DNA from: Glomus cerebriforme
Lineage: Eukaryota > Glomeromycota > Glomeromycetes > Glomerales > Glomeraceae
Direction of reading: 5' to 3'
Length of the DNA stretch: 51,404 nt
Assembly: GCA_003550305.1 (NCBI GenBank)
Contig: QKYT01000674.1
Location: forward strand, 3,401 to 54,804
Below are positions 1 to 51,404 of the stretch, in pieces. Made by a program: the position numbers and the translations under genes. Below the pieces are notes generated by a model, which worked only from the letters and a program-made list of their open reading frames with translations, ran no database searches and was not told the origin of the DNA. How positions within the stretch are numbered: the first letter of the stretch is position 1; each line of letters starts with the position of its first letter.

Positions 1-99
1 TTTTTTTTTTTAAATAAATAAAATAATTTTTAAATTTTGTAAATTGTTTCGACCAGATGATCTAATGGATAACTCGTACTATTCTATAATGACTATACT

Positions 100-463
100 C
101 TTTTTCTAATCACCTTATTTAAAAATTAATGCGTGATATCTTGTGAATTATGTAAACATTTTAAAGCAACTTTACAATGACTTCTTGTTCTATCCCTTTC
201 ATATAGTCATTATATTTTAATGGACTATCCTTCTATATTGCTAAATATACTGTAGTAAAATCATCTTTTCTTATTTCTTCATCATTAAACTGATTATATG
301 GTATCAGACCACTAATTTTTAGTTGCATTTTTCGAATTAAATTATCAATTTTTTCATTTCCGATAGCATATATATATTTTTTTAAATTACTAATTTGACA
401 TGGTTTACACCACTTACAGTATTCACCACAACTTTCAGATTGAGTAACATCTTGGGATGACAT
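100..463 (-). pseudogene. 5' fragment of a ribbon-containing protein kinase gene, disrupted
   Basis: The start at 463 opens a 76-residue frame with CxxC-type pairs (GEYCKWCKPC) followed by IPYNQFNDEE and FTTVYLAI. This is the N-terminal ribbon and glycine-loop region of the kinase family expanded in Rhizophagus. The glycine loop reads RKDDF where GKGGF is expected. A TAG stands at 233-235 where Trp of the usual AIWKDGP motif belongs. After it, KDSPLKYND continues in the same frame, and a second frame then gives KVALKCLHNSQDIT, the strand with the conserved kinase lysine. A further TAA lies in FLNE, just before the usual splice donor. No kinase C-lobe follows within the window. I read it as a dead copy truncated at its 3' side. 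Family recognition comes from general knowledge; the lesions are seen directly. Confidence 0.75.
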
Positions 464-1104
464 TATTCAATATTAACTTTAAATTTAAACAAAAAATTTG
501 ACATGATTGGCTCTTGATATTACACGACATAATAATTAGGCATAAATGTTTGTAACGATGTTTTCGCTTCGGACTTAAGAATTGGTACAAAGCACGAACA
601 TATTTACTACAACCGGAATTTCAAAAAAAAAGGAAGAATTGAAAGGAAAAAAGTAATCTTAATGATTATAATCGAAAATTTTTTCTTTTAGGAAATGAGA
701 AAATATAAAAACAATTACTAAATGTAATTTTAAAAAAAAATTATACTTTGCAGAAATTCGAAAAAAAATTAGTATTGCTAAATGTCACCGCAGGTGATGA
801 TCACCGCACCAGCATTAGAATAGAATTTTGGGCAAAGTTTCATACCATTTTTAATTCTGCCCGAAATTCCACCCTGATGCTGGTGCGGTGATATTTAGCA
901 ATTTTCAAAAAAATTTTCAATTGAAGTAAAAAAACAGTAATATGACAGTTTTTTTAACAAAGTTTAATAAATTTGTACTACTTTAGAATTGGATTTGTAA
1001 GCGAAATTAAATAATCGGCCTGAATTAGAAAATTTTTATTTAACGCAAATCCGCAGTAATTAATATTATAAATCCAATTATAGAAATTTATTATATGTGA
1101 TCAT
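464..1104. other. AT-rich intergenic stretch with one MITE-like element
   Basis: The only structure I can support is the short inverted-repeat element at 774-902. The rest is AT-rich sequence without a credible reading frame. Confidence 0.6.
774..902. mobile_element. MITE-like inverted-repeat element, copy 1
   Basis: The element begins ATTGCTAAATGTCACCGC and ends with its reverse complement GCGGTGATATTTAGCAAT (one mismatch). Nested inside are complementary arms CACCGCACCAGCAT (802-815) and ATGCTGGTGCGGTG (877-890). It has no coding capacity. A longer relative with the same ends lies at 49417-49703, and both are preceded by TTAGT. The element is non-autonomous; its superfamily is not assigned. 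Confidence 0.65.
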
Positions 1105-1189
1105 CATAAAATAAATATAAATAAGGTAAATAAGGATTCACACCAAAAACTTTAAATTTCGTTGCTTTTTTTTTTATTCTTTTAAAACA
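1105..1189 (+). promoter_or_regulatory. Probable core promoter and 5'UTR of the BTB-TLDc gene
   Basis: A TATA-like run (ATAAATATAAATAAGG, about 1110-1125) is followed by a long T tract and an A-rich context (TTTTAAAACA) just before the ATG at 1190. This is inference from position and composition only. Confidence 0.35.
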
Positions 1190-2667
1190 ATGTCTTCAAA
1201 ATTTTTAGTTCAATTAATTAACGATTATGAAAAACTTTTTGAGACTGAAATAGGATATGATGTTATTATTTATGCTGGTGAAGAACCAAATGTTAAAGAA
1301 ATTCATGCACATTCAAATATTTTAAGCATTAGGTCTCAATATTTTCGTACTGCACTTTCTAATGAACAGGCTGAAAAAAAGGATGGAAAATTTATTTTCA
1401 GAAAACCAAATATTTCACCACAATTATTTTATATTATCTTTAGGTAACAATACGTTTATAATAAATTTTAATATTATCTTTATAAAAAATATTTTCTAAT
1501 AAATAATTATTTTAGGTTCATTTATTGTGGAAATATTGAATTGAAGAATTTACAAGGTCCTGATGTATTGAAATTGTTAATAGCGGTTGATGAACTTAAT
1601 ATCCATCCATTAATTTCTCATATTCAAGAATTTTTGATTGAACATCAAACTGAATTTTTACATCAAAATCCAACCGGAATTCTTGAAACTGTTTATCAAC
1701 ATGAAACATTTACTGAACTATGGAATTTTTATCTTGAAAAAGTTTGTGAAGATCCTAAAATTTTATTTAATTCTCATGAATTTATTAATTTAAAAGCTCC
1801 TTTATTGGAATTGTTGTTAAAAAGAAATGATTTGAACATGAATGAAATTGAAATTTGGGAGAATTTATTAAAATGGTGCTTTGCTCAACAAAATACAAAG
1901 AATGATCCAATAAAATGGAGTAAAGATGATATTACAAAGATTGAAAGGTCATTATATAGATTTATTCCCTTAATTCAATTTTATGATATTGAACCTACAG
2001 ATTTCTTTTATAAAGTTTATTGTTATAAAGATATTTTACCACAAAATTTAATTCATGATCTTTTGGAATATCATATTGTTCCAAACTTCAAACCTAAATC
2101 TAATTTACCACCTTCAAGAAAACCAAACCTAAAATCTAAAATTAGTTCAACCTTGATTGAATCAAAACATATTCCACTTTTTGCTTCATGGATTGACAAA
2201 AAAGATTCTTCATATTTTAATAAAAAAAATATTCCTTATGATTTTAAATTATTATATCGTTCAAGTCAGGATGGAATTGATGTTAAATCCTTTCATAGAA
2301 ATTATGATAATAAAGGAGCCACTATTTGGATAGCAAAAATTAAAAATTCAACACAATTAATTGGAGGATATAATCCACTTGATTGGAAGGGATTTAGTTG
2401 GAAGACTACAGCTGATAGTTTTATATTTAATTTTACAAATGGTAAAGATATTTCTACTCAAAATTAGGTTATGTTAATAGTCCGGATTTTGCTGTTTTGT
2501 GTAGTAATGATTATGGTCCAACTATAGGTAATTTATGCTGTAATAATAATAATATTTGGTCTAATTATGCTAATGATAATAATGACAGAGGACGCTATCC
2601 TAATATAGGAATTCCGGTAACTTTTGAAGTAGAAGATTATGAAGTATTTCAAGTAATGAAAAAATAA
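1190..2667 (+). CDS. BTB/BACK/TLDc-domain protein, one-base frameshift near the 3' end
   Basis: Exon 1 is 1190-1443 and exon 2 is 1516-2667. The intron has a GTAACA donor and TTTTAG acceptor and joins IIF to RFIYCGNIE in frame. Domain order: BTB (YDVIIYAGEE, HSNILSIRSQYFRTAL; residues about 20-110), BACK-like helical region (ETVYQHETFTELWNFYLEKV, IWENLLKWC), and TLDc from about residue 310 (FKLLYRSSQDG, TQLIGGYNPLDW, ADSFIFNFTNG). Such proteins are typically cullin-3 adaptor-like or of unknown role and are strongly expanded in Glomeromycotina. After KDIST the frame hits TAG at 2465, but the next frame continues KLGYVNSPDFAVLCSNDYGP to FEVEDYEVFQVMKK and TAA at 2665-2667. Loss of one base near 2458 explains this. 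Corrected length would be about 468 residues, normal for the family. It could be a young pseudogene or an assembly indel. Confidence 0.9.
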
Positions 2668-3722
2668 AATTATAATAAATATAAGTTTTTTTTAAGTTGT
2701 TTTTTAAATATTTTATTTAAATAAACACCAATTCATACTATGTAAAATTTAATTCAACTGACGCCCGCTATCATTTTAACTTGTCATGTTACCTTTAATA
2801 CTTTTATTTTTATTATATTATTTACGACAAAAAGTTTGATACTGGATTCAGGAATTAAAATTCAAATTAATTAAATTTTTGCGCGTACGATTATTTCTTT
2901 CCCAATATGATTGAATTGGTTATAAAGACACTGTGAAAAATGTGTACTGAAAACTATGTAAATGTATGAAATCTACACATTTTATTAATTCCTTTCGTCA
3001 TCCATTTTTTAAAAAAAAAGCAATATTAGATTCATCAATTTATCATGTAAATAATATAACGAGAACTTTCAACAATAGTAACTAATATGTCGTTTAATTT
3101 ATTTAATTTTTTTTTTCTTTTTATTTTTGGAAAATTGCGCAACCTTTTTTTAATATATACAATTTTTTTCCGCAATCAAATCACATATCAGATCATACAG
3201 TATTAGCATCAAGGAAAGTACAATATAAATTTTTCTGCAAGTTATCTCAATGAATAATGTTGTTACATAAATCAACATTTTTAATTATTTGAAAAGAATT
3301 GTATTTAATCATTTGAATGTTATTGAACTACTATCATAAAAAATATTCATTAACTTTTAAATCACAATTATAACTTATAATTAAAAATATATATCCAAAT
3401 TTCAAATCATTTTAAATTCTTAAAATTAAATAAAAATTTAATAAATTAAAGGATATCTCTTTCAATCCTTTAAGTATCCCGCTTAATCAACTTCCCATTC
3501 TATGACTTCTCTATAATTTCTTTCTTTTAATTATAACATCCATTTCTTGAAATCATGTTGGAATCACGCAATTACAGTATTATTGGATTTACTGTCTATT
3601 TAATTGTGATGCTAAGGAAAATTGGAGGTTGTTTGATAAAGAAAAACGTAAATTGACTAATATATTTAATATTTTAAATTTATTATATTCAATCCATTCT
3701 AATTTTTTATTATTAGTTTTTT
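2668..3722. other. AT-rich intergenic stretch
   Basis: This stretch has long A/T tracts (around 3106-3160) and no supported gene. The 3470-3660 part might hold further decayed sequence of the minus-strand kinase fragment next to it, but I could not align it to kinase motifs. Confidence 0.5.
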
Positions 3723-3986
3723 GCATTAAGCTAAGATTCTTGGATTAATTTATCAACATCAGAATTTCCGCCTGTCCAATTTTTGAAATCTTGTTGAAAA
3801 CGTTTAGCGTTACATGACTTGACATCAGGGATCTAAACCAGTATTAGGTTGATTACATTTTTTACATAAACCATACCATTCATAACGTTTTTTTAATTCT
3901 TTATCTAATATTAGTTTATCAATTAATTTTCGATCAAAATCTTTTATTTGTTTAAATACATCGTCACTGAGATAATTTTGTTCCAT
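3723..3986 (-). pseudogene. N-terminal fragment of a ribbon-type protein kinase gene
   Basis: Reading from the ATG at 3986, the frame gives MEQNYLSDDVFKQIKDFDRK, then LILDKELKKRYEWYGLCKKC with the first CxxC. Next to it the usual WCQSCNAKR is damaged: TGA replaces the Trp codon, and one inserted base gives CAAGTCATGT. The following frame resumes with AKRFQQDFKNWTGGNSDVDK and LIQES-LNAKN, with another stop in between. It is the same module as residues 20-110 of the kinase copy at 9511. No kinase domain follows downstream. I infer a truncated, inactivated duplicate. Confidence 0.75.
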
Positions 3987-4733
3987 AATGTTATAAAGTT
4001 AGAATATTTGACAGAAGAGCTAGGTAATATGGTGATTATAGTTTTTTAATGTTAGAAAAGTTTTCTGTGTCAAATATTTAAAAAAACTAAAAATTTGAAC
4101 AGCCAAAAATATTTTCATTCATACTAGAGAATTCTTATTTTACAGCATTTAGTATAACTTTCAAAATCAGAAAGAAATTGTAAAGAAAATTTATAAAGAA
4201 CGAGACATTTAACCATGATTGAAAAAATTAAATTAAGATCTAAGTTTCACAAAGATCTGTAAATATTTTCATATAAAAAAAATTTTTTTTTTTTTTTGCT
4301 GTTTATATATGTTTATATAAATAGATTGGTCTATGAGTACATGTGAGTACACGTGAGTATATAACCACAGCTGCGCTGTAGTTGTAATAAATAACTGTAT
4401 AATCAAAAGAATAGGGGCTGTACAACGTAAGACTACACTAACAAAAGTTCTTCAGGGTGAAACCTCCAATATTCTTATTTTATTAGTTTAGCTGACGCCG
4501 ACCCTTTTCATTAAAAATATATTTAACAATTAAAATAAGCGAGTAATAAAATAAGTTTACTCCTTGACAATTAAATAGATCACAATATATTTATTGATTA
4601 ATTGTGCAGACAATTGTGATCCTGCGTAGTAATTGTTTCACATCATATGACTTTCTAATTGTATTTATACATCATCTCAATTCTTGTTAATTCTATTCAT
4701 CTCTCAACTTTTCAATTATCAACAACAGCTAAA
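3987..4733. other. Intergenic region ending in a probable promoter
   Basis: It contains a T23 tract near 4280 and short palindromes (CACAGCTGCGCTGTAG near 4368; GATCACAAT and ATTGTGATC near 4580 and 4612). The last 80 bases have TATTTATA (about 4662) and a CT-rich leader with ATCAACAACAGCTAAA immediately before the ATG at 4734. That looks like a real fungal promoter and 5'UTR. Confidence 0.4.
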
Positions 4734-5102
4734 ATGGCCGCTAATATCCCCGCCCAACTAGGCCTCGATATCAAGAGGAAACAGAAATCTTTAATGGGTT
4801 GAACGGACGAGAAAGAAGAGCATTTGGCGCCCTGCCAGATAACAATGCAAAAATTATTTTTATTCGAGCTTTCGTGCTGAGAGAAAGATCTTGGCGTGAA
4901 AAATCGGTATGTTTAGCTAGGAGACACGTATTCTGTTAGAATATTTTACTTACTAAAATTATTTTAACGCCTTCGTCGCTTCTTAACATCCCTTTTTCGT
5001 TAGGACATTAATCAAAAGCTAGTTTACTGTGGTCTTTACCTGGGCACCCTAATTGTACTTGTTTCTCTTCGACTATATACAAAAACGACGAAGAAAAACT
5101 AA
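4734..5102 (+). CDS. Small single-pass membrane protein, two exons, one frame shift needed
   Basis: The ATG at 4734 sits in a favourable context (CTAAAATGGCC). Its frame gives MAANIPAQLGLD and stops at TGA about ten codons later. A neighbouring frame then reads EETEIFNGLNGRERRAFGAL, PDNNAKIIFIRAFVLRERSW, REKS up to 4906. A GTATGT donor (4907) and TTAG acceptor (5003) join this to DINQKLVYCGLYLGTLIVLV, SLRLYTKTTKKN and TAA (5100-5102). LVYCGLYLGTLIVLVSL is a convincing transmembrane helix with a positive C-terminal tail. One base must be gained between about 4770 and 4800 to connect the two parts. GC-rich codons (GCC, CTG, GGC) set it apart from its neighbours. I do not recognise the family. 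It could be an active gene with a sequencing indel, or a recent pseudogene. Confidence 0.55.
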
Positions 5103-5388
5103 AATTTTTTTTCATTGGTGTTAAATTCGCTAATTTTTTTATTGAGATAATTATGTTGTTAAATAAATTGTTATATTATTATTATATGTTTTCTAAGTTA
5201 TAGGAATATTATTATCGATACTTTTACCAATATTTTTCAAATTTTTACCAGCAAATATCTTATTAAATTTTTTTTCGTGTAACAATAGTATTTGTAACTA
5301 AACAGATATTGTACTTATCAGTTACTGGAAATGTCACAAAAAAGAAGGGCAAAATTTTTTCATTAAGGTTGATAAAAAAAAATTTGTA

Positions 5389-6120
5389 GCACAGTATTAT
5401 CATTTTTTTTTTTTTTTATTCATAACAGCAGTTAAACTTTATTTAGCAAACAATATTTAAGCACAGTATTATCATTTTTTTTTTTTTTATGTTTAACAGC
5501 ATACTTTATTTAGCGAACAATTTATACAAATAATAAAATAAAATTAAGATCTAACCTAAATAAAATAAATGGATCTCATTCAAATCTAAAAGTAAAAACT
5601 AATCTAAATTCCTACGTTATAAACCTAATATAAGAACATGCCCAATATACTACTTCACAATGAGAGGTAGCAACCAGGCTGACCATCCAAAGAGTATCCC
5701 CTCCAATCCCTTAAAATAAGTTAAAGGAGAGCTGTATCCTAACCCTCCGAACTGTCAGATCCATCAGAGGGACCGCTTGGTCCAAAAGTTTGATCCAGGA
5801 CGTTCCCGTCGAAAACAACCAATTCGGAACAGCGGCTGAGGCCGGAGATGGTATCTTTGAAGCCTTTAAATGTATATATAATATGTGCATAATATTAAAG
5901 TTGGCCATAATTAGTTACAGTAAATCAGGCTAAATTTGCTGAGGAATAATCCATAATTCTGGCCGAAATTTTCGTAATGCTAGCCAAATTTATAATGCCG
6001 GCCTAAATTTAATTAAAATTGAAAAATATCATCTTTATATTATGAATTATTTTCTAATTTTTGTACAAATTGATTTTTATCACTAAATAAAGTATGCTGT
6101 TAAACTAAAAAAAAAAAAAC
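5389..6120. mobile_element. Non-autonomous TIR element with a duplicated left end
   Basis: The right end (6081-6120) is the inverse of 5475-5513. Both arms carry a T14 tract followed by GTTTAACAGCATACTTTATT, giving a 38-nt terminal repeat with few mismatches. The left end occurs twice in tandem: GCACAGTATTATCA plus T tract plus AACAGC...ACTTTATTTAGC at 5389-5460 and again from 5461. The interior (about 5640-5860) is GC-richer than its surroundings but shows only a 65-codon minus-strand frame (5908-5711) that I do not recognise. The 5930-6005 part has repeated GGCCGAAATT-like words. I infer a cut-and-paste element without its own transposase. Confidence 0.55.
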
Positions 6121-6186
6121 TTAAAAGCGAAAATATTTAAAATTATTGTATTTTCTTTATTAAAATGATTAAAAATAAAAAGATCG

Positions 6187-6545
6187 AAAATCAATACTAT
6201 TACGAAAAATAACTATAATTTCATGAATATTGATCAAAAGCTTATGATAATTTATATACAAGTAGTTTCAACCCCTCTGAACAACTTGCTTAAGCAAAAA
6301 AAAGTCAGTTTACTTTGACCAAAGCATCCAAATTACGCTCTGAAGTTACCAAACGAATGCAAAAAAATTTAAAGATCAGAGTTTAGTACGGTTACGAAAA
6401 ATACATATTGCTCTACGAATATTTATCCTAATCTTATAATATTTGAATTATATGTAGTTTCGTCACTATTGAATAACTTTACTTAAGCCGCAGTAAGCAA
6501 TTCCTTTGATCATAAAGTGGTGAAATTACGCTCCGAAAATTTTGA
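6187..6545. repeat. Diverged tandem duplication, about 170 bp per unit
   Basis: Unit 1 (6187-6355) and unit 2 (6373-6545) share, in order, TTACGAAAAATA, a GAATATT segment, GTAGTTTC, GAA(C/T)AACTT, CTTAAGC, CTTTGA and AAATTACGCTC(T/C)GAA. No open frame runs through both. Possibly the remains of a tandem repeat or of two old insertions. Confidence 0.55.
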
Positions 6546-7231
6546 TACATTTTAAGAATATTAAAAAATAATGGAATTTTACTATTTTTTCATGTTTTAT
6601 GCAAAAACTATCTGAATAACCACCATTATGAGCTTAGAAAAACTTTTTCTACTCGTAAAATTGCATGTATTTTTATTTTTAAAACTGCATATTTCTTCAT
6701 ATACCAACTTGGATCTTGAAAAAGGTGTGTTTTTAAGAAGAGTTTTTTTTGTGAAATATAAAAAAAAAATTATTAAAAATCGGAAAATAGGGTAGAAACT
6801 GATAGAACACATGAAATCTCTTAATTTGTATAAGTATGGTATACTTAAAATTTGATGTCTAAAGTAAATGAAATAGCATGATTAATGTTACACAAAATTC
6901 GTTTAAATATAAAAATGATCTGCATGTGACATTTCCAGTGACTGTTATTTCCCGATTATCGTACTATCTTTTTCTAACGAAAGATTTCCAGACCAAAATA
7001 AATTAGCTAGAAAATATGCGCATGTTTACTATGTACTGCAATATGAAAAGGCTCTAGCGACAAATACTAGAGACAAAAGTTCTAGACAAGAAATTACGCA
7101 AGGTGAAATATTTTGGTTGTCAAACTAACACCATTTTTCGTACAGAATTTCCAAGGTTTGTTAGAATCACCGACAACATAAATTTCCTATAAAGTTTTAC
7201 TAAGTTAATGTTAGTTGCTATCATTGTATAA
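6546..7231. other. AT-rich intergenic stretch
   Basis: No gene is supported here. A 71-codon minus-strand frame at 6812-6597 is hydrophobic and F/K-rich, as expected of AT-rich noncoding DNA. Confidence 0.5.
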
Positions 7232-7414
7232 TTATAGCTGACGACCATTTTTATTCTTTCCAGAATATTGATGATTAGGACAAATAAAACCGGACATGGA
7301 GTGTGGGTCCTTAGGCATTAGTTTAGAAACATCATTTCACTTTGCTAAAACAAATCCATACATCACTGAATCATGTAATTTACTTTCTATATCAATAAAA
7401 CCGCATTCTCGCAT
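7232..7414 (-). pseudogene. Relic of an unrecognised coding sequence
   Basis: From the ATG at 7414 the frame reads MRECGFIDIESKLHDSVMYG, FVLAK, one TGA, then NDVSKLMPKDPHSMSGFICP, NHQYSGKNKNGRQL and TAA at 7232-7234. Its amino-acid composition is protein-like rather than the F/I/K/N-rich output of AT-rich DNA, and the single stop sits between two plausible halves. I do not recognise the family. It lies divergently upstream of the decayed coiled-coil gene and may be unrelated to it. Confidence 0.4.
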
Positions 7415-7524
7415 TTCATATTAGAAGCTTGAAGAATATATCATATAATTGGCCGAAAATTTTTTATTCTGCTTATCTTCAAAATCTATGATTGAGGAAG
7501 GCTACCTTTGAATATTTTCAATCT

Positions 7525-8023
7525 TATATAAGAATATTACGTTTCTGAGCTTGAGGTTGAGAATGCGAAGTTGAAACAGACCATAGAAGAAAGTACCAGG
7601 CGTGAAGCTGAACTCAAGTTTAGAGTCGGGGAACTGGAGCGGTATAATACTGAGCTTAAGACCAGAGTTTTGAAATTGGAACAAGATTCCTTGGTGGTGG
7701 TTGGGTGGTCACAGAGTGATATGGATATGCTAATATTTCGATCTTCTTTATTGATTTGCAAGGGGAATTAACGCAATGACGAAATGAGTGCGTCATTAAA
7801 TGGAGTTCTCGGGAACGTTTGCTCCTAGAATTTAAACGCTATAAAAGCTCGGGATTATTTTTTGTAGCCATATACGAAAGGTAGCATTATACAAATCCCA
7901 TCGAAGTTCTTGCAATAAATATTCTAAGAAAGACAAGAGTTCTTCCTGAGAATACTACTTTTCCAGAGGTAGATCCATGCATTATGTGGAGAAAATCAGG
8001 ACCCCGCGTAATATGTATACAGG
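7525..8023 (+). pseudogene. Decayed coiled-coil gene with a second coding segment
   Basis: The first segment (about 7540-7690) encodes a clear coiled coil: SELEVENAKLKQTIEESTRR, then EAELKFRVGELERYNTELKT, RVLKLEQDS. This resembles the ELE...KLKQ...ARVAKLEQ segments found in many Rhizophagus multi-copy genes. The only internal ATG is at 7571. After a frame change and a stop, 7785-8023 reads in one frame NECVIKWSSRERLLLEFKRY, KSSGLFFVAIYER, one TAG, then PIEVLAINILRKTRVLPENT and CIMWRKSGPRVICIQ, ending at a possible GTAACA donor. I do not recognise this second part. The whole is less AT-rich than the flanks. I infer one broken gene, but two adjacent relics are possible. Confidence 0.5.
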
Positions 8024-8584
8024 TAACAGGATCATTTGCTTAGCCACATGCACTTTTAGCTATAGTTAGAAGAAGGGTTTGCTTAGAATTAATAAAAATT
8101 TTTAACATGCTTACATTTTTAGTTTACTTATTTTTTGGTATCTTTTTAGGGATGTCATATTTTCGATTGCTTATTTTTTAGATAATTTTGGCTGTTCCTT
8201 ATTAAATCACATGATCTGTACTATTTATTACGCATGATTATTATCAGTTATCTAATCCTTTTTTTTAAATAAATTTTTATAACACTTTTTNGTGAAAATA
8301 TAATAGAAAGGCTTTTGAATCATAAATATTATGCTCACATTAATCATACTAAAAAATTTGTTTGTATTTATGGTGAAGTAATTAAACTTAATAGGTTTTA
8401 GGNAGAAGATTATTTGAATCGCCATCAACAGATAAAATACTAGTATAAACATATACTGTAGGTCATAGGATTAATTTGCTTATTTTCTGGCAAATTTTTA
8501 GGTTATATGTTGAGTTTGCTTATTCATCTTAATAAAAACCCTTGCATAGAGCTATTATGAAATTTTCAAAATTTCNTATGACCT
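8024..8584. other. AT-rich stretch with single ambiguous bases
   Basis: Isolated N calls occur at 8291, 8403 and 8576. Elsewhere in this window such calls occur in a transposon, so this stretch may also belong to a multi-copy sequence. No reading frame is supported. Confidence 0.4.
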
Positions 8585-9332
8585 ATATATATATTGCTCG
8601 GGGTCCTAGAAAATCTTTATCCGTTCCAGAAATTTGCCCCATTCAAAGAATTTACCTTAGCATCATGCGGACACATCTTTCATCAGAAGTGTCCTGAAAA
8701 ATATTTTGCAGAAGGAAAAATGATATATCCAACTAAGAGCTGTGAGAAAGTTATAGAAACTTTTCTTTCTCCAGATCTTTTTAAAGAATAAGTGGACGCG
8801 GAAATTCACCTGTGGATGATAACGCTGATGTAATTCTTATGGAACCATTAGAATTATTGGAAGGAGATATGGCATCAAAGCTTATGGGCCAAAAAGAAAA
8901 GACCAGCAAAACTATTGACCAGGCAATCAGCCCTATTGAGATTGTTGGCACTACACCTGGCAATTTCCAAAGAAATCTCCCTAGATTCTCGAAACCAACA
9001 GTAGAAATGGATGCTGATGGTGAAGAACGGCCTGATACCAGCAGTAAAAAACAACCCAACGAAGATACGGGCACCAACTCATCTACACCCAAGAAGAGGG
9101 CAAAGAAACCAGTTGAAGAGAAGATTCGCCTATTTTGAAAAAGCTTATCAAGGAAAAATTTCTTCCGATAGTACTATTTCTTTGCAGACACTCCCTGAAG
9201 TGGCTGATATTGACTCTGTTAATTTATAATCGGAAAGCTGTTCTAGTCGTGATCCGCTCTTGCTATTTCTTTGGGAAAGGGTATAGGTTATCAAAGTCAT
9301 TTATGACGTCATTTGGCAATGTGACGCTTTGA
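8585..9332 (+). pseudogene. Decayed RING-type / 'PEVADI' multi-copy family gene
   Basis: The first frame (to 8791) reads LENLYPFQKFAPFKEFTLAS then CGHIFHQKCPEKYF, a CGHxFHxxC half of a RING-like zinc site, and CEKVIE. The next frame (8812-9138) is the acidic/basic linker: VEMDADGEERPDTSSKKQPN, EDTGTNSSTPKKRAKKPVEE. A third frame gives DSPILKKLIKE, and a fourth gives SSDSTISLQTLPEVADIDSV. The last part (9230-9332) reads NRKAVLVVIRSCYFFGKG. The order RING, MEVDGEE linker, KKLIKE, ISLQTPPEVADI, (S/C)Y(Y/F)FGK matches a family I know as highly repeated in Rhizophagus, of unknown function. At least three frame changes make this copy non-functional. An RNA-level role is not excluded. Confidence 0.7.
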
Positions 9333-9510
9333 AAAAATAATGACGTAACTATAAATGATGTAGATTTTTCCTTTTTTAGATAATGTTAACCAATAGCATG
9401 TGAAGTAATGAAACTTATGTCGTACAGCCAACGCTCTATATTGAATGTACTATTTTTTATTGTAAAAAAAATTAAAAAACTTTAATTGAATATCCTAACT
9501 TTGTAATGTT

Positions 9511-11147
9511 ATGGAATTCATAAAGAACTTCTTTCGTTATAATAAACAGCAAATCGAAAAAAAATATCTCAGTGACGATGTATATGAACAAATAAGAAAT
9601 TTTAATCATCGTAATTTAACTGAACAACAAAACTTATTAATTGATAAACTAATATTAAATGAAGAATTAAAAGAACGTTATAAAAAATATGATTTATGTA
9701 AAGAATGTAAACAACCTAATATTGGTGATCATTATTGGTGTCAATCATGTAACGCTAAACGTTTTCAACAAAATTTCAAAAATTGGACAAGCGGAAATTA
9801 TGATGTTGATAAATTAATTCAAGAATCTCAGCTTAACGCAAAAAATAGAAATGAAAAATTAGAATGGATTGAATATGATAGATTTTAAAATATTGAATAT
9901 ATTACAAAGGGAGGATTTGGAAAAATATATAAAACAGGATGGAAGGACGGTCCAATAATGGGATGGAGTTATTATAGTAATGTATGGATAAGAGATAAGA
10001 AATATTTTAAAGATTATAAAACTGTTGTATTAAAAAGTTTAAATAATTCAAAAGATATAACAATGGAATTTTTAAATGAGGTAATCTTTTAATGCGTAAT
10101 TTAATCAACATTTAAAATGGAAACTAATTTTATTAATTATTAGATTAAGTTTCACCTGAAAATGAATAATTCACGAAATATTATTAAATTGTATGGCATT
10201 ATTAAAAATTCCAAAACAAATGATTTTATGATAGTAATGGATTACGCATATAATGGTAGTTTAAGACAAATGTTAAATATAGATTACGATTCATTGGGCT
10301 GGCAACAAAAACTTGCCATTATAGATGATATTGCATGTGGTCTTAATGATATTCATAAAGAAAGATTAATTCATCAGGATTTTCATAGTGGTAATATATT
10401 AAATTATCATCTTGATATTTATGTTGTTATTACTGATTTAGGATTATGCAAACCAGCTAATGAAAAGCGATAAAAAAGTATATGGAGTATTACCATACGT
10501 AGCTCCTGAAATTTTAAGAGGAAAAAAATATACACAAGAAAGTGATATATATAGCTTTGGAATTATTATATATGAAGTATTTAATGGATTACCTCCTTAT
10601 TATGATATATCTCATGATGAGTTTTTAGCAATAAAAATCTGCCAAGGACTTAGACCAAGATTTAATATTAAAATTCCTCAATTAATAGTTGATATATTTA
10701 AACAATGTGTAGATGCAGATCCAACAAAAAGACCAACTGCTGAATATTTATCTGAAAGATTTAGTCAATGGAATGAAGATTATTATAATGGTTGTTATAA
10801 TAGTGAAATTTTTAAACAAACTAAAGCAGCAGATGAATTTAATTATAAACAACCATCTTTTACAAAATTAGTTAATACTGAACTTACATACTGTACACAT
10901 CCTCAAGCTATTTATACAAGTAGACTATTGAATTTTAATAATTTACCCGAACCAATAAATGCAGATGACAAAACATTTATTATAATTTTTTTAAAATAAT
11001 GTAATATTTTTTTAATCTATTATTTTTTAGAATCTATAAAAATTGATTTTACTAAACCTAATATTGATCCTCAAGGTAAAATTTAAATAAAAAAAAATTG
11101 TTATTTAAATTAGTAATTAACTTTTTTTGTTATTTTTTACAGACTAA
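9511..11147 (+). pseudogene. Ribbon-type protein kinase gene, near complete but inactivated
   Basis: Exons can be placed at 9511-10080, 10144-11000, 11031-11075 and 11143-11147. The N-terminus carries CKECKQPN...WCQSC (CxxC...CxxC) and NWTSGNYDVDKLIQESQLN, the family signature. The kinase domain follows: KGGFGKIYKTGWKDGP loop, VVLKSLNNSKDIT (lysine strand), a hinge region VMDYAYNGSLRQML, catalytic loop LIHQDFHSGNIL (HxD retained), DLG in place of DFG, VAPEILRG, and SDIYSFGIIIYEVFNGLPPY. A TAA at 9886-9888 replaces Lys in DRFKNIEYI. An extra A near 10466 (GAAAAGCG) shifts the frame before VYGVLPYVAPE. Stops also precede ESIKIDFTKPNIDPQ near the end. All lesions leave the rest alignable, so the inactivation is recent. 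Confidence 0.85.
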
Positions 11148-11152
11148 ATTTT

Positions 11153-11273
11153 CATGATTAACTTCAGATTCATCCCATTTTTCCGTCATTTTTTTCATTA
11201 TTATCTCTAAAAGAATTATACCTATTTTAAAGCGTGGTCTTTCAATTCATAGTAAAACATAATTAAATTTTGT
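11153..11273 (-). pseudogene. Possible kinase C-lobe remnant
   Basis: On the minus strand RPRFKIGI is followed by LLEIIMKKMTEKWDESE. RPRFxI is the start of the conserved C-lobe segment of these kinases (compare LRPRFNIKIPQLIVDIFKQC in the 9511 copy). The bases upstream can be aligned to the codons for NLAxxxCxGL with several indels. It would be a tail-to-tail neighbour of the 9511 pseudogene. Support is limited to about 40 codons. Confidence 0.4.
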
Positions 11274-11638
11274 TCGCTATGCTCCCCATTTTTTTCTTAA
11301 ATAATTTCACATCGTTTAAAAATATTTTATAGATATTATCATTTCACTAAATGTTTACATATAATTACATAAATATTAATATTCTATTATTAAAACAAAG
11401 GATGATAATAATAATTACATGATATAATTTAAATCAATACTGGGTTTAATTATTCAATTCGAAAGTTTAATTTCTAAATAAAATTATTTAAATTTAATAT
11501 TTATACATTTCCGTTGACGTGTGCAATGACCAATCAAAAAGCTCATTGATCTTAGTTCATTGATCAGGTGTATAAAATATACTAAAATATATTATCGGTT
11601 TACTGCGTTTACTAAAAATTCTTAGTATTCTTAGTTTC
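11274..11638. other. Intergenic region with promoter-like 3' end
   Basis: CCAATCAAAA (about 11530) and GTATAAAATATA (about 11570) precede the ATG at 11639 at distances that would suit a CCAAT box and a TATA box. The rest is AT-rich. Confidence 0.3.
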
Positions 11639-11914
11639 ATGAGGATTAAGGTAAGATTGCTGATATTACTTGATAAGATACCATTATCTTTCGTAACACT
11701 TTCATTGATACCAATTCTACATTTTCCACTGTCTGTCCAGTTCCTTCATCAAATTGAGACACGATCCCAAATGGGTTCACCTTACCAAAAAGGAAACCAA
11801 AAATTCCGGTCATCATCAACATTATTGGAAAGATTAAATAATAACTTGAAGGGTACTTTTTGGTGTGAGAATTCCAATATCAATTCCTCTAGAGAATATA
11901 CTGTAAAGGTATAA
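11639..11914 (+). CDS. Hypothetical small ORF, possibly the exons of a spliced gene
   Basis: The 91-codon frame starts MRIK and immediately meets GTAAGA. A CAG acceptor lies near 11740, and GTATAACC follows the last sense codons. The second half (QIETRSQMGSPYQKGNQKFR, SSSTLLERLNN, FWCENSNINSSREYTVKV) has a protein-like composition, unlike the first half, which may be intron. I do not recognise it. It lies tail-to-tail with the Myb-like gene at 12147-13036. Confidence 0.3.
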   Translation: MRIKVRLLILLDKIPLSFVTLSLIPILHFPLSVQFLHQIETRSQMGSPYQKGNQKFRSSSTLLERLNNNLKGTFWCENSNINSSREYTVKV

Positions 11915-12146
11915 CCTATTTAAAATTTTGTAATGGTGTATAAATCAATGTTTGGAAATGACCTGGTAATTTGATAATGTCTCAAATCATTTGTCATTTT
12001 AAGTCATTTGCCGAACACCAATATAAATGTTTGGAATAAACTGTTCTTGTTAATCGTTTTTTTCTGAAAGATTTTGTTACTTTCACTTATAATAACAACC
12101 ATAAATTTTGTTTATTTATTGTTAATATTTTTATTTAAATATATTA

Positions 12147-13036
12147 CTAATTTAAAAGAGATTCAATAGAAATTCTATCATTTTGACTGTTGTGAGGGCG
12201 AGACTTATTAGAAGATGGAAGGAAAATCTCGGGGGATTCAGCTTTTCTTGAAATGCTTTTTTGTTTTTTTTTGTCTTGAATTCCAAAAGTTCCTTCAGAA
12301 TACCACTTATTAAAGTGATTATTCAAATCATCAACTAACCATTTCCAAGGAATTAAATCACTTGACAATCGATGGTTTCTAGGCCGTTTAGTAATAAGAT
12401 TTTTCGCATTATCCCCTAAAAAAATCAAGAAATATTAATCAAAAAAAACCCAAAAAAAAAACTAAGATAAATTTACCTACAATCCAGATCGAGATAATCT
12501 GTACAATTTTGCCCCGACGCTAAGATATGAATTCCAATTTCGAAACGACGATAGTCAAACCATTTTTTCTGTGATTTAATTGTTGATTTTTGATATTCAT
12601 GAATCCATTCAATGATAAATTGTTTCTTACAGTGATCGAGACATACTATTGAAAAAAAATGTTTTAATAAAAAAAATTTTACAAATTTTTTTATTAAAAG
12701 ATAAATTTACGTACATTTTGGATCAAGATAATTTCTCCAACTGTAATGAATTAATTTATAAAATAAAACAGAAAATCATTAATTTTAGAACGTAAATAAA
12801 ACAGCTTTTTTTTTATTGAATTAAAACTTACTAATTAGAAATTTGTCTTGGTGTGTATTTCGGCATTAATCTGCTAATTATTGCAAAACAATTATGTTGT
12901 TTGCCATATATTTTCATATAATACCTGATATTCTTATTATAAAAAGAAATATATATTAACAAACCAACTTTTTCTTAAAAAAAAAATCTTAATGACATAC
13001 ATTTTCATCGGATTGCGACATTTTACAATAGGACAT
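12147..13036 (-). CDS. Myb/SANT-like protein A, with an insertion in R3
   Basis: Exons (high to low): 13036-13001, 12932-12832, 12740-12715, 12645-12481, 12415-12147; 198 residues after splicing. R2-like repeat: NIRYYMKIYGKQHNCFAIIS then RLMPKYTPRQISN-YWRNYLDPK. The R3-like repeat starts CKKQFIIEWIHEYQKS but is interrupted by about 55 residues (WFDYRRFEIGIHILASGQNC, TDYLDLDWDNAKN) before LIPWKWLVDDLNNHFNKW. The third, DNA-reading helix of R3 (IKNFW in other copies) is replaced by GTFGIQDKKK. The C-terminus is RISIESLLN. It is an inverted duplicate of 31613-32530, with alignable introns. A DNA-binding role is inferred from the fold; without the R3 recognition helix, binding would rest on R2. 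It is apparently intact. Confidence 0.8.
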
Positions 13037-13135
13037 CTTGTATAATTCAAAGAGAAAATAATAATTTGTTTATTCGATAAAATTTGAGCGAATTAATTTG
13101 ACCTTTTTTTTAAAAAAAAAGCGAAAATGTAAAAG
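12147..13135 (-). repeat. Inverted segmental duplicate of 31495-32530
   Basis: The whole gene, its introns and about 100 bases of upstream sequence match 31495-32530 in inverse orientation. Similarity fades immediately after the stop codon. The pair lies about 18.5 kb apart. Confidence 0.8.
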
Positions 13136-13499
13136 GAAGAGAAAAGAGTCACTTGGGCACTTTTAAAATACCGGATAACCTCATTTTATTAATGATTAGT
13201 GCATCATGATTGTTTTCGGCTATTTATAAATAAGACAAAGAGTTTTGGCAATTAACTTTTCTTTTTAGATTTCCATAATTGGTTGAAGTGTAACGTGATA
13301 CGTTTTAGGCGTGCGGGTGTTACCGGAATAATATGTCCGGAATTCGTCCGGAATTAATGTTTAAATTTTGCCCAAATTTTTTGTGATCAAAATTTGTCTG
13401 CCCAAAATTTATTCGGAATTTTTTATGTGCAGGAATTTTGTCCGAAATCATATATTCCGTAATTTTTTACTTTTATTAGTCCATTAATTTTAATCAAAA
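13037..13499. other. AT-rich spacer with GGAATT/CCGGAA-rich words
   Basis: From 13310 to 13460 the words CCGGAAT, GTCCGGAATT and GTCCGAAAT recur and are separated by GCCCAAAATTT-like words. It looks like a degraded repeat or element end. No gene is visible. Confidence 0.4.
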
Positions 13500-14050
13500 C
13501 TAATTACAAATCGTCCATATCAAGGAAAAAAAAAATCAAAATCTAAGTTCAATAGTTAGCGATCGTCCCTAAACAAAAAGTAACAGAAATCTAAGTCCCA
13601 ATTGCTCCAGTAGCGTATAAAGAAATATCGTCTTCTCAATCGTCCTTAAGAAAAAAAAATCGTCCCAGCCTATCTAAAGAAAAAGGTTGAAATTTCAATC
13701 ACATCTTTCCGGATTGTACTTTAAAATTATAAATCAATTATTCCTAGCTGTACCCAAAGAAAAATAAATGTAATTTGAAAAATTCCAGTACTTAAATAAA
13801 TCAGAAATCAAAACATTTCCAATTATCCAATTATCCTTTATCCTTCAATTTAAGAAAAAAGCTTCAAATTGTCCCAGCATATCAAAGAAAAATTGAATAT
13901 CGGAATATTTAATTATTCCTAGCCACATCTAGAAAAAAAGTAAAGAAAAAAAAAGAATGGAAGCATTCGATCGTCCCAGATGTACCTAAAGAAAAAATAA
14001 ATTTGAAGTATTTAATTAATTTCAGCCATACCTAAATTAAATATGTATCC
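13500..14050. repeat. Degenerate tandem array with CGTCCCAG...CTAAAGAAAAA units
   Basis: Units of roughly 50-110 bases repeat the pattern (A/C)(A/G)TCGTCC(C)AG..TA.CTAAAGAAAAA (for example near 13555, 13640, 13660, 13730, 13870, 13915, 13975). On the minus strand each unit reads as a T-rich tract ending in TTTAG or CTAG followed by GT(A/G).CTGGGACGAT, so it resembles serial intron 3' ends followed by short exons. No long open frame is visible. Confidence 0.6.
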
Positions 14051-14914
14051 AATCATTGGTAGAACTGTAGGATTATAAAAATATACCCCAATAAAATTAA
14101 TTTTCATGAATTTGAAATTGAAAACAACTGTCGATCTTCGGAACGTTTCTTATTTTACGATCTCAACTATTATTAAAATTGAATTATATTAGCATGTATT
14201 TGAAGTTAAATAATCTAATTTCAGTAAGATAAAAAATTAAAGGTCAGAAATATATAATTTAATCTTACTTCATATCATTGGATAAACTTTATGCAAACTT
14301 TAGATATAATCGATTTGATCGGTAAGATATGACTTAGAGCAGCAATTCTTTATGGATCTGAATCTAAATAGCAGGTCTTTGACACCTATATTGATATGAA
14401 TATGAATATCAGTTCGTTTCTATTCAATAATGGGAAGAAGATGGAATGAGTAAATATAGGAGCAAATGATTTTAAACAGCATCATACAACGTATATACTT
14501 TTAATATACCATTCTCCCTTTATAATATTATTAATTTATGAATGATTTCTCATTGACAAGTGAGGAGTCCAACAGAAAGAACATCAAAAAAGAATGTTCA
14601 CGATATAATTAACACCGGACGAGAAGATATAGTTGTCGATTTTATTAGGTATCTGAAACATTTTGGAAATTTCATAGATATTAGGTATCCATTATAGAAA
14701 GAATTTCCATAAATGAATTTCATGCACATCCCATTTTGATCTGTGTAGAATGGAAGATACATCAACCAAAAGTTGGATATAACTAATGAAAAGAATGATG
14801 AAGAGAGTTAAAAGCACTGAAAATCTAAATAGAAGTCATAAGCAGAATAATAAATACATACTAAGCATTTTGAAGTATATTAATTTAATGTCCTATAGAA
14901 TGTTCGGAAATTTT
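14051..14914. other. AT-rich spacer
   Basis: No gene is supported. Short words GGTATC and ATTTCATAGATAT/GAATTTCATG recur near 14640-14730. Confidence 0.4.
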
Positions 14915-15112
14915 GTCTAGGTGTGTCCAGAAAATATCCCATACGTCCAGGAAATGTCCAGAAAATTGTAATATTCTGGATACTGAAACATTAGCTCGCC
15001 TAGACAGTTTCTGGATTATTTTAGAATATTGTAATATCTCAACGTCCGCAATATTACAATTTTCCGGACATTTTCCGGACAAACTGGACATTTTCCTTGA
15101 TAATTTACGGAC
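14915..15112. mobile_element. Foldback (long inverted repeat) element
   Basis: ATGTCCAGAAAATTGTAATATT (14954-14975, in two blocks) has its inverse with one mismatch at 15050-15071. Around this core, repeated TGTCCGGA/TGTCCAGA words extend the arms outward to about 70 bases. Because of the symmetry, both strands carry a similar open frame (KCPENCNI and ILQFSGHF appear in both). The frames are therefore a by-product of the palindrome, not genes. It is probably a MITE; the superfamily is unknown. Confidence 0.65.
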
Positions 15113-15223
15113 ATACTTTTTTTATGTCATTTCAAACTTATGTTAGAAACAATGCTTCAAATCGTCACAGATCAAATTACATATATTTTCTATAAAATAA
15201 ACTGAAAATTTTGTGAAAATTTT

Positions 15224-15466
15224 GTGCAAATAAAGAGAAAATTAGTATTATATTACAATATCATACATAATGACATATTAATTATCCAAGTAATTTACCC
15301 AAAGAAAACTTTTGATGTCGGAGATAAAACATGTGATATTGTGGCAGAAATAAAAAACAGATGTAGTTCAATTGAAAACATTGATCGAATCAAGCTAACA
15401 TATTTCTTCCGTGTAAAATGGTGGAATGCTGTAAATATACAGTACGAAAAAGATATAATTATATAA
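15224..15466 (+). CDS. Hypothetical ORF, 80 codons
   Basis: The frame includes VIYPKKTFDVGDKTCDIVAE, IKNRCSSIENIDRIKLTYFF, RVKWWNAVN, which is more protein-like than typical random frames in this AT-rich DNA. I see no recognised domain and no clear promoter. It may be an exon or relic of a larger gene. Confidence 0.3.
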   Translation: MQIKRKLVLYYNIIHNDILIIQVIYPKKTFDVGDKTCDIVAEIKNRCSSIENIDRIKLTYFFRVKWWNAVNIQYEKDIII

Positions 15467-16334
15467 AGTTAGCATGATAGCTTTACAAATATTTATTACA
15501 ATTTGATGAAATTTGATATCTAAATGTGTCCATACCTTGTCGAATAAGTTTAAATTTTACTGATCGAAGTGATGTATGGATATCCTGGTATCTATTGCGG
15601 AAACCTGGACAATCTCCATTAGATATTCAAAACATTTCAAAAAATGAAAATTTCATAAGTGTACATCACGGAAATTGGACAAGTTTCCATAGGATATTCT
15701 TAGTATAAAAAACTATGTTGAAACTTGAACTATATCTCCTCGATCAATGGATTGTGAGATATCTGTACAAAAAAAGTACATCTTTATACATGTAAAAAAA
15801 AGTCGAAGTATTATTATAAAAAAGTTGAATAAAAATTCATACAATTTAAATTTTAAATAATCCATACCATCAATCAACCTTCTAAAACATCAAAGTAATA
15901 AAAGTAATGATTGCATCATGAAATGCTGTACCTAAAAGAAGAAATTTTGTTATAAATAATAAAAATCAAGTAAATGGTACATAATAGAAATTGAAAACAA
16001 CTGAAAATATACTGTTGTAACTAAACCCAAGTGAGAAAGAGACTGACCAAGTATATGAATGTATGGATGGTTATTACAATTGACTTTTTAGTTAAGTTTC
16101 TTATAATTCATAATTAGTATATGAACAATAAAAAATACTTATAATATTTGTTCTTTTTTATTCACTTTCATTTGCTTTAAATTGACACGTTATTATGTTA
16201 TAATATAAAAATTTTTGTTTATTAATAAACATAAAATAATTAAATTATTACAAAATAAATAATATCAATATATACAAATTTCCAAGAAAAAAAAAGGTAA
16301 TATCTTAATAATGAATTAATTAATAATAAATTTA
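15467..16334. other. Spacer with an imperfect internal repeat
   Basis: GGAAACCTGGACAATCTCCA TTAGATATTC (about 15599-15630) resembles GGAAATTGGACAAGTTTCCA TAGGATATTC (about 15670-15700). The surrounding 60-codon frame looks like repeat sequence rather than a gene. The rest is AT-rich. Confidence 0.4.
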
Positions 16335-17102
16335 TTAAGGTTTCATTTTATATAGATCATTAAATTTAGGAACAAAATAAGGTTCTAAAGGTGATAATGT
16401 AGTAGGAAAGTTTCTCTGTTTATATGTCGCATCATCATGAAGAGGTTTAGGAAGTTGTAAATGAGGATCCTTTAAAATATATTTATCTTTTCTCAATTTT
16501 GCATACCAAAATTTTTTTAAATCATTTTCGGAGCGGACTTTATGAAAATGTTTTTTCAACTCGAGACGAATTTCTTTCCAATGAATAATATCATCGATAC
16601 CAGTTTGATTTTTATGAATCCATTTGGTTATGAATTCTTTTTCGTTTTCTTCTAATGGTAAATGACATACTATAATATGAAAGAAATAATAATATTTATG
16701 TTGAATAATTATTCTTTTTCTTTTAATAAAAATTTGGTTAAATAATAATTACACTTACATTTAGGATCAAGGAAGTTTCTCCACCTAAATTAATTTTTAA
16801 CGTGTATTTTTAAGAGTAAGGAAAAGTGAAAATTTTGATTATTAAAAATTACAACTTACCTATTAGACAGTTGTTTTGGCGAATACTTTGGCATCAAATT
16901 ACTAATTATTATAAAACGATTAGGATGATGTCCATACTCTTTCATGTATTTCTCGACGAGAGCATTGCTCTACAACAAAGAAAAAGAACATCTTTAATAG
17001 GAACGACGAGTCTCAATTTTCTTAAAAGTTCATCTAAAAAAAAAATAAAAATAGAATAGAATAGAATAGAATACATACTTCATCATCAAATAATTTTTTC
17101 AT
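16335..17102 (-). CDS. Myb/SANT-like protein B
   Basis: Exons (high to low): 17102-17079, 16969-16860, 16784-16759 (26 nt), 16669-16335; 164 residues. R2-like repeat: SNALVEKYMKEYGHHPNRFI then IISNLMPKYSPKQLSN-RWRNFLDPK. R3-like repeat: LEENEKEFITKWIHKNQ, IIHWKEIRLELKKHFHK, VRSENDLKKFWYAKLRKDK, so the third helix is present. The C-terminal tail is proline-rich (PHLQLPKPLHDD, LSPLEPYFVPKF) and lacks the SLLN ending. In plus-strand sequence, donors are GTATGT, GTAAGT and GTAAGT; acceptors are TTGTAG, AG and AG. The family fold suggests a sequence-specific DNA-binding nuclear protein. This is inference from the sequence; no target is suggested. Confidence 0.85.
17050..17074. repeat. Pentanucleotide microsatellite (AATAG)n
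   Basis: About four to five copies of ATAGA/GAATA lie in intron 1 of Myb-like gene B, immediately next to its donor site. Confidence 0.8.
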
Positions 17103-20100
17103 AATGTAAAAAAAAATTTATTTTTATTCTTCAAAAAGAGAAAAATTTTCATTTAAAACAAGAAGGAATGAAGGAAAAATAATTCGTTTACCGTTTTTCA
17201 AAAATTTCAAACAATTTACAACATTTCCCCTGTATAATTTTCTGGTTAGTCCCGTTCAATTCCGGATAGAGGTTTTTTTTTAATTTTTCATAAGGAAAAA
17301 GATAAGGAGAATAATGTTACCCAAGATAATATCTTATCATTTAATATTTTATACTTTATATATTATATTTTTTAAAAAAACAATAATAAAATTGATTTTC
17401 GGGAGATTTAACAAAAGTGGAAAGGATACGGTTAAAGAAATCTCATTGGAAGAAGTTTTATAAAAATGATGCAGTGAGATGAAAAAGAATGCAAATAAAA
17501 AAAAAAATGAACCAACTATTTTTATAAATTTATTATAACGAGCATTTACAAATAGTAGATAAATAAAAGGAAACTTTATGTAAAGAACAAGATTAAAATA
17601 TTTGGATGAAGTAATCTAACGTTTGAAATTACATAAAGCATTATTAATTAATAAGGTTGTTATAAATTGATCTAATTAAGTTTTAATCGATAATGCATTT
17701 ATTCAAATTATAATCTAACTTATATAAGTTAGACTTGTTGCATGTGAATTGACATAAATAAAAATTTTTTTTGGAAGTTTCAATGAGTTAAATTTGTGAG
17801 AATCTGCAGATTTTATTTTATTTTTTTTTTTTAAAAAAAATTCTCATAAAACTGATTCAGCCTTCTTAAACAATAACAATAACGATGAAATCGTATTTAT
17901 ACCTAAATTTTACTTGAAAAAAAAAATAGAAATGAAGGTGGAAAATCGGATCGGCAATGATTCAAAGTTTTATCCCTTTTTTTCGTGTCGCCTAAATATA
18001 AAGTTAATCATTTGGGCTTATACATGTTCTTTAACAATTCTAGAAACAATTCGAGTATTACAATTTTTTATCAGACGAAATCAATTGTTAAATATGTGGT
18101 TGTAATAATTTTAATAAGTCAGATGTAACCTTATTGTAAGTTCTTAGAAAATCTTGATGGATTACGCATTGCAATTCAAATTAGGATTTTAATCGACTGA
18201 TCGCATAAATATTTGGTTCATAAGTCACACGTAAATACATTTTCTAATAAAAAAAAATAGAAATTGGTCCTATAAAACTCCACAAACCACAAACTCGTTA
18301 ATGATATATTTGGTAATAAGTTTACACAACATTTCTTTTTAATAATGAGAATTTGTTAAAAAAATGTGGGACCCTTCTATTATTTCAAAGGACTGTGATG
18401 TTTAATATTAATTAATAAATACTTATATATCAAAATGTTGAATAAACTAAACAATAAACTAACTAAACATATTATTCTAAAATAAGAAACATTTACGGAA
18501 AAAATAAGGAGTGAGGGTTAGATTTTTCCGATTATTATTATTCTATACAATTATGACTTTTATTATGATTTGTGGCTGAGCTACAGTACATTTCTCGTTT
18601 ATAATTTTTATATAAATAATTTTTAATATATGATGTTATCAGTTATGAAATACGATGATTTACGCTATATATATCATCAAATGTTTGAGGCATTGTAACT
18701 AAAAATTTCTTTTTCTTTCACGGTTGTGAAGTGATCGACATGCAAATATGCCAAGATTTAATCATATTTAGGAATTTAGGATTCATATTAAGTTTTATAT
18801 TGGTATGACAAATGTTAATTTAAAGAAATTATTTGAACATCGTTTGCATTTGCCAAAATTTTTTTATTTTTAAAAAATCTTAATTCTGGCTAAAGAAATC
18901 GTTAAATGTTGTTAATACATGAACGTCAATAGATTTGATGTAATAAACCTATGGAAATTATATCACGTTCACATTGATTTAAACAGTGGTAATTATTTTC
19001 GTTTACTGCGGAAATCCAATTCGGACCAGCCTGAGATACTGTATATTCGAATTTGATCTGAGTGTAACTTGAATTTGGATCGACTCGATTGTTAAGATTT
19101 TGATTGGTCAGATTTTATAATAAAGAGGATACTTAAATTTTATATATTATATTTTTAGTTATTATTTATTAAAATTGTAGATATTATATATAAATTTTTT
19201 ACTTTAATTAAATGGGTGGTACTGTTAACTGTTATCATGAACCAATGTTTATATTGGATGGGACACAAAAAAAATAATTGGATGAGTAAAGACCACGTAG
19301 CGTCATAACAACCATTCCTGTTTAATAATTAGGGTTTTATTTACTAATAACGTAATCAAATTTAAAATAGAAATCAAATGTCGTTATCAGCAGATGGTTA
19401 GTCCGATTAATGTATTGTATAAATGTATAAAATTTTTTTTTAATATAATGAAAATAGATTGAATAATTGTCATATATCCCTTGTATTTTGTTTCATTTAA
19501 AATGAGGTTATATATTTTTTTAGGAGAAATAAACTCCTAATTTGTTTGACATTTGTTATAACAATATTTAACGTTTAGAAAGCAATTTCTTTGTTAAAAA
19601 TAAAATTAAATGATAATCAAAATTGTTATTTATTAATTTAACTCTAAATTTTGAATTCTTAAAATTTGATTCTTTCCTTAACGTATTTATTGAAACTTCT
19701 TATTTCTCATAATAATTTACAATATATTAATTTTTTTATGAATAATGTCAGGGGCTTTCTTTTCTTTTTTTTTTTTGTGAGACGTTATAACACCCTTGTT
19801 TTTGAGAAAAAGACGAAAAGATGACAAAGTTTTTTAACATAATTATATTTATAGAAAAAGAAATTATTGCTATTTTATTTATTTTCTAACATTTCTCAAA
19901 TCCCTTCAGCACCATTATTTGTAAAATCGTAAAAAAAAAAAAAAAGGATCCCTTGTCGATCGTAACACAGGGGATTTACTACCATTTATGTAAAGGATCT
20001 ATGCAAATGATTTCCTAGTTTATACATTAATTATTGAAGGATTTGGAACAATGAAAATTATTCAAAAGGAAACAATAAGAAAAATTATTATAACCCTTAT

Positions 20101-20319
20101 ATCATTTATTTATTCATGTTTAATATAAAGAAAAAAAAAAACGTTTTGGGACTGGGTCTAATAAATATAGAGGCAATCTTTGCATCAAGGATTTTTTTTT
20201 TAAAAAAAGAGTTCGTTTTTTTTTGTGGATTTATTTTTTTTTTTCGATTCAAAAAAATTAATCATTGTGCTTACACATTTTTTTATAATATAATTATAAT
20301 AATATATACCATTCAAAAC
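17103..20319. other. Long AT-rich spacer between Myb-like copies
   Basis: About 3.2 kb without a supported gene. It has T/A palindromic tracts (for example T12A8 near 17822) and a 63-codon frame at 17914 that looks random. The last 60 bases before 20320 are T-rich and hold a TATA-like run (TATAATATAATTATAATAATATATACC), which may be the promoter of gene C. Confidence 0.5.
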
Positions 20320-21204
20320 ATGCCGTTATTTGATGAAAACGTATGTAATAATTTCATCTTATATAATAATTCTTTTATCTTTTTATTAAAAAATATATAT
20401 ATATAATTTTTTTTTTCCTTTGTAGAGTAATAAAGTTATTATGCGTAGTATGAAAAAGTGGAAAAATCGTTATAATCGTTTTGTAAAAATTAGTAAATTA
20501 ATTCCAAATTATACACCAAAACAAATCGCTTCTCAGTAAGTTTATATGTTACATGTTTTTTTTTTAAAAAAAAAAAATTATTTTACATTTATTAAATTTA
20601 ATAAATTAAAAATTTTTAGTTGGAAGAATCATCTTGATCCAAATCGTAAGTATTCTTTTAATAATAATATATATTTATTTTTCTATTTTTTTTAAAAAAA
20701 AATTTTGTTACTTTTTCAGTATGTCGTGATTCCTTAAACGAGGATGAAAAAAAATTCGTTGCTGAATGGCTTCAAAAAAATCAAACTTCAAATGGTTTAA
20801 TTCCTTGGAAAAAAGTGGCCAATGATTTAAATAATCGATTTGGTAAGAAACATGCCGGAAATAAAATCAAGAATTATTGGAACGCGAGAAAAAAAAGTCA
20901 TTTAAGAAAGGCTAAAACTGAAGAATTAAAACAAAGATGTAGAATTGTTGAACAACAATATCGAAATATCAGATTTAAAGAACAAGATAAAGGAAAAGGA
21001 AAAATTAGATCTGAAGAAGAACAAGGGCAAGAAAAAGGAAAATCTATACCTGAAAAACAACAAGGAAAATCTATGACTGAAGGACAAGAACGTAAATTCT
21101 TTTTTAAATTTGTTTCTTCTGATCCTTTTATACTTCCTAAAAATCAAAATGAATATTCGAAAATTACTATTTCATCTCTTTTAAATTTTGATAATAATTT
21201 GTAA
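20320..21204 (+). CDS. Myb/SANT-like protein C
   Basis: Exons 20320-20340 (MPLFDEN), 20426-20535, 20620-20645 (26 nt), 20720-21204; 213 residues. R2-like repeat: SNKVIMRSMKKWKNRYNRFV then KISKLIPNYTPKQIAS-HWKNHLDPN. R3-like repeat: NEDEKKFVAEWLQKNQ, LIPWKKVANDLNNRFGKK, AGNKIKNYWNARKKSHLRK, the most canonical of the set. A charged K/E/Q-rich linker (about residues 125-185, with RSEEEQGQEKGKSIPEKQQG) precedes the C-terminal KITISSLLNFDNNL. Donors are GTATGT, GTAAGT and GTAAGT; acceptors end TTTGTAG, TTTTTAG and TTTTCAG. It appears intact. By fold, a nuclear DNA-binding protein. Confidence 0.88.
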
Positions 21205-24200
21205 TCTTTTTGTGTATATAATTTATTTTATTTTAAGATTTTTAAGTTTCGTTTTTTATTAAGCATATTTAATTAATCATTGACGTACATTATGGAAATT
21301 TCTATAGGATTTCATGTGTTAAAACCGGCAATTATTTATTTATTTATGAACATTTATTTATTGAACATTTTATTTATGAACATTCTTTTAGTATTCTTTT
21401 ACACTTTTTCTCATCTTTTTTTGTTGGTTGAAATAATTTTGTACAGTACATATAGATATAGACATTATAGTTGCATTCACATTTATTAAAAATAAAAATT
21501 TTTTATAGTCGACATTTCTTCATAAAAAAAAAAAAAAATTTATGTCTCCATAAAATTTAAGATAATAAAATCATCATCAGGAAACATCTGAAGTCATCCT
21601 CCGAAATTTTGCAGAAAATGATCTGCTACGTACACGCAGTACTCGGTAAAAATCGGTAAAAAATTCAAGCGATACAGTATTTTGTGTCGATTTAAAAAAT
21701 TAAATCCGGATTTATTGTAACGTAAATATATCCAGTTCCCTTGATTTCTTCGGATTTAAATCCGGTTTATTACGATTTCCTTTCGGTCATCCCAAATGTG
21801 ATAACTCCGGATGAAACCGAATTTATTATATTCGGATATATCCGAAACGAATTTATATCCGAAGGTCGAATATCGGATGTAACTCTACCCTTGTTTACAA
21901 AAAAAGTATATATATATATCTGATAAGTAATTAGAATAAAAAAATAATCGGAGGTTTACCGAGTTTTACCATATGTAAAATGTCAAATCTGAGCTACAAT
22001 ACAGTACTTGTAGCCAATAAATATTAAATAATCGGCCGATAGTTAATATTAAATTCTCCGATTTTGATCACCAATTTATTAAGAATTTTCATCTTTACAG
22101 TTAATAAACATTAATCTTTTTAAGAATCAAATAATATTATTAACATTAATTTTGCATAATTTTATTAATAGATAATAATAATAATAGAACAATGAATTAT
22201 TATTTAAAATGTGAAGGTCTACTTAATACTTATAATATCATAAATTTGTATTAAAATAATATATGATTCTTTTTTTATATGACAAAGCATTTGGCGTTCA
22301 TGCAGTACAGTCTAATTTTAGGATTCGATATCCAAATTTGAGATAATTAAATTAATTAATTACCTTGTATCTTTTTTTTTTAAAAAAAAAAATAATATAT
22401 TTAAATAAATATGAACGGAGAATTTCAAGTCATTCCGTTACACAGAATAAATAATTTTCATGAAAATTTCCCACAGTTATCCTTATCTGGACGATAAAAA
22501 TCAAGGGCTTTTAATATTTCCAATAAATATGTTTTTTGAATGGTAGTCTAATATTGGCTTATCTTGAACACAAAAAAGGAATAAACCGAAAAAAAATCCT
22601 TTAATTATTTTGAATACAAAATTTATTTATTTATGTAATAACTTTCGTCGGAAAACTCGGAAAATTTTTAATTTATAGTCTTCTAATCTATATTTGTCAA
22701 TTTTCTTTCTCATTTGATGAATGTATGTATTTTACAAATCTAAAAAATTGCATCGCAGTACATTATTAAAATAATTTTTTTTTTATGGTCTTGATATCAA
22801 CAAAGATGCATAATAATGTAACCCAATAAAGGTATTATGACCATATGATGTTCTTTAGAACAATGGTATATTATCATGTCACACAATAAAGAACGGTGTT
22901 TTGAAACGCTATAGCGACTACAGTATAACGATATTGACATGTACAGTAAAATATTTTATATCACACCAAAAAGTTTCGCTATTTTTTTTTAAAAAAAATT
23001 TAAAGATGTATATTTAAAGATGATATAACTCGATAACATACTAGAGAATGATATTTATAACGACATTTATAACGACATTTATATATTTACATATAGATCG
23101 ATCGAATTTTAAGAATATTTGCGCCTGCTACCGAATATAAAGCCGAATCTTGGATCATTTTTATTATATTACACCAGTAAACTTACAATTGGTCAATTGT
23201 GTTCTAAAATATAAAAAATTTTTATACAAGTTAATTATTTTATGTTGACAATCTAACTTGGATAAACGAATAGGAGTGGATAATCTTATACTACTTTATA
23301 CACTCCAACAAAAGAAATCTCCACTTACACAAGGAATATAAATAGAAAAGGTCTTTTTTTTTAATCGTTCAATCATAATATATATTATGTATACTTTGGG
23401 GAAAAAAAAAAAGATTTTGATACCACGCAGTAAATCTTATTATCGTGATATTACACAAATAATTCGCGCATGATAATGTATGAAAAAAAGGTTAGTTTAT
23501 TACGTAACTTTACTAAAAGCTTGAACATATAGTATTAGCGTACAGATTTAAATAATATCCAAAGATGGTCGTGCATCAACAACTGTATTAGGAATTTATA
23601 ACCTTAGAATATCTTTAAAACCTTCTCAATATTATTCAATATTATCATTCATAGTTATATATTGAATTGCTAAATACGGTTCTTCCGATAAACAATTAAA
23701 AACAAAAGAACGATTCGGATTTTAAGATAAGATCTTTTTTTTTCATTACATCATCTCAGGAGAACCCATGACCTTTTCTAAACTTTATGACAAAGGAAGG
23801 AAATGATCTTTTCAAGTTAATATATTTTGTAAAAGATATAAAGTAATATGATTAGATTTCTAATCAAGAATTTAGATCTTGGATGAATAAAATCCTAAAT
23901 GATCTTATTATTTTATTTTATTCACCAATCTATAAAAGGACATATTTTTTCACTTACACAAAGGAATGGTAGTTAGTTTTTTATTTAAGTTATTTATAAA
24001 TGTCGGATTTTAAATAAACTGATTCGTTAACCTTCGAATTTTTGTGATTAAATAATATTACACAAAATAATTGTGTGTGATTATGTGTGCGTGAATATAA
24101 TTTCATGGAACGATTTATCTATAACAGTATTATAAATTTATGATGAGAATTTTAAATATAAATAGGGTGGAATGAAACGTTTTGAATCTAAATCTTTTTT

Positions 24201-24318
24201 CCCTCTTTAATAATAAAAAAAAATATCTCATATTCTTATTGAAAAAAAAAGTTTTTTTTTCAATTGAGATATTTCACTTTCTTTCAATCACTAATAATAA
24301 TCTCCCTCCTCAAAAAAT
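21205..24318. other. Long AT-rich spacer with a CCGGAT-rich patch
   Basis: No gene is supported. Between about 21700 and 21890 the words AAATCCGGAT, TTCGGAT, ATATCCGAA and CTCCGGAT recur on both strands and form local palindromes, probably a degraded element. T/A palindromic tracts occur near 22372, 22983 and 24240. Confidence 0.45.
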
Positions 24319-25047
24319 ATGAAATACCTAAAACTCTCAAAAAGAAAAGTGCCAAAAAAAAGAACTTATAAAATCGATTCTGATGTACGTTAAATAATTT
24401 GTACTAATATATATATATATATATATTCAGATTATTAATAATAAAAAAAAATTTTTTCTTTTCAGAGTGAAAAAATCATTATTGATTATATGGATCGATG
24501 GGATAAACATGGTAGAGTAAATCGAAATCGTTTTGTGGAATTAAGTAAAATGGTACCTTATACCGCCAAGCAAATTTGTCAACAGTAAGCTTAATAAATA
24601 ATTTTGTTTCGTTCTTTTTTTTTTTAAAAAAAAACGAAATTAATTTTTATAACTATAAATTATTAGTTGGTGGAACAAGCTGGATCCAAGGCGTAAGTAA
24701 AATTGTATCTTTAATCCTTTTTTTTTTCTTAAAAAGAAGAAACAAAAATAAAAAAAGAATATCTTTTCATTTCATTTCATTCAGTTAATACACAAACACC
24801 TTTTACACGAGATGAAAAGGAATACATTTTCGAATGGGTCGATGTACACTTGGAAACAAGTAACAAAAAAATTTCCTGGAAGCTCTTGCAAATGGAAATG
24901 GAAGAAGAATTCGGAATGTTACGTTCTCGAAATGATATAAAAAATATTTGGTACGCCAAAAAAAGAAAATTATGTAGACAAGCGCAAAATATGTCCAAAC
25001 CCAGAATTGAAAGTTTTATCATGGAAACTTTTCCTCCCTTATCCTAA
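24319..25047 (+). CDS. Myb/SANT-like protein D
   Basis: Exons 24319-24384, 24466-24584, 24667-24692 (26 nt), 24785-25047; 157 residues. The N-terminal exon is longer and very basic (SKRKVPKKRTYKI), resembling a nuclear localisation signal. R2-like repeat: SEKIIIDYMDRWDKHGRVNR then NRFVELSKMVPYTAKQICQ-HWWNKLDPR; it has three extra residues relative to paralogs. R3-like repeat: TRDEKEYIFEWVDVHLE, ISWKLLQMEMEEEFGML, RSRNDIKNIWYAKKRKLCRQ. The tail is RIESFIMETFPPLS, only loosely like the SLLN ending of other copies. Donors are GTACGT, GTAAGC and GTAAGT; acceptors end TTTCAG, TATTAG and TTCAG. It appears intact. Confidence 0.87.
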
Positions 25048-25879
25048 TCGATCATTTATTTTCTATTTTTGTTGTTTTTAAAGTATATTTAACGTAATTA
25101 TACTTTTATTTAGTATAATTATATTTTATTTTCCTATATATATATATAAAAAAAAGAAAAAAAAATCATCAGTATAGTTTATTAATTTTCTTTTTAAACA
25201 TTCCTTACTAAATACGTACCAAATATATTTTTTTATTTTCCTTCTTATCTTATTTCTTCATAAACTTTTTTATATTTTCTGAGTGACAAATTATAGTAGT
25301 CACTAATAACGCTTTAATCCTGTAACGCTTTAATCCTATATTTCTAAAGCCGTTAAATTTTAATAAAGTATGAAACATTAAGTTATAACGTACATGCAAG
25401 TGAAAAAAATATTGAATTTACGCAAAGTGTTTATTTTCATAGACGTACTTTTTTATGCCATAAATTATTAAGTTTGCTTTATGGCTCATATAATCATATC
25501 TTTCATAACTGTAAAACCTTTAAAGTATACATACTGTAATTATTATTTTTGATTTCTTGTATAAAAATTTTCTAAAAATGATCATGGTTATTCATGTAGT
25601 AGAATATGAAATAATAGTAAATCCTCCCGAAAATTAAATAATTTAATTTTCCTTAATTTTTTTTTTTTTTAAAAAAAAAGAGAAAAGATTATTGAAATAG
25701 AATCTCAAAATTGATAGAAAGATGAATGTTTGGAGAGCGACTCATATCCACCTGAAAAAGTATAATCTTTTAGCAAGACGTTTTGAATAATACGATTGCT
25801 ATCAAAGAAGTAAGATATTAATTTATTATCAACTTACGCGCATCACATGCGTCAGGTTGACGACATATATTTTTCCTTG
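25048..25879. other. AT-rich spacer
   Basis: It contains a TA microsatellite (about 25135-25150), a T12A9 tract near 25662 and a direct repeat of ACGCTTTAATCCT (25309 and 25325). No gene is visible. Confidence 0.5.
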
Positions 25880-26009
25880 GCTACGCCCCTGTAAAAAGTT
25901 TAAATTCGTATTATTTATTTCATGGGGAGTTGGGATTAATAGGGTTTTTTTCCCGAAAACCATGGTATTCCCCTCCCCATGAAATAAATGGATAATCCCC
26001 AGGAGCGTG
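25880..26009. mobile_element. Short palindromic MITE-like element
   Basis: The arms ATTTATTTCATGGGGAG (25913-25929) and CTCCCCATGAAATAAAT (25973-25989) are perfectly complementary. Outer ends GCTACGCCCCTG (25880-25891) and CAGGAGCGTG (26000-26009) also pair imperfectly. The 62-codon minus-strand frame across it (26017-25829) is explained by the palindrome and its GC-rich ends. Confidence 0.55.
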
Positions 26010-27628
26010 TCACTCATTAAATATACACGTGATAAACTATTTTAACCATTAATATTACTTTTAAACATGATTAATATTTTATAATAGCAATTCTGTCTTT
26101 AGATAATAAAAACGAAATTATTATTCAAGTATTAATTAAATACAAATTTTATTAACAGTAATACAAGTAAAAAATACAAATTATTACATTATTATATTAA
26201 ATTTAAACAGTACTTATAAAAATTAGAAATTTCCCGACTATCAATATGAGACCGGGAAATAAGTAAACGAAGATTCCCGGTCACCTATAAACATAGTTAA
26301 CCACATGCAAAAAATTAGACTGAAGGTAATCATGGGTGACACTTAGTGCGACAGGGGATTATAATGGAAATAATCCTTTCACGGAAAGTTCCATTATTAT
26401 TTATGATTATAAAAAATGAGCCTTTAATAATGGAATAAACATGTAATCATGTAATATTAACTTTTTTTTTACATTTAGTCTAGTCATAGTCACGGGCTCT
26501 CGGCTCTTGCGCATAAAGCCATGCTTAATGGTTGCTTTTTAGTCAGAATGTTATTCGATGATATAATTTTTTTTTTGATACGCGTCCTATTTGATATTTA
26601 TAGTATATAATATGATTATTATAATGGATGTTTATGCGTAATTTTTACCCCATTATACAAGTTTAGTACCAATGAAAATTGAAAAATTTTGTAATGTATA
26701 ATAATTAATAATTTAATCAATGATTTTGCCCCAAAAAATCGGCATTCGAATCATTGGTGCTTAAATTTTATCATGTGAGGACTGCTTACAATGATTGTGT
26801 AAATTAACTAAATTAACTTAATTCATTATGATTTATTATAATTTAATGTCAATGAACTATTTATGATAATTCTGGCTAGAATTATTGTCGATCATTTCTT
26901 AGCCTTAGTCTTATGACTTTTAAATAAAGGATTTTTTTTCTAATGCTCCATTTAGGCATTTAGAAGATGACCGGCAAGAGATGATATATCTATCGGAAAA
27001 AGTATTGATTTAATTTTTAATTTATAATTCTAATTTGGAATCATTATTTCAAATTGATTGATATACGTAATTTACATACGTACTAATATTATCCCCTTTA
27101 CTCCCCCCCCTTTTTTTTATATATATATATTAATTTAAAGTTCAAAGATTGATTAATGTGATCAAAAATATCCTTAAATGACGAAATTTGAAAGGTAAAT
27201 ATTTAAGAAAGATTTGCGATTTGTCAATGTGTGATTGATCGACGTGGTGTTGTCGTGTGATTAAAATTGTGCATTGTAAAAAATTTAATCATCCTAATTC
27301 GATTGAATTGTATTACAATATAGAATCATTTTCTTTAATTTTAAATGTTTAAAATAAATAAGGCATTTATATAATGAGATTTTAAAGATACATTTTCGAT
27401 TATCAACAAAAATACAAACAAATAATAATAATTTTATCTCATTAATAATAGATTTAAAACTGATCTAATAAAAAAAAAAAATAAAATAAAAGAATATTTA
27501 AATACCCAAACATTTCACTTTTCTAAAATATTAAAATTAAAAGAAATTATTAAATTTTTTTTGACAAAGAATTATAATCTCTTTTTTCTCTTTTTTATAT
27601 ATATATATATTTATTTTTAAAATCGATA
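26010..27628. other. AT-rich spacer with minor palindromes
   Basis: GACCGGGAA (26251) and TTCCCGGTC (26273) pair, and TAGTACCAATGA (26665) and TCATTGGTGCTT (26752) nearly pair. A C8T8 tract lies near 27104, and TA microsatellites lie near 27117 and 27598. No gene is supported. Confidence 0.5.
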
Positions 27629-28329
27629 ATGCGCTCCAAAGAAATATTATTTAGAGAAGAAGTATGTTATATAAAATAGTATTTTAAAACAACTAATGTT
27701 CTTTAAAATTAGTAATTTTTTTTTCTTGATATGATTTTCATGATTTTCATGATCTTATTTGATCTTCTTGTAGGATAATGTCCTTATCAGGAAATATATG
27801 AAAGAATATGGCCATCGTAAAAATCGTTTTGCATTGATTAGCAAATTATTAGATTCGAAATTTAATAATAAACAAATTTCTGAACAGTTAAGCATCTTAA
27901 CAATTTTAAAAATATTTCTCTTTTTCTTAAAATAAAATAAATAAAATTCTACTTTTTTAATTTAGTTGGAGAAATTCTCTTAATCCGGAGTGTAAATAAA
28001 GTTTTGTTCTAATACTTTCTTTCTTACTGTAAAAAAAATTACTAATATATTTTATAAATTTATTAGTATGCCATGAAGAATTTGGATTCTATGAAAAAAC
28101 AATTATTGATCTTCTGGTTCCAAAATATCAAAAATCAGATAAAATCCAGTGGAAATTTGTAATCGTTGAAATGAAAATTTATTTTGAAAAACTTTATAGC
28201 GAAAATAAAATCAAGAATTATTGGTATTCAAAGAATAGAAATAATAATACAAAAGATTCGAAATCGAAAACAAAAACTGTTAAAAGAAATGCACCATACT
28301 CAAAATCTCGAAAACAAAACGTTATTTGA
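27629..28329 (+). CDS. Myb/SANT-like protein E
   Basis: Exons 27629-27661, 27774-27886, 27966-27991 (26 nt), 28067-28329; 144 residues. R2-like repeat: DNVLIRKYMKEYGHRKNRFA then LISKLLDSKFNNKQISE-HWRNSLNPE; here the MP.YTP turn is altered to LDSKFNN. R3-like repeat: GFYEKTIIDLLVPKYQK, IQWKFVIVEMKIYFEKL, YSENKIKNYWYSKNRNN. The tail is basic and serine/lysine-rich (SKSKTKTVKRNAPYSKSRKQ) and ends NVI without an SLLN motif. The intron 2 donor is GTTAAG, weaker than the GTAAGT used by the paralogs; the others are GTATGT and GTAAAT. It appears intact. Confidence 0.85.
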
Positions 28330-29104
28330 AAATGTCGATAATCCTTAAACCCTTTCGATTGGTTATAACTATTTTTTAAAATTATTATAATTATTATTAC
28401 CCTTGTTATTTCGTTTTATTATTAATCGATTTAATTTTATTTAGTTATCGATTTTCGTTTATATTACTTAAAAATATGTTAAATTCGTACATTTTTATTT
28501 ACTACTAAGAAAAAAAAATTATCATTATAAAATGTAAAAATGTAAATAGAAATAATAAAAAAATCATTCGTTTACAAGGGGTAAAATCATCTCCAAAAAA
28601 TTATAACTTGATCATCATGCCCATTGTTTATATTATGCTAATATTATGTTTATTATGCTTGTCAAAAATAAACAAAAACAATTGCGTATTATTATTATTA
28701 TTGTTGTCAAACATTATTTTTTTTTTTCTTATCGGATTATATTTAATTTCTATGAATGATGACAAAAATGAAATTGCAATCAATGTCTTTCAAAATATCG
28801 TTTGCATGGAATGACGAAATAAATTAGGAGCTCCATTGTAAATGTTTCAATTTATTAGCTTATCAAGAAAATAGTATTGTTATGCAAATATAGATAAATA
28901 AATTACACAAAGACGAGATTAAATTTTTATTTTTTTTTATTTTTGAAAGGTAGAAATAATACAATCTTAGATTTACGATCGTACAACAAACAAAGCCACA
29001 TTATTTATTCAAATACTAGATTCAAGAAGGTAAGAAATTATATAAAATAAAGCTTCGAAAAATGTACAATCTAAAGAAGAAAAAATTTCTTTTTTTTTTC
29101 TTTT
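28330..29104. other. AT-rich spacer
   Basis: Nothing is supported here. A leucine-rich 68-codon frame at 28608 is what ATT/TTA-rich DNA gives by chance. Confidence 0.5.
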
Positions 29105-29960
29105 CTATTATTATTATCCCACTAAAATTTTTAATTCTAATTAATTGCTTTCTTACTATAATTTCAAACATGGGACGTTATAAAAATCCATTATTCAATA
29201 AAGACGTATGTTTAATAAAAAAAATTAAATATTATCGTTGTTATATTATACCTTATTAAAAGAAATGTTTTTCTCGCTTTAGGATAATAAACATATCAGG
29301 CTACGAATGAACGAATGGGGACATCATCATGATCGTTTTACAAGGATTAGTAAAACAATGCAAAATCGTACGCCAAAACAAATTTCTGATTAGTAAGTTT
29401 TAATTTTTTTTCTATTTTTTTTTTTTAAAGACAAGTCTTAACTTTTTTTTAAAAAAAATTTTATTTAGCTGGAGAAATCATCTCAATCCAAAATGTATGT
29501 CACTTTATCCTTTAATATTATTATTTTTTACTTTTTCAATTTTTTAGGATATAAATATATATTTTTCATATATTCTATAGTGTGTCATGAACCTTTATCA
29601 CAAGATGATAAAGATTTTATTATCGAGCAGGCTCAAAAATATCCACTTATCATTCATTGGAAATTTATTATCAGCGGGTTGGAAAAGAAATCTGGTAGAC
29701 TTCGTTCCGAAAATTTAATAAAAAATTTTTGGTATTTGACTCCTTTAGCAAAAGAACGAAAAAAAGGAAATTTCAGAATTACCGTCTCGTCTCTTTTAAA
29801 TTGATCTCCTAAGCGTCTTTTTGGTTTAATAACTCTCAATTACCCTCAAAACACAAAAAAACATAATTAATTTAATTAGGGCTCTGGAAGTTTTCTATAT
29901 ATTTTCTCTTACCTTTATTTTTTGATATATTTTCTTTTCACCATAAAAGTATTTTAAATT
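29105..29960 (+). repeat. Segmental duplicate, inverted copy at 45835-46682
   Basis: About 850 bases match the reverse complement of 45835-46682, including all three introns (intron 3 looks identical), the coding exons and the 3' flank down to TTTTCACCATAAA. The copies lie about 16 kb apart. Confidence 0.85.
29170..29804 (+). CDS. Myb/SANT-like protein F
   Basis: Exons 29170-29205 (MGRYKNPLFNKD), 29283-29392, 29469-29494 (26 nt), 29581-29804; 131 residues. R2-like repeat: DNKHIRLRMNEWGHHHDRFT then RISKTMQNRTPKQISD-YWRNHLNPK, the best match to the classical Myb R2 (RTPKQ...W.N.L.P). R3-like repeat: SQDDKDFIIEQAQKYPL, IIHWKFIISGLEKKSGR, LRSENLIKNFWYLTPLAKER. The C-terminus is FRITVSSLLN. Donors are GTATGT, GTAAGT and GTATGT; acceptors are TTTAG, TTTAG and CTATAG. 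It is nearly identical to gene J at 45982-46615 and appears intact. Confidence 0.88.
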
Positions 29961-31494
29961 TCATCAAAATTACTTCAACACCTTTGTGTAACAATTTTTT
30001 GTGCGACACTTTTTTCACATAATATTATTTATTTGTTATTATTATAAAAAAAATAATCTAAAATACAAATAAAAATTTTTTTTTTTATTTACGTGAGGGT
30101 ATATACGCAATCACATAGCAAAAATGTTAATATAAAATTTAAAATTACCAAAATTGAATTAACGACGAATATTATATTTGATAAATTATAAAATCACATT
30201 AATATACAATATATATACGAAAAAATATTAATGAAATTTTTTAAAAAGGGCTAAAGAATGATTATAAAAAGATTTCATCATGAATGTATATGAAAATATA
30301 TGTTTTTTTATTGCGCATGCGAGATATTACATATATGTAATTTTTCTTTAATGTAAGATACCGTAATTTTTTTCTTGAATAATATCTCAAGTTGAATAGA
30401 TAAAAATTTACAAAAAAACCATTTAAGTAATAAACCAACTCATTTTTATAGCAACGATGAATCGAATATTTAGAAATTAATTAAAGAGACAATTTTGACA
30501 AAGAAAAGAAGCTATGATTAGAAGAGAATAATGAATTGTAGAGATAAAGTCATAGCCGAAAGTGATGGATACCTATCTATGGTTAATAAATGTTTGTATA
30601 AATGGACAAATTTGAATGATTCGTACTCAGAAAATCGGAATTTGATTCGAATTAAGGATTCTAAACAGAATTATCAAATTCTAATTTTAGTTTATCTATT
30701 TGTGTATAAGTTTCACCTCATTCCTGCTAATTAAAAATGTGTTAATGAAAAAAAGGCTTATGCATGATTGATTTGGCGACAAATAATTTTAAATTATGCA
30801 AATTATGAATGTGCGTATCGAGGTACAAAAACGAGCATAAATAGAACCTAATTTGTAATATTACAATGAAAATTTTTTTAATATTATAATTTTACTACTG
30901 ACATTGTAATATTATACATTTTTAGACTCATTCTAAACAAATCATATGATTCACCTCCGATCAATGAAATTTTGTGTATCGTAAATACCACTGATGTGGT
31001 ACAAAAGGCCATTGCTTTGAACGTACCTAATATAGGTTATCATTATCAGTACCACGCTTAAAATCTAAACATCCTTGTGTCACGCCATCGTGATATTAAA
31101 AATCCACTAAAAGTGTTACACATACATATTTGATCTAGATTCATCAAAATATTGAAAATCATTACAACATTTACAACATTAACCCTTAATTTTCAATTTA
31201 TTCTTGGAATGGTTAAATTTATCATATCACCTTAAAAAAAAAGATTGATATACTGTAATTGAAGTTTAATTTATACTGGATAAATAATTATTTCAAGTTT
31301 CCGCTATTTTTTATACTAAAATGTGTCCATTATGACTATTGAGAAAAAAAAAATCGTATATCAGAATTTAGAATGTTAAAAAAAGATTACTTGTGGCATG
31401 ATTATCTTTGCCAAAGATCGAGTGCATGATAATGTCATGACTTGAAATCTATCGTTATCAGCTGACACGAATATAAACAAAAATAATAAAACCA
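29961..31494. other. AT-rich spacer
   Basis: No gene is supported. A 67-codon frame at 30531 has no recognisable motif. Confidence 0.5.
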
Positions 31495-32530
31495 AATACA
31501 ATATCACAATCTATCATCTTTGCGATTAAATTTTTTTTTTTTAAAAAATCAAATTAATTCGCTCAAATTTATCGAATAAACAAATTATTATTTTCTCTTT
31601 AAATTATACAAGATGTCCTATTGTAAAATGTCGCAATCCGATGAAAATGTATGTCACTAAGATTTTTCTTTTTAAGAAAAAATTGGTTTGTTAATATATA
31701 TTTTTTTTATAAGGATATCAGGTATTATATGAAAAAATATGGCCAACGACATAATCGTTTTGCAATAATAAGCAGATTAATGCCGAAATACACACCAAGA
31801 CAAATTTATAATTAGTAAGTTTTAATTCAATAAAAAAAAGCTGTTTTATTTACGTTCTAAAATTAATGATTTTCTGTTTTTATTTTATAAATTAATTTAT
31901 TACAGTTGGAGAAATTATCTTGATCCGAAATGTACGTAAATTTATCTTTTAATAAAAAATTTTGTATAATTTTTTTATTAAAACATTTTTTTTCAATAGT
32001 ATGTCTCGATCACTGCGAGAAACAATTTATCATTGAATGGATTCATGAACATCAAAAATCAATAATTAAATCACAGAAAAAATGTTTTGACTATCATCGT
32101 TATCGTTTCGAAATTGAAATTTATATCTTAGCGTCGGGGCAAAATTGTACAGATTATCTCGATCTGGATTGTAGGTAAATTTATCTTATAATAGTTTTTT
32201 TTTGATTTTTTTTTGATTAATATTTCTTGATTTTTAGGGGATAATGCGAAAAATCATATTACTAAACGGCCTAGAAACCATCGATTGTCAAGTAATTTAA
32301 TTCCTTGGAAATGGTTAGTTGATGATTTGAATAATCACTTTAATAAGTGGCATTCTGGAAAAAAAGTCAGGAACTTTTTACAAAAAAAACAAAAAAGTAT
32401 TTCAAGAAAAGCTGAAAAGAAAATTAGAGCTGAATCCCCCGAGATTTTCCTTCCATCTTCTAATAAGTCTCGCCATCACAACAGTCAAAATTATTATTCA
32501 AGAATTTCTATTGAATCTCTTTTAAATTAG
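31495..32530 (+). repeat. Segmental duplicate, inverted copy at 12147-13135
   Basis: Exons, introns and upstream flank (CAAATTAATTCGCTCAAATT and onward) match the reverse complement of 12147-13135. Similarity ends at the stop codon. Confidence 0.8.
31613..32530 (+). CDS. Myb/SANT-like protein G, with an insertion in R3
   Basis: Exons 31613-31648 (MSYCKMSQSDEN), 31714-31814, 31906-31931 (26 nt), 32000-32170, 32238-32530; 208 residues. R2-like repeat: DIRYYMKKYGQRHNRFAIIS then RLMPKYTPRQIYN-YWRNYLDPK. R3-like repeat: CEKQFIIEWIHEHQKS, then an insertion of about 60 residues (FEIEIYILASGQNCTDYLDL, WDNAKNHITKRPRNHR), then LIPWKWLVDDLNNHFNKW and KVRNFLQKKQKS, where Leu stands for the usual Trp of the third helix. 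An extra intron (donor GTAGGT at 32171) lies inside the insertion. The C-terminus is RISIESLLN. If that extra intron is not spliced, the frame ends at 32178 after R2, giving a short form. It is a sister of gene A. Confidence 0.82.
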
Positions 32531-33199
32531 GAAATCTCATAATCTAATCTAAAAAAAAAAAAAATATGAAAAATATTTCGGGCACTCACGCACATGACTG
32601 ACTGCGCTCGGCAAAAATGGTTACACGGATTTTTAGTTAATAAAGTTTGACGAAAATTTTTTGAACTAAATTGTTAATAAAAATATTGAAAACTCTCGTT
32701 GAATATAAGTTATTGCAGGCTATATTTAAATATTTAAATATTTTTCACACTATAAAGTAAAATTATCGTAAGACAGTTCTCCAACATGATTTCAAAATAT
32801 AAATTTCACCTTTCTATTCTAAAATATGTCGCAAATTTACGAAAATTGGTGGAATATTAAGCATCGTCATGATAAATTCACACATAAAATCGTGGTTTTT
32901 TCCTTGTCTTTATGAAATTATTTTTATAAAAAATTTTTTTTTTGATTTCGTCTCTTTTTACTAGGTAATGTAAATATTATTAGTATTGACGAAGAAGTAC
33001 AAAGAAAAATATGCTATTACTGTATGCAGATCGAATTAATGACATAACATTAATTTACGTTCATATATGGCAGCTTGTGCAATTTTACGAACAATATTTA
33101 AATATTGCAAATTACAATACAATTGCGTATTATTCTCTTTAGGCTAATCATTAATCAAAGATGAAAATATTAAAATTAATTTTTTTTTGAAAGAAAAGA
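32531..33199. other. Spacer with a faint Myb-like fragment
   Basis: At 32827-32890 the frame MSQIYENWWNIKHRHDKFTH slightly resembles the start of the R2-like repeat (..WGHHHDRFT..), but nothing follows it. The rest is AT-rich. Confidence 0.3.
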
Positions 33200-33378
33200 A
33201 TATTAAAAGATAAGATTTACTTACAATTTGGATAACTAAATTAATTTATTAAAAGAAAAAAAAAAATCAAATAAAGATTACTTATTGGATAAAGATTTGA
33301 GTTGGTGTATATTCGGGATTTTCTTGCTAATCATTACAAACTAATCACGATGTGGTACTTGGTAATATTATTGTCCTA
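33200..33378 (-). pseudogene. Myb/SANT-like copy H, inactivated fragment
   Basis: After a CTCGTAG acceptor the minus strand reads DNNITKY, then in a second frame HRD, TAG, FVMISKKIP, then in a third frame EYTPTQIFIQ, followed by a degenerate donor. These are the pieces of R2 (RF.MIS..IP.YTP.QI). Exon 3 is reduced to TTATCCAAATTG before GTAAGT, having lost about 15 bases of the WRNYLDP microexon. No R3 exon follows. It is clearly a dead family member. Confidence 0.7.
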
Positions 33379-34345
33379 CGAGAAAAAAAAGATATTTCAT
33401 TTTTTTTTTCTTGAATTAATAATAAATAAATAATAATAAATAACAAATAATTAATTTGTTTATTTCTTATTGAACTAACAATACTGTACATTCTATCGAA
33501 AATAAATAAGGTTTAATAAATTTAAATTCCTTTCAAATAAGGAAGTAAATAAAAACAACCACTAATCAGCGATATTCATCAACATTACACGAAGGCTAAT
33601 ACGACGATACCTTTGTATTATTACCTTTTTTATAATAAGTAATCTACAGAACGTGGTACAGTACAACATAATGTAACATAATATCAAACAATGCATTCCA
33701 CGCATACCCCTTATCTTCATTTACAATAAAAAAAATTATCCGGATGATGATGGTCTAGTCTTTTTAGGGCGCTATACTTATCAAATATTTTGTCGTCATT
33801 GTTGGCGAATTCTTAAATTACTATGAAGATTATCGGTCATATAAATCTTGATTCTAACCTTTTATAATACCTTTATAATCCTATCGTCTATTGTGAAAAT
33901 GATATTGTGGGCTGACATCTTATAATACATATGGTAATACTGCAAATAAGTAAACTAAATTTGTGTTATATCACCACTCATTTTAAATTTCAAACATAAA
34001 TTTTATTTAATAATAAATAAATAATAATAAAAAAAAGATATTTATTGTTCTCATTTACAATTGTAGAAAGTGACTAATATTCTAATTATTTAGGGTTTGG
34101 TCGTTTGGGGTATTTATTGTTGACGCATCTATGATTTATTTATTTGCTCTAAATTATTTATATGTACAATGTTAATAATAAATTCATGGATTATATATCT
34201 GATATGTGCAATAGTTCTAATATGATCTTTGCAAAATAGAATAAATCTGTTAGACTGTACGTGCATATCTGGGTTCAGATCTAGGAGTTTATCAAATGAT
34301 AATGATATATTAAATCTGTAATTAACTTCTCCTTTATCTTTAATT
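33379..34345. other. AT-rich spacer
   Basis: Nothing is supported here beyond AT-rich sequence with AATAAATAAT runs near 33420 and 34010. Confidence 0.5.
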
Positions 34346-35690
34346 GTTCATTAATCACTTCAATCAAAGTTGATTTTATTTCATCAATGATCGAGTCAGT
34401 ATCGAGTCTCTTGAATTACTTTTGAATATCAATGATTATGTTTTTATCTGTGAATTTTGGTAACAAGGAGAACAGATATGTTTGTATATCTAAAGATTTC
34501 AAATTTTAACTCATCATAGATTATTAAAAAATTTGCGTAATCATTTCATTTATCACTGATGGATTCAAGCCATTTCGCGTCCTTTGAGTAACCTATTTCA
34601 AAATTGATATAGCAAATGGATGAATGAAATGGTGAATATACTAGAGACCAGGTCTTTATGAAATAAGTAGTCAATGATTCTTTGGCAGAGGTTGAAATAT
34701 TTACAAACGGTTTCGTCGAGGGAATCTGCATGATCTCTCACTTCAGATATTCACTTGCTCCACCTTTGGTTCTGTTACACAAGCCATTTCGAAACAAGCT
34801 ACCCACACGCAAAGATAAGTATATGTTTGTATGTTACAATAAATATTTTTTATTTACCATCAGTTTTCATCTAGTGTAAACATTCCGCCAAAAAGAACTA
34901 AATCTCCTTCCCTAAACAATTCATTGTATTCATGACGAGCGTTTAAAGCTGAAATCATGGGTCTGGTTAGATATCTTTTCTCTATACGTTTGTAGTTTGA
35001 GCTGTTGATCTTAAGCAGATGACGAGAGCAATTACTTCTCCAGAGCCCGCTTCTCTGATAACTCGTCCAGTATTAACTCTAGTTACAAAACTGCTGATAG
35101 TTATTCATATGCTGAAACTGCTCGTCCCTATTTATTATTCACTTCAATCGAAGCTAATTTATTTAATCAACGATCAAATCTCTTGAATTACTTTTGAATA
35201 TCAATGATTATGTTTTCATCTGTTAAATCTTGGTGACAAGGAGAATGGGTGTATTGGTGTATTTGAGGATTTCAACTTTTAACTCGTCATAGAGTATTGT
35301 ATGATCTATTTCTCATTATAATTTTTTTGTTTTTTATTAGACATTTTAAAAATAAAAAAAAATTAGAGAAAAACCGCAAAAAGGTTCTTTTTAATCATTT
35401 TGGATGACTTTCTCTATTTATTTTTTATTCTAAATATCGTGTTTATTCATTAATCACTTTAATCAAAGCTGATTTTATTTTATTAATGATCAAGTCTCTT
35501 GAATTACTTTTGAATATTGATGATTATATTTCCATCCGTGAAGTTTTGGAATCGAGTGTTCATTTATGTATTTAAGGATTTCAAATTTTAACTCGTCATA
35601 GATCATCATTTTGATTTTATTAATTAATCATTTCAATTAAAGCTAATTTTTTTCATCAATGATCGAGTCTCTTGAATCACTTTATCTATT
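34346..35690 (-). pseudogene. Decayed gene region built of about 170-bp repeat units
   Basis: Units at about 34346-34530, 35136-35298, 35444-35608 and 35615-35690 share CAATCAAAG(C/T)TGATTT, ATGATCGAGTCTCTTGAATT, ACTTTTGAATAT, and GATTTCAAATTTTAACTCGTCATAGA. On the minus strand each reads (I/M)IYDELKFEILKY-(I/T)N..., NIIIDIQK, one stop, FKRLDTDSIIDEIKSTLIEV, INEQLKIKEKLI. The residues are typical of a folded or helical protein, but stops and frame changes interrupt every unit. Between units, 34546-34731 has a related open stretch (AKWLESISDK). I do not recognise the domain. The region is a degenerate repeat-containing gene or several gene relics. Confidence 0.45.
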
Positions 35691-36660
35691 TGAAATTGTT
35701 TGTTCTATCATTAATAATTCCAAAACTATAAGGTAGTGTAAGTAACTGAATGATGTTAAAGTTTTTACAGATTGTGCTTGACCTTGTGCTACAACAATAC
35801 CCTTTAATGTTTCTTTCTTCATTTTATCTATTTAAATTTTCTTCGATTTTCTTAATTATAAGAAAATCTTCATTATGAATTTGAATTATGTATTAATTGT
35901 ACAAGTTCTAAATCCACAACTATTCAAGTGGAGTGTATTTTTGTTGTACAAATCTTTATGAATATTTTTTTACTAATATATTCAAGATTATATTGTGTAA
36001 TATTTTTCATACCACTTTAAAGCAGAAAAATTGATTTTGAAAATAAAAATGGATCCATTAATAATGTAATCTCCAGTATGGTTGATAGGATGATAATAAT
36101 GTGGTGGTACCGTGGTAACTGTATGCTTGTTGAAATTTGTAAGTGTACGCTTCAAAACTATCGTTTAAATCAGAATCGGAATTATTTGGCGAATTTACAT
36201 AGTTGCAATATTTATATATTTGGTATTGCTGTACCTTTTTGTAAGGTACTATTACTAATAATTTCGTCGGATACAGAAAGTATATATAAGATAGTCGTGA
36301 ATGGATGCGGGTAGTATTATGGGTTATATGGTAGTTGCGGATGGTACAGATGATGAGGCATAATACTACCCAACAATACCCTTTGATGTTTCTTTCCTCC
36401 AACATTTGAATTTGAATTATGTATTGATTGCACAATTCTATATTCATAATTCTCGTACGAATCTTTATGAATAAATTTATTTTAAAATAAAAACGGTTCT
36501 GTTAATAATTGATCGCCAGCAGTATGGTTGGTAGGATAAAATGTAATGACTGTGGATTGTAGTATGGTTATATGGTGGATGTTGATATGGTATAGCATAA
36601 TGGTTGCGGCCAATATGGTGGTGGTTGTTATTGGTATTGATATGGTAATTGTTGATTATG
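35691..36660 (-). pseudogene. Decayed duplicated segments with Y/Q/P-rich ends
   Basis: Two copies of one segment, about 35808-36130 and 36372-36600, share ACAACAATACCCTTTRATG, the ACGAATCTTTATGAATA part, and CAGTATGGTTGRTAGGAT. On the minus strand the first copy contains KMKKETLKGIVVAQGQAQSV and KTLTSFSYL. The second has IHKDSYENYEYRIV and QSIHNSNSNVGG. Both start from low-complexity sequence (HNQQLPYQYQ, QPPPYWPQPL; AYTYKFQQAYSYHG). Stops and frame changes separate the parts. A 129-codon minus-strand frame (36447-36058) runs through the first border. It may be the 5' part of the same gene as the repeats to its left. The family is not recognised. Confidence 0.4.
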
Positions 36661-36739
36661 GTACCATCACATATTTTATGTCCATCATAAAATCTCCTAT
36701 CTTTGATATGTTATAAGAATTAATGAAACTACATTCATT

Positions 36740-36895
36740 ATGTATTTTGAACTAAAATTTAAAATTTGGAAAGTACAAAAGACCTATCAGTGTCCTAGTG
36801 GTTTAGATATAAAAGTTACATTGATTGTTGAGTCATCTGATACACCATCTGTACGAAAGTTGTTTTGCCATGAAGGTTATGGCTTAAAAAAATAA
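36740..36895 (+). CDS. Small ORF, 51 residues, unknown
   Basis: From ATG 36740: MYFELKFKIWKVQKTYQCPS, GLDIKVTLIVESSDTPSVRK, LFCHEGYGLKK, TAA. Its composition is clearly protein-like, and the open frame extends some 35 bases upstream of the ATG. It could be a last exon or a relic. No domain is recognised. Confidence 0.35.
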   Translation: MYFELKFKIWKVQKTYQCPSGLDIKVTLIVESSDTPSVRKLFCHEGYGLKK

Positions 36896-37061
36896 TTAAC
36901 ACAAATAAATAATGATTATAAGAATAATTTAATGATGATTTTATTAATTTTTTTTTTAGAAAAAAATACCTCGCTAATAAAAGAACTTTTTATAAGTTTT
37001 TAAGCACTACTATAGCATTGCCTCTTAATCAGGCTTATTTAACCAAGTGGCGGAATAAATT

Positions 37062-37259
37062 TTAACAAAGCCTGGTTATCCGTTCCAAATAATCGTCATA
37101 ATATTTGTGTTTTATAGATAAAATCAATATTTTTTCACTTGATTCGTCTTTTATCAAAAATCGATTAGGATCACATGCTCTGTACCGCCTTTCCGTACCT
37201 GGTTTTCTAACTTGAGGATATATACAAGTCTCGATTTGTTCTTTCAACATGTTAATCAT
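37062..37259 (-). CDS. Hypothetical ORF, 65 residues
   Basis: The frame reads MINMLKEQIETCIYPQVRKP, GTERRYRACDPNRFLIKDES, SEKILILSIKHKYYDDYLER, ITRLC. It is polar and protein-like, unlike chance frames in this region. No family is recognised. It may be a short intact gene or the tail of a larger one. Confidence 0.4.
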   Translation of the reverse strand: MINMLKEQIETCIYPQVRKPGTERRYRACDPNRFLIKDESSEKILILSIKHKYYDDYLERITRLC

Positions 37260-37842
37260 TATTTAGTGATAGAACTTAAATTAAAAAAGGATTAAGTTAT
37301 GCGGGGGTACGAATAAAAATATTGACGTACGAAAATAAATAAATAAATAACGTATTATTTATATAATTTTTGTGTGAGAGAACACAGTCATTTACAATGT
37401 TCTGAATTCGTATTAGTAATTATTTTTTTTTTAATAATGAAAATTATATTTGTGTGACATATGCATGCAGCATTGCCGCATTGCGTTAAGCCGAATACTT
37501 ATATTACAAAAACAATATAAATAGTAAATCATTTTATCTAGGAAGAGGTAAATTTAAAAATATTGTAAAACGCCACAGAAACCAAACATAATCGATTAGG
37601 AAAATTTTTAATGAACTGTATCTTGTAAATCTTAAAAATAATAACAATCAACAACGTAAATTTTTAAAGTTAAATATTTTAAATATTTATCTCAAATAGT
37701 TCAGTACTGTCCGTGTAACATGAAACATGCGTAGATTAAAAAAAAGTATAAATTTATTTATTTAATGAAGATATTTTCTTTTTATAATTTCATTTTTTTC
37801 AAAAAATAAAATTTCTTAAATAATATTTTTCATTATTTCGTT
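37260..37842. other. AT-rich spacer
   Basis: No gene is supported in this stretch. Confidence 0.5.
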
Positions 37843-37997
37843 ATGCATAACAAAGAAGTATGTTTAATTAATTTTTTTAAAATATAAAATTTTTTATTAC
37901 TTTATTAAATATAAATACATATAATTTTGTAGAAAATAAATGAGAATGGACGTCGTAGTGAAGGGAAATCGAGACTTGCGACACAAAAGTGTAATCG
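37843..37997 (+). pseudogene. Possible Myb/SANT-like copy I, 5' remnant
   Basis: ATGCATAACAAAGAA is followed by a GTATGTTTAATTAA donor, closely like intron 1 of gene F, then TTTTGTAG. A 65-nt open stretch (37933-37997; KINENGRRSEGKSRL) follows, and then GTAAGTTTTATTAA plus a T/A tract as in intron 2 of other copies. Intron phases (0, then 2) equal those of the family, and the exon would be an in-frame 45-nt deletion of the 110-nt exon. No microexon or R3 exon follows. The assignment rests on gene architecture more than on protein similarity. Confidence 0.35.
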
Positions 37998-38687
37998 GTA
38001 AGTTTTATTAACTAATAATAATAATAATAATTTTTTTTTTTTAAAAAAAAAGGCTTTAATTTTATCCTTGTTATAAATTATGATTTAGTAATTTAAGAAA
38101 ACGAAATTCCTATACAATAATTGAATCACATAATACACAACGCCGCTTTAATTAAGGCATATCGATTTTATACAAAATCAAATATGGCAATTTCTGGAAA
38201 ATTTAAGCCATTTCAAAATTTACCATTCTGTTCACGTGATTTAACTATAGTCAAATATGACGTCATGTAAATTATAAAAATAAAAAGCACGCACGATGTT
38301 TTATGATTTGAAATAATAATGATTAAAGAGACAATTTCGCAAGTGATGAACGCCAGATCAATCGCTAGCTGCTGACATATTATTGTCTTGATTAATTTGC
38401 AACAAGCAAGTTGAAATCTTTCTAAACCAATAAAATTCAATATAAAGACTTTGAAAGTAAATTCCATTCATTTCTTTAGAAAATGAATGTTTAGAACTTA
38501 TTTTTAATGTTATTAACAAAATTCTTTTTATTAACAGTTAATTCTTAGATATAATTGAAAGAATGAAATCTTGATCGATTATTGATTCATTTAAAATGTT
38601 ATAATTGGTAATAATATGTATGCGAACTTATTATTGATATGATTCCTTCATAATGTTTTCCATTAAAAAAATTTTAGACCCTACGCC
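37998..38687. other. AT-rich spacer
   Basis: A T12A9 tract (about 38029-38050) is visible, and nothing else is supported. Confidence 0.5.
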
Positions 38688-39328
38688 AGGGCCCCTGAAT
38701 ACACTGATAGAAACCTCGTTGTACGGAATTGATAATTTAGTTCTTATTGTACGGATATGAAAAGTTGGCTGAAGTTTGGAATACGGGTTTCGATTAATCA
38801 TTATTTATCTCGTTGTACGGATTTCCAATAAAAATTACCTCGGTGTACAAATTTATAAAAAATTTTTACTTCCTCGTACAGATTTACCCCAGAATTAAAG
38901 AGGTTCGATGTACAAAAATCCTGGATTTACAAATTACATTTGAAAAATATTTATTTTGCTTTTTTAAATTCTTTGAGAATGTTGAAGTCAGAAATTAAAC
39001 TACTACAATTATATCAAAAATCAGTAAAAGAAATTGTTAATATAGAATCAAGAGTTTTGAAAGCTGATGAAGTTATTGAAGTATTGATGAAAACAAAAAA
39101 CTAATCAAGAAAATCCTAAAATAATAATTTTTAAAAAGATTTTTGTTATGTTCCTTGCACAGAAACTGAATTCTCCAAAAGTTTGGTGTACAGAAATGTG
39201 ATCTTAACGTTAAGAAAAATGTTTGATGACCTGAAGTTTAATGTACAGATTAATGAAATTGATTTGTACGGAAATGATCTTTGTCTGCGAAAGGTTCATT
39301 ATTAACAATGTGGCGTATTCAGGGCCCT
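38688..39328. mobile_element. hAT-like non-autonomous DNA transposon
   Basis: Ends are AGGGCCCCTGAATAC (38688-38702) and GTATTCAGGGCCCT (39315-39328). Flanks CCTACGCC and CCTATGTC agree at six of eight positions, compatible with an eroded 8-bp target duplication as hAT elements make. Near both ends the word (T)GTAC(G/A)GA recurs: about 38718, 38747, 38811, 38842, 38873, 38902 on the left and 39183, 39240, 39263 on the right. This is typical of subterminal transposase-binding repeats. It carries one small ORF (38979-39104). A hAT transposase relic lies at 47.7-48.1 kb; any link between the two is inference. Confidence 0.65.
38979..39104 (+). CDS. Small helical ORF inside the hAT-like element, 41 residues
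   Basis: MLKSEIKLLQLYQKSVKEIV, NIESRVLKADEVIEVLMKTK, N, TAA. The pattern is amphipathic and probably a coiled coil. It may be the last exon of a deleted element gene. An upstream overlapping frame starting at 38813 is not convincing. No family is recognised. Confidence 0.4.
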   Translation: MLKSEIKLLQLYQKSVKEIVNIESRVLKADEVIEVLMKTKN

Positions 39329-39957
39329 CCTATGTCCCGCAATTTTCTTGATTTCTTTGGATCTAAATATCAAAATTTAAATTATCCATATATAATATTT
39401 TTCGGATTGAATTTCGTCGTTTTAATAAAATTGAAGACGGTCAGGTATGAGTATAATAAAAGGTTAATCATAAAATTTTTCATAATTTCAGTAAAGTAAA
39501 AATTTTAAACAATTCATATATTAATTATGCATAATTTGTTCATGTAAATATCATGCACCAATTTTTACAAAATTCATTTGATCATGTGATATAATGAATT
39601 AACTAATCTGAATTTTTACCGGTTACTTTATAACTGAATTATATAAATAATATCGGGTCTTGACCTATCTACTCAAAAATTTTGACGTGTTCGTAGTAGT
39701 TTGCTATGTAATAAAACCATGTCAGCAGAAACTAATAATAGAAAGTGGCGAAGTCAACCTTGCATTGACTTTCAAGTACCCGAGGCCACAAATAAGGCGT
39801 CTATTTTTTAATCTATCCGATATGAATAAGAAAAATTGAATCAGAACATACAACAAAATTTGTTTAAAATTAAAAGAAACTTAATTCCTAGTAAAATTAA
39901 AATCCTATTTTTAAAAAGGAAATAGAAATAATGAAAATGTCGTAATCCACCTTTTTT
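39329..39957. other. Spacer with a 30-codon ORF
   Basis: The ATG at 39719 opens MSAETNNRKWRSQPCIDFQV then PEATNKASIF and TAA (39809-39811). It is protein-like but too short to judge. The rest is AT-rich. Confidence 0.3.
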
Positions 39958-40221
39958 GGCGATTACTCATATGCGCGCATCTTAACCCTAACCCCAAATT
40001 TTTGAGTCTTAACCCCAAATTTGTGTAATACAATCATAATGACAGTCATTAAGATTGACAATAGTAGCACTACATATAGGAATTTTGATTGGTTAATTTG
40101 AATCGCGATTTTTTTTTTTTAAGCTCTATAACCTTTATTTAAAAACACGTTTAATTTTTTTATCCTTTATTAATAAAATACCGAATCTCCAAGTTTTTTC
40201 TTTATTCTTTAATTCTTAAAA

Positions 40222-40600
40222 ATAGTAAGTGAGGTGGGTTTTGTATATTCTATTTTAACTTATAAACATAACTAACATTTCTTTCTTACTTTTTTTTTAG
40301 TGGTTTCTTAGACTCAAATTCTTGAAATGGTAAATAGAGGAAAAAGCTTTCATATTTCTTTAGAAACGTAATTTGCGTTCCTTTCTTGCTTTCTTTTTGA
40401 TGAAGACTTCTGGATCCTTTGAAGGTAAATGGAGGATAGAGTTTTTATGTTTCTTTGATTACAGGAATATAACTAACATTTCCTTTCTTACTTTTTAGCG
40501 ATGGCTTNACAGATTCTTGATTCTTGTAATTGTAAGTAAGAGAGGGTTTATATGTTTTTAACTTAAGAATATAAATAATGATCTTTTCGGNCATTTTATT
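40222..40600. repeat. About 3.5 exon/intron-like tandem units upstream of the transposase gene
   Basis: Units of about 95-110 bases start GTAAGTGAGG, GTAAATAGAGG, GTAAATGGAGG and GTAAGTAAGAG (about 40226, 40329, 40426, 40532). They run through TTTCTTTCTTACTTTTTTAG-like tracts into (C/T)GRTGGCTT..., GACTTCTGGATCCTTTGAAG. Each unit therefore has a splice-donor-like start and a polypyrimidine-AG end. No open frame spans the units. Confidence 0.6.
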
Positions 40601-41114
40601 TATTTATTTACTAATTACTTTCTTTTTATATTTATATAGAAATTGTTTATTTTGACAATTTGTGGGTTGGTTAAATCAATATAGAAAAACATTATGGTAC
40701 AAAATCATTTAATCAAAAGTTCTTTCTTTGGATGAGTTTCATTTAATTCTCAATATCCAAAAGTAATGTATTTATATAATTAGTTCAATTTAATAGATGT
40801 TTAATAGTAGTTTTCTGTTTAATTTAATTTATTTCTAAATTTGTATTGGAGAGTTNTTAATTTTAAAGTATAAATTATTTAATAAATTTATTACAAATAT
40901 TTTTCTTCGGAATATTATTATTTAAATAAATAATTTTTTATAATTAATTACATGTCAGATTAGATATTCAATCTCCTCGAATCTTGTCATACGTGAAGTT
41001 TTTGATCAGTTGATCATTGTAGTATGATCAATTATACCTATTTAACGTGTTCGATTTAATTTTATAAAAAAAAATTTCAAATTTTTTAGAATACTTTTAC
41101 CTAATATTTTAAAC

Positions 41115-43396
41115 ATGTCTAGTATGTCTAACATCACTTACCCTGCCTCAAATANTATTACACTTAATCAAAATAACACTCGTTACACTTATACAATTAT
41201 TAAGGAAGGATATTATCCTTCAAGTGATATAATTCATTATACTTCTGCTCGTTCTTGTATTCAGTTCAAGATTCCAGATAATTATTTAGTTCAGACAAAC
41301 TGGGGTAGAGGAAAATCTAAGCATGTAATACAATGTGAAGTTAGTTATGTAGAAAAAGTACCAGTTTTCAAAATTTTATTTGGAGAAAATTTTCAAGCAT
41401 GTGTAAAATCTACACAATCAGCATCAAATGCAGCAAATTCTTATTTGAAAGTAAGTGAAATACTTTATATCCGATATAAATTTTTTATTTAACATAATTA
41501 ACATTTAATTTTAAATAGATAAAAAATCCTAATACTCAAGCTAAACTTTCAGGAATCCATGTATTTGGTCTTAATATTCAAGAATTAGAAAGAGAGCGTG
41601 AAAGAAAACATCGATCTCATCTTNTCAAACCTTTTAATAAGCTAAGCAACTCCATGAAATCTAAACGAGCACATGTATTTANTAAACACTTGGAAGTTAA
41701 TTTTAAAAATACAGTAACTAAATGTTTTCATCCTGATGATCATCCAATGCTTCAAGAAATTANCTTTACCATTCAAGATAAAAGTTTTCAAGTTAATTTT
41801 GGCATTCAAGATAAAGAAAAAGAAAATCAACGAAATGAGGCATTTACTAAAGTGATTGATCAAGGACCTATTGCACGAGATTCATACCGAAGTTTAACAG
41901 CACTTCAGTCTGATTTANCANGTGAAAATGCTATTTTTAAAACCAAAAAAAGAATTAATGAAATAATGAATCAAGCCATTCCTATATTAATTTTAAATAT
42001 AATGGACTTGCAATCTTCCATTCCAACTAATGAAAATTCAGATAGTAATGATCCANAAATTATAGAGGAAGTTTTAAAATATGTTGGAAAGGCTGGATAT
42101 CGCAAAATTAAAGACATTTTACTTTTTATACTTCCAGATCTTGTAGAACAATGTGTTCTTAATCCTGATGTTCCAATTATTCATTTGCGCATATCTGGGG
42201 ATGGGAGAAATGTTGGCAGAAAAGTGAAACATGTAATGGTTACATGTACCCTTTTAGATAATATTTCAAACCTTCAAAATGCCGATTACCATTATACTAT
42301 TATTTTATATCCAGGCGTTGAAGAATATGAAATGCTACAAAAAGTAATGGCACCGATGATTAGTGAATTAAATGATTTGGTAGTAAATGGATTAAGAGAT
42401 TCAAATGGAAAAATATGGACTATTAAACCATATTTTAGTAGTGATTGGAAATTTTTGGCAATTATTCTTGGTTTTAATGCTCCTAATGCAAATTACTTTT
42501 GTCCTTGGTGCTTATGTAATAAAAAAGATATTGGAAATAAACATAAGATTTGTATAATTGAAAAAAATATGGAGCAAATTGAACCAGCTTTTTTCAATAG
42601 TCATTCATTAACAAAACCACCACCAGGTCATATTAAACCTCCTCTCCTTCGTATGATTCCTTTGGATCATTATGTTCCAGATGAGTTACATATAATGCTA
42701 AGAATATGGGATCGGTTATGGCTTTTAGTTCTTCAAGAACTCAAAATACAAAACAACTTTAATAATTCAATTAGAGCAATTATTATTGCTGAAATGCAAA
42801 GAATTTCTGTTACATTTCAATTCTGGCAAGATCAAGGGACACAAAACTGGGCTTTTACATCATTAATGGGAGGTGATAAGGAAATTGTTTTAAAAAGCTT
42901 TAATTTTGGAGTAATTTTTAATGAAGAACGTGCATTTTTAATTAATCATTTATGGAGAGACTTTTATCAACTTTACAAAAATATGAAGAGTCAAGAAACT
43001 AATCCAATTCATTTTGCAAACCAAGCAAAACAATGGTTAGATTTATTTCTTACACCATCTCAAGGTGAACCAAATACTGTCACTTTTAAAATGGGTCTTT
43101 ACCGTCCAAAAGATGTAACACCATATATTCATATTTTGGTTCATCATTTACCTGAATTTATGGAGAAGCATCAGAAGTTTGGATTAAAAGCTTTTTCTTG
43201 TGCTCCAGTAGAAAAGAAAAACCATGATCAAGTTTCTGCTTTTTTTCGAAAAACAATGAAAGATGGTGGAAAAGGAACAGAAAGAAAATCTGCTATTTTT
43301 GAGATTTTACATTATGAGAACCGATCAATGTATTTTACTCAAAAAGGTACTGCAGATAAACATCCCAAACCACAACATATTCATATTAAAGATTAA
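41115..43396 (+). CDS. DDE-type transposase, two exons, 737 residues
   Basis: Exon 1 is 41115-41450 and exon 2 is 41519-43396 (donor GTAAGT, acceptor AAATAG, phase 0). The N-terminal part (CIQFKIPDNYLVQTNWGRGK, ACVKSTQSASNAANSYLK, AKLSGIHVFGL) looks like a substrate-recognition module seen in related metazoan and fungal element proteins. The catalytic core has LRISGDGRNVGRKVKHVMVT (Asp about 340), KPYFSSDWKFLAIILGFNAP (Asp about 421) with NYFCPWCLCNKKD (zinc-knuckle), PLDHYVPDELHIMLRIWDRL, and HHLPEFMEKHQKFGLKAF, EKKNHDQVSAFFRKTMKDGG near the end. The acidic motifs and Cys pair fit an RNase H-fold cut-and-paste transposase; assignment of the third acidic residue is not possible by eye. The frame is open throughout, so it may be active. 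Several codons contain N. Confidence 0.75.
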
Positions 43397-43568
43397 AAAT
43401 TGGTTAATTTTTTTACTCTTTTTTTATTTTATTCATGGAATAATACATTTGATAATTAGATCTATATACATACATTCAAAATTTTAGTATAATAAAATTG
43501 NTTTGAAAAAATAAATCTATTTAACGAATATTCTATTTTTAATAAGTATATACAAGTTTCTATGATAA

Positions 43569-44336
43569 CTAGATTTGTTGAGTACAAAAATTTAAATATA
43601 TATATCCTGCTAAAGTTTTATTTTTTTTGGCATCTTCTTTACTTTTCTTACATTTCCATTCAACTGTTAATTTAGGTAATTTAAATTTTTTTAATCTATT
43701 TTTTGGAATTCGCTTTCCATTTTGATTAAAAATATTTTCTTGGTTGGCCTCTACTTCAGCTTGCGCATCAAATAACATGACAAATGTTTGTTGGTCATTA
43801 TCAAAAAATTTACGTCCCCAATTTGGATTATCTGATAAAGAAAAATCTGTTAAAATACAAGAAGATTTAATTTAAATGTCTGAAAATTATATAACTAATT
43901 TCTTACCAAATAAATTAGCTACCTGTGTATATGCATCAGAACCTTGAAAAAAACACTTATAACTACCTGATCGAAAGTTATAATGATGAATATAACCTTC
44001 AAAGACTCCAAAAAACAAACTTTCCAGACAAGGAAAAGAAATAGTTTGTCTACCCGACTGAGAAAAATGGTCCTTTAGTTTGCTTTGAATAACATGAACG
44101 AGTTGTCCTTTGAACTCTGTTATTGCTTCTGAGGGTAGTACATATAATCCTTCACGTCGTACATTATATTTTTGTATAATATTTTTATGACGAGTTAATC
44201 CAGATTGACTCTTGTATGAAGCTTTACAAATAACACATTCATAGTGTTGTAAAGNGGAAGGTGGTGAAAGAGGCGGAGTGAGAATAGAAACGGTGTGATG
44301 TGAGTTTTGAGAAAAAAAATTGACGTTACTGCACAT
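43569..44336 (-). CDS. C2H2 zinc-finger accessory gene of the transposon
   Basis: Exon 1 is 44336-43907 and exon 2 is 43846-43569 (donor GTAAGA, acceptor AACAG; TTTG joins ATTTTTC to give LFDFSLSDN). About 235 residues. After a P/S-rich N-terminus (ILTPPLSPP) comes one C2H2 finger: YECVICKASYKSQSGLTRHK with a His four residues before N-rich sequence, though the second His is less clear (RHKNIIQKYN). Then follow EAITEFKGQLVHVIQSKLKD, SYKCFFQGSDAYTQVANLF, NPNWGRKFFDNDQQTFVMLF and a basic tail KRIPKNRLKKFKLPKLTVEW. It is convergent with the transposase, 170 bases apart. An ATG slightly upstream is not available, so the start at 44336 is chosen. It probably assists transposition or element regulation; this is inference. 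Confidence 0.65.
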
Positions 44337-44435
44337 ACTTTGCAAAATAATATTGTAATAGTAATATATTTAATATAAAAAAACTTCTGGGAATTCCAAT
44401 ATTTTTTACTTGTCAAAAGCACTTGGTTGAATATT

Positions 44436-44501
44436 GGAACGATTGGTTAGACATTTGAAGGATTGGTTTGACTGTTTACGCGTTAGAACGATTGGTTAGA
44501 T
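44436..44501. repeat. Three GAACGATTGGTTAGAC-like direct repeats
   Basis: GGAACGATTGGTTAGAC (44436-44452), GAAGGATTGGTTTGAC (44457-44472) and AGAACGATTGGTTAGAT (44485-44501). They lie between the zinc-finger gene and the right end of the transposon, so they may be subterminal transposase-binding sites. Confidence 0.6.
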
Positions 44502-44682
44502 TAGTGATAGATTATAGTGAAAAATTTTTTCGTTGATTATTTTTAGGGTAATTTTGCATCAGCTGATAAATCAGGTGGCAAATCTAGCAAATCACAGCTG
44601 CAGGAATCATCTGATCAGTGACCTTAAAAAAGGCCCAATTAAGATGATACGCGCATATGTGATAATTGGTTCTTGAAATTCA

Positions 44683-45834
44683 GGAGTTGCATCTTTGGTC
44701 TTGCATTTTCTTTGTTGTTGATCCTGTTATTAATTTTAACTACCTTGATTTAGTTGAGAAATATTTTTTAAGGGAATATTTTTGAAAATTTTTTTCATAA
44801 TATTGGTCAAGTCGTTTATTTACGAAACTGTTGGTAATTTTACGATATTGTTTATAAGAGTCTGTAAGTAAAGGTATATTTTACAACTATTTTAAGAAAT
44901 ATTAATAATAATACAGTATGAAAAAAAAAAAAATCCTCAAAATCTCATATTTTCTATATGATACCGAAATTCCTTTGACGGACTCAAACAATTTTCAAGT
45001 AAACAAAATATAATAGCTGATCGCCAAACACTTTGACCACAAAGCACTGCTCAGTGAGTGCTCACTGTCAAAAGAAAGGTAGGTTTATATTTTCACAACG
45101 ACGAGTTTTTGCGGTTTTATCCCATGGATCTGCTCAACTTGTACTGAATAAGCGTGGGTGAACGCTCTAATAATACTCAAGTAATTTATGAGCTTATTGA
45201 TCATAAGCTTAACCTATTTTATTTATTAGATGGTAGAACGGAAGCGAACGAAGTGAATTTAACTGAAGTAACATCGAAAAAGAAAAACTACCCGACAAGG
45301 TAAGTTTATACTAGATATATCAATAATTTATTTATTTATTTTTTATAGTACATTTACTAAAAGAAGTTATTTAATTTTAGCAAACAAATTAAATCTCTTT
45401 GAAAGCAAATTTGATGAAAACGAAAATCACAAGAAAATAATTTTATGAAAGCTAGTGATGATAAAAACGGAAATTATCATTTTAAAAAAACAAAACATAT
45501 ACAGTATCTCATTTCTATGCAACCGGAACAATTTACGTCTTTATTACAAAATGGAGTTTTTAGCAAATGTTAACGTTAAAATAAATCTTACTATATTAAA
45601 TTTGTATATGTATTTAGCGTATTATTATATCGATAAATTAGTTATGAGAAGACGCTGTATAGCTAATAAAAAAATCGGTCTATGAAAAATCCACATAATC
45701 CTATGATCCTAATAAGAACGATAACATAATATACTGTAATACTATTAATAATATACAGTAATAATGTATAAAAGATTTAAGGAATACTGCATAAATATAG
45801 CGTGAAATTTTCATCTAGTCAATAAAATTTTTAA
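44683..45834. other. Spacer with possible spliced small exons near 45.05-45.4 kb
   Basis: TTATTAG, then an open 69-nt stretch at 45231-45299 (GRTEANEVNLTEVTSKKKNY, PT), then GTAAGT; after TTTTAG at about 45379, SKQIKSL and TGA follow. An upstream piece ending TVKRK with GTAGGT at about 45080 may be part of it. This would be a tiny gene with good splice signals but no recognised product. The rest is AT-rich. Confidence 0.3.
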
Positions 45835-46682
45835 GAATACTTTATGGTGAAAAAGAACATATATCAAAAAATAAGGTAAGAGAAAATATATAGAAAAACT
45901 TCCGGAGTCAATTAAATTAATATTGCTTTTTATATTTTGAGGGTAATTGAGAGTTATTAAGCCAAAAAGACGCTTAGGAGATCAATTTAAAAGAGATGAG
46001 ACGGTAATTCTGAAATTTCCTTTTTTTCGTTCTTTTGCTAAAGGAGTCAAATACCAAAAATTTTTTATTGTATGTTCGAAACGAAGTCTACCAGATTTCT
46101 TTTCCAACCCGCTGATAATAGATTTCCAATGAATGATAAGTGGATATTTTTGAGCCTGCTCGATAATAAAATCTTTATCATCTTGTGATAAAGGTTCATG
46201 ACACACTATAGAATATATGAAAAATATATATTTATATCCTAAAAAATTGAAAAAGTAAAAAATAATAATATTAAAGGATAAAGTGACATACATTTTGGAT
46301 TGAGATGATTTCTCCAGCTAAATAAAATTTTTTTTAAAAAAAAGTTAAGACTTGTCTTTAAAAAAAAAAATAGAAAAAAAATTAAAACTTACTAATCAGA
46401 AATTTGTTTTGGCGTACGATTTTGCATTGTTTTACTAATCCTTGTAAAACGATCATGATGATGTCCCCATTCCTTCATTCGTAGCCTGATATGTTTATTA
46501 TCCTAAAGTGAGAAAAACATTTCTTTTAATAAGGTATAATATAACAACGATAATATTTAATTTTTTTTATTAAATATACGTCTTTATTGAATAATGGATT
46601 TTTATAACGTCCCATGTTTGAAATTTATAGTAAGATAATTAAAAATTTTTAGAATTTAGCGGGATTAATAATAAGAGCAAAG
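45835..46682 (-). repeat. Segmental duplicate, inverted copy of 29105-29960
   Basis: This is the counterpart of the repeat at 29105-29960: introns, exons and both flanks match in opposite orientation. The left limit is about TTTATGGTGAAAAAGAAC (45843) and the right limit about GCGGGATTAATAATAA (46660). Confidence 0.85.
45982..46615 (-). CDS. Myb/SANT-like protein J, near-identical to F
   Basis: Exons (high to low): 46615-46580, 46502-46393, 46317-46292 (26 nt), 46205-45982; 131 residues, the same exon lengths as gene F. R2-like repeat: DNKHIRLRMKEWGHHHDRFT then RISKTMQNRTPKQISD-YWRNHLNPK. R3-like repeat: SQDDKDFIIEQAQKYPL, IIHWKSIISGLEKKSGR, LRFEHTIKNFWYLTPLAKER. The C-terminus is RITVSSLLN. 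Differences from F are few and partly cluster in the R3 region before the recognition helix (FII to SII, RSENL to RFEHT). The gene appears intact and sits apart from the main cluster. Confidence 0.87.
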
Positions 46683-47223
46683 TAGCATTTTACATAAAAG
46701 TAATCTTTAGAAAAATCTATAATTTTCTCAAACAGTCAGTTAACAGTGAGGGAAGAAAATTGAGTATCCATTATTTATATCATTTTGTAATTTTTCAAAT
46801 CACAGCACAGAAAATTTTTTCTTTGATTTGTGTTGCATGTAACTCGATTTTTTTGTTCAATATCTTTATAAATCAAATTTTTAATAAAATTTGATGTTTT
46901 ATTATAAGTCGATGCCATAAAATAATTTATTGTTTCTATAAATATACGTTTTTTCTTCATAGAAAACGTTATTAAGTGTTACTTATTATGTATTACCTGC
47001 GAAAGACAATCATTTTTATTATCCCTTTTTTGATTGTCATACTTTCTTTGATTGTAATGAATTATTTCGGTTATACAAACATTTAATTACTATAAGTATA
47101 TTATTAAAATTCCTTTTCTTTATTCTTTAAAAAAGTTTATGAAATATATTGGCTGCTACGGTCAAACATTTTATAAAAATGGACATTTACAGTAAATGGA
47201 ATAGTGATAAAATAAATTAAATA
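46683..47223. other. AT-rich spacer
   Basis: No gene is supported. The 61-codon minus-strand frame at 46960 is chance-like. Confidence 0.5.
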
Positions 47224-47393
47224 TAGCTTAGAACCGTTAAAACTTAATTCTAGCCGGCGTTAACTTTGGCCAGAATTAACATACAGTAACTTTAATTGAT
47301 TTAAAAAAAAAATTTCGATAAATTTTGGCCAGCATTAAAATTTAACCGGAATTAAGTTAACAGATGTCTCACGTCTTAACCGGTTCCAAGCTC
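47224..47393. mobile_element. MITE-like element with TTAATTC/GGCCAG palindromes
   Basis: TAGCTTAGAACCGTTAAAAC (47224-47243) pairs with the inverse of 47373-47393 (GTCTTAACCGGTTCCAAGCTC), with some mismatches. Inside, TTAATTCTAGCCGG pairs with CCGGAATTAAG, and TTTGGCCAGAATTAA and TTTTGGCCAGCATTAA recur. It has no coding capacity. Confidence 0.5.
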
Positions 47394-47702
47394 TAAACAG
47401 CTGATTGGATTTAACAACTTGCATCAAGTTTTCGTTCAATATCATCTCTGGTAAAAACGTCTTTGAGACTGCTTTTGTCTACTGACTTGTTATTAACCTG
47501 CCAAAAGGCAAAGGTCCAGGTTCTTATAATTACTATAAACATTAACTTCATCTTTTATCTTGTTCCAGATAAGGACCTTGAGGCCTCCAATATTCAATTT
47601 ACTACTCTTCCATTAGTAATGTCAATTTCATTATTTTGAAGAAAAGTGATTTATCTAATATTAACAATGATTATTTTATTTACGATGTTTATAATTCAGG
47701 GT

Positions 47703-48141
47703 CAATTTTTGCAAATGAGTGTTGCGGCTGCAACAATTTGGCAACAAATGATGCGAATACAACTATGATAAAATGAAATAAGCATAGTAAACGAAAATCT
47801 GGTGAAATACTTACGGCACAATTACGAGATTATATATGCCAATCTCTTTATAATGAGTCGTATGTTTATAAAACTGACACACCTCTTAATGGTGGTGAAC
47901 TTGTGAAATTGATCCACCATGAAACCTTCAACATCTTATAATCAAGTTATTTTTAGTTTTATCACATACTACCAGATGTGAACGCGTTTGGTCTATTTGT
48001 GGCTGGATACACAGAACACATCACAAGAGGATTTTAGTGAAAAACCTTGATGCAATTGTGCAAATTCAGTCCTATTATATTGCTAATTATAAATCTGAAT
48101 TATCATATTGCGGCAATGGGCATTCTGAAATCAAATTTTAA
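47703..48141 (+). pseudogene. hAT transposase C-terminal relic
   Basis: Three frames in order give QFLQMSVAAATIWQQMMRIQ, then GEILTAQLRDYICQSLYNES YVYKTDTPLN, then IIKLFLVLSHTTRCERVWSI, CGWIHRTHHKRILVKNLDAI, VQIQSYYIANYKSELSYCG. The CERVWS...R..L...N...I....YYIAN segment is the hAT dimerisation region at the C-terminus of these transposases. Loss of a base in the usual NWW motif and a TGA (near 47920) in PP-NLQHL break the gene. The catalytic part is not recognisable upstream. It is possibly the relic of an autonomous partner of the 38.7-kb element. Confidence 0.7.
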
Positions 48142-48359
48142 AGAATGCAGATTTGTATGAAGAAAAGAGATAAATTTGGAAAAGGTTATGTCTGAAGCTA
48201 ATTTAAATAAATAATACATGAATTGATGATAGTTCATAAATATAAATTTTTTTTTTTTGATATTTTACAATAGTTTTGATAATTGTTTTTCTGAATCTTC
48301 TGAAGTTGAATTAGTTGAATTGCAATTTTGCAATCACGATCCTTCACGATCTCAGACGA

Positions 48360-48840
48360 AAAATGAAGTTCCTACATTTACCTCTTTATATTCCCTCTTC
48401 AAAGAGTCCGGAATGAAGTTTCCAATCTACTAAAAATAAAAATAAAAATAGAACGTTAGAAAACGTTCTTAACGTTAAAATAGAACTTAAACATTTCCTC
48501 GATAAACTAAATTATCAAAATTACCTTATAAAAAAGAAAAGAAAAAAACGATAGTTAAAAACAAATCCCCTCTTTGAAATTAACCTTCTAAGATATTCAA
48601 AATGAAAATTAGCTACAAAAAAAACAAAAGGAATGTTAATAAATTTCTACCAGCATTCCATTATTAAATACCACTCCCAATTTACCTCCTAAGACCATTT
48701 CAAATAATCCGGAGATCCAAGGCGTCAAAGACGAACCCTACAGAAAAACAAAAGCAAGTTCCTAAAAAGTCTACGATTTACCTTCTAAGCCGTTCTGAAA
48801 GAAATCCAGAGGTTTCTACAAAAAAAAATGGACCTTTATA
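48360..48840 (-). repeat. Degenerate tandem array, splice-signal-like units (minus strand)
   Basis: On the minus strand, units of about 90-115 bases show GGTAAAT..., a T-rich tract ending TTTTTGTAG, then a short segment like AAACCTCTGGATTTCTTTCA or GATCTCCGGATTATTTGAAA followed by CTTAG(A/G)AGGTAAAT. The layout is the same as in the 40.2-kb array, on the opposite strand. Confidence 0.6.
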
Positions 48841-49416
48841 AAAAGCATTTGTGTGCATACTGCGACCATCTTTACTAAGTTAGGTTTTGGGATATTGGCA
48901 TAAGTCTGGAATTTTGGCGTAGGTTTGGGATTTGGAATTTAATATTTTCTATCTCTTTAAAACATTTATATAGCTTACTATTTTTTACATTCAGTTATAT
49001 TTGGTTTTGATTATTATACTAGTACTATATAAATCACAATTGGAATAAAATTTTAAAATTTTATATAGTATAAGTTGAATAAAAAATTTTTTTGTCAATG
49101 AAATGACTTATCGGTGAAACGTCTGCCGGTAAAGTGAATGCATATACCTACAGTATATCTATATCTATATTTATACTATGCTTATACATATGAGCAATCA
49201 CCAATGGAGGTTGAATAAGAATTTTGAGCCTACTGTACTAAAAACAAATATCTATTTGTGGCTGATTTTCAATACAATACATGTTTTCTTTCGTTAAAAA
49301 ACAATGACAGTTTGTTTAATCATCAGATTTTGGCAAAAACGTCATACTGAGATCAGTAGATTTTGGCTAAATTTTGGCGCAGCTGATTGGCTATTAAAAA
49401 TCTTTATTTTTTTAGT
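48841..49416. other. AT-rich spacer
   Basis: It contains a TATATCTATATCTATATTTATA microsatellite-like run near 49155. No gene is visible. Confidence 0.5.
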
Positions 49417-49703
49417 ATTGCTAAATCTCACCGTCGATGATTGTCACTACCAGTGATTGTCACCGCTTAATTCTGGCCGAATATGATAATTTCGGCCAGA
49501 GTTAAGATACTTGTAAAGAAAATGTAAAAATCAAATTTGTATGTTTTCCTCAAAAACTAACTAAACTACAGTTTTTCTAACCTTAGAAAAACTTTTCTAT
49601 TCACAAATTTATATTATTATTCGGTTAATATATTAGTCGAAAATTCAAATAAAGTAAAAAAATTTCATGTGCGGTGATGATCACCGTCGGTGACATTTAG
49701 CAA
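49417..49703. mobile_element. MITE-like element, copy 2
   Basis: The left end ATTGCTAAATCTCACCGTCG and the inverse of the right end (TTGCTAAATGTCACCGACGG) pair over about 30 bases with some five mismatches. The ends are the same as those of the element at 774-902, which is less than half as long. The interior has TTCTGGCCGAA and TTCGGCCAGAG as a further inverted pair. It has no coding capacity. Confidence 0.65.
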
Positions 49704-50496
49704 AATTTTAGCTATGTTTAAAGTGATTTTAATTTTTAAAAAATTTAAAAAATTAAAACCATTAATTTCTCATATGATAGAGAGTAAAAATAACCTTGGT
49801 TTTTATAATTTAAAAATTTACTAAATGAGTTTTATTTTAAGTTCATTGAATTGTAGAGATTTTGTTCAATATTATTCAATTTCAAAAGCTATTAAGATTG
49901 GACAAATTCAATCTTTGTACATACAGTAATCGCACCTTATAGGTTAAATACATCAATATTCAACGTGTTTATATGTCCGTTGATATAAAAGAAATGGTTT
50001 TATCATCTCCAAACACTTGCACTAATTTCTGAGAACGAATTCATCCAATTTCATTGTGTCACAGTCACCAAATGTTCCATTCGTCCATAATAGTAAGACA
50101 AGGTGCTTATCACAGCAGCATGATACTACAAACCGTGAATAAATAAGAAATGATTTCTTCTATATTGCAATGTGAAAATGAGGTCTGTATTATTTTGTGT
50201 TTGTGTTTCTTGTTTTTCCATTCTAAATTAAACTTTTTCCTATTTTCAAATTATAGTATTTTTTTTTATTGATTTGTTATGTGATGGGCGTAACAATTGT
50301 AACATGTATAAATATAGTAAATATAAACTAAAAAATTATTTCAAATAGCTAAAATTAGTAAAGAATGGATTGTATTTATTAATTGTCGAGGGTTTCGTAT
50401 TACAAAAATTTGCATTTAAAAAATTCCTATTTTTGTTATTTTACTTCCGAATTATTGATGAGTATCCTGTATAACTACAATATAACAATATTCTAT
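49704..50496. other. AT-rich spacer, 3' flank of the protease gene
   Basis: Nothing is recognised beyond AT-rich sequence. Confidence 0.5.
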
Positions 50497-51160
50497 TCAA
50501 ATTAGTTCAAATTCCACGTTAAACTTTTTTTTGGCATGGTTTAATATCAAATCTATGGGAATAATAATAGCTGTATTTCCTGTATTGACACCAATCTTAG
50601 TTCCTTGTAAAATTCCCCACAGACAACCATTTTCATCAAAAACTGAAGCGCCCGAATCACCACAAACACCTATATATGATAACAAATGAATTATGTGCAA
50701 ATCTGATAAAAGATGAAATTTCGGTTCAATACTTACCAAAGTTATTAAATAATTTACTTTGTTCGTCACCACTTCTATCAATAGATTCAACAATCAAGGC
50801 TTTGAGTGGTTTACCACCAACTCGGAAATCATCATGCCTAATTGATTTATATCTATCATGTACAAGTCCATAGGTGTGTGCTGTCTTCCTACCAACCTTC
50901 TGAACACACACACGATCTGTTATATGATTACTCACCCCACGTTTGAGGTAAGTAATATTAATGTCGGTATGAAATGGTCTGTTATTAACATGATTTTTTC
51001 GCTCATTTTTGATCTCGCAAAAAGCATAGTCAATAATATTGTCACGTTCATCAACACCATGATGATAATACTTACTGACTACAGCGATATGATCACCCGT
51101 GACACCCTTATTATTCAGAAAGAATTAGCAGTCAAATAAAGAAAAGTTCAAAACTTTACC
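50497..51160 (-). CDS. Trypsin-like serine protease, 5' part missing
   Basis: Exons visible: about 51112-50737 and 50669-50497, joined G|GT to give NNFGVCGDSGASVFDENG. The upstream exon probably begins after an intron with a GCTAAT branch-like word and an AATAATAAG acceptor; its donor GTAAAG would be at 51159-51154. DNIIDYAFCEI matches the strand with the catalytic Asp, VCVQKVGRKTAHTYGLV is a common S1-family strand, and CGDSGASVF carries the catalytic Ser (GDSG). The part with the catalytic His is absent from the window. The C-terminus is ILNHAKKKFNVEFELI. The last base before the presumed donor adjoins a Tc1/mariner end at 51161, so the 5' exon(s) are separated from the rest. It is either a broken gene or one whose transcript crosses the insertion. 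Confidence 0.75.
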
Positions 51161-51404
51161 TACAGTGGCGCTCAAAAGTTTTGCATCACCTGAAAAAAAA
51201 AATGAAAATCATGATATCACATGATCTAAAGCTCATTGGCACCTGAAATAAAGAAATCTAAAAATAGAATACTAGAGTTACCTAAACGTATAAATTTATT
51301 TTAAATTGATTGGTTACTTTTTGAATCACATGACATTAAGTCACAAACTAGCGATGCATTTCTTTTGATCGCTTGAAAATTTTTAAAAAAATTAAAATTT
51401 TTAT
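51161..51404. mobile_element. Terminus of a Tc1/mariner-type transposon, cut by window end
   Basis: TACAGTGGCGCTCAAAAGTT followed by TTGCATCACCTG is a typical mariner/Tc1 inverted-repeat start: CAGTGGCG...CAAAAGTTT after a TA target. No transposase is visible in the remaining 240 bases. It interrupts the upstream part of the protease gene. Confidence 0.6.

What the first reader, a model, noticed from the sequence alone, without database searches (positions are those of the whole stretch)
12147..46615. Local expansion of small Myb/SANT-like genes with one common architecture
Seven open genes (A 12147-13036, B 16335-17102, C 20320-21204, D 24319-25047, E 27629-28329, F 29170-29804, J 45982-46615 with G 31613-32530 as sister of A, giving eight if A and G are counted separately) and two or three relics (33200-33378, 37843-37997) lie within 35 kb. 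Each encodes 131-213 residues with an R2-like and an R3-like repeat. Their first exons differ, the R3 region and tails diverge strongly, and there are dead copies, as expected of a fast birth-and-death family. Expanded families described for these fungi are kinases, BTB, Sel1 and HMG; I know of no description of this one. A role in recognition or development is speculation.
Basis: partly seen in the sequence, partly recalled or inferred. Interest (0 to 1): 0.78.

Follow-up and report, generated by a model that had tools for sequence, protein, structure and literature searches.

The report
Expanded small Myb-like regulator gene family
A stretch of a root-symbiotic fungus's genome holds eight members of a large, apparently undescribed family of small Myb-like DNA-binding proteins that has multiplied in clusters, giving a concrete set of candidate gene switches in fungi whose own regulators are hardly known.

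Summary
All eight genes splice cleanly at the stated coordinates; B, C and D are identical to public Glomus/Rhizophagus cerebriforme proteins. They are R2R3-like Myb folds: the family profile aligns with c-Myb R2R3 (1mse, E 4.7e-12), and the model of gene B has two confident three-helix units matching Myb domains. Residues aligned with c-Myb's DNA-reading Lys and Asn in R3 are kept in 41 and 43 of 47 loci. All 68 organism-named protein hits are Rhizophagus or Funneliformis. Two corrections: 27 of 59 tails carry one of four short recurring motifs, and one of the two given relics is not supported. Best reading: a Glomeraceae family of small DNA-binding regulators with a constant head and varied C-terminal docking peptides, spread mainly by local duplication. 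Targets, expression and function are untested.

The parts
12147..13036 (-). Gene A, 198 aa, five exons 13001-13036, 12832-12932, 12715-12740, 12481-12645, 12147-12415; R2 plus interrupted R3 (splicing there uncertain); C-terminal motif RISIESLLN
   Evidence: splice model
16335..17102 (-). Gene B, 164 aa, exons 17079-17102, 16860-16969, 16759-16784, 16335-16669; R2R3-like; ends in KMKP (tail class M3)
   Evidence: identical to NCBI C1645_835496; structure model; tail
20320..21204 (+). Gene C, 213 aa, exons 20320-20340, 20426-20535, 20620-20645, 20720-21204; R2R3-like; C-terminal motif KITISSLLN
   Evidence: identical to NCBI C1645_743846; groups with R. irregularis and R. clarus proteins
24319..25047 (+). 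Gene D, 157 aa, exons 24319-24384, 24466-24584, 24667-24692, 24785-25047; R2R3-like with a 4-residue insertion in R2
   Evidence: identical to NCBI C1645_835498; clade with R. irregularis, R. clarus, R. diaphanus proteins
27629..28329 (+). Gene E, 144 aa, exons 27629-27661, 27774-27886, 27966-27991, 28067-28329; R2R3-like
   Evidence: close copy on contig C787 (L035)
29170..29804 (+). Gene F, 131 aa, exons 29170-29205, 29283-29392, 29469-29494, 29581-29804; R2R3-like; C-terminal motif RITVSSLLN
   Evidence: inverted near-copy of J
31613..32530 (+). Gene G, 208 aa, five exons 31613-31648, 31714-31814, 31906-31931, 32000-32170, 32238-32530; sister of A (splicing in R3 uncertain); C-terminal motif RISIESLLN
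   Evidence: inverted near-copy of A
45982..46615 (-). Gene J, 131 aa, exons 46580-46615, 46393-46502, 46292-46317, 45982-46205; R2R3-like; C-terminal motif RITVSSLLN
   Evidence: inverted near-copy of F
32100..32228 (+). Insert inside the R3 region of gene G resembling its own exon 3 and start of intron 3 (probable internal partial duplication)
   Evidence: score 39.5, 0 of 500 controls reach it, best control 38.5, so borderline
33200..33378 (-). Probable relic of an exon 2 with a broken frame
   Evidence: score 30.4, best of 200 controls 29.0; weak; frame break by eye

Best explanation
These are eight members of a Glomeraceae family of small nuclear regulators built on an R2R3-like Myb DNA-binding head (about 110 residues) and a short tail. 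The two recognition helices lie as in c-Myb and would read a short AAC-type core (inferred from retained contact residues). Part of the tail is a docking peptide; several classes recur, and class M1 ([KR]I[ST][IV]xxLLN, in A, G, C, F, J) would bring in a Tup1-type co-repressor (inferred, about 0.3). The family grows by local, often inverted, gene-sized duplication and loses copies by decay, so a genome carries clusters of old lineages and young near-copies. Shown here: gene models, homology and predicted fold, retention of contact residues, clustering, constraint in 8 of 16 tested pairs, recurring tail motifs. Inferred: DNA binding, target core, co-repressor docking, repression.
Confidence: 0.7

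Rival explanations
1. The genes are cargo or remnants of a mobile element and their spread reflects transposition, not regulator evolution.
For: Gene-sized duplication units: similarity of F/J and A/G reaches only a short way beyond the genes; expanded families in R. irregularis lie near Mutator-like elements (abstract and passages of PMC8647823); a possible mobile-element ORF lies at 41654-43396, between G and J (by eye; no Pfam match).
Against: 52 loci found, 36 within 20 kb of another (counts are lower bounds); introns are kept; lineages shared across species; no transposase domain in the seven proteins scanned. Short terminal repeats and target-site duplications were not tested.
Confidence: 0.1
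2. The family is mostly decaying: the window's genes are neutral leftovers of an older functional family.
For: F/J, A/G and E/L035 evolve at omega about 1; broken copies exist (L044, L049, L050, L054); five of eight window genes are not among the returned public proteins.
Against: All eight window frames are open with GT/AG introns; F against its C787 copy L038 gives 0.38, 2dlnL 4.2, uncorrected; C and D group with proteins of other species.
Confidence: 0.15
3. The heads bind protein or chromatin (SANT-like) or RNA, as in Cdc5/Cef1, rather than specific DNA.
Against: The sequence profile ranks c-Myb, v-Myb, B-Myb and Trichomonas Myb domains first (E 7.7e-17 to 8.8e-9) and Cef1/Cdc5 far below (best 7.9e-5); the R3 Lys-Asn pair is among the 15 most conserved of 108 columns.
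Confidence: 0.12
4. The proteins are exported and act in plant nuclei as effectors.
For: Small proteins and fast turnover in a symbiotic fungus (general expectation only).
Against: The proteins start close to the Myb head (for example MPLFDEN), with no evident signal peptide by eye (no predictor was run).
Confidence: 0.03

Closest known systems
c-Myb / animal and plant R2R3-MYB DNA-binding domains (PDB 1mse, 1h88, 6kks)
   Same: Two adjacent three-helix repeats in the same order; Lys/Asn of the R3 recognition helix and Lys/Arg of R2 mostly retained
   Different: Two of three Trp of R2 replaced; R3 longer before its recognition helix (gap in the alignment); whole window proteins only 131-213 aa; lineage-specific clusters; short recurring tail motifs
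Trichomonas vaginalis Myb2/Myb3 (PDB 3osf, 3zqc)
   Same: R2R3 domains, among the best structural matches
   Different: Unrelated lineage; sequence identity 21-28%
Cdc5/Cef1 spliceosomal Myb-like proteins
   Same: Two Myb repeats, fold score as high as c-Myb's
   Different: Large splicing proteins; much weaker sequence match
HMG-box expansion of Rhizophagus irregularis and Gigaspora
   Same: A DNA-binding family expanded in AM fungi (passages of PMC4771724)
   Different: HMG box, not Myb
Yeast alpha2 Tup1-recruiting region (residues 1-70)
   Same: KIPIKDLLN against K/R-I-S/T-I/V-x-x-LLN of tail class M1
   Different: N-terminal in alpha2, C-terminal here; homeodomain protein; binding untested here

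Membership tests
Myb-like DNA-binding domain (Pfam PF00249/PF13921) | Score over the curated cut-off | tested here: met
   Over at least one cut-off in 5 of 7 proteins given (B, C, E, J, G; A and D below; F not given)
Myb-like DNA-binding domain (Pfam PF00249/PF13921) | Three-helix helix-turn-helix repeat | tested here: met
   Helices 7-20, 26-33, 39-50 and 61-74, 84-95, 101-119 in the gene B model; best matches are Myb domains
R2R3-MYB sensu stricto | Two adjacent repeats homologous to c-Myb R2 and R3 | tested here: met
   Profile match over both repeats of 1mse, E 4.7e-12
R2R3-MYB sensu stricto | Three regularly spaced Trp in R2 (recalled criterion) | tested here: not met
   Only the third Trp of R2 is kept (47 of 50); the second is F 28, Y 14 of 43; the first is Trp in none of the 14 rows. 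So I file it as R2R3-like, not as classical R2R3-MYB
R2R3-MYB sensu stricto | Base-contact residues of the recognition helices (roles recalled) | tested here: met
   K128 eq. K 34 + R 10 of 48, N136 eq. 38 of 50, K182 eq. 41 of 47, N183 eq. 43 of 47; but N186 eq. is Tyr in 27 of 45
R2R3-MYB sensu stricto | Sequence-specific DNA binding | not testable with these tools
   Needs SELEX or PBM
Mobile element | High-copy dispersed units | tested here: not met
   52 loci found, 36 within 20 kb of another; counts are lower bounds
Mobile element | Terminal repeats and target-site duplications | not tested
   Only repeats of 60 nt or more were sought
Tup1-recruiting repressors | Peptide binds Tup1 WD40 | not testable with these tools
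   Only a short sequence likeness in tail class M1

The most novel reading that the evidence does not exclude
A Glomeraceae-specific regulator system in which one constant DNA-reading head is combined with exchangeable C-terminal docking peptides (Tup1-type M1, 'SRLDILC' M2, 'MNPxF' M3), so that cluster turnover continually rewires which cofactor is brought to a shared set of target sites, giving strain-specific expression programmes in these fungi.
Probability: 0.15. Interest if true: 0.78.

Novelty: new variant of a known kind. Interest (0 to 1): 0.55.

Why it matters
Very few transcription factors of arbuscular mycorrhizal fungi have a known function (a passage of PMC4771724, from 2016, calls GintSTE the only validated one). 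This family supplies at least 52 loci in one genome and relatives in other Glomeraceae, with a small head that can be made and tested directly. It adds a DNA-binding family to the expanded groups listed for R. irregularis (kinases, BTB, Sel1, Kelch, PIWI; passage of PMC8647823), and its tail classes make a testable prediction about cofactor choice.

Tried and rejected
Autoregulation through c-Myb-type sites upstream of 41 loci: no enrichment. Relic 37843-37997: not supported. The C890 Myb-rich stretch was first thought to be the same family: of five pieces fetched (L029-L033), two score 45 and 46 with this profile and three gave nothing of 40 or more; I dropped them. Also dropped before counting: L018 (41), under my line of 57, which I chose after seeing the scores; L052 (C197) gave nothing of 40 or more. 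Loci scoring under 100 were left out of the dN/dS and tail work. A first version of the tail test with two other M1 patterns gave 4 and 5 of 54 tails (shuffle means 0.0 and 0.04); the patterns were written after that.

Literature: ten searches, of which 65 and 67 were about Tup1. I saw listings only, several capped (20 of 56, 20 of 314, 30 of 38), plus passages of PMC4771724, PMC8647823 and PMC10163088; 'Myb' occurs 0 times in the main text of the first two. Subscription papers, such as the R. cerebriforme genome paper (recalled), are not held, so a table entry there cannot be excluded.

Limits: family counts are lower bounds; contigs with clusters were fetched more fully than the others, which may favour clustering; protein searches need shared 5-residue words; gene models outside the window come from my own spliced aligner and were not checked by hand; its profile was built from the eight window proteins, so their own scores of 223-315 are circular and only the other loci are a test; the tree is midpoint-rooted with 16 of 53 inner branches open and holds 13 outside proteins, not the 56; omega for A/G rests on the uncertain A/G models; no correction for multiple tests.
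Full report
What is there. The window is from the Rhizophagus (Glomus) cerebriforme genome: gene C is identical to NCBI C1645_743846, B to C1645_835496, D to C1645_835498. Each splices with GT/AG introns of 65-112 bases into an open frame of 131-213 residues (F). Exon 3 is 26 nt in all eight and the first three introns have phases 0, 2 and 1, so the genes share one ancestral structure.

DNA-contact residues. On the alignment, c-Myb Lys128, Asn136, Lys182 and Asn183 (roles and numbers recalled) fall on gene B positions 40, 48, 105 and 106. Across the genome's loci these are K 34 + R 10 of 48, N 38 of 50, K 41 + R 5 of 47, and N 43 of 47; the two R3 positions rank 15th and 14th of 108 columns, the two R2 positions 25th and 23rd. 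Against a simple copy of c-Myb: the position of Asn186 is Tyr in 27 of 45, that of Glu132 is variable (rank 81), that of Ser187 too (rank 91), and two of the three Trp of R2 are replaced.

Family size and layout. Protein searches of the whole assembly with B, C, J, D and a C378 member led to stretches fetched. A spliced profile aligner built on the eight window proteins (240 Markov-resampled controls, maximum 38.6) finds 52 loci scoring 57 or more, the eight included, on 23 contigs. Largest groups: C378 nine, window contig C814 eight, C865 five, C787 five. 36 of 52 lie within 20 kb of another; 25 neighbour pairs against 0.49 expected at random (maximum 4 of 2000). 39 of 52 show the 26-nt exon; in the three C742 loci exons 2 and 3 are continuous. 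Of 47 loci scoring 100 or more, 46 have no stop. All counts are lower bounds, and clustered contigs were fetched more fully than others.

Relatives elsewhere. Three protein searches returned 82 proteins at E 0.001 or better. 68 name an organism: 66 Rhizophagus (including Glomus cerebriforme), 2 Funneliformis; 14 name none. Close locus tags (RclHR1_05000005, 06, 08; OCT59_003509, 3510) suggest clusters in R. clarus and R. irregularis too. P0027 (R. clarus) and P0028 (R. irregularis) carry two R2R3-like heads in one chain (by eye). In the tree, C groups with two R. irregularis proteins and one R. clarus protein (100/99), and D lies in a 14-row clade (99/99) with R. irregularis, R. clarus and R. 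diaphanus proteins and four other R. cerebriforme loci; A/G, E, F/J and B have no close relative among the 13 outside proteins put in. The window's genes therefore belong to several old lineages plus young near-copies, rather than one recent tandem burst.

Birth and death. F/J and A/G are inverted pairs; the similarity covers the gene with short flanks and keeps the introns, so they are DNA-level, gene-sized duplications, or were homogenised by gene conversion. Pairwise codon models on the 16 closest pairs: omega is significantly under 1 in 8 (0.15-0.38, uncorrected) and not different from 1 in 8, among them F/J (1.37), A/G (0.83), E against its C787 copy (1.27) and J against L038 (0.58); none is significantly above 1. 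The alignments are short. In G an insert in R3 resembles the gene's own exon 3 and the start of intron 3 (score 39.5, best of 500 controls 38.5), probably an internal partial duplication; the aligner prefers another splice across it in A, so A/G R3 splicing is uncertain.

Tails. Contrary to 'tails diverge strongly', tails fall into recurring classes, mostly within 25 residues of the end. Of 59 non-redundant tails (98 tails from 118 models and proteins): M1, [KR]I[ST][IV]xxLLN-like, 5; M2, SRLDILC-like, 9; M3, MxP at the end, 8; M4, LPTLQP-like, 8, three of them shared with M3; shuffle means 0.002, 0.004, 0.115 and 0.038, maxima 1, 1, 3 and 1; 32 tails have none. The patterns were chosen after looking. 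M1 is in A, G, C, F and J. It resembles the first residues of yeast alpha2, inside the region listed as its co-repressor-recruiting domain (Table 2 passage of PMC10163088). One Tup_N match over the cut-off (positions 1-33 of 77) suggests a Tup1-type co-repressor in this genome. This is a lead, not a result.

What it most likely does. A small nuclear protein binds a short DNA site through its two Myb-like repeats and brings a cofactor through a tail peptide. DNA binding is strongly suggested by homology and retained contacts; repression through M1 is an inference that I would put near 0.3. c-Myb-type sites are not enriched upstream of 41 of the family's own loci, so there is no sign of autoregulation through such sites.

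Known or not. In the held library I found no description: searches (listings only, several capped), and 'Myb' occurs 0 times in the main texts of PMC4771724 and PMC8647823. Public records label the proteins hypothetical, or HTH myb-type or Myb-like domain-containing. The subscription genome papers were not available. The fold is old news; the lineage-specific expansion, the micro-exon structure and the tail classes appear to be new.

Noticed in passing
G000 contig C890:182015-239544 (pieces L029-L033): A second cluster of Myb-like exons: 13 PF00249 hits between 182015 and 228308 and 8 PF13921 hits out to 239544, partly the same places. Of five pieces tested two score 45-46 with this family's profile, three under 40: a different expanded Myb-like family.
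   Followed up: partly
P0027, P0028 (R. clarus, R. irregularis): Proteins with two R2R3-like heads in one chain, similar to each other along their length by eye, suggesting fusion of neighbouring genes.
   Followed up: no
window 41115-43396 (+): Long ORFs with scattered unknown bases and no Pfam match; by eye they look like a mobile-element protein.
   Followed up: partly
window 1541-2467 (+): ORF with a TLDc domain and a sub-threshold BACK match.
   Followed up: partly
window 10162-10999 (+): Protein kinase in two overlapping frames: an intron, a frame break or an assembly error.
   Followed up: no
window 43887-44345 (-): ORF with a sub-threshold C2H2 zinc-finger match.
   Followed up: no
window 34401-35574: Three direct copies of an 86-nt unit, 70-76% alike, unexplained.
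   Followed up: no
window 3704-3927 and 9636-9858: Inverted repeat arms of about 110 nt, 83-89% complementary, about 6 kb apart; the second arm lies in a 125-aa ORF without Pfam match.
   Followed up: no
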